From Buchnera aphidicola (Brachycaudus cardui) (GTDB lineage: Bacteria > Pseudomonadota > Gammaproteobacteria > Enterobacterales > Enterobacteriaceae): a stretch of DNA of 64,000 nt. Within the stretch, counting starts at the first letter, position 1. Each line of letters opens with the position of its first letter. The notes under the pieces were generated by a model. That model saw nothing but the letters and a program-made list of their open reading frames with translations, did no database searches and was not told the origin of the DNA. The stretch lies in contig NZ_CP034879.1 in NCBI RefSeq assembly GCF_005081945.1, positions 166,476 through 230,475 of the forward strand, read 5' to 3'. Shown here piece after piece: positions 1 through 64,000 of this stretch. The position numbers and the translations under genes were made by a program.

Positions 1-161
1 ATATACAAGCTTTAATGCTATTACAAAAATTAATTAAAGAAGAAAGAAGACCATTATCTTGGATAATTGGAGAACAGGGTATATATAATAAAAAAATGTT
101 ATCTGAAAGAGTAAAAAAAAGAAGTAAAAGAATTAATGTAATTAATCTTCCAATTTCATAA
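1..161 (+). CDS. nuoB: NADH-quinone oxidoreductase subunit B, C-terminal end (partial)
   Basis: Only the last 52 codons or so are in the window, read from base 3 to the TAA at 159-161. The visible tail ([26 protein letters not shown], then a basic end) aligns with the C-terminus of E. coli NuoB. NuoB carries the N2 iron-sulfur cluster that hands electrons to quinone; its cluster cysteines lie upstream of the window. It precedes nuoCD by 123 bases with no gene between, as in the enteric nuo operon. Identification rests on the tail plus the neighbouring operon. Confidence 0.9.
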
Positions 162-284
162 TTTGTTAAACAACAGAATGAAATTAAAGAATATAAACTG
201 CTTTAATGTTGCTGATATTTTTTTAGATAATGCTAATATATAAATAATATAATATTTTTTTAAATTAATTAGAACGATAAATAT

Positions 285-2087
285 ATGACAGATTCAATAA
301 AAAAAGATCATAACTTGTTCTTTAAAAATAATTCTGAAGAAAAATTAAATAATTCAGTAATGAAAAAATTATTTGATTTTTTTGGAAAAGATTTTTGTTT
401 TCATCAAATAACTTTAACTGGTTTTCCTATAATATGGATAAATAAAATATTATTAATAGAAGTAGGAAAATTTTTATGTAATTTATCTCGTCCTTATATC
501 ATGCTTTATGATTTACATGGTGTAGATGAACGTATTAGATTAACTCGTAATAATTTACCTAAAGCTGATTTTTCAGTTTTTTATCATTTAATATCTATTG
601 AACGTAATTCTGATTTTATGATTAAAGTACCATTATTAGAACAAGATTTAAGCGTGCCAACATTGACGGGTTTATTTTCTAATGCTAATTGGTATGAACG
701 TGAAACTTGGGATATGTTTGGTATTATTTTTGATAAACACCCTAATTTAACTCGTATTATTATGCCTAGTACTTGGAAAGGGCATCCGTTAAGAAAAGAT
801 TATTCTGCAAGAGCAACTGAAAATAAACCTTTCTATTTAAATGAACAAAAAGAAGACATTCAAATGGAAGGATTAAAATTTAAACCTGAGTTATGGGGTA
901 TGAAACGTAAAAACAAAAATGTAGAATTTATGTTTTTAAACTTAGGACCTAATCATCCTTCTGCTCATGGTGCTTTTAGAATTATTTTACAGCTAGATGG
1001 TGAAAATATCGTAGATTGTGTACCAGATATTGGATATCATCATCGTGGAGCTGAAAAAATGGCAGAACGTCAGTCTTGGCATAGTTATATACCATATACT
1101 GATCGTATAGAATATCTTGGCGGTTGTGTTAATGAAATGCCTTATGTGTTATCTGTCGAAAAATTAGCTAATATATCAGTACCAGAAAAAGTAGAAGTTA
1201 TTCGTGTCATGATGTCAGAATTATTTCGAATAAATAGTCATTTATTATATATTTCTACTTTTATTCAAGATGTTGGTTCTATGACTCCTGTTTTTTTAGC
1301 ATTTACCGATCGTCAAAGGATATATGATTTAGTTGAAGCAATCACAGGTGCTCGTATGCATCCTGCTTGGTTTCGAATTGGTGGAGTAGCTAATGATTTA
1401 CCAAAAGGTTGGAATGTTTTATTAAAAGAGTTTTTAATTTGGATGCCAAAAAGATTAAAATTTTATGTAAAAACTGCTTTACAAAATAGTATTTTAATTA
1501 ATCGATCTAAGGGTATTGCTACATATAATAAAAAAGAAGCATTACAATGGGGTGTAACGGGAGCAGGTTTACGTGCTACAGGATTAAATTTTGATGTGAG
1601 AAAGTGGAGGCCATATTCTGGATATGAAAATTATACTTTTGAGGTGCCAATAGGAGGAGGAATTAGTGATTGTTATTCAAGAGTAATGATTAAAGTTGAA
1701 GAAATTTATCAAAGCCTTATTATTTTAAAACAATGTTTAGATAATATGCCAGAAGGGCCGTTTAAATCAGATCATCCTTTAACTACACCTCCTGATAAGG
1801 AATCGGTTTTACAGAATATCGACACGATGATTTCTCATTTTTTACAAGTATCTTGGGGGCCAGTTCTTCCAGAAAATGAAAGTTTTCAAATGATTGAAGC
1901 AACTAAAGGAATTAATAGTTATTATTTAATTAGTGATGGTGGTACGATGAGTTATCGTACTAGAATACGAACACCTAGTTTTCCACATTTACAACAAATA
2001 CCTTCAGTAATTCGTGGAAGTTTAATATCCGATTTAATTGTATACTTAGGTAGTATAGATTTTGTAATGTCTGACGTGGATAGATAA
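285..2087 (+). CDS. nuoCD: NADH-quinone oxidoreductase fused subunit C/D
   Basis: Peripheral-arm subunit of complex I. The N-terminal third is the 30 kDa NuoC domain ([19 protein letters not shown] near residues 145-190). It is fused to the 49 kDa NuoD domain ([24 protein letters not shown], ending in the conserved RIRTPSF and SDVDR). The fusion into one 600-residue chain is the arrangement of E. coli and relatives, and the length matches. NuoD helps form the quinone pocket. The start at 285 has only a weak upstream ribosome site. The stop lies 2 bases before the nuoE start, so the genes are translationally close. No disruption is visible. Confidence 0.97.
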
Positions 2088-2089
2088 TT

Positions 2090-2598
2090 ATGCATAAAAA
2101 AAAAGTGAATTTCGAGAAATTTCTATAAAATTTAAGTTAACAAATGAAGAAATAAATGCCATAGAAAATGAAAAAAAATTTTATGAAAATTCCAGAGCAG
2201 TTTCTATAGAAGCACTAAAGATTGTTCAAAAAAAACGAGGTTGGATTTCTGATCAAGCTATTTATGCCATTGCTGAAATACTCAATATTCATCCTAGAGA
2301 TGTCGAAGAAGTAGCTACGTTTTATAGTCAGATCTTTCGTCAACCTGTCGGTCGTAATATTATTCGTTATTGTGATAGTGTAGTTTGTTTTTTAACAGGT
2401 TATCAAATAGTAAAAAATACTTTAGAAAATTATTTAAACATAAAGATAGGAGAAACTACAAAAGATAAAAAGTTTACTTTATTACCAGTTTGTTGTTTAG
2501 GTAATTGTGATAAAGGTCCAACTATTATGATAAATGAAGATACATATTCTTTTCTCACTCCAGAATCTATACCACGTTTACTGGAGTCATATACATGA
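2090..2598 (+). pseudogene. nuoE: NADH-quinone oxidoreductase subunit E, frame broken at an A9 run
   Basis: 24 kDa subunit that binds the [2Fe-2S] cluster N1a next to the NADH site. From ATG 2090 the genomic frame gives only about 12 codons, then TAA: codon 2 is followed by nine A (2096-2104), which puts the rest out of frame. Adding one A restores a continuous frame of about 169 residues to TGA 2596-2598, close to the usual length of about 166. The restored protein keeps CDSVVC and [10 protein letters not shown], which supply the four cluster cysteines, and overlaps nuoF by ATGA. Everything except the A count looks conserved, so this is either rescued by RNA-polymerase slippage, a recent mutation, or a sequencing error. 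Typed as pseudogene only because the genomic frame is interrupted. Confidence 0.9.
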
Positions 2599-3929
2599 AG
2601 ACAATTTTACGTATTGAAGAGACACATCCTTTAACTTGGCGGTTAAGAGAAGATAAAAAAACTATTTATATTAAAGAATATTGCCAGAAGAATGGTTATG
2701 CGGCTTTAAAAAAAGCATTAAAAAATATATCTCCACTAGATATTATTAAAGAAATACAAGCATCAGGTTTAAAAGGAAGAGGAGGTGCAGGGTTTTCAAC
2801 TGGTTTAAAATGGAGTTTAATATCTCAAAGTAAATTTTCTGAAAATTGTCGATATTTAATATGTAATGCAGATGAAATGGAGCCGGGTACATATAAAGAT
2901 AGATTGCTAATTGAAAAAATTCCTCATCAGTTAATTGAAGGAATAATATTAAGTGCATATGCTTTAAATGTTTCCCGTGGTTATATTTTTTTAAGAGGAG
3001 AATATATTCAAGCTGAATATATTTTAAAAAAATCTATACAAGAAGCAATAGATTTTGGTTATATTGGTCCTAATATTTTAGGAAGCGGTTTTAATTTTGA
3101 ATTAATTATACATACTGGTGCTGGTCGATATATTTGTGGAGAAGAAACAGCTTTACTTAATTCTTTAGAAGGTCGTAGAGCTAATCCTAGATCTAAGCCA
3201 CCGTTTCCAGGGGTATTCGGTTTATGGGGAAAGCCAACATGTATCAATAATGTTGAAACATTATCTAATATTTCATCTATTATTTTGCATGGTGCTGATT
3301 GGTATAAATGTTTATCTAATAGTGTAGACACTGGCACTAAATTAATGGGTTTTTCAGGAAAAGTAAATAACCCTGGTGTTTGGGAATTACCCTTTGGAAC
3401 TACTGCTCGTGAAATTTTAGAAGATTATGCTTGTGGAATGAAGCCTGGTTTATCTTTAAAAGCTTGGCAACCTGGTGGTGCAGGAACTGATTTTTTGACT
3501 GAAATGCATTTAGATGTACCAATGGATTTCAATCATATTAAAGAAGCAGGTAGTCGATTAGGCACTGCTCTTGCTATGGCTGTTGATCATCAAACGAATA
3601 TGGTATCTTTAGTATACAATTTAGAAAAATTTTTTGCTCGTGAATCATGTGGTTTATGTACTCCATGTAGAGATGGACTTCCATGGATTGTAAAAATATT
3701 AAAAAGTTTAAAAGAAAAAAAAGGCCAACAAAATGATATAAAACATTTAGAACAATTATGTGTTCATTTAAGTCCAGGAAAAACATTTTGTGCTCATGCA
3801 CCGGGAGCAATCGAACCTTTGCAAAGTGCCATAAAATATTTTCGTCATGAATTTGAAGCTGGAATTAATACAAAAAAAATAGATTTAAATAAAAAAATTA
3901 TTGGAATTCAATCTAATTATTTTAGTTAA
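2595..3929 (+). CDS. nuoF: NADH-quinone oxidoreductase subunit F (NADH- and FMN-binding)
   Basis: 51 kDa subunit where NADH reduces FMN. Visible motifs: the glycine-rich nucleotide site [15 protein letters not shown] (around residues 57-72), [14 protein letters not shown], the second glycine-rich segment [13 protein letters not shown], and [12 protein letters not shown] plus a distal CAHAPGA cysteine, which ligate the [4Fe-4S] cluster N3. Length 444, against about 445 in E. coli. The ATG overlaps the stop of the nuoE frame by four bases, which suggests translational coupling and argues that nuoE is still translated to its true end. The basic asparagine/lysine-rich C-terminus is typical of AT-biased genomes. 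Confidence 0.97.
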
Positions 3930-3986
3930 AATGTTTAAATTTTTTTATATATTTATCTAAATAAAAGTTTTTGGAATTATCTTATT

Positions 3987-6716
3987 ATGGCTATAATTTA
4001 TGTAGATAGAAAAACGTATAATGTTGATTCGTCAGATAATTTATTGCAAGCATGCTTATCAGTAGGTATTAATATCCCTTATTTCTGTTGGCATCCTTTA
4101 TTAGGTAGTGTAGGAGTCTGTCGTCAATGTGCTATAACTCAGTACAATAACTTTGAAGATCATCAAGGTCGATTGATTATGTCTTGTATGACTCCTGTTA
4201 CAGATGGAGCAATATTATCTGTTAATAGTACTGAATCAGAACTTTTTAGAAGTTCCATTATAGAGTTATTATTAACTAATCATCCACATGATTGTCCAGT
4301 ATGTGAAGAAGGTGGTCATTGTCATTTACAGGATATGACTGTGATGACTAAGCATAGCATGCGTCATTATAGATTCAAAAAAAGAACACATAAAAATCAA
4401 TATTTAGGATCTTTTATTAAACATGAAATGAATCGTTGTATTACATGTTATCGTTGCGTTAGATATTACAATGATTATGCTGATGGTATTGATTTTGGAG
4501 TTTATGGAGCTAATAATAATATTTATTTTGGACGTGTAGAAGACGGTGCTTTAGAAAATGAGCACTCCGGTAATTTAATAGAATTATGTCCTACTGGTGT
4601 ATTTACTGATAAAACTCATTCTAAAAGATATAATCGAAAATGGGATATGCAATATGCTCCAGGTATATGTAACAATTGTAGTGTTGGTTGTAACATTAGT
4701 ATCGGAGAACGTTATGGTGAAATACGGCGAATAGAAAATAGGTATCATGAAAATATAAATCATTATTTAATTTGTGATCTTGGTCGTTTTGGTTATTTAC
4801 AAAATAATTTAACTGTTCGTCCAAAACAACCTATTCATAATGATAAAGAACAAACTATATTAAATTTTACACAAGCGATAGAACTTGGAGTTCTTTTTTT
4901 TCAACGATATAAGCGTATAATTGGTATTGGTTCTACTCGATCTAGTATAGAAAATAATTTTTCTTTACAAGAACTGGTAGGAAAAGAAAATTTTTCTCAT
5001 GGAATGATTGAAAAAGAACAAAATTGCACTAAATTAATTTTAAATGTTTTAAAAAATAATCACATATATATTCCATCTTTAAAAGAGATTGAAAGTTATG
5101 ATGTAATTTTAATCTTAGGAGAAGATTTAACACAAACTTCTCCTCGTATTGCTTTAGCAGTACGTCAAGCAATTAAGAAAAAAGCACAAGATATTACAAG
5201 CTTATATGGAATACCTAAATGGAATGTTTCTCCTATCAAGCAAATTATAGAAAATCATAAAAATTCTTTATATCTTATGCATACACATGAAACGAAATTA
5301 GATGATATTTCTGAGTGGTCTTATTTTGCATCTATTCGTGAACAAGTGAATTTAGCATGTGCTATTGCACATGAAATAGATAAAAGTTTACCTCCAGTTT
5401 TACATTTAAATACTTTTTTAAAAGAAAAAGCATTATTAATTGCTAATCGTTTAATGTTATCTAAAAAAGCATTAATTATTTCAGGTGTACATTCTTTTGA
5501 TAGTTCAATTATAAAGGCTTCTATAAATATAGCTAAAGCTATTAAAATTAAAAATTTGAATAACCATGTTGGTCTCACTTTATTAACAGCTTCTTCTAAT
5601 ACTTTAGGTGTGGGATTGATGGGAGGTATGTCTTTGGAATCTGCATTAGAAGAATTTAAGCAAGAAAAAGCAGACGCTATCATTTTTATGGAATACGATT
5701 TATATCGTTTTATATCTGAATATGATTGTGATTTTTTATTAAAAAATAAACAAAAAATAATGACTTTAGATCATCAATCTACTAAAACTTATAAAAAATC
5801 TGGATTAACTCTTTCCTCAACTAATTTTACAGAAAGTTCTGGAACAATAATAAACTTTGAAGGAAGAGCTCAGCGTTTTTTTCAAGTATATGATCCTAGT
5901 TTTTATAATAAAAATAATTGTGTTTTAGATAGTTGGAAATGGTTGCATTGTATCAAATCAAAGATTGATAATGTAGAAGAATCTTGGTCTAATTTAGATG
6001 ATGTAATAAATGCGTATACTGAAAAATATGAAATTTTAGAATCAATAAAAATAAAAGAATTAAGTTCTAGTTTTCGTATTCATGGTCAAAAAATTGCTCG
6101 TTCTCCTATTCGTTCTAGTGGTAGAACTGCTTTACATGCTAATATTAATATTCATGAGCCTTCTCAACCAAAAGATTTAAATACTATGTTTTCGTTTTCT
6201 ATGGAAGGATATAATCAACCTAATAAATCTGTATCTCATATTCCCTTTGCTTGGTTTCCTGGATGGAATTCTCCTCAAGCATGGAATAAATTTCAGGAAA
6301 AAATAGGTAAAAATTTAATATCTGGAGATTCAGGAATACATATTTTTAAAAAAAATACAAATGTAATACAAAATTATTTAAATTTAATTCCTTTTCATTT
6401 TATAAAAAAAGAATACTGGTACATAATCCCTTATTATCATATTTTTGGAAATGAAGAATTAACTCAGTATTCATCTGTAATACAAGAAAATATTCCTTTA
6501 TCATATGCCTTAATTAGTTTACTGGATGGAATTGAATTAGGTTTTAAAAAAGATTCTATAGTAGAATTTAATTGTTTAAATAAGAATTATCGTTTATCAA
6601 TACGATTATCTAAACATTTAAAACAAAAACAGATAGGCTTGCCTATAGGAAGAAAAGGATTTCCAATTACTCTTGTTGGTAATAAAATTAAATCGTTAAA
6701 GGAATTTATGAGATGA
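3987..6716 (+). CDS. nuoG: NADH-quinone oxidoreductase subunit G
   Basis: Large iron-sulfur subunit of the peripheral arm of complex I. The N-terminal 2Fe-2S domain has YFCWHP, GVCRQC and a following cysteine (N1b). [14 protein letters not shown] provides the His/Cys ligands of N5. [13 protein letters not shown] with CPTGVFT binds a [4Fe-4S] cluster. [10 protein letters not shown] plus CDLGRFGY forms the extra N7 site seen in enteric NuoG. The rest is a diverged molybdopterin-oxidoreductase-like domain with no expected catalysis. 909 residues, against about 908 in E. coli. The end overlaps the nuoH start by ATGA. The C-terminal half is lysine/asparagine rich and more diverged than the cluster domains. 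Confidence 0.96.
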
Positions 6717-7681
6717 TTTTTTTAGAATCACATATATTAACAATAATTTTTTGTTTGTTAAAAGTTATTTTTATTTTATTTTTTATAGTTTTTTCTGGTG
6801 CTCTTTTAAGTGTTATTGAACGTAGATTACTAGCATTATTTCAAAATAGATATGGACCTAATCGAGTTGGTTGGATGGGAAGTTTACAATTATGCGCTGA
6901 TATGATCAAAATTTTATTTAAAGAGGACTGGGTACCTCCGTTTAGTAAAAAATTTATTTTTATTTTATCACCAGTCATTGCTTTTGTTTCGTTATTATGT
7001 GTTATTCCAATCATTCCATTTAATTCTAATTTTTTTATTATTAATTTAAATATAGGAATATTATTTTTTTTAATGATGGCTGGCTTATCGGTTTATTCTG
7101 TATTATTTGCAGGTTGGTCTAGTAATAATAAGTATGCATTATTAGGAGCTATGCGCGCCTGTGTTCAAACTTTAAGTTATGAAGTTTTTTTAGGATTATC
7201 ATTAATGGGTGTAGTAGCTCAGTCAGGATCTTTTAATATTATAGATATTGTTAATAGTCAAAAAGAAGTTTGGAATATTTTTCCACAATTTTTTGGTTTT
7301 TTAACTTTTTTTATAGCAGGTTTAGCTGTTTGTCATAGACATCCATTTGATCAACCAGAATCTGAACAAGAATTAGCTGATGGTTACCATATTGAATATT
7401 CTGGTATGAAGTTTGGTTTGTTTTTTATTGGAGAATACATTTCTATTATTACAATTTCATTATTAATAGTAACAGTTTTTTTTGGTGGTTGGTTTGGACC
7501 TTGGGCATCAAGTTGTTTTTGGCTTTTTTTAAAAACATGTTTTTTTATTATTTTGTTTATTTTAATTCGAGCTTCTTTACCGCGACCAAGATATGATCAA
7601 ATGTTATCATTTGGATGGAAAGTTTGTTTACCATTAACATTATTTAATTTATTTATAACTGCTTTTTTTATATTATTGTGA
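6713..7681 (+). CDS. nuoH: NADH-quinone oxidoreductase subunit H
   Basis: Membrane subunit at the junction between the two arms of complex I, lining the quinone chamber. It shows multiple hydrophobic helices and the conserved matrix-side loops [21 protein letters not shown] (start of the family signature) and [22 protein letters not shown] with its acidic cluster, then [18 protein letters not shown]. Length 322, against about 325. It starts inside the end of nuoG (ATGA overlap). Its own TGA touches the next reading frame, leaving little room for independent regulation. Confidence 0.97.
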
Positions 7682-7704
7682 ATTTTATAAGAGATTTTTT
7701 ATTT

Positions 7705-8247
7705 ATGATTTTAAAAAATATTATTATCGGCTTTATAACACAAATAAGAAGTATTTTAATGATTGGTTTGAATATTTTTTCGAAAGCAGAAACGCAATCG
7801 TATCCAGAAGAAAAAGTAAATTTATCTCCTCGTTATCGCGGTCGTATTATATTAACACGTAATTTAGATGGAAATGAACGTTGTGTTGCTTGTAATTTAT
7901 GTGCAGCAGTTTGTCCTGTTGATTGTATTTCGCTTCAAAAATCTGAGAAAATAGGAGGTCGTTGGTATCCTGAATTTTTTAGAATTAATTTTTCTCGTTG
8001 TATTTTTTGTGGTTTATGCGAGGAGGCATGTCCAACAGCTGCTATTCAATTAACTTCAGATTTTGAACTCGCTGATTTTAAGAGAAAAGATTTAGTCTAT
8101 GAAAAAGAAGATTTATTAATTTCTGGTCCAGGGAAATATTCAGATTATAATTTTTATAATTTTTCTGGAGTTGCTATAAAAGAAAAAAATATAGGTGAAT
8201 TAAATATTGAATCTAAACCTATTAACGTAAAGGATTTATTACCATAA
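7705..8247 (+). CDS. nuoI: NADH-quinone oxidoreductase subunit I (2x[4Fe-4S] ferredoxin-like)
   Basis: Carries clusters N6a and N6b that relay electrons toward NuoB. Two typical motifs are present: [15 protein letters not shown] and [15 protein letters not shown], each CxxCxxCxxxCP. The C-terminal block [17 protein letters not shown] is strongly conserved. The frame is open back to a GTG at 7678 that overlaps the nuoH stop. I prefer ATG 7705 because it aligns with the E. coli start, gives 180 residues as in E. coli, and has AAGAGA upstream. A GTG 7678 start would add 9 residues and is not excluded. Confidence 0.95.
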
Positions 8248-8257
8248 GGAGATTTTT

Positions 8258-8773
8258 ATGGAATTTGTTTTTTATATATGCGCATTTATAGCAGTTATTT
8301 CTACTTTTTGTGTAATTATTCAAAAAAACGCAGTATATTCTTTATTATATTTAATTATTTCTCTTTTATCAGTATCTGGTATTTTTTTTACACTTGGTGC
8401 TTTTTTTGCAGGTGCTTTAGAAGTTATTATTTATGCTGGAGCTATTATAGTATTATTTGTTTTTGTTATTATGATGCTTAATCTTGGTGATAAAAATGAT
8501 ATAAAAGAAGCAAAATATTTAAAGCCTTACTTTTGGATTGGACCTAGTTTATTATCATTAATATTATTTTCATCAATGACTTATGCGATATTTTTTTTAA
8601 AAGAAAAAAAAATAGAATGGTTTCTAATTGACTCAAAAATGATTGGTATTAGTTTATTTGGCCCTTACGTATTATTAGTTGAACTATCTTCAATTCTTTT
8701 ATTATCTGCTTTAGTTGTTGTATTTCACATTGGTACAGAAAAAAATAAATCAAACATCAATCATAATAATTGA
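8258..8773 (+). CDS. nuoJ: NADH-quinone oxidoreductase subunit J
   Basis: Small membrane subunit of complex I with five predicted hydrophobic segments in 171 residues. The middle segment GALEVIIYAGAIIVLFVFVIMML is the conserved family signature of the pi-bulged helix that transmits conformational change. E. coli NuoJ is slightly longer (about 184); the difference is at the C-terminus. Preceded by AAGGAG at the normal spacing after nuoI and followed 21 bases later by nuoK, so it is an internal operon gene. Confidence 0.95.
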   Translation: MEFVFYICAFIAVISTFCVIIQKNAVYSLLYLIISLLSVSGIFFTLGAFFAGALEVIIYAGAIIVLFVFVIMMLNLGDKNDIKEAKYLKPYFWIGPSLLSLILFSSMTYAIFFLKEKKIEWFLIDSKMIGISLFGPYVLLVELSSILLLSALVVVFHIGTEKNKSNINHNN

Positions 8774-8794
8774 TATCTATAAGGATCATGAGTA

Positions 8795-9097
8795 ATGATT
8801 TCTTTATTTTACGGCTTGTTTTTATCATTAATATTATTTATCTTAGGTTTAACATCTTTAATTGTACGACGTAATATATTATTTATATTGATTAGTTTAG
8901 AAATCATGATCAATGCTGCTGGATTAGCATTAATAGTAGCAGGTAGTTATTGGCAACAAGTAGATGGTCAAATAATGTATATATTCGTGATTACTTTAGC
9001 TGCGTCAGAAGCAAGTATAGCTTTAGCATTATTACTTCAAATTTATAGACGTTGGAAAACATTAAATATTGATATTTTAAGTGAGATGCATGGATGA
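8795..9097 (+). CDS. nuoK: NADH-quinone oxidoreductase subunit K
   Basis: 100 residues, the same length as E. coli NuoK. Three hydrophobic helices carry the conserved buried glutamates in [15 protein letters not shown] and [16 protein letters not shown], part of the proton path next to NuoJ and NuoN. The stop overlaps the nuoL ATG (ATGA), so the two are probably translationally coupled. AAGGATC precedes the start. Confidence 0.96.
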
Positions 9098-10935
9098 ATA
9101 TTATTTTTTTCATAGTTTTGTTTCCACTAATTGGATTTTTATTTTTATCTTGTAATCAAAGTGTAATTTCTAGAACAAAATCGTCTAATATAGGTATATC
9201 TTCAATATTTATATCATTTTTAATCACTTGTTTTTATATTTATAGTTTTATAAAAAACACGGATCAAGTTGTTGTTCAAAAATTATGGCAATGGATATCT
9301 ATTTATAATTTTAATATAGACTTTTCTATGTGTTTAGATAGCTTATCTTTAAGTATGCTATCTGTAATTACAGGTGTTGGTTTATTAATACATATTTTTG
9401 CTTCATGGTATATGAAGAACAAAAAAGATTGTTCACGTTTTTTTGCATATACTAATTTATTTATAGCAAGTATGTCAGTGTTAGTATTAGCAGATAATTT
9501 TTTATTTATGTATTTAGGATGGGAAGGAGTAAGTGTATGTTCTTATTTACTAATTGGTTTTTATTATACTAAATTTCACAATAACTACTGTGCTCTTAAG
9601 GCTTTTATTTTAACGAGAATTTCTGATATTTTTTTAATGGTTGCAATGTTTTTAATATATCAAGAATATGGTACTTTAAATTTTCAAGAAATTAAATTTT
9701 TATCAACTTTTTTAAATATAGACAGTTGCTATAATTTAAATTGGATTACAATTTGTTTATTAATAGGTGTTTTAGGAAAATCTGCTCAGTTACCATTACA
9801 CACCTGGTTATCTGATGCAATGGTTGGTCCTACTCCTGTTTCAGCTCTTATACATGCAGCTACTATGGTAACAGCAGGTGTGTATCTAATAGCTAGAACT
9901 TATTTTTTATTTTTATTAACTCCAGATATATTATATCTTGTAAGCTTAATTGGTACAATAACAATATTATTATCTAGTATTTCTGCTGTATTTCAAACTG
10001 ATATAAAACGTATTTTAGCTTATTCTACTATGAGTCAAATAGGATATATGTTTTTAGCATTAGGTGTTCAGGCATGGAGTGCAGCAATAACACATTTAAT
10101 TATACATGCTATTTTTAAAGCATTATTATTTTTATCTGCAGGTTCATTGATTTTATCGTGTAACAATGAAAAAAATATATTTAAATTAGGTGGTTTACGT
10201 AAACAATTACCTTTTTTATATATGAATTTTATTGTTGGAGGTGCTGCTTTAGTTTCTTTTCCTTTAGTGACAGCTGGTTTTTATAGTAAAGGTAATATTT
10301 TATTTAGTGTTTTACAAAGCGGTTATATTAATTTATTTTTAATCGCTTTGTTATGTTCTTTTTTAACATCTATTTATACCTTTAGAATGATTTTTGTTGT
10401 TTTCCATGGAAAAAGCTCTTGTATAGCTATTCCCGCTACTAGCTTGCAGCATAATGTACCATTATTAATTTTATTGTTTTTTTCTACAATTTTGGGTTCA
10501 TATATTATTTTACCATTATCATATGTATTTCCTATATCTAATGTATTATTAACAGATAATAAATTTTTATTTGAAACAATATGTAGTATATTATCTATTT
10601 CTGGAATTTATCTTTCTTATTATATTTGGGTTAAAAACAAATATTGGGTTAATGATAAGTATTTTAAACTTAATAGAATAAGATATATCTTTTCTTTTTT
10701 TTCAAAAGGTTGGGGTTTTGATTTTTTTTATAATATATCTTTTGTGAATTTTTATTTATATATATCTCAAATATTCTCTCTTGATCCTTTTAATAAAATT
10801 ATATATTTTTTTATAAAAATAATAAAAATATTTAATTGTTATTTATTAAAGATAAGTAATGGCTATATAAGATGGTATGTAACTTCAATGGTATTAAGTG
10901 TTATCTTAATGTTTATATTAATTTTGTTGTATTAG
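9094..10935 (+). CDS. nuoL: NADH-quinone oxidoreductase subunit L (antiporter-like proton pump)
   Basis: Distal membrane subunit with 14 or more hydrophobic segments and a long C-terminal amphipathic arm that runs along the complex. Conserved blocks include [21 protein letters not shown] (first half) with the key Glu, [32 protein letters not shown] in pieces, and [17 protein letters not shown]. 613 residues, the same as E. coli. The last third is rich in Phe/Tyr/Lys/Asn and visibly less conserved. The 83-base gap to nuoM is the largest inside this part of the operon and holds no gene. Confidence 0.97.
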
Positions 10936-11021
10936 TGTAGTATACAATAAATTATTTTTTTAATGATAAAAACAATTTCATTGAAAAAACACTTATAGTA
11001 TATAATAGGAATATATGTGTG

Positions 11022-12539
11022 ATGTTACTTTCTTTATTAATTATCATTCCATTTTTTAGTAGTTTTTTTTCTTTTTTTTCTTATAATTTTAATAAAAACA
11101 TTCCTCGTTGGACTGCGTTAATAGGAACAATATCAACTTTATTAGTTGTTATAATACTTTTAATACAGGAGAATTATTGTTTTTTACAAGATAAACATTA
11201 TCCTAATTGGGATTATCAATTTATTATCCCTTGGATACCAAGTTTTGGTATTTCATTTAATATTGCAATTGATGGTTTATCTATTGTGATGCTTATTTTT
11301 GCTTCTTTATTATCAATGATAGCTATTGTTTGTTCATGGAATGAAATTAAAACAAAAGAAGGTTTTTTTTATTTTAATTTGATGCTGGTCTTTAGTGGTA
11401 TAATTGGTATTTTTATTTCTATAGATCTTTTTTTATTTTTCTTTTTTTGGGAAATTATATTAATTCCTATGTATTTTTTAATTGCATTATGGGGTTATAA
11501 AGATCAAAAAGAAAATAGTTGTCTTGCTGCTAATAAATTTTTTATATATGGACAAATTTCTGGATTAATATTGTTATCATCTATTTTATTATTAGTTTTT
11601 AACCATTATCAAATTACTCATATTATAACTTTTGACTATAATTTATTGCTACATGCATCTCTAAATCAATATGTAGAATATATTATTATGTTGGGATTTT
11701 TTTTCGCATTCGCTATAAAAATGCCTATTGTTCCATTCCATGGTTGGTTGCCAGATATGCATGTGCAATCTTCATCTTGTGGTTCAGTAGAGATCATTGG
11801 TATTTTATTAAAAACTGCTCCTTATGCACTTTTAAGGTATCATTTAGTTCTATTTCCTCATTCAATAGAAAAATTTGCTCCAGTTATAATGTTTTTAGGT
11901 CTTGTGAGTATATTTTATGGTGCTATTCTTGCTTTCGCTCAAACAAATATTAAACGTTTAATTGCTTATTCTTCTATCTCTCATATGGGATTAATCTTAA
12001 TTGCTATTTATAGTAATAATGAAATATCACTTCAAGGTGTGATAATTCAAATGTTATCTAATAGTGTATCTACTGCTGCTTTATGTATTTTATCTGGTCA
12101 ACTATATAAACGCTTGAAAACTCAAGATATGCGTCTAATGGGAGGATTATGGTCTTACGTATATTGGATTCCAGGTTTTACATTATTTTTTTCTCTAGCA
12201 AATTTAGGAATACCTGGAACAGGGAATTTTATTGGTGAGTTTCTGATTTTATCTGGTCTTTTTCAGTTTTATCCTCTTGTATCCATATTAGCTACAACTG
12301 GTATTGTTTTTTCTTCTATTTATTCTTTAAATATGATACACAAGATATTTTATGGTTCACCTACAAAAAATTTTCCAGTTTTCTTTGTAAATAAGCAAGA
12401 ATTATGGACAATAATAGTATTAATTTTTATGTTAGTTTTTTTAGGTTTAAATCCTCAGAAAATTATAGATACTTCGTATAATTCTATACATAATATTCAA
12501 AAAGAATTTAATTATTCTATTTTAAAGATAAGGTTGTGA
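11022..12539 (+). CDS. nuoM: NADH-quinone oxidoreductase subunit M (antiporter-like proton pump)
   Basis: Second antiporter-like subunit of the membrane arm. It shows the Mrp-type proton-translocation core: LFFFFWEIILIPMYFLIALWG, KMPIVPFHGWLPDMH, and NIKRLIAYSSISHMG. About 505 residues, against 509 in E. coli. GTG 11019 and ATG 11022 are adjacent in frame. ATG 11022 gives MLLSLLIIIPF, which aligns with the E. coli start, and AGGA lies 11 bases upstream; the GTG is possible. It is followed after 6 bases by nuoN. Confidence 0.96.
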   Translation: MLLSLLIIIPFFSSFFSFFSYNFNKNIPRWTALIGTISTLLVVIILLIQENYCFLQDKHYPNWDYQFIIPWIPSFGISFNIAIDGLSIVMLIFASLLSMIAIVCSWNEIKTKEGFFYFNLMLVFSGIIGIFISIDLFLFFFFWEIILIPMYFLIALWGYKDQKENSCLAANKFFIYGQISGLILLSSILLLVFNHYQITHIITFDYNLLLHASLNQYVEYIIMLGFFFAFAIKMPIVPFHGWLPDMHVQSSSCGSVEIIGILLKTAPYALLRYHLVLFPHSIEKFAPVIMFLGLVSIFYGAILAFAQTNIKRLIAYSSISHMGLILIAIYSNNEISLQGVIIQMLSNSVSTAALCILSGQLYKRLKTQDMRLMGGLWSYVYWIPGFTLFFSLANLGIPGTGNFIGEFLILSGLFQFYPLVSILATTGIVFSSIYSLNMIHKIFYGSPTKNFPVFFVNKQELWTIIVLIFMLVFLGLNPQKIIDTSYNSIHNIQKEFNYSILKIRL

Positions 12540-12545
12540 TTAGGA

Positions 12546-14018
12546 ATGACAACAAATTTACAACAATTAATAGCATTTTCGCCTTTTTTAATTGTACTAT
12601 TCACTGTAATAGCAGTTGTATTTTTTATTGCTTATAATAGAAATCATTGTTTTGTTTCTGTGTTTAGTTCACTCGGCTTAATATCTTCATTATCTTCATT
12701 ATATTTTTTAAATACTATTGTTCCAATAGATATCAATTGTTTATTTTATATTAATAATTATTCTATTTTTTATATTGGAATGATTATTATTGCGAGTATT
12801 AGCACATGTATTTTTGCATACCCATCGTTATTAAAATATCCATTTAATAAAGAAGAATTTTATTTACTGATACTTATATCTACATTAGGAGCTATGTCGT
12901 TAATCATTTCTAATCATATGGCCTCTTTTTTAGTCAGCATTGAACTAACATCTTTACCAATATTTGGTTTAATTGGTTATTCTAGTTATAAAAAACAGTC
13001 TTTAGAAGCTTCATTTAAATATGTTATTCTATCTGGTGTTACATCTAGTTTTTTATTACTTGGTATTGCTTGGGTGTATTCTATTTGTGGAAGTTTAAAT
13101 TTTATATCTATCAATAAAGCATTTAATATATTATCTTTGAGCGAAAAAACAGTCGTATTATTTGGTATTAGTATGATATTATTATCTTTATTATTTAAAT
13201 TATCTATTGTACCATTTCATTTATGGACTCCTGACGTTTATGAAGGCACCCCTGCTTTAGTATTATCTTTTTTTTCTACCGTGGGGAAAATTGCAACTTT
13301 TTATGTATTATTAAATTTATTGACATGTTTTTCTATTTCTGATCATAAAATATTATATTTTTTAATATCATTGTGTACTATTTTTTCGATGTTATTTGGT
13401 AATTTAATGGCTCTTTTTCAAAAAAATTTCAAGAGATTTTTAGGGTATTCATCAATATCACAAATGGGATATCTTTTTATAGTATTACTTGTATTAGATA
13501 ATAATTATATATTTTCTTTAGAAGCGAGTACTATATATTTGTTTGCTTATTTATTTAGTAATATAGTTTGTTTTGGTATTATTGATTTAATTTCTAGTTC
13601 AGATAAAAAAAATGATGCACATTTAATATCTTCATATCAAGGATTATTTTGGTCACATCCTATTTTATCTACTGTTTTAACACTTGTTCTACTATCTTTG
13701 GCAGGCATTCCAATAACTTTAGGATTTATAGGGAAATTTTATATATTATCAATTATTGTTAAAGAACATTTATGGATGATTGGTTTTTCATTTTTAGTCG
13801 CTACATTGTTAGGTGTTTATTGTTACTTGAGAGTTATTATTACTTTATACTCAAGTTCTTCATCATTATTTGTGCAAAAAGATTTAAAGATATTAAATAA
13901 TTTAGTATATACTCCTTCTAAAATAGTTATAGTTTTTTCAGGATTAATCTTATTAATATTAGGGATATATCCAAATCCATTGATTAGCTTACTAAAGCTA
14001 TCTTCATTATTTGAATAA
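12546..14018 (+). CDS. nuoN: NADH-quinone oxidoreductase subunit N (antiporter-like proton pump)
   Basis: Last gene of the nuo operon and third antiporter-like subunit, next to NuoK. Family blocks: LVSIELTSLPIFGLIGY with the essential Glu, FKLSIVPFHLWTPDVYEGTP, and FKRFLGYSSISQMGYLF. 490 residues, against about 485 in E. coli. Hydrophobic throughout, with no visible soluble domain. The start has TTAGGA just upstream. An alx-like gene follows within 50 bases on the same strand, so it may be read through from the nuo transcript. Confidence 0.96.
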   Translation: MTTNLQQLIAFSPFLIVLFTVIAVVFFIAYNRNHCFVSVFSSLGLISSLSSLYFLNTIVPIDINCLFYINNYSIFYIGMIIIASISTCIFAYPSLLKYPFNKEEFYLLILISTLGAMSLIISNHMASFLVSIELTSLPIFGLIGYSSYKKQSLEASFKYVILSGVTSSFLLLGIAWVYSICGSLNFISINKAFNILSLSEKTVVLFGISMILLSLLFKLSIVPFHLWTPDVYEGTPALVLSFFSTVGKIATFYVLLNLLTCFSISDHKILYFLISLCTIFSMLFGNLMALFQKNFKRFLGYSSISQMGYLFIVLLVLDNNYIFSLEASTIYLFAYLFSNIVCFGIIDLISSSDKKNDAHLISSYQGLFWSHPILSTVLTLVLLSLAGIPITLGFIGKFYILSIIVKEHLWMIGFSFLVATLLGVYCYLRVIITLYSSSSSLFVQKDLKILNNLVYTPSKIVIVFSGLILLILGIYPNPLISLLKLSSLFE

Positions 14019-14065
14019 TTACAAATATTTTTTTAAAAAAAATAGGATTGAGATTAGTGATTTAT

Positions 14066-15010
14066 ATGCATTCTATGAAATTACTTTGGAGTATTTTTTT
14101 TTTCTTAATTGTAATTATATTCATAATAGATCATTACATCTACAAAAAGAACAAAATACAAGAAAAATTTTTAAAAAAATCTTTTTTTTATTGTTTTTAT
14201 TGGTTTTTTTTATCTTTATTTTTCGTGATAATTTTTTGGTTTATTACGTATAAGAATCAAGGTCCTGCAATCGCTAATGAAAATATTATAATATTTTTTA
14301 CTGGATATTTATTAGAAATATTACTTTCAATTGATAATGTGTTTGTATGGTTTCTTATTTTTAAATCGTTAAAGATACCAAAAATTTTTCAAAGAAAAGT
14401 GTTGTTATATGGGATATGGAGTGCAGTAATACTGCGTGCTAGTATAATTTTTTATGGGCAAATATTATTTTCTAAATATCATTGGATATTATATTTTTTT
14501 GGTGTATTTTTTTTATTGACTAGCTTAAAAATGATTTTTTTTAATACTAAAAATAGTACGAAAGAAAAAAATATTAGAATGTTTTGGATTTCTAATGTTT
14601 TTAGAGTTTCTCACTGTATTGATAATAAAAAATTTTTTTTTATATCAGATAAAAAATTATTTATTACTCCTCTATTATTGTCTTTAATTATGATAGAGTT
14701 AAGTGATATTATATTTTCAATAGATAGCATTCCTGCCGTTTTTTTTATTACTGATAATTTTTTTATTATATTGACTTCAAATATCTTTGCAGTATTAGGA
14801 TTAAGATCTATATATTTTTTAATATCAGTTATTATAGAAAAATATCCTGAAATTGAATATGGATTATCAGGGGTATTAATATTTATTGCATTTAAAATAC
14901 TACTTGAAAAATTTTTTGTTATATCAACATTTCTTACATTATTAATAATATTAATAATACTAATTATTCCATGTATGATTAAAAGAATTTTATATTTTAG
15001 AAGACAGTAA
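14066..15010 (+). CDS. alx: TerC/Alx family integral membrane protein
   Basis: A TerC-family protein. The best match I recall is E. coli Alx (YgjT), linked to alkaline pH and manganese homeostasis. Conserved blocks: FFTGYLLEILLSIDNVFVW, VLLYGIWSAVILRA, ELSDIIFSIDSIPAVFFIT, NIFAVLGLRSIYF. The acidic residues in the two SIDN/SIDS motifs are the presumed metal-binding core. About 7-9 hydrophobic helices. The frame is open to TTG 14048, but AGGA there is only one base away; ATG 14066 (or 14075) looks better spaced. Length about 314, against 321. The E. coli gene has a long pH-responsive leader; only about 45 bases separate this gene from nuoN, so such a leader cannot be here. Function in the symbiont is unknown. 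Confidence 0.85.
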   Translation: MHSMKLLWSIFFFLIVIIFIIDHYIYKKNKIQEKFLKKSFFYCFYWFFLSLFFVIIFWFITYKNQGPAIANENIIIFFTGYLLEILLSIDNVFVWFLIFKSLKIPKIFQRKVLLYGIWSAVILRASIIFYGQILFSKYHWILYFFGVFFLLTSLKMIFFNTKNSTKEKNIRMFWISNVFRVSHCIDNKKFFFISDKKLFITPLLLSLIMIELSDIIFSIDSIPAVFFITDNFFIILTSNIFAVLGLRSIYFLISVIIEKYPEIEYGLSGVLIFIAFKILLEKFFVISTFLTLLIILIILIIPCMIKRILYFRRQ

Positions 15011-15046
15011 AAGTTTTTTATTTAAGATATAATATATTTTTTTATA

Positions 15047-15100
15047 AAAAGATTTTAGAATTATCATATAATATAATTATGATTATAATCTAAATCTTTT
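15047..15100 (+). terminator. possible imperfect terminator hairpin after alx
   Basis: AAAAGATTTTAGAATTAT and ATAATCTAAATCTTTT face each other and pair with two single-base bulges; AAAATTTTCATTTT follows. It sits in the 243-base spacer between alx and folC, where I see no gene. A very AT-rich stem, so a weak call. Confidence 0.3.
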
Positions 15101-15253
15101 AAAATTTTCATTTTATAAAAATAATTTTATCTATAAAAGTCATTTTTAGTCTATAAACATTTTATGTTTAGTGTTTTGAATAATTTATATATTTAAAAAA
15201 TATTTATATTTTTATTCCATTTTTTTGTTATGTAATATAATTATAAGAGTTAC

Positions 15254-16516
15254 ATGTATAATAACAATTCTTTATCTATGTGGTTAAAATATTTAGAAAA
15301 AATTGATAAAACAATAATCTTTAATCTTAATGAGTTAAAATCTATTGCTAAAAAATTAAACTTATTAAATTTTAAAGAGTTTATTTTTACTGTCGCAGGT
15401 ACTAACGGTAAAGGTACAACTTGTGCAATGTTAGAAACATTGCTTTTAAAATCAGGTTATAAAGTAGGATTGTACACTTCTCCTCATTTGATTAGTTATT
15501 TAGAACGGGTGAGAATTAATGGTTCTATTCTCAATGAAGAACAACATATTTCTTCTTTTAAATATATAGAATTAGTTAGATGCTCGACTGTATTAAGTTA
15601 TTTTGAATTTATCACACTAGCAGCATTAATGTTATTTAAACAATATTCATTAGATGTAATTATACTAGAAGTAGGTTTAGGTGGACGATTAGATGCTACT
15701 AATATTATTGATTCCGATTTATCTATCATTACTAATATAGGAATAGATCATACTTATATATTAGGAAAAAATCGTTTCAGTATTGCACGTGAAAAATCTG
15801 GTATTTTTAGAAAGAATAAAATTTCTGTAATTGGAGAAAAAAATATTCCAGATTCTATGAATCAAATAGCTAAAGAAAAAAAAACCATATTAAAAAAAAT
15901 TAATAAAGATTGGTCATGGAATAAAAAGAATAATCATTGGAATTTTATTCATTCGAATATTGAATTACATGGTTTACCTTTAACTCATATACCACTATCT
16001 AATACAGCTATTGCTTTATCTGCATTATATTATGCTGGTTTTAAAATTACTGAAGAAGTAGTAAGAAAATCTATTTCTACTGTAAATCTACCTGGTAGAT
16101 TTCAAATTATTTCTACTTTCCCATATATTATTGTAGATGTAGCTCATAATCCTCATGCCTCTTTATATTTATTTAAAAAAATAAATAATTTAAATTTGAC
16201 AGGAAAAATATATGCATTAGTAGGGTTTTTAAAAGATAAAGATATTACTGGAATTATTAATCCTTTTAAAAATACTATTAATTATTGGTATGCTGCACCT
16301 TTACAAACTAACCGTACTGCTACTATAGAACAATTAAAAAAATTTTTACCTTCAGATAATACTTTAGTATTGAATAGTATTTATGAATCTTATAAAATAA
16401 TACGTATATCATTAAAAAAACAAGATGCTATTTTAATATTTGGTTCTTTTTTAACGGTTTCAGAATTTATTTCCGCAAAAAATATAGAAGATAATGTAAA
16501 TATATCAAAAATATAA
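15254..16516 (+). CDS. folC: Folylpolyglutamate synthase / dihydrofolate synthase
   Basis: Adds glutamate to dihydropteroate and then to tetrahydrofolate. Mur-ligase fold: P-loop TVAGTNGKGTTCAML (around residues 46-58), the HLISYLERVRING segment, EVGLGGRLDATNI, TNIGIDHTYILG and the C-terminal DVAHNPHASLYLF. 420 residues, against about 422 in E. coli. A folC-cvpA pair with a 13-base gap is the E. coli order (minus dedD). The substrate-supplying folate genes are not in this window. ATG 15254 has GAG about 6 bases upstream. Confidence 0.95.
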   Translation: MYNNNSLSMWLKYLEKIDKTIIFNLNELKSIAKKLNLLNFKEFIFTVAGTNGKGTTCAMLETLLLKSGYKVGLYTSPHLISYLERVRINGSILNEEQHISSFKYIELVRCSTVLSYFEFITLAALMLFKQYSLDVIILEVGLGGRLDATNIIDSDLSIITNIGIDHTYILGKNRFSIAREKSGIFRKNKISVIGEKNIPDSMNQIAKEKKTILKKINKDWSWNKKNNHWNFIHSNIELHGLPLTHIPLSNTAIALSALYYAGFKITEEVVRKSISTVNLPGRFQIISTFPYIIVDVAHNPHASLYLFKKINNLNLTGKIYALVGFLKDKDITGIINPFKNTINYWYAAPLQTNRTATIEQLKKFLPSDNTLVLNSIYESYKIIRISLKKQDAILIFGSFLTVSEFISAKNIEDNVNISKI

Positions 16517-16529
16517 TTTTGGAAAATTT

Positions 16530-16982
16530 ATGTTTCTAATAGATTATATTATTGTTTTTACTGTTTTTATTTCAATTTTTTTAGGTTTATCACGTGGTTT
16601 TTTACAAGAATTTATTTCTTCTTTTTTTTGGTTTTTTAATTTTTATTTTTTTTATAAGTATTATTATTTTAGTTCTTTTTATATAAATGCTTTTCAAGAT
16701 ATTTTTTTTAAAAATAAAATTTTAATATTAATTATATTTTTTTTTATTATAAAAAAAATATTAAATTATGGTGTGCAAAAAATAATTAAAAAAATAAATC
16801 TTGTTTTTTTAAATATTATTTTAGGAGGTTTGTTTGGAATATTTCGTAGTTTTATATTAGTATTTCTATTTCTGTTAATTTTTAAACATTTTTCTAGTGC
16901 TCTAAGCTATTATACTTATATACAAAGTTCGTTTTTAATTAATGTTTTTTTTAAAATTACATACTTTTTTATTAATTTATAA
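16530..16982 (+). CDS. cvpA: CvpA family inner-membrane protein
   Basis: 150-residue, very hydrophobic protein with four membrane segments and a short GLSRGFLQEFISSFFW motif at residues 19-34 characteristic of CvpA (colicin V production protein). GGLFGIFRSFILVFL is the second recognisable block. E. coli CvpA is about 162 residues. Located directly after folC as in E. coli, but the usual downstream purF is missing. Composition is dominated by Phe, Ile, Leu and Lys, showing extreme AT drift. Its cellular role here cannot be read from the sequence. Confidence 0.85.
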   Translation: MFLIDYIIVFTVFISIFLGLSRGFLQEFISSFFWFFNFYFFYKYYYFSSFYINAFQDIFFKNKILILIIFFFIIKKILNYGVQKIIKKINLVFLNIILGGLFGIFRSFILVFLFLLIFKHFSSALSYYTYIQSSFLINVFFKITYFFINL

Positions 16983-17000
16983 TAATTCTTTTTTTAAAAA

Positions 17001-17045
17001 CTAAGCACATTTTTTATAAAATACAGAGGAGTATAGTGTGCTTAG
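17001..17045 (-). terminator. terminator of prs
   Basis: CTAAGCACA at 17001-17009 pairs perfectly with TGTGCTTAG at 17037-17045. On the minus strand the stem is followed at once by TTTTT. The loop is long (27 bases) but contains a smaller AT hairpin. It lies between the convergent cvpA and prs genes, in the right place to end prs transcription. Confidence 0.6.
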
Positions 17046-17078
17046 CATTGTATATATTAAATTAATATAAAAAATGTA

Positions 17079-18041
<963 letters not shown>

Positions 18042-18115
18042 TTATTATGTATTTTAAATCAATAGTATTTTTTATATTTCATCTTGAATAAATTATTGAT
18101 ATAAAAATATTTTTC

Positions 18116-19006
18116 TTAATTAATAAACAATATATTTTTTTTATAAAGCATATTATGTAATGGTGAAATATTAACACTTTTTGAGATAAATCCTTTCATA
18201 TTTTTAGGGATCAAAGCAAGAATTTTTTGTGCAGATTTTTTGTCACTAAATTCAGAAAAAATACAAGATCCTGTACCACTCATACGTGAAGGTGCATATG
18301 TAGATAGAATTGAAAGTAATTGTTTTATATGAATAAATTTTTGTATTACAAGATCTTGAAAATCGTTTTTAAAAGGCATCTTTAATAATATTTTGATAGG
18401 TTTTTTAGTGCTATTACTTTTCAATAAGGGATTTGAAAACATATTTTTTGTTAATATCTGAATATTAGGATATACAACTAAATACCATTTCTCTTTTTGT
18501 GTAATAGGATATAATATTTCTCCTATTCCTTCAATAACAGCTGTATGTCCCATAATAAAACCAGGTACATCTGTTCCTATTTTTAGACCAAATACAGATA
18601 GTTCTTCTAATGTAAATTGTGTATTCCATAATTGATTTAAAGCAATAAAAGTAGTTGCAGCATTAGAAGAAGCTCCTCCTAATCCACTTCCTAAAGGGAT
18701 TCTTTTTTTTAAAAATATTTTTGCTCCAAAATTAGTGTTGTGTATTTTACCGTAAAGTAATGCTTGTTCTTTTAATATTTGAGCTGCATGTATAATACTA
18801 TTTTTAATATTTATAAGAGATTGTTTTCTGGTAAATAGTTGAACATGACTAGTTTTATTAGGAACTATTGTTAGTGTATCTCCGTAATTAAGAATTTGGA
18901 ATAAGGTCTGTATGTAGTGATATCCATCTAGACGTATACCAGTCACGTATAAAAATAGATTAATTTTTGCAGGCGATGGCCATGTATATATCATTTTAAG
19001 ATTCAT
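18116..19006 (-). CDS. ispE: 4-diphosphocytidyl-2-C-methyl-D-erythritol kinase
   Basis: GHMP kinase of the non-mevalonate isoprenoid pathway. Key features: TWPSPAKINLFLYVTG near the N-terminus with the catalytic Lys, the ATP glycine loop PLGSGLGGASSNAAT (around residue 107), GTDVPGFIMG, and the C-terminal APSRMSGTGSCIF. 296 residues from ATG 19006; an inner ATG at 18994 would align better with the E. coli start and neither has a clear ribosome site. Upstream, prfA is divergent with 182 bases between; lolB and hemA, which flank these genes in E. coli, are absent. Confidence 0.94.
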   Translation of the reverse strand: MNLKMIYTWPSPAKINLFLYVTGIRLDGYHYIQTLFQILNYGDTLTIVPNKTSHVQLFTRKQSLINIKNSIIHAAQILKEQALLYGKIHNTNFGAKIFLKKRIPLGSGLGGASSNAATTFIALNQLWNTQFTLEELSVFGLKIGTDVPGFIMGHTAVIEGIGEILYPITQKEKWYLVVYPNIQILTKNMFSNPLLKSNSTKKPIKILLKMPFKNDFQDLVIQKFIHIKQLLSILSTYAPSRMSGTGSCIFSEFSDKKSAQKILALIPKNMKGFISKSVNISPLHNMLYKKNILFIN

Positions 19007-19188
19007 TTTTTTTATTAAAACAATGTTTTATATTAGTTTTATTAAAATTACAATAGAAATATTAAAAAATGATATAATTATTATAGTATAGTTATTTTAA
19101 TTTTTTTATATATGTTAAATTGTTAACATAAAATGTTTTTTGTTAATTAATAATTGTTTTAAAAAATTCTGATAAATGGAAAAATTTT

Positions 19189-20262
19189 ATGAATAATTCT
19201 ATTTTTAATAAATTACAATCTTTACGAAATCGTTATCAAGAAATTGAAATTATGCTTACTCAAAAAAATATTATATCAAATCGAGAGCGTTTAAAAACTT
19301 TATCTCAAGAATATTTAAAACTTTCTGAAATTGTAAAATATTTTATTAAATGGGAAAAAGTAGAAATTGATATTAAAAATATTCATTCTTTATTTGAAGA
19401 TCTAGAAATGCAAGATATAGCAGCAGAAGAACTATTAATATTTAAAGAAAAAAAGAAAACACTTGAAGATAAAATTTATAAATTATTATTACCTGAAGAT
19501 CCTAATGATAAAAATAGTTGTTTTATTGAGATTAGAGCTGCAACAGGTGGGGATGAATCTTCTATTTTTGCTGGTGAATTGTTTAGAATGTATACACGAT
19601 ATGCTGAATCGTATTCATGGAAAATAGGAATTGTTAATATTAGTGAGAGTGAAAAAGGAGGGTTTAAAGAAATAATTGCAAAAATTACAGGAAAAGGTGC
19701 TTGTGGTCGTTTAAAATTCGAATCTGGTGGTCATCGTGTACAAAGAGTTCCAGAAACAGAATCACAAGGAAGAGTTCATACATCAACATGCACTGTTGCC
19801 ATTATGCCTGTAGTTCCTAAAGAAGAAAAAGAAGAAATTAATATCTCTGATTTAAAAATAGATACTTTTCGTTCTTCTGGTGCTGGAGGTCAGCATGTTA
19901 ATACTACTGATTCTGCAATTCGAATTACTCATATTCCTACTGGACATGTAGTTGAATGTCAGGATGAACGATCACAACATAAAAATAAAGCGAAAGCATT
20001 ATCTATTTTATCTGCTCGTGTTTATGCTGCTAAATTAGAAAAAAGTCAAAAAGAAAATTCTTCTATGAGACGTATTTTATTAGGTAGTGGTCAACGTTCT
20101 GATAGAAATAGAACATATAACTTCCCTCAAAATAGAATTACAGATCATAGAATTAATCTTACTATATATAAATTAGATGAAGTATTACAGGGAAAACTAG
20201 ATTTATTAGTAGAACCAATTATTCAAGAGTATCAAGCTGATATGTTTTCTTCTTTGTCTTAA
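19189..20262 (+). CDS. prfA: Peptide chain release factor 1
   Basis: Recognises UAA and UAG stop codons and triggers peptide release. GGQ motif in [21 protein letters not shown] around residue 233; the codon-recognition region lies in the segment before it ([14 protein letters not shown]). 357 residues, against 360 in E. coli. The stop is only 7 bases from the prmC start, and PrmC methylates the GGQ glutamine, so the pair forms a functional unit. hemA, upstream of prfA in E. coli, is missing. Confidence 0.97.
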
Positions 20263-20269
20263 TAAAAAT

Positions 20270-21112
20270 ATGAATATATTAAAATGGTTAAATAAAACTA
20301 TTAAAATATTGTCTTGTGTTGATAATCCTAAATATGAAGCTGAATTTTTATTGACTTACGTATCTGGATATAATCGTAGTTTTATTATAACTTCTGATAG
20401 AGTTGAATTAAGTCAAAAACAATATCAATATTTAAATTACTTAGTTTATCGTAGATCTTTAGGAGAACCTATAGCTTATATAATAGGAGAAAAAGAATTT
20501 TGGTCTTTGTCTTTACGTGTTTCATATGATACTCTTATTCCAAGACCTGATACAGAAATTTTAGTAGAACAAGTATTATTTAAAATTATTAATAATAAAT
20601 CGACGTTAATTCTTGATTTAGGTACTGGATGTGGAGCTATTGCTTTAGCTTTAGCGAAGTCTTGTGTGAACTGTTACGTTATTGGTGTTGATAAATCAAA
20701 AAAAGCACTTGATATTGCTCGAATTAATGCGTTGCAATTAAAAATAAAAAATGTTTCTTTCTTATTTAGCAACTGGTTTTCACATATAAATAAAAAATTT
20801 GATATTATTGTGAGTAACCCACCATATATTAGTAAAAAAGAAATTACATTGCTTAAAAAAGATATTTTTTTTGAACCGTTTGATGCTCTTATATCAGATA
20901 AGAATGGACTTTCAGATATTGAAAATATTATCCAACAAGCAAAAAAATATTTATTTATTGGAGGTTGGTTATTAATTGAACATGGATGGCAGCAAAAAAT
21001 ACAAGTACAATCTTTATTTAAAAAATATAATTTTTTTGAAATAGAATCTTATCAAGACTATGGAGGCAATGATCGTGTGACAATTGGAAGACATTTAATA
21101 AATAAAAATTAA
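20270..21112 (+). CDS. prmC: Release factor glutamine methyltransferase
   Basis: Methylates the glutamine of the GGQ motif of release factors, using S-adenosylmethionine. Rossmann-type SAM domain with LILDLGTGCGAIALALAKS (around residues 113-131) and the substrate motif SNPPYIS. An N-terminal helical bundle precedes it (residues 1-80). 280 residues, against 277. Immediately downstream of prfA, its target, and the start has only AATAAAAAT upstream, suggesting translational coupling rather than an independent site. Confidence 0.96.
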   Translation: MNILKWLNKTIKILSCVDNPKYEAEFLLTYVSGYNRSFIITSDRVELSQKQYQYLNYLVYRRSLGEPIAYIIGEKEFWSLSLRVSYDTLIPRPDTEILVEQVLFKIINNKSTLILDLGTGCGAIALALAKSCVNCYVIGVDKSKKALDIARINALQLKIKNVSFLFSNWFSHINKKFDIIVSNPPYISKKEITLLKKDIFFEPFDALISDKNGLSDIENIIQQAKKYLFIGGWLLIEHGWQQKIQVQSLFKKYNFFEIESYQDYGGNDRVTIGRHLINKN

Positions 21113-21223
21113 TTACTTTTTAAAAAAGTTTTTAAAAATAAAAACTATGTTGTTTTAACAATAAAAATGTTATATTTTAATATAAAATATATATTAATTA
21201 TATAAATACTTATTATAATTTGA

Positions 21224-22072
21224 ATGTTTAATTATTTAAAAAATATTAATATTACTAATAATATGAAAGCTTCTTCTAATATTGACTTTTCTACATTATC
21301 ACTTTTTGAATCTATGATTAAGGCTTCTCAAGTTATTCGAGAAGATTTTCCTACTATTTTCGTTCGATCTGAATTAAAACATAGAATACAAGAAGCGGAA
21401 TCTTATGTTGCATCTGAATATGAACCAAATCGACAATTAGAAAAATTGTTAGAATTATTTTATATTCATTGGAATTTTGGTGGTGCAAGTGGTATTTATC
21501 AACTTTCAGATACATTATGGATTGATAATGTACTGAAAACACGTCGAGGAACTGCGGTATCGTTAGGAATTCTATTCTTGCATATTGCTCAAGAATTAAA
21601 GTTACCATTAAATCCTGTTGTATTTCCTACTCAATTGATTTTAAGAGCAGATTGGATCAATAAAAAAAAATGGTTAATTAATCCCTTTAATGGAGATATA
21701 TTAGATCAGCATACATTAGAGGTTTGGTTGAAAGGTAATATCAGTCCAACAGCAGAATTATATGAAAATGATTTATATAAATCTGAACCTATTACTGTCA
21801 TTAGAAAAATGTTAGATACTTTGAAATCTGCATTAATGGAAGAAAAAAAAATGGAGCTAGCATTAAATGTTACTAATCTATTATTGCACATTGATCCTAA
21901 TGATCCATATGAAATTCGTGATAGAGGATTAATATATGCACAATTAGAATGTAATCATGTTGCTTTAACAGATTTAATTTATTTTGTAGAGCATTGTCCA
22001 GAAGATCCAATTAGCGAAATTATCAAAGTACAAATTCATTCTATTGAACAAAAAAAAGTAGTATTGCATTAA
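21224..22072 (+). CDS. sirB1: SirB1-like transglutaminase/TPR protein
   Basis: Matches the SirB1 (YchA) family. An N-terminal transglutaminase-like domain contains NFGGASGIYQLSDTLWIDNVLKTRRGTAVSLG in sections; the C-terminal part has TPR-like helices (LALNVTNLLLHIDPNDPYEIRDRGLIYAQLE). 282 residues, against about 269. The prfA-prmC-sirB1 order is that of enterics. Biochemical role unknown in any organism I can name, but retention in a reduced genome next to prmC is notable. The first ATG (21224) is used; an inner Met at residue 14 could also start. Confidence 0.85.
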   Translation: MFNYLKNINITNNMKASSNIDFSTLSLFESMIKASQVIREDFPTIFVRSELKHRIQEAESYVASEYEPNRQLEKLLELFYIHWNFGGASGIYQLSDTLWIDNVLKTRRGTAVSLGILFLHIAQELKLPLNPVVFPTQLILRADWINKKKWLINPFNGDILDQHTLEVWLKGNISPTAELYENDLYKSEPITVIRKMLDTLKSALMEEKKMELALNVTNLLLHIDPNDPYEIRDRGLIYAQLECNHVALTDLIYFVEHCPEDPISEIIKVQIHSIEQKKVVLH

Positions 22073-22079
22073 TTTTTAT

Positions 22080-22886
22080 TTATTGCGTAATTGGTCCATG
22101 ACGTTTATGTGATGTATTTAAATACAATCTTTCAATTATTTTTTTGCTGATGATATCTATTTTTTTTCCTTCTAAATAAGAATCAATTATATCATATGTA
22201 ACACCTAAAACAGATTCATCTTCTTTCTGTGGATTTTTTTCTTCTAGATCTGCCATAGGTTTTTTGAAATACAAATGTTTAGGACAATTTAAGTGTTTTA
22301 ATAGTAGTCGACCTTGTCTTTTATTTAACCGAGCAATAGGATTAATATCTGTTCCACCATCTCCATATTTTGTAAAAAAACCAGTAATAGTTTCTGCTGC
22401 ATGTCCTGTTCCTACTACTAGACCTTTTTTTACTGCAGCAATACTATATTGTACTTTCATTCTTTCTCTAGCTTTTTCGTTCCCTTTAATATAATCTGAA
22501 ATAATAATACCTGATTTTTTTAAAGATTTTTCACTACTTAAAACCGCATCTTTTATATTTACATATAATATACAATCTGGACATATAAAGTTTAGTGCAT
22601 CTTTACAATCATTTTCATCATATTGAATACCATATGGTAATCGTAATGCAATAAATTGATAATTTATATCTTTCGTTTCAGATCTTATTTTTTCAATTGT
22701 TATTTGACATAATTTTCCTATTAGTGTTGAGTCTTGTCCTCCACTAATACCGACTATCAAAGATTTTAAATTGAGATGTTGAAGTAAGTAATTTTTTAAA
22801 AAGTTGATACAATTGTTAATTTCTATTTCAGGTTTAATTATTGGTTTTACTTTTAGTAATTTAATAATTTTTTTTTGAAGAGACAT
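22080..22886 (-). CDS. nadE: NAD synthetase (ammonia-dependent)
   Basis: Converts deamido-NAD to NAD. ATP pyrophosphatase P-loop [18 protein letters not shown] around residues 43-60, [29 protein letters not shown] in sections, and the C-terminal [10 protein letters not shown]. 268 residues, against 275; no glutaminase domain, so it uses ammonia as in E. coli. Convergent with sirB1, leaving 7 bases between the stops, so no separate terminator is visible. Confidence 0.96.
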
Positions 22887-22988
22887 AATTTCCTTCTATT
22901 TTATGGGAAATTTAATAAATGATGTATTAAAGATTAAATATGCTTTAAAATTATTTAAATGATATATTTTAAAAAAGTTGGATAAAAA

Positions 22989-24191
22989 TTGAAAGATTTA
23001 ATTTTGGTATTAAATTGTGGTAGTTCTTCTGTAAAATTTGCAGTACTAAATCCATATACTAAAAAAAAATATTTATATGGTATAGTAGAGCGTTTATTTT
23101 TATCAGAAACATATATTACATGGAAACATTTAGGGATGCAATATAAAAAGATAATAGGTTTAAACATTACTCATGAATATGCCTTAAATTTTATTTTAGA
23201 TCAAGTCTTATTAGAACACAAAGATGTTTTAAAAAATTTAATCGGTATCGGACATAGAGTTGTACATGGAGGTGTTAAAATAAAAAAAACAATATTAATT
23301 AACGATAATGTTATTAGATGCATTGAAGATGCAGTTTCTTTTGCTCCATTGCATAATCCAGCAAATTTAATTGGTATTAAAACAGTTATTAAAAAATATC
23401 CGAGATTATCAAAAAAAAATGTAGCTGTATTTGATACATCATTTTATCAAAACATGCCTAAATCTTCTTTTTTATATGCTATTCCTTATAATTTTTATAA
23501 AGAATACGGTATTAGACGTTATGGTGCACACGGTACTAGTCATTATTATGTAGCTAGAAAAGTTGCTGTTATTTTAAATAAAAATTTTAACACTTTAAAT
23601 ATTATAACATGTCACTTAGGTAATGGTGCTTCTGTATCTGCTATTCGTAATGGCATATGCGTAGATACTTCTATGGGTCTAACACCCTTAGAAGGATTAG
23701 TAATGGGTACACGAAGTGGAGATATAGATCCTTCAATTATCTTTTTCATGCATAAAAAACTGAAGATTAGTATTGATGATATTGAAGTCATTTTAACTAA
23801 AAAATCAGGATTATTAGGTTTAAGTGGAATTAGTAGTGATTTTAGATATTTTGAAAAAAATTATTTTCTTAAAAAAGAAGCTAAGAGATCTGTAGACATT
23901 TTTTGCCATAGATTATCTAAATATATTGCAGCTTATACAACTTTAATGAATAATCGTTTAGATGCTGTAATTTTTACAGGAGGTATTGGTGAAAATGTAT
24001 CTCTAATAAGAGAAATTACTCTTAATAAATTATCTTTATTAGATTTTAAAATTAATATTGAACTCAATTTAGCTGCTGTTAATGGAAAATCTGGATTAAT
24101 TACTGAATATGATTCTCGTCCAGTATTTGTGATTTTAACAGATGAAGAATTGGCTATAGCTGAAGAAACTATTAGTATTATTAATAAATAA
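22989..24191 (+). CDS. ackA: Acetate kinase
   Basis: Interconverts acetyl phosphate plus ADP with acetate plus ATP. Signatures: LVLNCGSSSVKFAVL near the N-terminus, GHRVVHGG, FDTSFYQNMP, YGIRRYGAHGTSHYYV, HLGNGASVSAI and VFTGGIGENV-like IFTGGIGENVSL. 400 residues, the same as E. coli. Starts at TTG 22989 with GTTGGA about 8 bases upstream; no in-frame ATG gives the conserved N-terminus. Followed after 46 bases by pta, the enteric operon order. Confidence 0.97.
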   Translation: MKDLILVLNCGSSSVKFAVLNPYTKKKYLYGIVERLFLSETYITWKHLGMQYKKIIGLNITHEYALNFILDQVLLEHKDVLKNLIGIGHRVVHGGVKIKKTILINDNVIRCIEDAVSFAPLHNPANLIGIKTVIKKYPRLSKKNVAVFDTSFYQNMPKSSFLYAIPYNFYKEYGIRRYGAHGTSHYYVARKVAVILNKNFNTLNIITCHLGNGASVSAIRNGICVDTSMGLTPLEGLVMGTRSGDIDPSIIFFMHKKLKISIDDIEVILTKKSGLLGLSGISSDFRYFEKNYFLKKEAKRSVDIFCHRLSKYIAAYTTLMNNRLDAVIFTGGIGENVSLIREITLNKLSLLDFKINIELNLAAVNGKSGLITEYDSRPVFVILTDEELAIAEETISIINK

Positions 24192-24237
24192 TTATTTTTT
24201 AATAAAAGTTGTATCAACTTAACATAATAGGATGATT

Positions 24238-26367
24238 ATGGCACGTATTATAATGTTAATTCCTATAGATCAAGATGTAGGTTTAACTACAGTGAGTTTA
24301 AGTATAATTGATTTTTTTAATCAAAATAAATTAAAAAAAAACTCTCATAAATCTATATTATATTTTTCTTGTATAAATAATTTAACAGATGATACAGCAT
24401 TAATTATTAATAAATATTTTTCAAAAATTATCGATGTATTTAAAGAGATAGATTTTTCTAAAAATGACTTTTATTCTACTGAATATTTTTCTTGTCTGAA
24501 TCGAGTAATTGAAGAATGCTATAATCAAAAAAAAATATATGAAGTAATTCTAATTGAAGGTATTTGTTATCATCGTAGTATTTATGCTGAAAAAATTAAT
24601 TATGATATTGCTCAAAATATAAGTGCAGAAGTAATTTTTATAGCAAATTTAAAAAGTAATTCGTTAAAAGAGGTTGAAGAAAAAGAAAAAAAAATTAATT
24701 TTTTTTTAAAAAAACAAAAATATAAAAATGTTTTAGGTGTGATTTTTAATAAAATTAATTCTCCTTTTATAGATAAAAAATATGATTTTTTGACAAAATT
24801 AACTATATTAAAAAAAATAAAAAATATTCAAAAAAAAATATTTATTACATATAAAGTATTTAAAAATAGCAATTTCCCAATTATAGCTTGCATTCCTTGG
24901 AATAAAAATATTATACAAACACGTACAAGAGATATTTATAATTTTTTAAATTTAAATTTTTTAAATTCATTTGAAAACAAGAATCATATTATTAAGAATA
25001 TAATGATATTTGATGAAATTTGTAAAAATATATCAAATAAAAAATATTCTAATACTTTAATGATAGTTTCATTTAGTCGTATAAATATTTTTATTAAAAT
25101 GTTTAATGTAAATATTATCAGTAATAAAATTAGTGGTATTATATTTACAAAAGTATCTAAATCAAAAAAACTGATTATTTCTATATGTCAGACATTAATA
25201 GATAGAAAAATTCCGATTTTTTTTACAAAAAGAAATACAATTGAGATAATATCTCAATTACATATTTTTAATTTTAACATTTTAGTAAAAAAGAAAATAT
25301 ATATCAAAAAATTGCAAAAATATATTTCTAGTTTTTTTAATCGTAATTCTATTATTCCTCCAGAAAAAAAAAATAATTTTTATATAAAATATTCTCCAAA
25401 AGAGTTTTTTTATCACTTAAAAGTATTATCAAAAAAAAATAATAAGCGTATTATTTTACCTGAATCATATGAAATCAGAATATTAAAAGCTGTTTCTATA
25501 TGTCAAAAATATAATATTGCTAATTGTATATTGTTAGGAGATGCAAAAAAAATTTATAGTATAGCTTATGATCAAGGTATTCACTTAAATGAAGATACTG
25601 AGATAATAAATCCTATTTTAGTAAGACATAAATATATTTCTCGTTTTATTGAACTCCGCAAACATAAAGGTATAAATAAACTTTCTGCTATTAAGCAATT
25701 AGAAGAAAATATTATTTTAGCTACTTTAATCCTTGAATCTAATAAAGTGGATGGATTAGTTTCTGGATCAGTGAATACGACAGCAAATACTATACGTCCA
25801 GCACTACAGTTAATTAAAACTAATATGAATACTTCATTGGTTTCATCTATTTTTTTTATGTTATTACCTGATCAAGTCGTAATTTATGCCGATTGTGCTA
25901 TTAATGTTAATCCTACTGCAGAAGAATTAGCAGAAATTGCCATTCAGTCTGCAGAATCATCAAAAATTTTTGGTATTGAGCCACGTATAGCTATGTTATC
26001 CTATTCTACTGGTTATTCAGGATTTGGATGTCAAGTAAAAAAAATTAGAAATGCTACTGATATAGTTAAAACAAGAAGGCCTGATTTAATTATAGATGGT
26101 CCTATTCAATATGATGCAGCTGTTTCAGAAACAGTTTCCAAATTGAAAGCACCATATTCAGCTATTTCAGGTAAAGCAACGATATTTATATTTCCTGATT
26201 TAAATTCTGGGAATATAGCTTATAAAGCAGTGCAACGGTCTGCAAATTTAATTTCTATTGGTCCAATATTACAAGGATTAAGAAAACCAGTTAATGATTT
26301 ATCTCGAGGAGCTTCAATAGAAGATATAATTTATACTATTGCATTAACATCAATTCAATCGACATAA
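24238..26367 (+). CDS. pta: Phosphate acetyltransferase
   Basis: Converts acetyl-CoA and phosphate to acetyl phosphate. The C-terminal catalytic domain (from about residue 390) is well conserved: RIILPESYEIRILKA, ANCILLGD, DGLVSGSVNTTANTIRPALQ, MLSYSTGYSGFG, PIQYDAAV. The N-terminal half, a P-loop/DRTGG regulatory region in E. coli, is heavily diverged and lysine/isoleucine/asparagine rich; IPIDQDVGLTTVSLS replaces the usual P-loop and looks incomplete. About 709 residues from ATG 24238, preferred over ATG 24232 because AGGA is 5 bases before it and MARIIMLIP matches the family start. An in-frame A10 run sits near 25364-25373, at the domain linker. Confidence 0.95.
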   Translation: MARIIMLIPIDQDVGLTTVSLSIIDFFNQNKLKKNSHKSILYFSCINNLTDDTALIINKYFSKIIDVFKEIDFSKNDFYSTEYFSCLNRVIEECYNQKKIYEVILIEGICYHRSIYAEKINYDIAQNISAEVIFIANLKSNSLKEVEEKEKKINFFLKKQKYKNVLGVIFNKINSPFIDKKYDFLTKLTILKKIKNIQKKIFITYKVFKNSNFPIIACIPWNKNIIQTRTRDIYNFLNLNFLNSFENKNHIIKNIMIFDEICKNISNKKYSNTLMIVSFSRINIFIKMFNVNIISNKISGIIFTKVSKSKKLIISICQTLIDRKIPIFFTKRNTIEIISQLHIFNFNILVKKKIYIKKLQKYISSFFNRNSIIPPEKKNNFYIKYSPKEFFYHLKVLSKKNNKRIILPESYEIRILKAVSICQKYNIANCILLGDAKKIYSIAYDQGIHLNEDTEIINPILVRHKYISRFIELRKHKGINKLSAIKQLEENIILATLILESNKVDGLVSGSVNTTANTIRPALQLIKTNMNTSLVSSIFFMLLPDQVVIYADCAINVNPTAEELAEIAIQSAESSKIFGIEPRIAMLSYSTGYSGFGCQVKKIRNATDIVKTRRPDLIIDGPIQYDAAVSETVSKLKAPYSAISGKATIFIFPDLNSGNIAYKAVQRSANLISIGPILQGLRKPVNDLSRGASIEDIIYTIALTSIQST

Positions 26368-26402
26368 AAAATATAAATTTCATATGATATAAATGTTATT
26401 TA

Positions 26403-26666
26403 TTAAATTTTAATTATAATATTTCCATCAGGTTGGCAATAACATGGAAAAATATCGTTCTTTTTGAATAAAGCAGCTATTGGCTGTTTTATTGAATAGC
26501 ATATTTTTCCTTTTATTAATTCAATACGGCACATACCACAATAACCAGATCGGCATTGATATTGAATATTAATATTATTTATTTCTAGAATACATAATAG
26601 TGAAATATTTTTTTTATATATAATCTTCTTGTTAACATTTACTACTTCAATAATAGAATAATTCAT
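26403..26666 (-). CDS. yfaE: 2Fe-2S ferredoxin of the ribonucleotide reductase operon
   Basis: Small ferredoxin thought to maintain the diferric-tyrosyl cofactor of NrdB. YQCRSGYCGMCRIEL and the later PCYC supply the CX4CX2C...C ligands. About 87 residues from ATG 26666, against 84 in E. coli. The frame is open to 26714, but starting there would overlap the nrdB end and add residues unlike the family, so the inner ATG one base after the nrdB stop is chosen. It has no good ribosome site; a 20-base perfect palindrome covers the junction. Confidence 0.92.
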   Translation of the reverse strand: MNYSIIEVVNVNKKIIYKKNISLLCILEINNINIQYQCRSGYCGMCRIELIKGKICYSIKQPIAALFKKNDIFPCYCQPDGNIIIKI

Positions 26667-26680
26667 ATTATAATATGAAT
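26661..26680. repeat. 20-base perfect palindrome at the nrdB stop/yfaE start
   Basis: ATTCATATTATAATATGAAT reads the same on both strands. It contains the nrdB stop codon and the yfaE start codon. In RNA it could fold only as a tight or intermolecular stem, so it may simply be AT-rich coincidence, but it covers the initiation site of yfaE. Confidence 0.75.
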
Positions 26681-27798
26681 TTTTTAAATTCATTGTCAGA
26701 TACTTCTGAATCAATTTGGCCTACTAAATAAGAACTAATTTCTGTTTCTTGCGGAGCATTTTGAACGTGATCTGAAGTTAACCAAGAATTAATCCAAGGA
26801 ATTGGATTAGAGTGTTTTTTAAAAGGTATTTTAAGACCGATTGCTTGCATCCGCATATTAGTGATATATTCTATGTATTGACAAAGTATGTCTTTATTTA
26901 ATCCTAACATTGATCCATTTTGAAATAAGTATTCAGCCCATTTTTTTTCTTGTTCTGCTGCTAATATAAATATATTAATAGCCTCTTCTTTACATTCTAA
27001 AACAATATGTCTCATTTCTTCATTAGTATTTATATCACTTAAAAGATTTAAGATATGTTGAGTACCAGTTAAATGTAAGGCTTCATCTCGTGCTATTAAT
27101 CTAATAATTTTTGCATTTCCTTCCATTAATTCTCTTTCTGCAAATGCAAAAGAGCATGCAAAACTAACATAAAATCTAATTGCTTCTAATACATTAACAC
27201 TTATTAAACATAGATATAGTCTTTTTTTGATCAAATCTAAATTAATATTAATTTTTTTTCCTTTTATTAAATGTACTCCTTCTCCCAGTAAATGCCAATA
27301 ACTAGTTATTTTTATTAACTCATCATAGTATATAGAAATATTTTGTGCTCGATCATTAATATTTTTATTTGAAATAATATCGTCAAATATTAAAGATGGT
27401 GAATTAACAATATTTCTAATTATATGAGTATAAGATCGTGAGTGAATAGTTTCTGAGAAAGACCATGTTTCAATCCATGTCTCTAATTCAGGAATAGAAA
27501 TAATTGGTAAAAAAGCAATATTAGGACTTCTACCTTGAATTGAATCAAGTAATGTTTGATATTTTAAATTACTCGTAAAAATATGTTTTTCATGTGCAGG
27601 TAAATTTTGAAAATCTATTCTATCTCGAGAGAGATCTATTTCTTCAGGTCTCCAAAAAAATGATAATTGTTTTTCAATTAATTTTTCAAATATATTGTAT
27701 TTTTGTTGATCATATCGTGCAATATTTACAGGTTGTCCAAAAAACATTGGTTCTTTAAGTTGATTATTTTTTTTTTTTGAAAAAATTGTATAAGACAT
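26668..27798 (-). CDS. nrdB: Ribonucleoside-diphosphate reductase subunit beta
   Basis: Class Ia R2 subunit holding the diiron-tyrosyl radical. [15 protein letters not shown] gives Glu, His and the radical Tyr; [13 protein letters not shown] supplies further iron ligands. 376 residues, the same as E. coli. It begins [10 protein letters not shown], and codons 7-11 contain an uninterrupted run of 12 A (27767-27778 on the plus strand as T), a slippage-prone site near the start. AGG lies upstream of the start. The order nrdA-nrdB-yfaE is the E. coli operon order. Confidence 0.97.
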
Positions 27799-27833
27799 TT
27801 TTTATACCTAATAATTAATTAAATATTTCAATT

Positions 27834-30116
27834 TTATATAATACATGAACCACTTTCACAAATTTCTTCTTCTATTTCAGATTTAATATTTTGATGTTCT
27901 TTAGAGCCATCTCGAGTATTTTGGTAATATAATGTTTTTAATCCAAGTTTATACGATAATAGTAGATCATATAGAAGTTGTTTCATAGGTATTTTATCAT
28001 TTAAAAATCTTTTTGGATCATAATGTGTATTTACTGAAATAGATTGATCAATAAATTTTTGCATGATGCCAGCTAGTTCTAAATATCCAATATTATTTGG
28101 TATATCCCAAAGCAATTCATACTGTGATTTTAATTTTTTATAATCTGGCACTACTTGACGTAATATTCCATCTTTTGATACTTTAATGCTAACAAAACCT
28201 CTTGGTGGTTCAATACCATTAGTGGCATTAGATATTTGAGATGATGTTTCTGAAGGCATTAAAGCAGATAATGCTGAATTTCTTAATCCATATTTTTTGA
28301 TTTTTGAACGTAATAAATTCCAATCTAGATGTAAAGGTTCATTACATATTTTATCAATATCTTTTTTGTATGTGTCTATTGGTAATTTTCCCAAATAATA
28401 ATTAGTTTGATAAAACGAAGAACATGCTCCTTTTTCTTTTGCTAAATCGCAAGATGCATCTAATAAATAATATTGCATAGCTTCAAAAGTTTGATGTGTT
28501 AGATTTTTTGCACTTCCATCAGAATAACGTACTTTATTTTTAGCTAAGTAATATGCAAAATTAATTACACCAATTCCTAAAGAACGTCTGGAAATAGCTG
28601 ATTTTTGAGCAGCTAATATTGGATAATTTTGATATTCTAATATTTCATCGAGTGCACGAACTGATAATATAGATAGTTCTCTAAAATCATTAAGATTATT
28701 AATAGTTCCTAAATTAAAAGCTGATAATGTGCAAAGTGCAATTTCTCCATTTTTATCATGAATATGTTTTAAAGGTACAGTCGGTAGTGTAACTTCTAAA
28801 CATAAATTAGATTGTCTTATTGGAGATAATTTCGGATTAAATGAACTGTGTGAATTACAATGATCTACATTTTGTATATAAATGCGTCCAGTAGAGGTTC
28901 TTTCCTGCATCATAAGCGAAAATAAATCTAATGCTTTAATACTTTTTTTTCTTATATTATTATTAATTTCACATGCAAGATAGATTTTTTCAAATTTTTC
29001 TTGATCAGAAAAGAATGCTTCATATAACTGTGGTACATCAGAAGGACTAAATAATGTAATTTTTTTTCCTAATAACATTCTTTGGTACATAAGTTTATTA
29101 ATTTGAAGTGCATAATCTACATGACGAACTCTATTGTCTTCAATTCCTCTATTATTTTTTAATACTAATAAACTTTCAACTTCAAAATGCCATATTGGAT
29201 AAAATATTGTAGCAGCTCCTCCTCTGACACCTCCTTGAGAACACGATTTTACGGCACTTTGAAAGTGTTTATAGAAAGGGATACAACCAGTGTGAAAAGC
29301 TTCTCCATTTCTAATAGGACTACCGACTGCACGAATTTGTCCAGCATTAATACCAATTCCTGCACGTTGAGAAACATATTTTACAATAGAACTCGTAGTA
29401 GCATTAATAGAATCTAGACTATCAGCACATTCAATTAAGACACAAGAGCTAAATTGACGAGTAGGAGTTCGTACACCTGACATAATTGGTGTTGGTAAGG
29501 AAATTTTAAATGTAGAAATAGCATTATAAAAACGTTGAATATAATTCATTCTAATATTTTTAGGGTATTGAGAAAATAAACATGCAGATATTAAAATATA
29601 TAAAAACTGTGCACTTTCATAGATTTGTCCGCTAATACGATTTTGTATTAAATATTTTCCTTCTAACTGTTTTACAGCTGCATATGAAAAATTCATATCA
29701 CGCCAATGATCAATAAAAGAGTTCATTTTTACATACTCTTCATAAGAATAATATTTTAATAAATTTTTATCATATTTACCTAAAAAAACCATTTTTTTGA
29801 CATGTTCATATAACATAGGAGGTTCAAATTGACCATAAGCTTTTTTTCTAAGATGGAAAATAGCTAATCTTGCAGCCATATATTGATAGTCCGGTGTATC
29901 TTGTGAAATTAAATCAGCTGCAGCTTTAATAATAGTTTCATGAATATTAATCGTAGTGATATTATTATAGAATTGAATTCTAGAGCATAATTCCACTTGA
30001 GATACAGATATATCATCAAGACCTTCTGCTGCCCAGTTCAATACTTTATGAATTTTATCTAAATTTATTTTTTCTTTTTTTCCATTTCTTTTGGTAACAA
30101 ATAGACTTGTTTTCAT
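27834..30116 (-). CDS. nrdA: Ribonucleoside-diphosphate reductase subunit alpha
   Basis: Class Ia R1 catalytic subunit reducing NDPs to dNDPs. An N-terminal ATP-cone (residues 1-90, LFVTKRNGKKEKINLDKI) provides allosteric control. Core blocks include the cysteine of SSCVLIECADSLDSI, NLCLEVTLPT, GEIALCTLSAFNLG and SALMPSETSSQISNATNGIEP. The tail ends CESGSC, giving the C-terminal redox cysteines. 760 residues, against 761. Upstream spacing to gyrA is only about 50 bases, on the same strand. Confidence 0.98.
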   Translation of the reverse strand: MKTSLFVTKRNGKKEKINLDKIHKVLNWAAEGLDDISVSQVELCSRIQFYNNITTINIHETIIKAAADLISQDTPDYQYMAARLAIFHLRKKAYGQFEPPMLYEHVKKMVFLGKYDKNLLKYYSYEEYVKMNSFIDHWRDMNFSYAAVKQLEGKYLIQNRISGQIYESAQFLYILISACLFSQYPKNIRMNYIQRFYNAISTFKISLPTPIMSGVRTPTRQFSSCVLIECADSLDSINATTSSIVKYVSQRAGIGINAGQIRAVGSPIRNGEAFHTGCIPFYKHFQSAVKSCSQGGVRGGAATIFYPIWHFEVESLLVLKNNRGIEDNRVRHVDYALQINKLMYQRMLLGKKITLFSPSDVPQLYEAFFSDQEKFEKIYLACEINNNIRKKSIKALDLFSLMMQERTSTGRIYIQNVDHCNSHSSFNPKLSPIRQSNLCLEVTLPTVPLKHIHDKNGEIALCTLSAFNLGTINNLNDFRELSILSVRALDEILEYQNYPILAAQKSAISRRSLGIGVINFAYYLAKNKVRYSDGSAKNLTHQTFEAMQYYLLDASCDLAKEKGACSSFYQTNYYLGKLPIDTYKKDIDKICNEPLHLDWNLLRSKIKKYGLRNSALSALMPSETSSQISNATNGIEPPRGFVSIKVSKDGILRQVVPDYKKLKSQYELLWDIPNNIGYLELAGIMQKFIDQSISVNTHYDPKRFLNDKIPMKQLLYDLLLSYKLGLKTLYYQNTRDGSKEHQNIKSEIEEEICESGSCII

Positions 30117-30165
30117 ATTTAATTTTGACTTATGATATATAAGATATATTGTTGATTAAGTTTTT

Positions 30166-32655
30166 TTATATAGTTTCTACAATTTTTTGTAAAGCAACAA
30201 CTTTTTCATTTTTTGCTGTTCTTATTAATATGACCCCTTGTGTATTTCTGCCTAAAATACCTACTTCGTCAACTCTGATTCTAACTAGTGTTCCTGCATT
30301 AGTAATCATCATAATTTGATTTTTTTCTAAAACTTGTATGGCACCAATTATTTTTCCATTTTTTGGGGTAATTTTTGTTGAGATTACACCTTGAGTAGCT
30401 CTTGATTTTATAGGAAAATCTGTTATTTTAGTTCTTTTTCCATAACCATTTTTTGTTGCTATTAAAATACTACCTGTATTTTTAGGGACAATTAAAGAAA
30501 CAACTTTATCATGTTTTTTAATCTTTATTCCTTTTACTCCAGAAGCAGTTCTACCCATAGTTCTAACGCTATTTTCTGAAAATTGTACTACTTTACCATT
30601 TTGTGTAAATAACATGATGTTATTGTTACCATTAGTTAAAGCAACACCTATTAGTTCGTCGTTAGCATGTAAATTAATAGCAATAATTCCTGATAATCTA
30701 GGTTTTCTAAATTGATTTAAAGAACTTTTTTTTACTATGCCATGAGCAGTTGCCATAAAAATATTAAGATTATCTTTATATTCATGTACTGGTAATATAG
30801 AAGTAATTCTTTCTTTTGAATTTAAAGGTAATAAATTAACTATAGGTCTACCTCTTGCATGTCTACTAGACTCTGGCAACTGATAAACTTTCATCCAATA
30901 TAAAATACCTCGACTCGAAAAACATAATATAGTATCATGTGTATTTGCAATTACTAAACTTTCTATAAAATCTTCTTCTTTTGTTTTTGCTGCCGATTTT
31001 CCTTTTCCTCCTCGTCTTTGAGCATTATAATCAGAGAGAGGTTGATATTTTACATATCCTGAATGAGATAGAGTAACTACAACATCTTCTTGATTAATTA
31101 AATCTTCAATATTAATATCTGTATGATTGTCAGTAATTTGTGTTCGTCTTTTATCACTAAAAATATTTTGTATAATACGTAGCTCTTCTTTAATTACATT
31201 AAACATCGTTTTTGTATTTTCTAAAATATTTGTTAATTCTTCTATTTTCTTTTTTAGATCACGATATTCTAAAATAATTTTTTCTTGTTCCAAACTAGTT
31301 AATCTATGTAAACGCAAATCTAAAATAGCTTGTACTTGTCGTTCAGTTAAATAATATTTTTTTTCATTTTTTTCTGTAAGAATACTAGATTCTTCTATGT
31401 TTTCAGATTTCCAGTGTTGTTTTTTTATTAAATTTTTTGCATCTAATAAATTTTCTGAATTTTTTATTATTTTTACAATGACATTAATATTTATTAAAGC
31501 AATATGTAATGCTTTAAGAATATGTATACGATTACGAGTTTTATTTAATTCGAATATACTTCTTCGTGTGATAATTTCTTGTCTATGAGATATGAAATTT
31601 TTTAATATTTCTTTTAAAGATAAAGTTTTTGGTTGTCCTTGACATAAAGCCACCATATTAATACCAAAAGAAATTTGTAATTGAGTTAAAGAATATAATT
31701 GGTTTAAAATAATTTCAGGTATGATTTCTCTTTTTATTTCAATAACAATTCTCATACCATCTTTATCTGATTCATCACGTAAAGCAGTAATTCCATCAAT
31801 TCTTTTATCTTTTACTAAATCTGCTATTTTTTCAATTAAACGTGATTTATTAACTTGATAAGGAATTTGATCAAATATGATTGACTCTTTTTTATTTTTT
31901 TTATTTATTTCAATAATATGATGTGCTCGAATATAAATTTTACCTTTTCCTGTACGATAAGCCTCTTCAATTCCTGATTTTCCATTAATAATTCCAGATG
32001 TTGGAAAATCTGGTCCGGGAATATAAGTAATTAGCTCTTCTAGTGTGATATCGTTATTATCGATATATGCTAAACATCCATTAATAACTTCATGTAAATT
32101 ATGTGGGGGTATGTTTGTTGCCATACCTACAGCTATTCCTGAAGATCCATTGATTAATAGATTAGGTATTCTTGCAGGAAGAATTTCTGGAATATTTTCA
32201 GTTCCATCATAGTTTGGTAAAAATTCAACTGTATTTTTTTCTAAATCATTTAAAAGTTCATGAGCTATTTTAGACATGCGAACTTCTGTATATCGCATTG
32301 CTGCAGCAGAATCTCCATCTACTGAACCAAAGTTTCCCTGACCATCTATTAGCATATATCGTAATGAAAATTTTTGAGCCATACGTACTATAGCATCATA
32401 TACTGCTGAATCACCATGTGGGTGATATTTTCCTATCACGTCACCTACTACTCGAGCAGATTTTTTATATGCTTTATTCCAATCATTATTTAATATATAC
32501 ATTGCAAAAAGTATTCTTCGATGAACAGGTTTTAAACCATCTCGCACATCCGGTAAAGCTCGGCCAATTATTACAGACATAGCATAGTCTAAGTAAGAGC
32601 TTTTTAACTCTTCTTCAATATTGACCTGTATGATTTCTCGTGCAGAGTCTTTCAT
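30166..32655 (-). CDS. gyrA: DNA gyrase subunit A
   Basis: Breakage-reunion subunit of gyrase. The catalytic tyrosine is Tyr122 in [10 protein letters not shown], as E. coli aligns here without gaps. HGDSAVYD keeps Ser83 and Asp87, the wild-type state of the quinolone region. The GyrA box QRRGGKGKS, needed for wrapping, is present in the C-terminal domain. 829 residues, against 875: the acidic C-terminal tail is lost. In E. coli nrdA lies near gyrA too. Transcribed divergently from the DUF2076-like gene, with 270 bases between. Confidence 0.98.
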
Positions 32656-32925
32656 AAAACTATTATCTCTTTAATTAATATACTGAAATTAAGTACAAAA
32701 GTATAACATAATTAAACTATTAGATGCATAGAAAGAAAATCATTCTTATCATGATATTTAATCGTATAAAGTTAATTTCTTAATAAAAGATATTTTTTTA
32801 TATTGTTTATTTTAAATGAAAGTATTAATATAAAAATAATTATAATTTTATTTTAAAAAATATTAATAAGTAATTATTAAAAATATAATAATTTATTAAT
32901 TCGACTTGAAAATGAGATCTTATAT

Positions 32926-33669
32926 ATGAAAGATGAAGAAAAAAATCTTATAGAAAATTTATTTAATCGTTTAAAAAAAACTGAGTTGAATTCCTCTGAA
33001 AGAGATCAAGAAGCAGATGATTTAATTCAAAAATTAGTAAAACAACAACCTGCTTCTTCTTATTACATGGCCCAAACGATATTGATTCAAGAGACAGCTA
33101 TAAAAAAAATGAGCATTACAATTGAAGAGTTAAAAAAAAGAATTGAAATGTTAAATAATATAGAAAAATCAAGTAAAAAACCAAGTTTTTTATCTAATTT
33201 TTTTAAAACAAGTCCAATTTCTCAAAAAATATCTCATGATAATAATATATGGAAAAATAATGATAAAACTTCTTCACCATTTCAAAATTCTAATGCAACA
33301 ATGTCTACTCCCATAGCACAAACAATACCAACAGTAACAACTACAAGAAATAGTGGATTTCTTAGTAATGCATTACAAACAGCTACAGGTGTAGCAGGTG
33401 GTATGATTTTGGGAAATATGTTAATGAATGTTTTTAATCATTCAAAACCAGAAGAAGAAATATTTGATACTATTAATAAACCTTCTTTAAATCATCATAT
33501 AGATGAGCATGTAGATGAAAATTTAATTAATAATCATGATACTGATTTAATAAATTATGAAGCCAATAAATCAGATATGCATACAAACGAATCAAATTTT
33601 GATTTTGTTGATAAAAATGAATTCAATGATGTAGATGATACTGATATTAATGATGATAACTTTATTTAA
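32926..33669 (+). CDS. DUF2076-like protein of unknown function
   Basis: 247 residues. The first 80 (EKNLIENLFNRLKK, QEADDLIQKLVKQQPASSYYMAQTILIQE, EELKKRIEML) look like the helical N-terminal part of DUF2076 proteins, recalled from memory rather than searched. A Ser/Thr/Pro/Asn-rich linker follows (about 85-140), then GFLSNALQTATGVAGGMILGNMLMNVF at 144-170, a glycine-rich hydrophobic stretch resembling a membrane or glycine-zipper segment. The tail (175-247) is rich in Asp, Glu, His and Asn. No catalytic motif or signal peptide is seen. GAGA sits about 10 bases before the ATG. It stands alone between gyrA and ahpC. Function unknown. Confidence 0.75.
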   Translation: MKDEEKNLIENLFNRLKKTELNSSERDQEADDLIQKLVKQQPASSYYMAQTILIQETAIKKMSITIEELKKRIEMLNNIEKSSKKPSFLSNFFKTSPISQKISHDNNIWKNNDKTSSPFQNSNATMSTPIAQTIPTVTTTRNSGFLSNALQTATGVAGGMILGNMLMNVFNHSKPEEEIFDTINKPSLNHHIDEHVDENLINNHDTDLINYEANKSDMHTNESNFDFVDKNEFNDVDDTDINDDNFI

Positions 33670-33743
33670 AAAATACTATTAATTATTTTAAATAAATGTT
33701 ACTTACTGAATAAGTATATCAAGATTGATATTAATCAAAAAAT

Positions 33744-33773
33744 AAAGCCAGCATAAAATTTTTTGCTGACTTT
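33744..33773 (-). terminator. terminator of ahpC
   Basis: On the minus strand AAAGTCAGCA pairs with TGCTGGCTTT (10 pairs with one G-U) around a 10-base loop, followed by ATTTTTT. It begins 9 bases after the ahpC stop and is the clearest intrinsic terminator in this region. On the plus strand the G-U becomes a C-A mismatch. Confidence 0.75.
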
Positions 33774-33781
33774 AAATTTTT

Positions 33782-34375
33782 TTAAGAATAATTACTTAGA
33801 TACTCAGCAACTCCTTCTGAAGATGCCTCCATTCCCTTTTTCCCTTTTTCCCAATTAGCAGGACACACTTCTCCATATTTGTTATGAAAATCTATAGCAT
33901 CTACTATTCTTATCATTTCTTTTATATTACGTCCAAATGGAAGATCATTTATTACTTGATGGCGTATAATCCAATTTGAATCAATTAAAAAAGAAGCTCT
34001 TAGTGCTATACCTAGTACTGGATGTTCAATACCATAAGATTTTTGAATATTATGTTTTATATCTGACACCATAGGAAAATTAATTTTTCCAATTCCGCCA
34101 TTTTTAGGTAATGTATTTTGCCATGCTTTGTGTACAAAAACACTGTCAATTGAAACACCTACAATTTTAACATTTCTTTTTTCAAAATCTGAATACAGTT
34201 TATTAAATTCTATAATTTCAGATGGACATACAAAAGTGAAATCCATAGGCCAAAAGAAGAGTATAATCGGTTGACCGTTAGAATATTCTTTAAAATTAAA
34301 TTTTTCAGTGATTTTATGATTTGGTAAAAGTGCTGGAGCTATAAAATTTGGTGCATTTTGTGTAACTAAAACCAT
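33782..34375 (-). CDS. ahpC: 2-Cys peroxiredoxin
   Basis: Thiol peroxidase of the AhpC/Tsa type that reduces peroxides. The peroxidatic cysteine is in FFWPMDFTFVCPSE (about residue 51) and the resolving cysteine in GEVCPANW near residue 170, so it is a typical 2-Cys enzyme. 197 residues. The sequence is closer to Tsa-type peroxiredoxins than to E. coli AhpC, so the symbol is by convention. No ahpF partner is adjacent; the reductant may be thioredoxin (inference). AGGA precedes the start. Divergent from ung, with 72 bases between. Confidence 0.9.
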   Translation of the reverse strand: MVLVTQNAPNFIAPALLPNHKITEKFNFKEYSNGQPIILFFWPMDFTFVCPSEIIEFNKLYSDFEKRNVKIVGVSIDSVFVHKAWQNTLPKNGGIGKINFPMVSDIKHNIQKSYGIEHPVLGIALRASFLIDSNWIIRHQVINDLPFGRNIKEMIRIVDAIDFHNKYGEVCPANWEKGKKGMEASSEGVAEYLSNYS

Positions 34376-34447
34376 TTTTTTTTCCTATTAGTTGTAATTT
34401 ATTGAATGAAATGATAAATTTAAAGATTATGAAAATGGAAAATACAT

Positions 34448-35114
34448 ATGAATACAAAATTATCTTGGAAAGACGTTTTATCTCAAGAAAAAAAAAAGAT
34501 ATTTTATTAATATAATAAGCTTTCTGAAACAAGAACGTTTAAAAAAAACAATTTATCCAGATCAAAAAGATATCTTTAATGCTTTTTTATACACTAATTT
34601 ATATAATATAAAAGTTGTAATTCTTGGACAAGATCCTTATTTTTCCAAAAAACAAGCACATGGATTAGCATTTTCTGTTTTTAAGAATTGTACTATACCA
34701 CCTTCTTTACAGAATATATATAAAGAGTTAAATAGTGATTTTCAAAAAAAGCATTTTTTTCATCATGGATGTCTTGAAGGTTGGGCTAATCAAGGTGTTT
34801 TTTTATTAAATACGATTTTAACAGTAGAATCAGGGAAACCAAAATCACATAGTACTATAGGATGGAACATTTTTACTGATAAAGTAATTTCTATAATTAA
34901 TTTATATAAAAATAATATTATTTTCTTACTATGGGGAAATGATGCACAAAAAAAATCTAATTTAATTGATATAAATAATCATTATATCTTAAAATCTTCT
35001 CATCCATCTCCATTATCAGCATACAGAGGTTTTTTTGGTTGTAAACATTTTTCTAAAACAAACAAAATTTTAGTGAAAAATAAAAAAAAACCAATTAATT
35101 GGTTTATAAATTAA
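34448..35114 (+). pseudogene. ung: Uracil-DNA glycosylase, frame broken at an A10 run
   Basis: Removes uracil from DNA. The ATG 34448 frame (MNTKLSWKDVLSQEKKK) stops at TAA after about 20 codons. Dropping one A from the ten at 34488-34497 opens a continuous frame to TAA 35112-35114, about 221 residues against 229 in E. coli. The restored protein has GQDPYF (E. coli GQDPYH) with the catalytic Asp, QAHGLAFSV, LLNTILTVE, GWNIFTDKVI and HPSPLSAYRGFFGC with the catalytic His. All blocks are conserved, so the break is either rescued by slippage, very recent, or a base-count error. Divergent from ahpC. Confidence 0.88.
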
Positions 35115-35149
35115 AAATAGAAAAAATTTTTAAGATTTTTTCTATTTTT
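35113..35149 (+). terminator. terminator of ung
   Basis: AAAAATAGAAAAAAT at 35113-35127 pairs with ATTTTTTCTATTTTT at 35135-35149 (15 pairs, 7-base loop). It starts within the ung stop codon. The run of T at the right arm acts as the tail on the plus strand; the near symmetry could also serve the convergent grpE side. Confidence 0.6.
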
Positions 35150-35209
35150 TGTATTTTATGAATTTTTTTTAATATCATTAAATATGTTTAGAAAAAATAT
35201 TTATTACAA

Positions 35210-35755
35210 TTATTTTTTTGAAATGGTTACTATTGCTTTTCTTAATACTACTTTATTTAAACTAAATCCTTTTTTATGAATTGAAATAATATGATTATAT
35301 GGTATATCATTAGATGTTTTTTTTTCAAAAATATCATGAATATTAGAGTTAAAAACTTCGTTTTTATTACCTTCTATTTTAACATTCAATTTAAATAAGA
35401 TATTAAATAAAGACTGTAGTGTTAATTCAATTCCTTTAATTAAAGGTTGTTCTGTGATATTTAATTTTTTAGATAATGTTAATATATCTTCTAAAGAATC
35501 AATGATTGGTATTATTTTTTTTAAACACTTTTCAGTTTCTGTATATTTTATCTTGTTGATTTTTTCTTTTGTATTTTTATTTATATTTTCTATATTAGCT
35601 AATTTACGCAATTCAAGATCATCTATTTTTTTCTTGTTCTTTAATAACTGAACTTTTAAATCCTGAATTTTTTTATTTTGAAATAAAAGAATATCATCAA
35701 TATTTTCTTCTATATTATTTTTTTTATCATTAGACTGTTTGTTTTCAGTATGCAT
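35210..35755 (-). CDS. grpE: Co-chaperone GrpE
   Basis: Nucleotide-exchange factor for DnaK. A long lysine/asparagine-rich coiled-coil region (about residues 25-80) is followed by the dimer/beta domain: IIPIIDSLEDILTLSKK, IKGIELTLQSLFNIL, HKKGFSLNKVVLRKAIVTISKK. About 181 residues, against 197. ATG 35755 is chosen over ATG 35767 because it has TAAGATT before it, but this is uncertain. The coiled coil is strongly drifted in composition while the beta domain holds. Buchnera genomes are recalled to carry two grpE copies; only one is in this window. Confidence 0.88.
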   Translation of the reverse strand: MHTENKQSNDKKNNIEENIDDILLFQNKKIQDLKVQLLKNKKKIDDLELRKLANIENINKNTKEKINKIKYTETEKCLKKIIPIIDSLEDILTLSKKLNITEQPLIKGIELTLQSLFNILFKLNVKIEGNKNEVFNSNIHDIFEKKTSNDIPYNHIISIHKKGFSLNKVVLRKAIVTISKK

Positions 35756-35788
35756 TAATCTTACCATTTTAATGTTAATAAATAATTT

Positions 35789-35816
35789 ATTATAAAGACT
35801 ATAATTAATCTTTCAA
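35789..35816 (-). promoter_or_regulatory. promoter of grpE
   Basis: On the minus strand CTTGAAA is followed after 16 bases by TATAAT. TTGAAA (35811-35816) and TATAAT (35789-35794) are near-consensus for sigma-70. CTTGAAA is also the sigma-32 minus-35 form, fitting a heat-shock gene, though no CCCAT-type minus-10 is seen. Confidence 0.6.
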
Positions 35817-35867
35817 GTTGATTTACTGTTATAATATATATTATTTTTTATTAGGAATTTTTATGTA

Positions 35868-36746
35868 ATGAAGCAACATTTCACTTGTATTGGTATTGTT
35901 GGACATCCGCGTTATGCGAGTGCATTAATAACTCATAAAATACTTTATAAGTGGTTGATAAAAAATGGTTATAAGGTTTTTATTGAGCGTACTGTTTCTA
36001 GATCATTAAAATTAGATAGTGCTAAAACTGCGACATTATTAGAAATTGGTCAATCATGTGATTTAGCAATTATTATAGGAGGAGATGGAAATTTATTATG
36101 TGCAGCTCGTGTTTTATCATTTTATAATATTAAAATTATTGGTATCAACCGTGGTAATTTAGGTTTTCTTACTGATTTAAACCCTGATACTGGATTGCAG
36201 AAATTATCAGAAGTATTATCTGGAAATTATTTATTAGAAAATCGATTTTTATTAGATGCACAAGTTTGTCAAGATAAAGTAATATCTAGATCTAGTATAG
36301 CTATTAATGAAGTAGTATTGCATACAAAACATTTAGCACATATGATAGAGTTTGAAGTTTATATAAACAATAAATTTTCTTTTTCTCAACGTGCAGATGG
36401 ATTAATTGTTTCTACTCCTACAGGTTCTACTGGTTATTCACTTTCAGCAGGTGGACCAATTATAGAAACATCTTTAAATGCGATTGTATTGATGCCTATG
36501 TTTCCACATACTCTATCTTCTCGTCCTTTAGTTATTGATAGCAACAGTACTATTTGTTTGAAATTTTCTAAGGCTGAAACTAATTTAAAAATTAGTTGTG
36601 ATAGTCAAATTGTTTTAACTATTGAAAGAGGTGAATGCGTATTTATTCGTCGTAGTAGTTACTATTTAAATCTTATTCATCCTAAAAGTTATAATTATTT
36701 TAAAACATTGACTTCTAAATTAAATTGGTCTAAGAAGTTTTTTTGA
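35868..36746 (+). CDS. nadK: NAD kinase
   Basis: Phosphorylates NAD to NADP. GGDGN of the family is in [18 protein letters not shown] near residue 72; the second motif [25 protein letters not shown] (in sections) is around residue 170. 292 residues, the same as E. coli. Next to grpE as in E. coli, where nadK and grpE are also divergent neighbours. Start ATG 35868 with AGGAATTTTTAT upstream. Confidence 0.96.
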
Positions 36747-36815
36747 ATAATTTAAATAGGAATTAAATAGTAATAAAATAAAAATTTTTTATATAAATTA
36801 TAATCGGATATTATA

Positions 36816-37127
36816 ATGGAAAATTATATCAAAATACTATTGATAGTTGTTTTTTTTTCTGGCTGTTCTTATTTAGATCAAAAGAAATACTATGCTAACA
36901 ATTATTTAGAGACAAAACATGTTAATCAAAAATTTTTAAATAAAAGTTATATTGGTATGACAAAAGAACAAATAATTTATATTTTTGGTGTACCGATCAT
37001 TTCTGATCCCTTTGATGATGTATATCATTATTATATATATAGTAAGAAAGACCAAAATATTTTTCATAAAAATATGTTAAATTTATATTTTAAAAAGAAT
37101 CAAGTATCGAGTTATGATATTCAATAG
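36816..37127 (+). CDS. bamE: Outer-membrane assembly lipoprotein BamE
   Basis: Small lipoprotein of the BAM complex that inserts outer-membrane beta-barrels. Signal peptide MENYIKILLIVVFFSGC with lipobox FSGC and lipidated Cys17; SmpA/OmlA fold motif YIGMTKEQIIYIFGVPIISDPFDDVYHYY. 103 residues, against 113. Near grpE-nadK and ssrA as in E. coli (minus recN). Its presence implies an outer membrane with barrel proteins still assembled. Confidence 0.92.
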   Translation: MENYIKILLIVVFFSGCSYLDQKKYYANNYLETKHVNQKFLNKSYIGMTKEQIIYIFGVPIISDPFDDVYHYYIYSKKDQNIFHKNMLNLYFKKNQVSSYDIQ

Positions 37128-37155
37128 TTTTCAGATAATAATATGATAAATTTTT

Positions 37156-37518
37156 TGGAGCTGGCGGGATTTGAACCCGCGTCCAAAATCTCTACTAATA
37201 AAGTACTACATGCTTAGTTTTTTCTTTATTACATTCATATCCTAATTTGGAAAAACTCATTTTAGGTATATAGCTTGAAATTATTTACGTGTCATTACCA
37301 AGCTTAATGTTCACGTTTTTCTCTTTTTTGACCTTCCTATATTTCTCGTCCTAAGAGAGAAGGCTGAGAAGGAAGGGCTTTATACAGTTTTTTAAGCTGC
37401 TAAAGCGTAGTTTTGTTTATTATTTGCAGCTATTTTTTTACGGCTTTTAACGAGGCAAACCGTTCCTCGGCATGCACTTTACTTTGTTGATAATTTTGTC
37501 GAATCCAAAAACAGCCCC
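37156..37518 (-). ncRNA. ssrA: transfer-messenger RNA (tmRNA)
   Basis: Rescues stalled ribosomes with SmpB. The 5' GGGGCTG (37518-37512) pairs with the 3' CAGCTCC (37157-37163), and the T-arm CGGGATTTGAACCCGCGTCC is visible on the plus strand at 37164-37183. The length is 363 bases, the E. coli length. The discriminator A is at 37156, and no CCA is encoded (AAA follows), so CCA must be added. The tag frame is internal (37427-37392). Downstream pseudoknot arms and CATGTAGTA are conserved. Located between bamE and grxD. Confidence 0.97.
37392..37427 (-). other. tmRNA tag reading frame
   Basis: Resume codon GCA then AAT AAT AAA CAA AAC TAC GCT TTA GCA GCT TAA encodes ANNKQNYALAA, against ANDENYALAA in E. 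coli. The ALAA end recognised by proteases is kept; the middle is changed by one insertion and asparagine/lysine substitutions typical of AT drift. Confidence 0.9.
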
Positions 37519-37615
37519 TTTTTTACAATATTAGTATTACAAAAAAAAATAAATTTGTCTATTAATTATTTAAGAGTATCAATTTATAAACAATAATTAA
37601 ATATAGGAATGAAAC

Positions 37616-37942
37616 ATGAATGTAATTCAAAAAATAGAGCAGCAAATTAAAGATAATATTATTTTAATTTATATGAAGGGAACTCCTGAGGCTCCTAGTT
37701 GTGGTTTTTCTGCACAAGCAGTACGAGCTTTATCAGTTTGTGGAGAAAAATTTGCTTATGTAGATGTTTTAGAAAATACAGATATTAGAAATGAGTTGCC
37801 AAAATATGCTAATTGGCCTACATTTCCTCAGTTATGGATAGATGGTAAACTCATTGGTGGATGTAGTATTATACTTGAAATGTTAGAAAGTGGGGATTTA
37901 AAAAAAATAATATTAGATACAGTAAAAAAATATCAAGTTTAA
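37616..37942 (+). CDS. grxD: Monothiol glutaredoxin
   Basis: Grx4-type protein that binds and delivers [2Fe-2S] clusters. CGFS active site in GTPEAPSCGFSAQAVRAL; YANWPTFPQLWIDGKLIGG contains the cis-proline and glutathione site. 108 residues, against 115. The start ATG has AGGAATGAAAC just upstream. It lies after ssrA and converges on rnt. Confidence 0.95.
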   Translation: MNVIQKIEQQIKDNIILIYMKGTPEAPSCGFSAQAVRALSVCGEKFAYVDVLENTDIRNELPKYANWPTFPQLWIDGKLIGGCSIILEMLESGDLKKIILDTVKKYQV

Positions 37943-37987
37943 TTTTTTTATAAAATTATTAATACAGCTAACATATAAAAAAGATTA

Positions 37988-38030
37988 GATATGACATTAT
38001 AGAAAAAAATATAATCAATAATGTCATATC
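37988..38030 (-). terminator. inverted repeat, possible terminator of rnt
   Basis: GATATGACATTAT (37988-38000) and ATAATGTCATATC (38018-38030) are perfect 13-base complements around a 17-base loop. On the minus strand the stem is followed by TAATCTTTTTTATA, so it fits the end of rnt; on the plus strand there is no U run. It sits between convergent grxD and rnt. Confidence 0.5.
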
Positions 38031-38105
38031 CATTATAGTAAGAACACTACTAAAGTATATATTAAAATAGTTATTTTTTTGATTTTTATTCTAAATATAA
38101 CTTTA

Positions 38106-38753
38106 TTATTTTTTTTTTATATTTAGAGGCCATCCACCTAAACGTTTCCAGCGATTTACTAATTCACAAAAAAGATTAGCAGTTTGTAGAGTATCATAAA
38201 GTGCAGAATGAGCTTGATGATTATCAAATGATAAACCAATAGCTTTACATGCTTTAGCTAAAACTGTCTGTCCAACTACTAATCCGCTTAATGCTGCGGT
38301 GTCAAACGTAACAAATGGATGAAAAGGATTATTTTTTATTTTTGCTCTTTCAATTGCTGCCATTAAAAAATTATGATCAAAATTAGCATTATGTGCAACA
38401 ACAATTCCGCGACTACAACCTTGCATTTTAATTCCTTGACGTACGGTATCTAATATAGATTCAATTGCTTTTTTTTCGCTAATAGCGCCACGTAGTGGAT
38501 TAAACGGATCAATTTTATTAAATGCTATTGCATCAGAATTAATGATAGATCCTTGAAAAGGTTCTATATGAAAATGCACCATATTTTCTTTATGTAACCA
38601 TCCTGATTCATCCATTTTTAATGTTATTACAGCAATTTCTAATAATGCGTCAGTTTGTGCATTGAATCCTGCAGTTTCAATGTCTATGACAACAGGATAA
38701 AAAGTACGAAATCGATCACTTAATAAATTGAATTCTTGAGTTGTAGACATCAA
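38106..38753 (-). CDS. rnt: Ribonuclease T
   Basis: DEDD exoribonuclease that trims the 3' ends of tRNA and stable RNA. DEDD residues: [21 protein letters not shown], and the ExoIII motif [14 protein letters not shown]. 215 residues, the same as E. coli. It has a long upstream spacer (344 bases) to sodA and is convergent with grxD, as in the enteric grxD-rnt neighbourhood. Confidence 0.96.
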
Positions 38754-39097
38754 AATCTCATTTTTTAAAACACTTTGTGTTTGATGTAGTTAATATTTTA
38801 TATTTTAAAAAATCAATATTTTATAAAATATTAAAAATAAATTAATATATAAATGTTTAAGAGGAAGTTTTTTGTTAATATTTTTATAGAATAAATAAAA
38901 TATTAATACAAATAGATACTTTAATATAAAAAAAGAACAATATTTTATATTTTTATTTTTGGATACTTTTGAATATATATATATATTGATTATTAAATAT
39001 TTAATAAGTGTACTATAATTTATTAGAATATTTAAGATTAAATTATTAATTTAATATTTTTTATAAAAATTTTTTGGAATTACATTAAGGAGATAAA
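38754..39097. other. spacer between divergent rnt and sodA, no gene seen
   Basis: 344 bases of AT-rich sequence with an (AT)n-like stretch near 38972-38984 and a TATAAT at 39014-39019 suited to a sodA promoter, though no good minus-35 is paired with it. No open frame with family features and no tRNA motif is visible. Confidence 0.6.
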
Positions 39098-39709
39098 ATG
39101 AGTTATATTCTTCCTGCTTTACCTTATTCATATAATGCTTTAGAACCTTTTTTCGATGAAAAAACTATGAAGATTCATCATACTAAACATCATCAAAATT
39201 ATGTGAATAATACTAATTCTATTTTAGAAAAAACAGCATTTTCCTCATTGTCTATTGATGAATTAATATCTATTTTGAATGAGATTAATTTAGAAAACAA
39301 AATTGTATTACAAAATAATGCAGGAGGGCATATTAATCATAGTTTTTTTTGGAAAAGTTTGAAATTAGGTACTATTTTACAAGGTGATTTAAAAATAGAA
39401 ATAGAAAAAGAGTTTGGTACTATTGATTTATTTAAAGCAAAATTTGAAGAAGTTGCTCTTAATCATTTTGGTTCTGGTTGGATATGGTTAGTTAATCAGA
39501 ATGGAATTCTATCGATTGTTTCTACAGTTAATCAAGACAATCCTTTAATGGGAAAATTAATATCTAATACCTATGGGTATCCCATTATTGGTTTAGATGT
39601 TTGGGAACATGCCTATTATTTAAAATATAACAATAGACGATTAGATTATATTAAAGCTTTTTGGAATGTTGTTAATTGGGAAGAAGCTTCTAATCGTTTA
39701 CAGAAATAA
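39098..39709 (+). CDS. sodA: Superoxide dismutase (Mn/Fe family)
   Basis: Converts superoxide to peroxide and oxygen. Metal ligands: His in [13 protein letters not shown] (about residue 27), His in NHSFFWKSL, and the [11 protein letters not shown] block with Asp and His. 203 residues, close to E. coli SodA (206). The Mn-type call is by similarity. A perfect-looking AAGGAG sits 8 bases before ATG, unusual in this window. A 17-pair hairpin follows downstream. Confidence 0.95.
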
Positions 39710-39796
39710 TTTATCTATTTAATAAATATAGTTATTTGTAATCATGATAGTTCAGCTTATAATTTTTTAGAAAATAAAATATTTTTTTTATATTAT

Positions 39797-39834
39797 TTTA
39801 AAAACATATAATATTTATATTATATGTTTTTAAA
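39797..39834. terminator. strong hairpin between sodA and pth
   Basis: TTTAAAAACATATAATA (39797-39813) and TATTATATGTTTTTAAA (39818-39834) are perfect 17-base complements around a TTTA loop. Only 38 bases from the pth TTG, it could end sodA transcription on either strand or act on pth. No U tail after the stem on the plus strand; U residues lie within it. Confidence 0.55.
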
Positions 39835-39872
39835 TACGTTTCATGAAAATTATTAAGATTTAAGGATTTTTT

Positions 39873-40418
39873 TTGAATATTATTAAAATGATAGTAGGAT
39901 TATCTAATCCAAAATTAAAATATCATAATACACGTCATAATGTAGGCTCTTGGTATATTTATGCATTAGCTAAAAAATTTTATAAAAGTTTAAAAGAAGA
40001 AAAAAAATTTTTAGGTTTTACTACTTCTTTTAATATAGAATCAAAATCTATTCGATTGTTTATACCTAATATATTTATGAATATCAATGGTGAATCAATA
40101 TTAAAAATAGCATTGTTTTATAATATTAATTTATATGAAATATTAGTAGTACATGATGATTTAGAACTAAAACCTGGAATTTTAAAAGTAAAGTACAGTT
40201 ATGGACATAATGGACATAATGGATTAAGAAACATTATTAGTGTATTCAATAAAAAAATTAATTTTTATCGATTAAGAATTGGTATTGGTCGTCCAAACAA
40301 TAAAGATGAAATATCTTCTTTTGTACTATCAAATCCTAATGATACAGAGAAAATATTAATTCAAAAATCAATTAAAGAAGCTGTAGAAAAAACTTTTGAT
40401 TTAATTTCGCCAAAATAA
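39873..40418 (+). CDS. pth: Peptidyl-tRNA hydrolase
   Basis: Frees tRNA from peptidyl-tRNA dropped by ribosomes. [22 protein letters not shown] contains catalytic His22 and its neighbourhood; [21 protein letters not shown] and [12 protein letters not shown] are conserved, as is RLRIGIGRP. 181 residues, against 194, with the C-terminus shortened. TTG 39873 start with AAGGA 6 bases upstream; an ATG at 39888 is a weaker alternative. ychF follows within 40 bases, the enteric pair. Confidence 0.94.
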
Positions 40419-40456
40419 TATAAAAACTTTGTCTTATTTATAAAGGTCTATCAGAT

Positions 40457-41545
40457 ATGGGTTTAAAATGCGGCATTATAGGGTTGCCTAATGTTGGAAA
40501 ATCTACTTTATTTAATATTTTAACCAAAGGAAATTCAGCAGTTGCTAATTTTCCATTTTGTACCATCAAACCTAATATAGGAATTGCTCCAGTTTTTGAT
40601 CAACGTTTGAGTAAACTTGCTCAAATTATTTCTCCTAAAAAAATAACACATGCATTTATAGAGTTTATAGATATTGCAGGGTTAGTTAAAGGAGCTTCTA
40701 AAGGTGAAGGATTAGGTAATCAATTTTTAAGTAATATACGAGAAGCTGATGCTATAGTACACGTTATACGTTGTTTTAAAGATGATAATATTACTCATAT
40801 TTATAACGATATTAGACCTTTACAAGATGTTGATATTATTAATACTGAATTGATTTTATCTGATTTTGATACTTGCGAAAAAGCTATATTACAATTACAA
40901 AAAAAAACAAAGAATACAAATCATGAAACTGAAAAAAAAATGAATGTTTTAAAGAAGTGTATTAGTCATTTAAAAAAATGTTTAATGTTAAAAATTCTTG
41001 ATTTAAATACAGATGAAAAAGAAATAATTAGTGATTTACGTCTTTTAAGCTTAAAACCAACTATGTATATAGCGAATATCAATGAAGATAAAGCATCTTA
41101 TTGTTTTTTACAAGATTTAAATAAATTAGCTAAAAAAGAAGACGCTGTAGTTATTCCTATTTATGCGAATTTAGAATTAGAATTAATTAATATGAATACG
41201 GAAGAAAAAAAATCTTTCATGCACGAGTTTAATATAACTAATTCAGGATTAAATAATATTATTCAAAATAGTTATAAACTACTAAATTTAATAACTTTTT
41301 TTACTGCAGGTGAAAAAGAAATTCGCGCTTGGGAAATTCTTAATGGTAGTACTAGTCTTCAGGCTGCACACAAAATACACAGTGATTTTAGTAAGGGTTT
41401 TATTAGAGCGCAAATTATTAAATATTTAGATTTTATAAAATATAAAAGTGAAGTAAAAATCAGAGAAATAGGTAGATTTAAGACTGAAGGAAAAAATTAT
41501 CAAATACAAGATGGTGATATTGTACATTTTTTATTTAACATATAG
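40457..41545 (+). CDS. ychF: Ribosome-binding ATPase YchF/OLA1
   Basis: P-loop nucleotidase of the Obg-related group that prefers ATP and binds the ribosome. GLPNVGKSTLFN Walker A, DIAGLVKGASKGEGLG (G3), a coiled coil from 140 to 180, a G4-like NINED, and a C-terminal TGS domain (from about 278, TFFTAGEKEIRAWEI). 362 residues, against 363. Directly after pth as in E. coli. A terminator follows the stop. Confidence 0.96.
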   Translation: MGLKCGIIGLPNVGKSTLFNILTKGNSAVANFPFCTIKPNIGIAPVFDQRLSKLAQIISPKKITHAFIEFIDIAGLVKGASKGEGLGNQFLSNIREADAIVHVIRCFKDDNITHIYNDIRPLQDVDIINTELILSDFDTCEKAILQLQKKTKNTNHETEKKMNVLKKCISHLKKCLMLKILDLNTDEKEIISDLRLLSLKPTMYIANINEDKASYCFLQDLNKLAKKEDAVVIPIYANLELELINMNTEEKKSFMHEFNITNSGLNNIIQNSYKLLNLITFFTAGEKEIRAWEILNGSTSLQAAHKIHSDFSKGFIRAQIIKYLDFIKYKSEVKIREIGRFKTEGKNYQIQDGDIVHFLFNI

Positions 41546-41584
41546 ATATATTACTGTTTTAAAAAATATATTTTGTAATGTTTT

Positions 41585-41617
41585 TTTAGAGAGGAAATAT
41601 AATTTATCCTCTCTAAA
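41585..41617 (+). terminator. terminator of ychF
   Basis: TTTAGAGAGGA (41585-41595) pairs perfectly with TCCTCTCTAAA (41607-41617) around an 11-base loop, followed on the plus strand by TTTTTTAG. It lies 39 bases after the ychF stop and 5 bases from the convergent thrC stop; the minus-strand side lacks a U tail. Confidence 0.8.
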
Positions 41618-41621
41618 TTTT

Positions 41622-42911
41622 TTAGTTTTCGACTAAAAACTCTTTTAATTTATTAAAATCGGGATTAATGTTATAGGATAACAGTGGTAAATTTATTCTG
41701 TTTTTCAGTTCATCAGGTAATGAAATATTATTATTTAATATTTTTTCTACAGTGTTTTTAAATTTAGCTGGATGTGCTGTACCTAAAAATAGACCAAACT
41801 CATCTTTTTTTAATTGATTTTGTAATAATCGATATGCTATTGCAGCGTGTGGTTCAGAAACATAACCTAATTGAAATAGTTCTTTTAATGTTTCTTGAGT
41901 TATATCATCTGATACACTGCCAAATCTAAGTTCTTTTAAATTCCATTTATTTCTATAAAATAATTCTTCAATTCGGGTCCAATTATTTGGCTGACTAATA
42001 TCCATAGCATTAGAAATTGTAGACACAGTTTTTTTAGGATACCATTTTCCATTTTGAAGAAATCGTGGAACTGTATCGTTGGCATTAGTACAAGCAATAA
42101 ATGATTTAATGGGTAACCCCATAGATTTAGCCAATAATCCAGCAGTTAAATTACCAAAATTACCACATGGAACTGCTACTACTAAGTTATTTCTTTGTTG
42201 TTCAGAAATTAAAGAAAATGCTTCAAAATAATAACATATTTGTGCTAATAATCTACTTATATTAATAGAATTTGCAGAATTTAATCCTATAGATTCTTTT
42301 AGTTTTTTATCGTTAAACGCTTCTTTTACTAGTTTTTGACAGTCATCAAAACTACCATTAATTGATATAGTTTTAATATTTTTTCCTAAAGTACAAAATA
42401 ATTTTTCTTGTAATTCACTAATTTTGCCTTTTGGATATAAAATAATAACTCGAACATTTTTCATTTTATAAAAAGCATGTGCTACTGCTGCACCAGTATC
42501 TCCTGAAGTTGCAGTTAAGATAGTAACAGATTCATTTTTTGTATTTAATGAAAAAATCATTTGAGCCATAAAACGTGCTCCAAAATCTTTAAATGCTAAT
42601 GTTGGACCGTGAAATAGTTCAAAACAATGTATATTTTTTGTAATTGGCACTTGTAATGGGTGTTTAAATGAAAAAGCTTTTTTGACATGTTTATATAATT
42701 TATCTTTAGATATTTCATTGCAAATAAATTTAGAAAGTATTTCAGTACTACGAGTAATAAAATCTAATTTTAATATTTCTGATAATTGAATCGGTGTAAT
42801 AGTTGGTAACTTTACTGGAAAAAATAATCCTTGTTGCTGTCCTAATCCTAATTTTACAGCTTTTGCAAAATTTACTGTTTCGTTATGATTTTTTAAGTTA
42901 TAAAGTTTCAT
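41622..42911 (-). CDS. thrC: Threonine synthase
   Basis: PLP enzyme making threonine from O-phosphohomoserine. The Schiff-base lysine is Lys108 in [30 protein letters not shown] and [16 protein letters not shown] bind the PLP phosphate and substrate. 429 residues, against 428. Overlaps the 3' end of thrB by 14 bases, so the pair is translationally tied. Last gene of the thr operon. Confidence 0.97.
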
Positions 42912-43845
42912 TATTTTGTCCTAATTGGCGTACACCTTTTAAATCTAAAAAACAAATATGAACGAATCCTGTATTATTTTGCAAATAATTTTTTCTAAGC
43001 CATAAAGATATTTCTTCTGCTATATGTATATTATCCGCAACAGCAAAAAGAGCGGGTCCTGAACCAGATATCCCACAGCTTATAGCTCCAATTTTCTTGA
43101 TTTTTTCTTTAGCTTCTAAAAAATTAGGTAATATTTTAATACGATATGGTTCTGCTATAAAATCTTGCATTAATCGTGCTGCTAAATGAGGCTGTTTACT
43201 ATATGAAGCATGAATAAAACCAGCTAAATAACGATTATTTTTTATGCAAATTTCTTTTTTATATTTTTTAGGTAGTATATCTCTTGCCTCTGCTGTAGAA
43301 ACATTAATTCCTGGCCAAGCAATTACCCAAAACCAATTTTTAAAATTTGGAATTTTCTGACTAATTATTTCAGAATCTTCTAGTATTAATTGTAGACCTC
43401 CAAGATAAGATGGAGCAACATTATCATAGTGTATACTGCCTGATATTTCACCTTCTATTTCTCCCATAAGCAATAACAATTCTTTTGAATTTAGAGGTTT
43501 ATCACAAAACTCATTCATAGCAACTAAAGTAGCTACTACAGAACAAGCGCTAGACCCTAGTCCTGATCCAATAGGCATATTTTTTTCAAGGATAATAGAA
43601 ACTGGAACATTTTTTTTTATAATTTGACAAAATTTTAACCAGCATTTCCAAACAATATTTTGATTCGTGTTTTTTGGTAATTTATTAGAAAAAATGCCCG
43701 TATTAACTAATTTAAATTGTGTTGATGGTTTTATTGTAACTAAATCACCTAATAAAGTTCCGTTTATAGGTATAATTGCTGCACCTAAAATATCAAATCC
43801 CACTCCAACATTACCAATAGAAGCTGGTGCATAAATTTTGATCAT
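42898..43845 (-). CDS. thrB: Homoserine kinase
   Basis: GHMP kinase phosphorylating homoserine. N-terminal [21 protein letters not shown] loop [16 protein letters not shown] (around residue 94) and the C-terminal [11 protein letters not shown]. 315 residues, against 310. The start is 17 bases after the thrA stop, preceded by CAGGAGC. The thrABC order is that of E. coli. No extra control site lies between the genes. Confidence 0.97.
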
Positions 43846-43862
43846 TGCTATGCTCCTGACGT

Positions 43863-46313
43863 TTATGATAGTGTACGTAGTAAGTCGGAAAATACTCCAG
43901 ACGCGGTCACTTTATTACCAGCCCCATAACCTCTTAGCACAAGAGGAATTGGTTGGTAATAATGAGTATAAAATGCTAGTGCATTTTCACCATTTTTTAC
44001 TTTGTATAATGGGTTATTGATATTAATTTCTTCAATTTTTACATGACACTGTCCTTTTTTGTCTATGGTACCGACAAATCTTAATACATTACCTATATTA
44101 TGTGCTTTATGAACACGATTTAAAAAATATTCATCTAGTTTTTTTAACTGTAAAAAAAATTCATCAATATTGTTATTTTTTTTAAAATAATCAGGTAACA
44201 CAGGTTCAATTTTAATATCTTGTAGTTCTATTTCATATCCAGCTTCACGTGCTAAAATAAGTAATTTTCTAGCAACATCTATACCTGATAAATCATCATA
44301 TGGATTTGGTTCAGTAAAACCTAATTCTTTAGCTTCTTTAGTAGCTTGTGATAATAAAACACCTTCTTCTAATCTTCCAAAGATAAAAGATAAAGAACCA
44401 GATAGTATGCCTTTAAAACAAATGAGATTATCTCCTGTTTTAAATAAGTTTTGCAGTGTTTCTATAACTGGTAATCCCGCACCTACATTAGTTTCATATA
44501 GAAATTTTTTATTAGTTTTACAAATAGCACTTCTAATTTGTTTATAATAAGGTAGTGTACCAGTATTAGCCTTTTTATTTGATGCTACTACGTGACAGTT
44601 ATTGTATAGAAAATAAACATATTGTTCAGATAACAATTGATCAGATGTACAATCAATTATAACTGGATTTAAAAAATGATATTTTTTTATAAACTCATTT
44701 AAAACGTGTAGATTAAATATTGTGTTTGATTTTTTAAAATTATTTTCCCAATCATATAAGCTTGTTTCTTGATCTAATATTAATATTTTTTTAGAATTAG
44801 CAATGGCTAAAACTTTAATTTTTATATTTTTTTCATCTAGATATTTTTGTTGTTTTAATATTTGTCGAAGTAGTGAGCTACCAATGCTACCTATGCCAAT
44901 TAAACATACATAAATGATTTTTTTATTATTATAAAATAATATATCATGAACGTTTTGGACTGATTTTAAAATGTGTTTTTTTTCAATAACTAATGAAATA
45001 GAATGTTCTGAAGAACCTTGTGCAATTGCAAGAATATTAATTCTAGCATTACCTAAAGAAGAAAAAATTTTAGATGCAATATTATGTTTTTGATAAATAT
45101 TAGATCCTATTACTGAAAGAATAGATAGATTATTTATTATTTTAAAAGGATTTAATAATTTATCTTTTAACTCTAATTGGAACTCTTTATTTAATAAAGA
45201 TAATATTTTATATATTTTATTATTTATAATACAAAAAATAATTTTATTTTCTGATGATGATTGAGTCATCAGTATAATTTTAATATTATGTCTTGAGATT
45301 ATAGTAAATATACGTGGAATAATATTTTCTATATGTTTTATAGAAGGTCCAGATATATGAAACATAGTTATATCATCAATATGTGTAACACCTTTCAAAA
45401 AGCTTTCTTCAGAGTTGTTTTTTTCACAAATTACAGTTCCATTTGATTCAATATTATTAGTATTTTTAATAAAACATGGAATTTTAAATTGAGAGATTGG
45501 TTCTATAGTACGCGGGTGTAATACCTTAGCCCCAAAATAAGACAGTTCCATAGCTTCTTGATATGATATTGATTTTAATAAATGCGCATTGGGTACTATT
45601 CTGGGATCAGCAGTAAAAACTCCATCCACATCTGTCCAAATTTCACAACTATTTGCATCTAAACATGCGGATAAAATAGCAGCAGAATAATCAGAACCAT
45701 TACGTCCTAGTACTACTAGTTCTTTATCTTGATTGCCTGCAATAAATCCAGGCATTAAAATAATATTATTTTTATTTATATCTATTTTATTAATACGTTT
45801 CTTAGATTCAGATATGTTAACACTAGAATCTAAGTAATGACCTATAGATAAAAAATTTTCGACAGGATTAATGATAGTAATACTATATTTTTTAGATTCT
45901 AATATACTTTTCATTATAAAAATTGAAAGTATTTCTCCACGAGAAATAATAATTGCACGAATACTATCTGGACATTGTTTTAATAATATAACACCCTGTA
46001 CTATACTTTTTAATTCATTAAACTCTTTTTTTATAATCGTTTCTATTTCTTGATAATTGATATTAGATTGTATTTTTAATAGCTCATTAATAAGCTGAAT
46101 AAATATACTTTCTACAAGGTTTATTGTTTCTAATATTTCATTATTATAATTTTTTTTTTCTATAATAGAAACTAAATAATTAGTTACCTTAGCTGGTGCT
46201 GATAGTACAACTGCAATTTGTTCAAATTTATTTTTTTTTTCTATAATATTAGCTACAGATAAGAATTTTTCTGCATTAGATAATGAAGTACCACCAAATT
46301 TTAATAATTTCAT
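43863..46313 (-). CDS. thrA: Bifunctional aspartokinase I / homoserine dehydrogenase I
   Basis: Catalyses the first and third steps of the aspartate pathway to threonine. N-terminal aspartokinase ([46 protein letters not shown]), ACT regulatory region (about 300-460) and C-terminal homoserine dehydrogenase ([38 protein letters not shown]). 816 residues, against 820. Retained as one fused chain. The ACT region and the inter-domain linker are lysine/isoleucine rich. AAGGAAT is upstream of ATG. Behind an attenuator-like terminator, so possibly regulated by Thr/Ile supply. Confidence 0.97.
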
Positions 46314-46343
46314 ATTTTATAATTCCTTAAATTTATTTCATAA

Positions 46344-46372
46344 AAAACCCGCCTTAAGTATGAGCGGGTTTT
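46344..46372 (-). terminator. thr attenuator terminator upstream of thrA
   Basis: On the minus strand AAAACCCGC and GCGGGTTTT (9 pairs, GC-rich for this genome) flank an 11-base loop, followed by further T. It lies 31 bases upstream of the thrA start, where E. coli has its GC-rich thr attenuator. The unusually high GC in a sea of AT makes conservation likely. Confidence 0.8.
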
Positions 46373-46402
46373 CAAAAACATATGATTTTGGCCCACATCA
46401 TG

Positions 46403-46491
46403 ACTAGTTATAATAATTAGAATAGCTATTCTAGTGAAGAGGCTATAAATAGATATTAAGATTTTTTTATGAATACGTATAGTACGTTCAT
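46403..46491 (-). promoter_or_regulatory. remnant thr leader region with Ile/Thr codons
   Basis: In one frame on the minus strand, 46435 to 46403 reads T-R-I-A-I-L-I-I-I-T-S, seven of eleven codons Ile or Thr, as in thrL-type leader peptides. That frame has no nearby ATG; the nearest ATG (46491) is in another frame and stops after 11 codons, with an A7 run between them. TAGAATAGCTATTCTA (46418-46433) is a perfect palindrome in the same stretch. Probably a decayed or unusual leader, not a proven peptide. Confidence 0.5.
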
Positions 46492-46552
46492 TTATTAGGT
46501 ATTTTTTTATATAATTTGAATATTGTATGAAAAAGATTCTTCTTGTCTTCAA

Positions 46553-46947
46553 ATTATTATAAAGTATTAGTATTATTAATTTTATATATTAAATATATTG
46601 AATTAAAAATGTTGTTTTTTATACGAAAAAGAATTTTTTAGTTTTTATAAATTTGATGTCATATTTTAATTTAGATATAAAATATAACATAAATTACATT
46701 GTCATATAGCTAGAATATATCTTTTTATAATTTTTTTAATGTTTAAAATAATTTATTATTAATAGTTTTCTTATTTGATTAATTTTTATAACATAATGAT
46801 CATTATTAGTGCAATAGTTAAAAAAATAAATATTTTATTTTTTCTTGAAAATACTCAACTTAATTATTATACATACTGTATTTTTTAAATAAAAAAATCA
46901 GTATATCCTTTTAAATTTTAATTTACATTCAACATTTAGTTAATATT
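46553..46947. other. spacer between divergent thrA and hpt, no gene seen
   Basis: About 395 bases between the thr leader and hpt, extremely AT-rich. It must hold promoters for the thr operon (minus) and hpt (plus), but I see no convincing paired minus-35/minus-10 and no gene, tRNA or repeat. Confidence 0.6.
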
Positions 46948-47481
46948 ATGAATCATATTATTAAAGTTATTATTTCTGAAAAAGAGCTTGATATACGTGT
47001 TCGAGAATTAGGTCGAGAAATTACTAAAAAATATCGTCATAGTAGAAATAAAATGATCTTGATTGCTTTACTACGTGGTTCTTTTGTATTTATAGCAGAT
47101 TTATGTCGTAGAATTCATATTAAACACGAAGTAGATTTTATGACAACCTCTAGTTATGGTCGTGGAATATTATCTAGTGGCGATGTAAAAATTATCAAAG
47201 ATTTAGATGAAGATATTTATAATAAACATGTTTTAATTGTCGAAGATATTATTGATTCTGGAAAAACTTTAAGTAAAGTATCAGATATATTAAAGCTTAG
47301 AAATCCAAAGTCATTATCAATTTGTACTCTTTTAGATAAACCAGAATGTCGTGAAGTTAATATTAGTGTTGACTTTATAGGATTTTCTATTCCAGATGAT
47401 TTTATTGTGGGTTACGGTATTGATTATGCTCAATCTTATCGTTATTTACCATATATCGGTAAAGTGATTTTTAAAAAATAA
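46948..47481 (+). CDS. hpt: Hypoxanthine phosphoribosyltransferase
   Basis: Salvages hypoxanthine (and guanine) to nucleotides using PRPP. PRPP loop [18 protein letters not shown] around residue 98; [19 protein letters not shown] and the C-terminal [20 protein letters not shown]. 177 residues, close to E. coli (178). Links to prs (PRPP supply) and guaC in this window. Convergent with panC, 9 bases between the stops. Confidence 0.95.
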
Positions 47482-47490
47482 AAATATTTT

Positions 47491-48348
47491 TTAATTGAAA
47501 AATATTTTTTTATTGTCAATTAGACGAGTTCTTCCTAACGAAACAGATGCTAAAAGTATCATTTTTTTTGTAGTTTTATCTGGAATATTTAATGTTTTGT
47601 AATGATATACATTAAATATATCAATAGAAAATCCTTTTTTTAATAGTAATATTTTAGATTCCTGAATAATTTCTTCAATAGAATTAATATTACCTTTTTG
47701 AATAATTTTTGTAGATGTTTGCTTTATGATTTTATATAAATAAGGCGCTATTTTTGTCTGTTTAGAATTTAAATTATTATTTCTAGAACTGAGAGCAAGT
47801 CCGTTTTTTGATCGTACTATAGGTAGACTAATGATTTTTATTGCATAATTTAATTCTGCTACAAGTGTTTTAATTATTAATAATTGTTGATAATCTTTTT
47901 CTCCAAAAAAAGAAAAATCTGGTTGTGTTATATTAAATAGTTTAGCGATAATTGTCGTAACACCTTGAAAATGTCCAGGTCGATATTGACCTTCTATAAT
48001 GTCAGATAGTTTTGGTACCTTAATAAAGGTTTGATTTTTTAGGTTATTAGAATACATTTCATGTATATCAGGAAAAAAAAGAATATCTATTTTATTATTT
48101 TTTAAGATTTTACAATCTTCTTCAAAGCTTTTAGGATAATTTTTAAAATCTAATACATTGTTAAATTGTATCGGATTAATAAAAATACTTACAATAGTAA
48201 TATCAACATATTTTTTTGATAATAAAATTAACTGTATATGACCGTTATGTAAGTTTCCCATTGTAGGAACTAGTCCTATTTTTTTATCTGTTTTTTTTAA
48301 ATATTTTATTTTTTCATATAAATCTTTTAAATTTTTAATTATATACAT
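47491..48348 (-). CDS. panC: Pantothenate synthetase
   Basis: Joins pantoate and beta-alanine using ATP. HIGH-type motif in VPTMGNLHNGHIQLI (about residues 28-42), FFGEKDYQQL, VRSKNGLALSSRN. 285 residues, against 283. Directly follows panB with 14 bases between, the order panB-panC of E. coli; panD (beta-alanine) is not here. Product goes to CoA, whose last step enzyme CoaE is also in the window. Confidence 0.96.
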   Translation of the reverse strand: MYIIKNLKDLYEKIKYLKKTDKKIGLVPTMGNLHNGHIQLILLSKKYVDITIVSIFINPIQFNNVLDFKNYPKSFEEDCKILKNNKIDILFFPDIHEMYSNNLKNQTFIKVPKLSDIIEGQYRPGHFQGVTTIIAKLFNITQPDFSFFGEKDYQQLLIIKTLVAELNYAIKIISLPIVRSKNGLALSSRNNNLNSKQTKIAPYLYKIIKQTSTKIIQKGNINSIEEIIQESKILLLKKGFSIDIFNVYHYKTLNIPDKTTKKMILLASVSLGRTRLIDNKKIFFN

Positions 48349-48362
48349 ATAATACCTTTTTT

Positions 48363-49154
48363 TTAAAAACTATATTTTTTATTAGGATACATACCAGTTT
48401 TTACTTCATTAATATATTGCTGAATAGCTTGTGTAATACTTCTGCCTTCAGACATGAAATTTTTTGCAAATTTTGGTATTTTTCCTTGATTAATACCTAA
48501 TAGATCTTGCATTACAAGAATTTGTCCATCAGTATATTTGCCTGCTCCTATTCCAATGACTGGAATTGATAAATTTTTAGTTATTTTTTTTGCTAATTGT
48601 TCTGGAATACACTCTAATACAAGCATTTTAATCCCTGCTTCTTCTAATAAAAAAGCTTCATCTATTAATTGATTTTCATCTTTTTGTTCTTTCCCTTGAA
48701 TTTTATAACCACTTAAATAATTAAAAGATTGTGGTGTTAAACCTATATGACCGCAGACTAATATTAATCTACTAGATAATTCTTTAATGATTTCTATTAA
48801 CCATTTTCCACCTTCTATTTTTATCATATTTGCACCAGATTGTATTATTTTTGCTGTATTTTTAAGAGCTTCTTTAGTATTGTAATAAGACATAAAAGGT
48901 AAATCAGATAATAAAAAACTTTTAGATGTTCCTTTTCTAACTGCTTTAGTATGATATTCAATATCTTGAATCGTTACAGGTATTGTAGAAGCATGTCCTT
49001 GAATAGTCATACCAAGAGAATCACCTATCAGCATAATTGGAATACCTTGATTAGAAAATAGTTTTGAAAAGCTAAAGTCATAAGCAGTGATAGCTGCAAA
49101 TTTATTTTTGTTTTTCTTCCAATTATTTATTTGAGAAATAGTGATACATTCCAT
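48363..49154 (-). CDS. panB: 3-methyl-2-oxobutanoate hydroxymethyltransferase
   Basis: Makes ketopantoate from 2-oxoisovalerate. Blocks [35 protein letters not shown] with the metal-binding Asp, [20 protein letters not shown] and [15 protein letters not shown]. 263 residues, against 264. ATG preceded by GAGGTAAAT. First gene of panBC, with a strong hairpin of dksA between it and the upstream gene, so it probably has its own promoter. Confidence 0.96.
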
Positions 49155-49192
49155 ATTTACCTCATTTTATTTGAAAAATATAAAAAAATAAG

Positions 49193-49234
49193 AAGGATAT
49201 TCGAGATTATTTTATCAATTAATCGAATATCCTT
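49193..49234 (-). terminator. terminator of dksA
   Basis: AAGGATATTCGA (49193-49204) and TCGAATATCCTT (49223-49234) are perfect 12-base complements around an 18-base loop. On the minus strand CTTATTTTTTTATA follows. It is 27 bases after the dksA stop and before panB. Confidence 0.7.
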
Positions 49235-49260
49235 ATTCAAGAATAATATAAGTTGTTTAA

Positions 49261-49716
49261 CTAACCAGTCATTTGCTTTTCTCTAATTTCTGCTAATGTC
49301 TTACAATCGATACAAAGATTTGCAGTCGGTCTAGCTTCTAAACGACGAATTCCAATTTCAATACCACAGGAATCACAATAACCAAAATCTTTTTCGTTAA
49401 TTTTTTTTAAAGTTACTTCAATTTTTTTAATTAATTTTCGACTACGATCTCGATTTCTTAGTTCTAAGCTAAATTCTTCTTCTTGTGTTGCCCGATCAAT
49501 AGGATCAGGAAAATTAGTAGCTTTATCTTGTATATAGAGTAGCGTATGGTTGATTTCATCTTGTAGTTGATTTTTCCATGTCTCAAGAATTTTATAAAAG
49601 TGTAACATTTGATCTTCATTCATGTATTTTTCGTCTATTTTTTTTTTATAGGGTTTTAAACCTGCAATTGAAAGAACATTTAAAGATGATGTTTTTTTGT
49701 TTTTTTCTTTTTCCAT
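49261..49716 (-). CDS. dksA: RNA polymerase-binding transcription factor DksA
   Basis: Binds the secondary channel of RNA polymerase and works with ppGpp. Coiled-coil region from about residue 33 to 108 and a C4 zinc finger [20 protein letters not shown]...[14 protein letters not shown] with four Cys. 151 residues, identical in length to E. coli. The coiled-coil tip Asp-rich motif [15 protein letters not shown] is intact. Notable in a genome with few regulators. Confidence 0.97.
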
Positions 49717-50077
49717 AGTTCTCTCCGAAATAATTTATTTGATGAAATTGAATATGAAAGTGTTTTCTAATAAAATATTTTTTAAAATTATTGATATCTT
49801 TAAGAATAAAGATTTATATCGCAAAACAATTTAATTTATATTTTTTTATAATGGTATTTTTGTAATAAAAATTTTAAAAAAAATAATTTATATATTTTAG
49901 ATATATAAGATGTGCTTGATTTTATGTCTATAAAAATTATTATAATAAATATTTTTAACATAAACTATAATTAAATATATTTTTTACAGTGTTGAATGTT
50001 TTAAGAAGACTAGTCTTAGTTTATGTATCAATATTTATTTTTTTATAATAAATTTCACAATAGGACGTTTTATAGAC
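49717..50077. other. spacer between divergent dksA and truA, no gene seen
   Basis: About 361 bases of AT-rich sequence with promoters presumed for both genes. I find no gene, tRNA or repeat in it; in E. coli other genes sit next to dksA, so it may hold eroded remains beyond recognition. Confidence 0.55.
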
Positions 50078-50878
50078 ATGATAAAAAAAAATGTTAAAAA
50101 ATTTGCTTTAGGAGTTGAATATGATGGAAGTTTTTATCATGGATGGCAACGTCAAAATACAGTATCTAGTATTCAAGAACAAATAGAAAAAGCTTTGTCT
50201 ATCATTGCTAATCATAAGATAGATGTTGTATGTGCAGGTAGAACTGATGCTGGAGTTCATAGTATAGGACAAGTCATTCATTTTAATACTACAGCTATTC
50301 GAAAAAAATCATCTTGGACAATAGGAGTCAACCGTTATTTATCTAAAGATATTGCTGTTGTCTGGATTAAAGAAGTTCCAGAAGATTTTCATGCACGTTA
50401 CAGTGCTATTACACGTTCTTATCGTTATATAATATATAATCATCGTTTTCGTTCTGCTATTTTTCGAAATAGATTTAATCATGTTTATAAGAGTCTCAAT
50501 GTAAATAAAATGAACATTGAAGCTCAATGTTTGTTAGGAGAACATGATTTTACATCTTTTCGAGCAAGAAATTGTCAGTCACGTTCCTCTTGGAGGAAAA
50601 TTATAAAACTAAATGTATGGCGTTACGCAGATTTAGTCGTAATTGATATTATAGCTGATTCGTTTTTATATCATATGGTTCGTAATATAGTTGGTTCCTT
50701 AATTGAAATTGGAATGTCTAAAAAAAAAGAGTTTTGGATACAAGAATTATTACAAAAAAAAAATAGAATTTATGCTGGACCTACAGCGCCAGCTAAAGGT
50801 TTATATCTATTATTTGTACAGTATCCTTTACGTTTTAATTTACCACAAGTAACATATAATTCTATTTTTATTAAGTAA
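50078..50878 (+). CDS. truA: tRNA pseudouridine(38-40) synthase TruA
   Basis: Modifies U38-U40 in tRNA anticodon arms. Catalytic Asp57 in [32 protein letters not shown] at the N-terminus and [17 protein letters not shown] near the end. 266 residues, against 270. The next gene, mrcB, begins 35 bases later on the same strand. Confidence 0.96.
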
Positions 50879-50913
50879 AAAATATTATTGATATCTCTGG
50901 AGTATATTTTTTT

Positions 50914-53210
50914 ATGTATATAAATGTAAAAAAAAAAGAAAAATTTTAATAAAAATACTTTTTTTAATATTTATTTTAATTATATTGTATGGCTTTTATT
51001 TGTACGAAAAAATAGGACAATCAATTCAAGGTAAAGTATGGAGTTTTCCTACATCAATATATGGACGTATAGTTAATTTAGAACCAGGTAATCCATATTC
51101 TCAGAAAGAAATATTAAGTCTTTTAAAAGGCACTATGTATAGACAAGTGCATACTGTGATGTTACCGGGTGAATATAGTATAAAAGATAACACTATAGAT
51201 TTTATACGACGTTCTTTTGATTTTCCAGATATTAAAGAAGGTGAATTTCATACACGATTATCTTTTAAAGAAGGTATTTTAAAAGAAATTAAAAATATTG
51301 AAAATAATCGTAATTTTAGTTTTTTCCGTTTAGAACCTAAATTAATCACTATGTTAAAATCTTCTCAAGGGAAAAAACGTATATTTATTCCTCGTAATAA
51401 ATATCCAGAAATTTTAGTTAAAACACTATTGGCTATTGAAGACAGATATTTTTATGAACATGATGGTATTAATATATCTTCTATAGGTCGCGCTTTTTTA
51501 GTAAATGCTATAGCAGGTCGAGCAATTCAAGGAGGTAGTACTCTTACTCAACAATTAGTAAAAAATCTTTTTTTAACTAATACACGTTCTATTTTAAGAA
51601 AAATCAACGAAATGTATATGGCTTTGATTTTAGACTGTTTTTATACAAAAGATAGAATTTTAGAATTATATTTAAATGAAGTATATTTAGGTCAAGATGG
51701 TGATGAGCAAATAAGGGGATTTCCACTTGCAAGTATTTATTATTTCGGTCGTCCAATAGATGAGTTAAGCTTAGAACAGTATGCGTTATTAGTTGGAATG
51801 GTAAAAGGAGCTTCTTTATATAGTCCTTGGGCTCATCCTATTTCTGCATTAAAAAGAAGAAATTTAGTCTTATTTTCATTATATAATCAAAAATACATTA
51901 CTAAAGATATATATAGAAAATTATGTAAAAGAGGATTAAATGTTCAATCTAAAGGTAATATTATTGCACCTCATCCTTCTTTTATACAACTTGTACAATC
52001 TGAATTACAAAAAAAAATTACTACTTCCATAGAAAATATTTCAGGTATAAAAATATTTACTACTTTAGATTCTATATCACAAAATGCAGTAGAACAAGCT
52101 GTAAAAATAGAAATTCCTATATTAAAACAAAAAAAGGGATTAAAAGATTTAGAAGTTGCCATGATAGTCATGGATAAATTCACTGGTGAGATTCAAGCAC
52201 TGATTGGAAGCGCTAAGCCAGAATTTAACGGCTATAATCGTGCTTTAAAATCTCGACGTTCAATTGGTTCATTGTCTAAGCCGATAACATATTTAACTGC
52301 TTTATCAGAACCAAATAAATATCATTTAAATACTTGGATTTCTGATCATCCTATTGCTATTAAATTAGATAATGGTCAATATTGGATGCCAAAAAATAAT
52401 AATTATCGTTTTAGTGGAAAAGTAATGTTATTAGATGCTTTAATTCATTCAATAAATATTCCAACAGTTAATTTAAGTATAGATATAGGTTTAAAAAAAC
52501 TAGTTGATAGTTGGTTACATTTAGGTGTTTCTAAAAATCATATTACTCCTTTTCCATCTATATCTTTAGGAGCTATTAATTTAACACCGATTGAAACTGC
52601 ACAAGTATTCCAAATAATTGCTAGCGGTGGTTATAAATCATTATTATCTTCAGTTAGATCTGTGATATCTGATGATGGTAAAGTATTATATCAAAGTATA
52701 CCTCAAAAAAAACATATAGTTTCTTCTGAAGCATCTTATTTAACATTATACGCTATGCAGCAAGTAGTTGAGCATGGAACAGCTAAATTATTAGGTAAAC
52801 ATTTTAAGGAATTTTCTTTAGCAGGAAAAACTGGGACTACAAATAATTTAGTAGATAATTGGTTTGTAGGTATTGATGGTAAAACAATTGTAATTATTTG
52901 GATTGGAAGAGACAATAATAAAACAACAAAATTATATAGTTCTTCCGGAGCAATGCAAATTTATCGAAAATACCTTGAATATCAACGTCCAGTACCATTA
53001 GTATTGCAACCTCCAAAAGGTATTAATATGTTTTATATAAATAAATTAGGAAAATTATTTTGTAATAAAAATAATGATCATGATCGATCTTTACCCATAT
53101 GGTCTTTAAATAATCAAACTATTTGTCATGATGGTAAATTATTAGAACAGAGTCTTGAAACAAGAAATAAAAAAGATTTTCTATTTTGGTTAAAACATTT
53201 ATTTTTATAA
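50914..53210 (+). CDS. mrcB: Penicillin-binding protein 1B, frame break near the start at an A10 run
   Basis: Bifunctional peptidoglycan synthase. Transglycosylase motifs EDRYFYEHDGI and GGSTLTQQLVKNLFL; transpeptidase SIGSLSKP, SIN and KTGTTN are all present. The frame open from TTG 50985 lacks the membrane anchor. ATG 50914 starts MYINVKKK but stops after 11 codons; the ten A at 50928-50937 separate it from the main frame. One extra A would join them into a basic segment and transmembrane helix (ILIKILFLIFILIILYGFYLY), about 765 residues against 844 in E. coli, whose extra length is mostly N- and C-terminal tails. RBS TCTGGAG precedes ATG 50914. Confidence 0.88.
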
Positions 53211-53477
53211 TCAATAAAATGTGAATAAATATTTAAAACTATCTTAGTATATAATTCTTGAATTATATCTTTTAAATATTTGATATAAAATATTTTTAGA
53301 ATAAAAATTATCTTCTTCTATTTTAAAATTTATTTATATGAAAATATATCGATAAATATTTCACATGTAGAAAAATATATATAAATAGATTTAAAATAGT
53401 TGATTATTTTACTTAAAAAATAATAAATTTTTTTAATGTTTATTTGATTTAAAAAATTTAAATATGAGAATAATAGT

Positions 53478-56099
53478 ATGTTAATTAAATTTTTTACTAA
53501 AATATTTGGTAACCGGAATAATCGTATTTTAAAGAAGTTAAAAAAAATTGTATATTCTACTAATCAGTTAGAAAAGAATTTTGAAAAATTATCGGATAAA
53601 AAATTAAAAGAACATACCAAATTATTTCGTTTACGATTAAGTCAGGGTGAAACTTTAGATGATTTACTACCAGAAGCTTTTGCTACAGTTAGAGAGGCAA
53701 GCAAGCGTGTCTTTAATATGCGTCATTTTGATGTTCAAATTCTTGGAGGTATAGTTTTAAATAAAAGATGTGTTGCAGAAATGCGCACAGGTGAAGGAAA
53801 AACTTTAACATCTACTTTACCAGCTTATTTAAATGCATTAAGTGGAAAAGGTGTTCATATAGTTACTATGAATGATTATTTAGCTCGAAGAGATGCTGAA
53901 AAAAATACTCCATTATTTCAATTTCTTGGTTTAAAAGTAGGATTGAATTTATCTGAAATGTCTTTTTTTTCTAAACGAGAAGCTTATTTATCTGATATTA
54001 CTTATGGTACTAATAATGAATATGGCTTTGATTATTTACGTGATAATATGGTTTTTTCTCCTGAAGAAAGAGTGCAAAGAGAACTTAATTATGCATTAGT
54101 AGATGAAGTAGATTCTATTCTAATAGATGAAGCGAGAACACCTTTAATTATTTCAGGACCATCAGAAGATAGTTCTGAACTATATAAAGAAATTGATGCT
54201 ATTGTTCCTCTTTTAATTCTTCAAAAAAAAGAAGATTCAGAAATTTTCCGTGGTACAGGTCATTTTTCTATTGATGAAAAATCAAAACAAGTACATTTGA
54301 CAGAAAGAGGATTAATTAAGATTGAGAAAATATTATTTGAAAAAAAATTAATGAATATAGGTGAATCTTTATATTCTTCGAATAATATAATATTAATGCA
54401 TCATGTGTTATCTGCATTACGTGCTCATACATTGTTTGTACGAGATGTTGATTATCTTATAAAAGATAACAATATTGTTATTGTAGATGAACATACCGGA
54501 CGAACTATGCCAGGAAGAAGATGGTCAGATGGATTACATCAAGCAATAGAAGCTAAAGAAAATGTACCGATAAAAAGTGAAAATCAAACATTAGCGTCAA
54601 TTACTTTTCAAAACTATTTTCGTTTATATAAAAAAATATCTGGTATGACAGGCACTGCTTTAACTGAATCTTTTGAGTTTAGTTCTATTTATAATTTAGA
54701 CACTATTGTAATACCTACAAATAAACCCATGATACGTAAAGATATGTCTGATTTAGTATATATCACTAATAAAGAAAAAATCAATTCTATTATTAAAGAT
54801 ATACAGAAGTGTATAACGTTAAATAGACCAGTTTTAGTAGGTACAGTTTCCATTGAAAAATCAGAAATTATTTCTAAAGAGCTAAAAAGATTAAAGATTC
54901 ATCATAGTGTTTTAAATGCTAAATTTCATGCAAAAGAAGCTGAAATTATAGCGCAAGCAGGAAAACCTAAATCAATTACAATTGCTACAAATATGGCTGG
55001 ACGTGGTACAGATATAGTACTTGGTGGAAATTTAGAAGTTGAATTGAATCGACATTCAAATATTACTTTAGAAAATATAGAAAAAATCAAAAAAAAATGG
55101 CAAAAAGAACATAATTTAGTTGTTTCTGCAGGTGGATTACATATAATTGGTACTGAGCGTCATGAATCACGTCGTATTGATAATCAGTTAATAGGTCGTT
55201 CTGGTCGTCAAGGAGATAATGGTTCTTCACGTTTTTATCTTTCAATGGAAGATTCATTGATGAGAATTTTTGCATCTGAAAAAATTGTTCAGATGATGCG
55301 TAAGTTAGGAGTATCTTTAAACGAAGCAATTGAACATCCTTGGGTAACAAAAGCAATAGAAAATGCTCAGAAAAAAGTAGAAAGTCGAAATTTTGATATT
55401 AGAAAACAACTATTAGAGTATGATGATATTATTAATGAACAGCGTCGTACGATTTATTTTCAAAGGAATAAATTAATTGATGCAAAAGATATAAAAATAA
55501 TTATTAATGATATTTTTAAGGATGTATTAACTAAAATTATCTTTTTATATGTCCCTCATAGCATTATAAAAAATAAATCGAATATTTCTGATTTAGAAAA
55601 AAAAATAAATGTTGATTTTCACTTAAATATTCCAATATTAGATTGGTTAAATGAACAACCTACTTTAAATACTACAGAATTAATAAAAAAAGTTATTAAC
55701 TTTTCAAAAATACAGTATCAAAATAAAGAACAATTAATTGGTGTGAATAATATGCGAATAATAGAAAAATCTATTATGTTACAAACATTAGATTCTCTTT
55801 GGAGAGAACATTTGTCAGCTATAGATTATTTAAGACAAGGTATTCATTTACGTGGTTATGCTCAAAAAGATCCTAAACAAGAGTATAAACGAGAATCTTT
55901 TAATATGTTTTCTAACATGTTAGAATTATTAAAATATGAAGTAGTATCATTTCTTAGTAAGATTAATTTATCTTATTCAAAAAAGTATATGAATTTAAAT
56001 AAAGACTCTATCATACATTCTCATAATAAAATTAGTCGTAATACGCTTTGTATATGTGGTTCAGGAAAAAAATATAAGTATTGCCATGGTAGTTTATAA
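53478..56099 (+). CDS. secA: Protein translocase ATPase SecA
   Basis: ATPase motor driving preproteins through SecYEG. Walker A in [11 protein letters not shown] (around residue 102), [15 protein letters not shown] (Walker B), GMTGTA and the NMAGRGTDI and RSGRQGD motifs of the second helicase domain. The C-terminal zinc motif [14 protein letters not shown] for SecB binding is intact. 873 residues, against 901; only the C-terminal linker is shorter. 267-base spacer upstream with no gene; E. coli has secM there, and no secM-like frame is seen. Confidence 0.97.
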
Positions 56100-56144
56100 T
56101 GTGATAAATATCAAAAATAATATTTTTTTTGAGAATATATTAAA

Positions 56145-56537
56145 ATGAATTATACAAAAGTAGCTATTGGTATTCTTTTAAAGAAAAATAAAGTATATAT
56201 TACTAAAGGAAAATATAAAAAAAATATTTGGGAATTTCCAGGTGGAAAAGTAAAAAAACATGAAAATATAGTTCATGCCTTAAAAAGAGAATTGTTAGAA
56301 GAAGTTGGTATTTTAATATTAAAATTTCGTTTTTTTAAGTATGTAAAATATATTTCTCTTAAAAAAAAATTAAAATTATATTTTTTTCTAATTAACAAAT
56401 GGAAAGGTGAACCTTATAGTAAAGAAGGCCACGTTTATATTTGGATATTTTTATACAATCTTAAATTTTTTAATTTTCCACTTGCAAATGATAGTGTTAT
56501 ACATCTTCTGAAAAAAGATATTCATTTTTTAAAATAG
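56145..56537 (+). CDS. mutT: 8-oxo-dGTP diphosphatase MutT
   Basis: Sanitises oxidised dGTP. Complete Nudix box GKVKKHENIVHALKRELLEEVGI around residues 36-60 (GX5EX7REUXEEXGU). 130 residues, against 129. Follows secA by 45 bases as in E. coli. The C-terminal half is drifted (FPLANDSVIHLLKK), but substrate-facing residues are not assessable here. Confidence 0.93.
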   Translation: MNYTKVAIGILLKKNKVYITKGKYKKNIWEFPGGKVKKHENIVHALKRELLEEVGILILKFRFFKYVKYISLKKKLKLYFFLINKWKGEPYSKEGHVYIWIFLYNLKFFNFPLANDSVIHLLKKDIHFLK

Positions 56538-56591
56538 TTTGATAAATAATATATTAAATATTGTCATAAATAATATTTAAAAAAATACATG

Positions 56592-57245
56592 TTAATAAAA
56601 TTTTGTTAAATAATTTTTTTTTATATTGATTGTTGTTTGTTGACTATATTTTCTTGCTAAATATGAATAAAAAAAGTTTAAATAATAAATATGTTTATGT
56701 ATTTTTTCAATTTTTTTTGTATTTAAAATAATATCATCTGCAATAGAAATTCTTTCTTTTCGAGTGGCTTGTAGTGAAATAATTTTTTTTGCTTCTTGTA
56801 CACTAATTTGATCTCTTTTAACTGTACGTTTAATTTGATGTTGTATAGGTAAGTCTACTAAGAGTATGCGATTTACTTTTTTTTCTAATTTTTTTTCAAC
56901 TAATAATGGTACGACCCATAAGCACCAATTTGATTCTATAAGTTTGATCTGTTTTTTACTTTCTTGAAAAATATCAGGATATAATAAGTTTTCTAGCCAT
57001 AATCTATCATGCTTATTATTAAAAACTTTTTTTCGAAGTAAAATGCGATTAATTGAATTATCTGTATTTAATATTTCCTTCCCAAATTTTTTTTTAATGA
57101 TATTTGATATTTTAGAGTTATATTGAATGATATTTTTTGCAATTATATCAGTATCAATAATATTTACGCCTATTTTTTTGAAACCATTAGAGATAGTAGT
57201 TTTTCCGCTACCAATACCTCCAGTAAGTGCTACAATATAAGTCAT
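56592..57245 (-). CDS. coaE: Dephospho-CoA kinase
   Basis: Last step of coenzyme A synthesis. P-loop LTGGIGSGKTTISNGF at the N-terminus, followed by IDTDIIAKNII; WVVPLLVEKKLEKKVNRILLVDLP and RTVKRDQISVQEA. 217 residues, against 206, with a lysine/asparagine-rich C-terminus. Convergent with mutT. In E. coli coaE lies near guaC and mutT, matching this neighbourhood. Confidence 0.94.
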   Translation of the reverse strand: MTYIVALTGGIGSGKTTISNGFKKIGVNIIDTDIIAKNIIQYNSKISNIIKKKFGKEILNTDNSINRILLRKKVFNNKHDRLWLENLLYPDIFQESKKQIKLIESNWCLWVVPLLVEKKLEKKVNRILLVDLPIQHQIKRTVKRDQISVQEAKKIISLQATRKERISIADDIILNTKKIEKIHKHIYYLNFFYSYLARKYSQQTTINIKKNYLTKFY

Positions 57246-57365
57246 ATTTCTTTAAGATTTTTTTATAGATCCAGATAATATATATTTTTTAATTTCAAAC
57301 ATAAAATGTTATTTTTTATAATATTGTATATTTATATTATATATTTTAATTAGGATGTTAATGTT

Positions 57366-58415
57366 ATGCGTATTGAAGAAGATATTAAATTAGGTTTCAA
57401 AGATGTTTTAATTAGACCAAAACGTTCTACATTAAAAAGTCGTTCTCAAGTTGATCTTATTCGTAATTTTTCTTTTAAATATTCTTCTATGATATGGTCA
57501 GGAATTCCTATTATTGCAGCTAACATGGATACAATAGGAACATTTAAAATGGTAAAGTCTTTATCAGATTTTAATATACTTACTGCAGTTCATAAATATT
57601 ATTCACTCGAAGATTGGAAAAATTTTATTAACTCATCATCTAGTCATGTATTAAATCATGTAATTGTATCAATTGGAACTGCTAATTGTGATTTTATAAA
57701 AATCAAAAAAATTTTTTTATTATCTTCTGAGATAAAATATATTTGTATTGATGTTGCTAACGGTTATTCCGAGCATGTAGTTTCTTTTTTAAAATTAATA
57801 AGAGATTCTTTTCCTGATAAAATTATTTGTGCCGGAAATGTTGTAACCGGAGAAATGGTAGAAGAATTGATACTTTCTGGGGCTGATATAGTTAAAGTAG
57901 GTATTGGACCAGGATCAGTTTGTACTACAAGAGTAAAAACTGGAGTTGGTTTTCCTCAATTATCAGCAATTATAGAATGTGCTGATGCAGCACATGGTTT
58001 AGGCGGTCAAATTATTAGTGATGGAGGATGCACTGTTTCAGGAGATATTGCTAAAGCTTTCGGAGGTGGAGCCGATTTTGTTATGTTAGGAGGTATGTTA
58101 TCCGGTCATAAAGAGTGCGCAGGAGAGATAGTTGAAGAAAATTCAAAGAAATATATGTTGTTTTATGGTATGAGTTCTATTTCTGCAATGCAGCGTTATA
58201 CAGGAAAAATTGCAGGATATCGTGCATCTGAAGGGAAAACAGTTAAAATACCTTTTCGTGGTTATGTTAATGCTACAATACGTGATATTTTAGGGGGATT
58301 ACGTTCTTCTTGTACTTATGTAGGTGCAGAAAAATTAAAAGAGCTGACAAAAAGAACTACATTTATACGAGTAACTGAGCAAGAAAATTGTATTTTTAAT
58401 ATTTTTCAGGAATAA
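57366..58415 (+). CDS. guaC: GMP reductase
   Basis: Reduces GMP to IMP with NADPH, for purine recycling. IMPDH/GMPR barrel with [18 protein letters not shown] at the N-terminus, the loop [17 protein letters not shown] containing the catalytic Cys (around residue 186), and [26 protein letters not shown] in sections. 349 residues, against 347. Preceded by TAGGATG just before the ATG and followed by a strong terminator. Between the divergent coaE and the pyruvate dehydrogenase operon. Confidence 0.97.
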
Positions 58416-58452
58416 ATTATATTTAAATTTTTTTTATTTTTTATGTTTGATG

Positions 58453-58505
58453 AAATCAATAAAATTAATTATATGTATATATATTTAATTTTATTGATTT
58501 TTTTT
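58453..58505 (+). terminator. terminator of guaC
   Basis: AAATCAATAAAATTAA (58453-58468) pairs perfectly with TTAATTTTATTGATTT (58485-58500) over 16 bases, 16-base loop, followed by TTTTTAGAG. It is 37 bases after the guaC stop; classic intrinsic shape with an AT stem. Confidence 0.75.
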
Positions 58506-58614
58506 AGAGATTTAAAATTAATATTTAATTACGACAATAGTATAGAAAATTTAATTTTTTTAGATTAAATGTTAATTTAATCATTAAGTATATAATTTAT
58601 AAGGAATTTATACT

Positions 58615-61278
58615 ATGTCAGAACGTTTATATGATGATATCGATCCAATTGAAACTAGTGATTGGGTAGAGGCTATTGAATCTGTTATTCGTGAAGAAGG
58701 TCGTGAAAGAGCTTATTTTTTAATTGAACAAATTTTAAAAAAATCTAAAATAAATAGAGTAGAATTTTTTAGATCGTTTTTTACTAGTGACTACGTGAAT
58801 ACTATCAGAAGTGAAGATGAAGTTGAATATCCAGGTAATTTAGTTTTAGAAAAACGTATTTGTTCAGCCATTCGTTGGAATGCTATAATGATGGTATTAC
58901 GTGCTTCAAAAAAAAAATTAGAACTAGGCGGCCATTTATCTTCTTTTCAATCATCAGCAACTATATATGAAGTATGTTTTAACCATTTCTTTCGAGCAAG
59001 GAATAATCAAGACGGAGGAGATTTAGTTTATTTTCAAGGTCATATTTCTCCTGGTATTTATGCTCGTTCTTTTTTAGAAGGACGATTATCAGAAGAACAA
59101 ATTAATAATTTTAGACAAGAAGTTGATGGGAAAGGTTTATCTTCTTATCCACATCCTAAATTAATGCCAAATTTTTGGCAATTTCCAACTGTATCTATGG
59201 GTTTGGGTCCGCTTTGTTCTATTTATCAAGCAAAATTTTTAAAATATTTACAAAATCGAGAACTAAAAAATACTTCAAAACAAATAGTTTATGCTTTTTT
59301 AGGTGATGGTGAAATGGATGAACCGGAATCTAAAGGTGCTATTTCTATTGCTGTTCGTGAGAAACTAGATAATTTAATATTTATAATAAACTGTAATTTA
59401 CAAAGACTAGATGGTCCAGTTGTAGGTAATGGTAAAATTGTTAATGAATTGGAGAGTTTTTTTTATGGTGCAGGATGGAAAGTTATAAAAGTAATATGGG
59501 GAAGTCGATGGGATCTATTATTAAAAAAAGATAAGACTGGAAAATTAATTCAGTTAATGAATGAAACAATTGATGGTGACTATCAAACTTTTAAATCTAA
59601 AGATGGAGCATATGTTCGTAAGTATTTTTTTGGTAAATATAAAGAAACATTAAAATTAGTAGAGCATATGACTGATGAAGAAATATGGAAACTGAATAGA
59701 GGAGGACATGATCCAAAAAAAATGTTTAATGCTTTAAAAAAAGCAAAAGAAACAAAAGATAAACCAACAGTTATTTTAGCTCATACAGTAAAAGGATATG
59801 GAATGGGTGTTACTGCAGAAGGTAAAAATATCGCTCATCAAATAAAAAAAATAAATATTAATGGAATAATGCATATTCGAGATCGTTTTCATATTCCAGT
59901 ATCTAATGAAGAGATTAATAACTTACCTTATATTACCTTTAAAAAAAATTCTGAAGAATATTCTTATATACATTCTCAACGAAAAAAATTAGGTGGCTAT
60001 ATTCCTTTTCGTTTATCTAAATTTACCAATGCATTGAATTTACCAGATTTAAAAGATTTTCAATCATTATTAGAAGAACAAAAAAAAGATATTTCTACTA
60101 CAATAGCTTTTGTTCGTGTTTTAAATATCATTTTAAAGAATAATTTTATAAAAGATTTAATAGTGCCAATTATTGCAGATGAAGCACGGACGTTTGGAAT
60201 GGAAGGGTTATTTAGAAAAATTGGTATTTATAGTTCTAGTGGTCAAAAGTATATTCCACAAGATCGAGAGCAATTAGCTTATTATAAAGAAGAAAAAAAA
60301 GGCCAAATATTACAAGAAGGAATAAATGAGTTAGGTGCTGCTGCTTCTTGGTTAGCTGCTGCTACATCTTATAGTACTAATGATTTTCCAATGATTCCGT
60401 TTTATATTTATTATTCAATCTTTGGCTTTCAAAGAATAGGGGATTTATTTTGGGCTGCAGGTGATCAACAAGCAAGAGGTTTTTTGATTGGTGGTACTTC
60501 AGGAAGAACTACTTTAAATGGTGAAGGATTACAACATGAAGATGGACATAGTCATATACAATCTTTAACAATTCCTAATTGTATATCTTACGACCCTGCT
60601 TTTGCTTATGAGGTTGCTGTAATTATACAAGATGGATTAAGACGTATGTATGGTCCTTTACAAGAAAATATATACTACTATATAACTACAATTAATGAAA
60701 ATTATTATATGCCAGCTATGCCTAAAAATTCAGAAATAGGTATTTGTAAAGGCATTTATAAATTGAAAACTTTACATGGTACGACTTCAAGAATACAGTT
60801 AATGGGTTCTGGTGCTATTTTACGTTCTATTTGTGAGGCTGCAGAAATTTTATTAAAAGAATATTCAATTACAACAGATATATATAGTGTTACTTCTTTT
60901 ACAGAATTAGCTAGAAATGGTGAAGATTGTGAAAGATGGAATATGTTAAATCCAGGTAAAAATAATAGAATAGCATATATTAAAAAAGTTATGAATAATT
61001 ATCCAGCTGTTGCTGCAACTGATTATATGAAATTATTTGCTGAACAAATTCGTAATTATATTCCAACAAAACAATATTATGTATTAGGAACTGACGGTTT
61101 TGGTCGTTCAGATAGTCGTGATAAATTACGTAATCACTTTGAAGTAAATTCTCATTATATTGTAGTTGCTTCTTTAAATTTATTATATAAATTAAATAAT
61201 ATTAATATAAAAATATTAGAAGACGCTATTATGAAATTTAATATTAATCCTGATAAAATCAATCCGCGTTTAGCTTAA
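58615..61278 (+). CDS. aceE: Pyruvate dehydrogenase E1 component
   Basis: Homodimeric thiamine-diphosphate E1 that decarboxylates pyruvate and acetylates E2. TPP motif in AFLGDGEMDEPESKGAIS and NCNLQRLDGPVVGN (around residues 229-261); GHISPGIYARSFLEG and the C-terminal ATDYMKLFAEQIR blocks are conserved. 887 residues, the same as E. coli. AAGGA is upstream of ATG. The pdhR regulator that precedes aceE in E. coli is absent; the 199-base spacer holds the guaC terminator and presumably a promoter. Confidence 0.98.
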   Translation: MSERLYDDIDPIETSDWVEAIESVIREEGRERAYFLIEQILKKSKINRVEFFRSFFTSDYVNTIRSEDEVEYPGNLVLEKRICSAIRWNAIMMVLRASKKKLELGGHLSSFQSSATIYEVCFNHFFRARNNQDGGDLVYFQGHISPGIYARSFLEGRLSEEQINNFRQEVDGKGLSSYPHPKLMPNFWQFPTVSMGLGPLCSIYQAKFLKYLQNRELKNTSKQIVYAFLGDGEMDEPESKGAISIAVREKLDNLIFIINCNLQRLDGPVVGNGKIVNELESFFYGAGWKVIKVIWGSRWDLLLKKDKTGKLIQLMNETIDGDYQTFKSKDGAYVRKYFFGKYKETLKLVEHMTDEEIWKLNRGGHDPKKMFNALKKAKETKDKPTVILAHTVKGYGMGVTAEGKNIAHQIKKININGIMHIRDRFHIPVSNEEINNLPYITFKKNSEEYSYIHSQRKKLGGYIPFRLSKFTNALNLPDLKDFQSLLEEQKKDISTTIAFVRVLNIILKNNFIKDLIVPIIADEARTFGMEGLFRKIGIYSSSGQKYIPQDREQLAYYKEEKKGQILQEGINELGAAASWLAAATSYSTNDFPMIPFYIYYSIFGFQRIGDLFWAAGDQQARGFLIGGTSGRTTLNGEGLQHEDGHSHIQSLTIPNCISYDPAFAYEVAVIIQDGLRRMYGPLQENIYYYITTINENYYMPAMPKNSEIGICKGIYKLKTLHGTTSRIQLMGSGAILRSICEAAEILLKEYSITTDIYSVTSFTELARNGEDCERWNMLNPGKNNRIAYIKKVMNNYPAVAATDYMKLFAEQIRNYIPTKQYYVLGTDGFGRSDSRDKLRNHFEVNSHYIVVASLNLLYKLNNINIKILEDAIMKFNINPDKINPRLA

Positions 61279-61290
61279 GAGGTACAAACA

Positions 61291-62508
61291 GTGGATATTG
61301 AAGTAAAAATGCCTGATATTGGTGTAGATGAAGTTGAAATTATAGAAATATTAGTTAATGTAGATGAAAAAATACAAATAGAGCAAGGATTAATTACTGT
61401 AGAAGGAGAAAAAACTTCTATGGAAATACCTTCACCTATATCAGGTGTTGTAAAAAAAATTTATATAAAAATTGGTGATAAAATTAAAACTTCTTCTATT
61501 ATAATGATGTGTAATGTTGATGGTCATCAGAATAATATAGAACAAAAAAGTAAAAATTTATTAAAGAAAGAAAGTAAACAATTAAAAAAAGATTCGTTTT
61601 TTCAATCTGAACAAAATATTCCTATACATGCAACTCCAGTAGTAAGAAGATTAGCTCGAATTTTAAATATTAAATTAGGTAATGTTATTGGAACTGGTCC
61701 TAAAAATCGTATTTTAAAACAAGACATAGAATTATATAAAAATAATCTTAAAGTTAATACATTATTAAAAAATAATGCAATACATGCAAATGATACTAAA
61801 ACGTTTCAAACAGAAAAAATAGAACTCAGTTCCCTTCAAAAAAGTGTTGGTAATAATTTACATCAAAATTGGATTAATATACCTCATGTTACACAATTTG
61901 ATGAAGTAGATATTACTATTTTAGAAAAATTTCGTCAAAAATATAATGATGAAAAAAAGAATGATAAAAGTGTAAATTCAAGAATTACAATATTGATTTT
62001 TATAATAAAAGTCGTTGCATATGCATTAGAAAAATTTCCTATTTTTAATAGTTCTTTAACTGCAAATAATACACAGATCATTCTAAAAAAATATATTAAT
62101 ATTGGTGTTGCTATAGATGTTAATAATGAACTATTTGTTCCTGTATTAAAAAATGTGAATAAAAAAAATGTTCAACAATTATCTGATGAATTAATATATA
62201 TTTTAGAAAGAGCACGTCAAAAAAAGTTAAATACATCTGATATGACTAAAGGATCTTTTACAATATCTAATTTAGGAGGAATTGGAGGTAGTTGGTTTTC
62301 TCCTATTATCAATGCGCCTGAAGTAGCAATTCTTGGTATTTCAAAAGCTAAAATTAAACCATTATGGAATGGTAAAGAATTTTTACCAGCTTTAATATTG
62401 CCATTGTCTTTATCATATGATCATCGTGTTATAAATGGTGCTGAAGCAGCACGTTTTATTACATTAATTAGTAAATTACTTTCTGATATACATTTTTTAA
62501 TTATGTAA
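61291..62508 (+). CDS. aceF: Pyruvate dehydrogenase E2 component, single lipoyl domain
   Basis: Dihydrolipoyl acetyltransferase core. One lipoyl domain with lysine 41 in VEGEKTSMEIPSP; E. coli has three, so this is 405 residues against 630. A peripheral subunit-binding domain follows (HATPVVRRLARILNIKLG, GTGPKNRILKQDI, about 106-140). The catalytic domain ends SYDHRVINGAEAARF with His378. Start is GTG 61291 (AGAGGTACAAACA upstream), 12 bases after aceE. Linkers are Lys/Asn rich. Confidence 0.96.
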   Translation: MDIEVKMPDIGVDEVEIIEILVNVDEKIQIEQGLITVEGEKTSMEIPSPISGVVKKIYIKIGDKIKTSSIIMMCNVDGHQNNIEQKSKNLLKKESKQLKKDSFFQSEQNIPIHATPVVRRLARILNIKLGNVIGTGPKNRILKQDIELYKNNLKVNTLLKNNAIHANDTKTFQTEKIELSSLQKSVGNNLHQNWINIPHVTQFDEVDITILEKFRQKYNDEKKNDKSVNSRITILIFIIKVVAYALEKFPIFNSSLTANNTQIILKKYINIGVAIDVNNELFVPVLKNVNKKNVQQLSDELIYILERARQKKLNTSDMTKGSFTISNLGGIGGSWFSPIINAPEVAILGISKAKIKPLWNGKEFLPALILPLSLSYDHRVINGAEAARFITLISKLLSDIHFLIM

Positions 62509-62539
62509 TTTTTACTTTAATTAATTTCAAGAGGTTAGA

Positions 62540-63961
62540 ATGCATCAAAAAATTTATACACAAGTTGTAGTTATTGGTTCAGGTCCATCTGGTTATTCTG
62601 CAGCTTTTCGTTGTGCAGATTTAGGATTAGATGTTTTATTAATAGAAAAATATAATACATTAGGTGGTGTGTGTTTAAATGTTGGATGTATACCTTCAAA
62701 ATCATTATTGCATATAGCTAAAGTAATTCAAGAAGCAAGAGAATTACATAGTACAGGTGTTTCTTTTAGTGAACCAGTAATAGATATAAAAAAAATTAGA
62801 TTTTGGAAAGAAAGTGTTATAAAAAAATTGACTGATGGTCTAGACTACATGCGGAAGAAAAGAAATATAAGAATTATTAAAGGAAGAGCTATCTTTGATA
62901 GTGATAGAAGTCTTTTAGTAGAAGAAAAAGAGAATAAATTTCACGTTTTTTTTAAAAATGCAATTATTGCAACAGGTTCTCAACCTATTAAAATTCCTTC
63001 ATTATCATATAATGATGAAAGAATCTGGGATTCAACTGATGCTTTATTATTAAAAAAAATACCGAGTCGTTTTTTAATTGTGGGAAGTGGGATTATTGGT
63101 TTAGAAATGGCAACAATATATAGTGCATTAGGTTCTAAAGTTGATATTATAGATCGTTTTAAAGATTTTTTACCTGCGGTAGACCAAGATATTGCAGATG
63201 TATATATTAAATCTATTAATGAAAGATTTAATTTAATGTTAAATACGCATCTTGATAAGATTAAAGAAACAAAAAATGGATTAATAGTTAAGATGATAGA
63301 AAATAATTTGAATAAAGAAGAAATATCCTATGATGCTATATTAATAGCAATAGGAAGAACTCCTAGTATTAATGAATTAGGATTAGAAAAGATAGGATTA
63401 AAGATAAACAATTTTGGATTTATTCAAGTTGATAAACAATTAAAAACAAATATACCTCATATTTATGCTGTTGGTGATGTAACAGGTCCTCCTATGTTAG
63501 CTCATAAAGGTACACATGAAGCACATATTGCAGCTGAAGTTATTTCTGGAAAAAATCATTTTTTTGAACCTACAGTAATTCCTTCTATTGCATATACTGA
63601 ACCAGAAATTGCATGGGTAGGATTAAATGAAAAAGAAGCAAAAAAAGAAAATATAGATTATGAAGTTGCATCTTTTCCTTGGAGTGCGTCAGGTAGAGCT
63701 ATTGCTTCTAATTGTAGTTTAGGAATGACAAAATTGATTTTTAATAAAAGCAATAATAAAATTATAGGTGGTGCTATTGTAGGTACAAATGCTGGTGAAT
63801 TAATTGGAGAAGTAAGTTTAGGTATTGAAATGGGGTGTGATGCAGAAGATTTAGCATTAACAATACATGCTCATCCTACTTTATATGAATCCATTGGCTT
63901 ATCTGCTGAGGTTTTTAAAGGTACTATAACAGATTTACTTAATATAAAACGTATAAAATAA
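62540..63961 (+). CDS. lpdA: Dihydrolipoyl dehydrogenase (E3)
   Basis: FAD enzyme that reoxidises lipoyl groups, shared by pyruvate and 2-oxoglutarate dehydrogenases. VVVIGSGPSGYSAAFRCADLG FAD-binding glycine motif, redox disulfide GGVCLNVGCIPSKSL, NAD site VGSGIIGLEMA, and HAHPTLYE near the C-terminus with the catalytic His-Glu. 473 residues, against 474. AGAGGTT precedes ATG. Last gene of the operon. Confidence 0.98.
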   Translation: MHQKIYTQVVVIGSGPSGYSAAFRCADLGLDVLLIEKYNTLGGVCLNVGCIPSKSLLHIAKVIQEARELHSTGVSFSEPVIDIKKIRFWKESVIKKLTDGLDYMRKKRNIRIIKGRAIFDSDRSLLVEEKENKFHVFFKNAIIATGSQPIKIPSLSYNDERIWDSTDALLLKKIPSRFLIVGSGIIGLEMATIYSALGSKVDIIDRFKDFLPAVDQDIADVYIKSINERFNLMLNTHLDKIKETKNGLIVKMIENNLNKEEISYDAILIAIGRTPSINELGLEKIGLKINNFGFIQVDKQLKTNIPHIYAVGDVTGPPMLAHKGTHEAHIAAEVISGKNHFFEPTVIPSIAYTEPEIAWVGLNEKEAKKENIDYEVASFPWSASGRAIASNCSLGMTKLIFNKSNNKIIGGAIVGTNAGELIGEVSLGIEMGCDAEDLALTIHAHPTLYESIGLSAEVFKGTITDLLNIKRIK

Positions 63962-63973
63962 TTATTATTTAAT

Positions 63974-63993
63974 ATTGTTAAAGAACAATTTTT
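63974..63993 (+). terminator. possible terminator of lpdA
   Basis: ATTGTT and AACAAT (6 pairs) around an AAAG loop, followed by TTTT. Short and AT-rich, 12 bases after the lpdA stop, at the edge of the window. Confidence 0.4.
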
Positions 63994-64000
63994 CAGAAAA

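What the first reader, a model, noticed from the sequence alone, without database searches (positions are those of the whole stretch)
2090..53210. Every frame break in the window falls in an A9-A10 run
I found three interrupted conserved genes (nuoE, ung, mrcB), and each is a single-base length change at a poly-A run, two needing +1 and one needing -1. No other kind of disruption was noticed. This points to A-run slippage as the main route of frame loss, or to a systematic homopolymer error in the data.
Basis: partly seen in the sequence, partly recalled or inferred. Interest (0 to 1): 0.8.

Follow-up and report, generated by a model that had tools for sequence, protein, structure and literature searches.

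The report
Ancient slippage-tolerated breaks in Buchnera genes
In this aphid symbiont several needed genes are written out of frame at runs of nine or more A, and the same breaks recur in related species while the genes stay intact on both sides, so they look like long-lived breaks that the cell tolerates rather than sequencing mistakes or dying genes; the general phenomenon is already known.

Summary
The window is Buchnera aphidicola (aphid symbiont). Genome-wide I count 16 well-supported split genes (plus 3 doubtful), all at sense-strand A runs of 9 or more; 14 of 16 have the phase that one extra A in the mRNA would correct.

They are neither assembly errors nor fresh losses. The nuoE start codon is off-frame with its gene in 32 of 34 Buchnera genomes read, always in the same phase. 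ung is off-frame in 19 of 30 read, while its body is found in 36 of 36. murF is split in 29 of 35, 28 in the same phase. The three window genes' bodies evolve under ordinary purifying selection. Best explanation: poly(A) tracts lose frame by replication slippage, and the break is tolerated because transcription (or the ribosome) slips often enough to make full-length protein. This is the published Buchnera/Blochmannia phenomenon, so: new members of a known kind. I did not find the genus-wide nuoE break or the phase bias in the papers I could search. Caveat: one study of Buchnera transcripts detected no frame-restoring error.

The parts
2090..2104 (+). nuoE start codon (2090) and A9 tract (2096-2104); start frame and body frame differ by 2 mod 3
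2098..2598 (+). nuoE body, open frame of 166 aa without any ATG/GTG/TTG in its first 60 codons
   Evidence: NuoE family
34448..34497 (+). ung amino-terminal piece (conserved LSWKDVLSQE frame) ending in the A10 tract 34488-34497
34452..35114 (+). ung body open frame, uracil-DNA glycosylase; phase 1 against the amino-terminal piece
50914..50937 (+). mrcB start codon (50914) and A10 tract (50928-50937)
50892..53210 (+). mrcB body open frame (penicillin-binding protein 1b); phase 2 against the upstream start

Best explanation
In this Buchnera, A-runs of nine or more in the sense strand change length during DNA replication and put parts of genes out of frame. Many of these breaks are not the end of the gene. 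They persist because RNA polymerase (and perhaps the ribosome) slips on the same A-run at a useful rate, so that a fraction of mRNAs, or of translation events, joins the two frames and full-length protein is made. Shown here: location, phases, sharing across the genus, conserved coding on both sides. Inferred: the slippage itself and its yield; the inference leans on published Buchnera and Blochmannia work.
For: All 16 well-supported breaks in the chromosome are at sense A>=9. nuoE: phase 2 in 32 of 34 genomes, phase 1 in none; one change of state on a 28-genome tree that holds one of the two in-frame genomes; 24 of the 32 off-frame genomes have no ATG/GTG/TTG in the first 20 codons of the body frame. 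ung: body matched in 36 of 36 genomes (one, G034, with a stop inside the match); frame state 0/1/2 in 11/14/5 of 30 genomes, at least 11 changes on the tree; its amino-terminal 11 codons keep pN/pS 0.27 among the 19 off-frame genomes. murF split in 29 of 35 genomes, 28 in phase 2. G000-G041 pN/pS of the bodies of nuoE, ung and mrcB lies at the 43rd, 49th and 62nd percentile of 540 genes. Papers, passages only unless said: Blochmannia vafer has eight such genes, treated as possibly correctable (PMC3017870); 12-50% corrected transcripts in aphid-symbiont cell-wall genes and an ant-symbiont gene (PMC5009743); 8-18 homopolymeric frameshifts per Aphidinae Buchnera genome (PMC3164680); single-base transcription insertions rise exponentially with run length in Buchnera (PMC5574713, section 7 read).
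Against: [quoted passage not shown] No RNA, read or protein data could be examined here. ung is mostly in the phase that a single added A would not correct. mrcB is eroded in 11 and not found in 3 of 36 genomes, so it is dispensable in some lineages. The phase bias is partly shared by junctions without a long tract.
Confidence: 0.72

Rival explanations
1. Systematic homopolymer error in the assembly: the tracts are really in frame.
For: All breaks are at A>=9 runs, where errors concentrate; the assembly has two N runs outside the window. No reads were available.
Against: The same phase appears in other genomes of the genus: nuoE 32 of 34, murF 28 of 35; at least 33 other sense A>=9 tracts in the window are in frame; errors should fall in both phases, but 14 of 16 are phase 2; murF states equal published ones. 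How the other genomes were sequenced was not checked.
Confidence: 0.05
2. Ordinary pseudogenes: recent or repeated inactivation with nothing made from the downstream part, as PMC3164680 counts many of them.
For: mrcB is eroded or missing in 14 of 36 genomes; PMC3164680 reads murF as four independent inactivations; no frame-restoring transcript errors found in PMC5574713.
Against: nuoE and ung bodies are found in every genome searched (36 of 36) with ordinary pN/pS in this genome; nuoE and ung off-frame states occur in both main clades of the tree; cmk, mutL, hemD, fabD and murF keep both halves.
Confidence: 0.13
3. For the near-start cases (nuoE, mrcB) translation begins downstream at another codon, and the upstream ATG plus A-run is only a leader.
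For: In nuoE the run starts at the third codon; 8 of 32 off-frame nuoE genomes do have an ATG, GTG or TTG within 20 codons (an ATG four codons in, in G008 and G015); mrcB has an in-frame TTG at 50985.
Against: 24 of 32 off-frame nuoE genomes have no such codon in the first 20; a free leader should drift among phases, but nuoE never shows phase 1 (0 of 34). It cannot explain breaks inside genes (murF, fabD, cmk, ung).
Confidence: 0.1

Closest known systems
Poly(A) frameshifts rescued by transcriptional slippage in Buchnera and Blochmannia (Tamas et al. 2008; seen as a citation only, findings through passages of PMC5009743 and PMC3164680)
   Same: Same genus, same tract type and length, frame broken inside otherwise intact genes, including cell-wall genes (here murF, and murE in G041).
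   Different: nuoE, ung and mrcB are not named in the passages that I read; here the state is followed over up to 36 genomes.
Ancient frameshifts kept by selection in homopolymers (Wernegreen et al. 2010, Blochmannia; title seen in a reference list only, content recalled)
   Same: Frameshift shared by related symbionts without decay of the gene.
   Different: Other genus and, as recalled, other genes.
Homopolymeric frameshifts counted in Aphidinae Buchnera (PMC3164680, passages)
   Same: 8-18 per Aphidinae genome; murF broken in several lineages.
   Different: Read there mostly as independent inactivations; with 35 genomes the off-frame murF is the common state and nearly always in one phase.

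Membership tests
Slippage-tolerated poly(A) frameshift of insect symbionts | frame changes at a homopolymeric A/T run, other parts of the gene in frame | tested here: met
Slippage-tolerated poly(A) frameshift of insect symbionts | gene retained and under purifying selection despite the break | tested here: met
   weaker for mrcB, which other lineages have lost
Slippage-tolerated poly(A) frameshift of insect symbionts | same break shared by related genomes | tested here: met
Slippage-tolerated poly(A) frameshift of insect symbionts | mixed mRNA population with corrected frame | not testable with these tools
   no RNA data; literature both ways
Slippage-tolerated poly(A) frameshift of insect symbionts | full-length protein made | not testable with these tools
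   no proteome data
Ordinary pseudogene | relaxed selection or further disabling changes downstream of the break | tested here: not met
   pN/pS at 43rd, 49th, 62nd percentile of 540 genes; no stop in the three bodies
Sequencing homopolymer artefact | state absent from independent genomes | tested here: not met

The most novel reading that the evidence does not exclude
The off-frame poly(A) tracts are a standing, phase-selected recoding system of the genus rather than tolerated accidents: tracts are held in the one phase (one A short) that the commonest slippage event corrects, for nuoE across nearly all genomes read, and may set protein dosage.
Probability: 0.3. Interest if true: 0.65.

Novelty: new member of a known kind. 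Interest (0 to 1): 0.42.

Why it matters
It warns annotators against calling these genes dead or mending them, and it supplies a testable set: nuoE, murF, ung, fabD, cmk, mutL and hemD with known phases, the first four in many species. A phase bias, if confirmed, would let sequence alone tell tolerated breaks from decaying genes in reduced genomes.

Tried and rejected
A-only specificity: all breaks counted in this genome are at A runs, but sense A>=9 tracts outnumber T>=9 by 368 to 48, so nothing follows; relatives G041 and G008 have a T10 break in cvpA.

The first census gave many false breaks from wrong start codons. hisC was wrongly flagged as a lost start (seen). Small, rRNA-region or ambiguous-start ORFs (C1 83990, 101196, 290449, 414019, 543869, 545455) were set aside by eye; only gene clusters with two or more references were judged (565 of 572). 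That census missed breaks shared with the references (hemD, cmk, mutL, lolE and others), found only by the frame-overlap search. There, neighbouring genes with their own ATG were dropped by eye, and fliK, nlpD and the unnamed gene at 621577 were left as doubtful. Its 24 junctions with no run of 9 or more and no ATG near the second frame were taken by eye for neighbouring or RNA-region frames; several of them, such as those at C1 231508, 285265 and 310032, have no ATG in the first 50 codons and were not explained.

Phase controls, phase 2 to phase 1. Junctions with a run of 9 or more and no ATG in the second frame: G000 11:1 (one of the 11 is the doubtful 621577), G041 9:0, G043 9:0, G008 6:0. 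Junctions without such a run, ATG present: 50:42, 50:38, 51:40, 40:17. Without such a run and without ATG: 15:9, 15:6, 16:4, 10:1, so these also lean to phase 2, which weakens the contrast. With such a run and ATG: 5:3, 3:2, 2:1, 5:0. Fisher 11:1 against 50:42, p = 0.014; binomial 14:2 for the 16 genes, p = 0.004. The 16 were chosen by eye and the four genomes share many breaks by descent.

Deletion bias as a cause of the phase bias: polarised intergenic tracts gave 5 gains and 5 losses (3 ambiguous) among 39 comparable; few, and biased to long runs in this genome; inconclusive.

The mrcB scan of G007 hit a wrong place and is not counted. PMC10851558, PMC9672956 and PMC5814848 (passages) gave nothing on these breaks; PMC9672956 says that the Buchnera of Ceratovacuna japonica has lost all peptidoglycan genes.

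Full report
What the window is. The window is C1:166476-230475 of a 654,826-base, three-contig genome. Five relatives in the same genus have chromosomes whose lengths equal published Buchnera aphidicola strains: G008 640,681 (A. pisum Tokyo), G014 641,454 (Sg), G017 641,794 (Ak), G037 615,380 (Ua) in PMC3164680 (passage), and G043 643,517 (Mp strain G002) in PMC3890641 (passage); lengths. I therefore take the genus to be Buchnera. The host species of this genome is not known to me.

The three breaks. nuoE, ung and mrcB each show an upstream start whose frame disagrees with the conserved body, and the change falls at A9 (2096-2104), A10 (34488-34497) and A10 (50928-50937). Phase is (body minus amino-terminal frame) mod 3; phase 2 means one base too few, phase 1 one too many. 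nuoE 2, ung 1, mrcB 2. Families confirmed by Pfam and NCBIfam.

Genome-wide. Aligning conserved genes of three relatives to this chromosome (572 gene clusters, 565 with two or more references; read) gave six clear breaks without looking at tracts: priA A10, ung A10, murF A12, rsmC A10, flgN A9 and fabD A11. A second search for overlapping conserved open frames, which also sees breaks shared with relatives, gave 136 junctions and added rsxC A9, a lytic transglycosylase (MltC/EmtA-like) A10, lolE A10, cmk A10, recC A10, mutL A10, hemD A9, and a nucleotidylyltransferase that I take for nadD at A11. HMM hits to complementary parts of one model support hemD, cmk and lolE; two domains support mutL; only the first half was matched for recC, the transglycosylase and nadD (the second half of recC was not scanned). 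The names priA, murF, rsmC, flgN, fabD, rsxC, cvpA and truA rest on recall, not on an HMM call here. With nuoE and mrcB that makes 16; fliK A13, nlpD A17/A9 and an unnamed gene at C1 621577 are doubtful. Phases of the 16: fourteen 2, two 1 (ung, rsmC). No break at a T run and no clear non-tract break was found in this genome, within the limits told under Tried and rejected. Relatives do have them: cvpA at T10 in G041 and G008 and two non-tract changes in G008, C3 29971 and 370630, besides eroded genes.

Denominators. Conserved ORFs of this genome hold 368 sense A>=9 and 48 sense T>=9 tracts, so A-only is expected from abundance. In the window 32 sense A>=9 and 5 sense T>=9 tracts lie in frame in listed ORFs.

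Across the genus. nuoE: body matched in 36 of 36 genomes; tract read in 34 of 36 (no locus for G032 and G034): phase 2 in 32, in frame in G011 and G014, phase 1 in none (rows). Among the phase-2 genomes the run is 9, 10 or, in G045, 12 long. ung: body in 36 of 36; tract read in 30 of 36: in frame 11, phase 1 14, phase 2 5. mrcB: matched in 33 of 36, 22 loci read: 10 phase 2 (one, G003, also has an in-frame ATG upstream), 1 phase 1, 10 with an in-frame ATG, 1 not readable; the other 11 are eroded. murF: matched in 35 of 36, split in 29, phase 2 in 28 and phase 1 in G045. fabD: matched in 36 of 36, split in 10, phase 2 in 8 and phase 1 in 2; 8 of the 26 unsplit matches hold one stop, not looked into. 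priA: matched in 36 of 36; of the 16 two-piece cases computed, 7 change frame, all phase 2, and 9 keep it; G018 and G010 have three pieces and were left out. murF, fabD and priA were chosen because they are broken in this genome.

Evolution. On a quick protein tree of 28 genomes from nuoE and ung bodies (363 columns, 10 of 25 inner branches unresolved), the fewest changes are nuoE 1, murF 5, fabD 8, ung 11; G011 is not in the tree. Root and direction are not inferred, so gain and loss of frame cannot be told apart. Both G000 and G041 carry all three breaks, yet their body pN/pS are 0.21 (nuoE), 0.22 (ung) and 0.26 (mrcB), against a median of 0.23 for 540 genes. The ung amino-terminal 11 codons have pN/pS 0.27 in 19 off-frame genomes and 0.49 in 11 in-frame genomes, pooled over pairs. 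So both sides of the ung break are conserved as protein while out of frame with each other.

Mechanism. Established elsewhere: AT-rich symbiont genomes accumulate A/T runs that slip in replication, and transcripts of such genes can be corrected. Passages read: PMC3017870, PMC5009743, PMC3164680, PMC4389277, PMC5574713 with its section 7. PMC5574713 finds 151 of 157 Buchnera transcription insertions in homopolymers, against 16 of 57 deletions as one passage puts it (another gives 70 deletions), and insertions rising exponentially with run length; that would favour phase 2. The same paper found no frame-restoring transcription error, which is the main evidence against. Phase 2 is also what a minus-one ribosomal slip would correct; ung (phase 1 in 14 of 19 off-frame genomes) does not fit that, but fits RNA slippage by one deletion or two insertions. 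I cannot decide between RNA polymerase and ribosome from sequence.

What is new. In the library searched and the passages opened I found no mention of the nuoE, ung or mrcB breaks of Buchnera or of a phase bias. Most listed papers were not opened, supplementary tables could not be read, and the two key papers (Tamas 2008, Wernegreen 2010) were seen only as citations. So absence from print is not established.

Noticed in passing
G000 C1:243590-244966 (outside the window): murF is split at the same place, about residue 250, in 29 of 35 Buchnera genomes with both halves kept; published work on fewer genomes read this as four independent inactivations.
   Followed up: partly
G041 C2 about 183052 and G008 C3 about 182060 (window counterpart 16530-16982): cvpA (name recalled) is split at a T10 run, phase 2, in two relatives; in this genome the T9 run is in frame.
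   Followed up: partly
window 27767-27778 (minus strand): Sense A12 run close to the start of the ORF 26668-27798 (nrdB by gene order, recalled), in frame here.
   Followed up: no
window 50720-50763: truA (name recalled) carries A9 and A10 runs in frame here; the orthologue in G043 is split at A11.
   Followed up: partly
G000 C1:620490-621949 (outside the window): Gene in two conserved halves joined at A9, split likewise in G041 and G043; no Pfam match for either half and no NCBIfam match for the longer half.
   Followed up: partly
G000 C1 about 231508, 285265, 310032, 356071 (outside the window): Conserved frames whose first ATG lies more than 90 codons in, with no long A run beside them: other start codons, or something not understood.
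   Followed up: no
G000 C1:230476-230537 and 253319-253362: Runs of N, the first one starting at the base after the window end.
   Followed up: no
window 37156-37518: tmRNA gene with tag ANNKQNYALAA.
   Followed up: no
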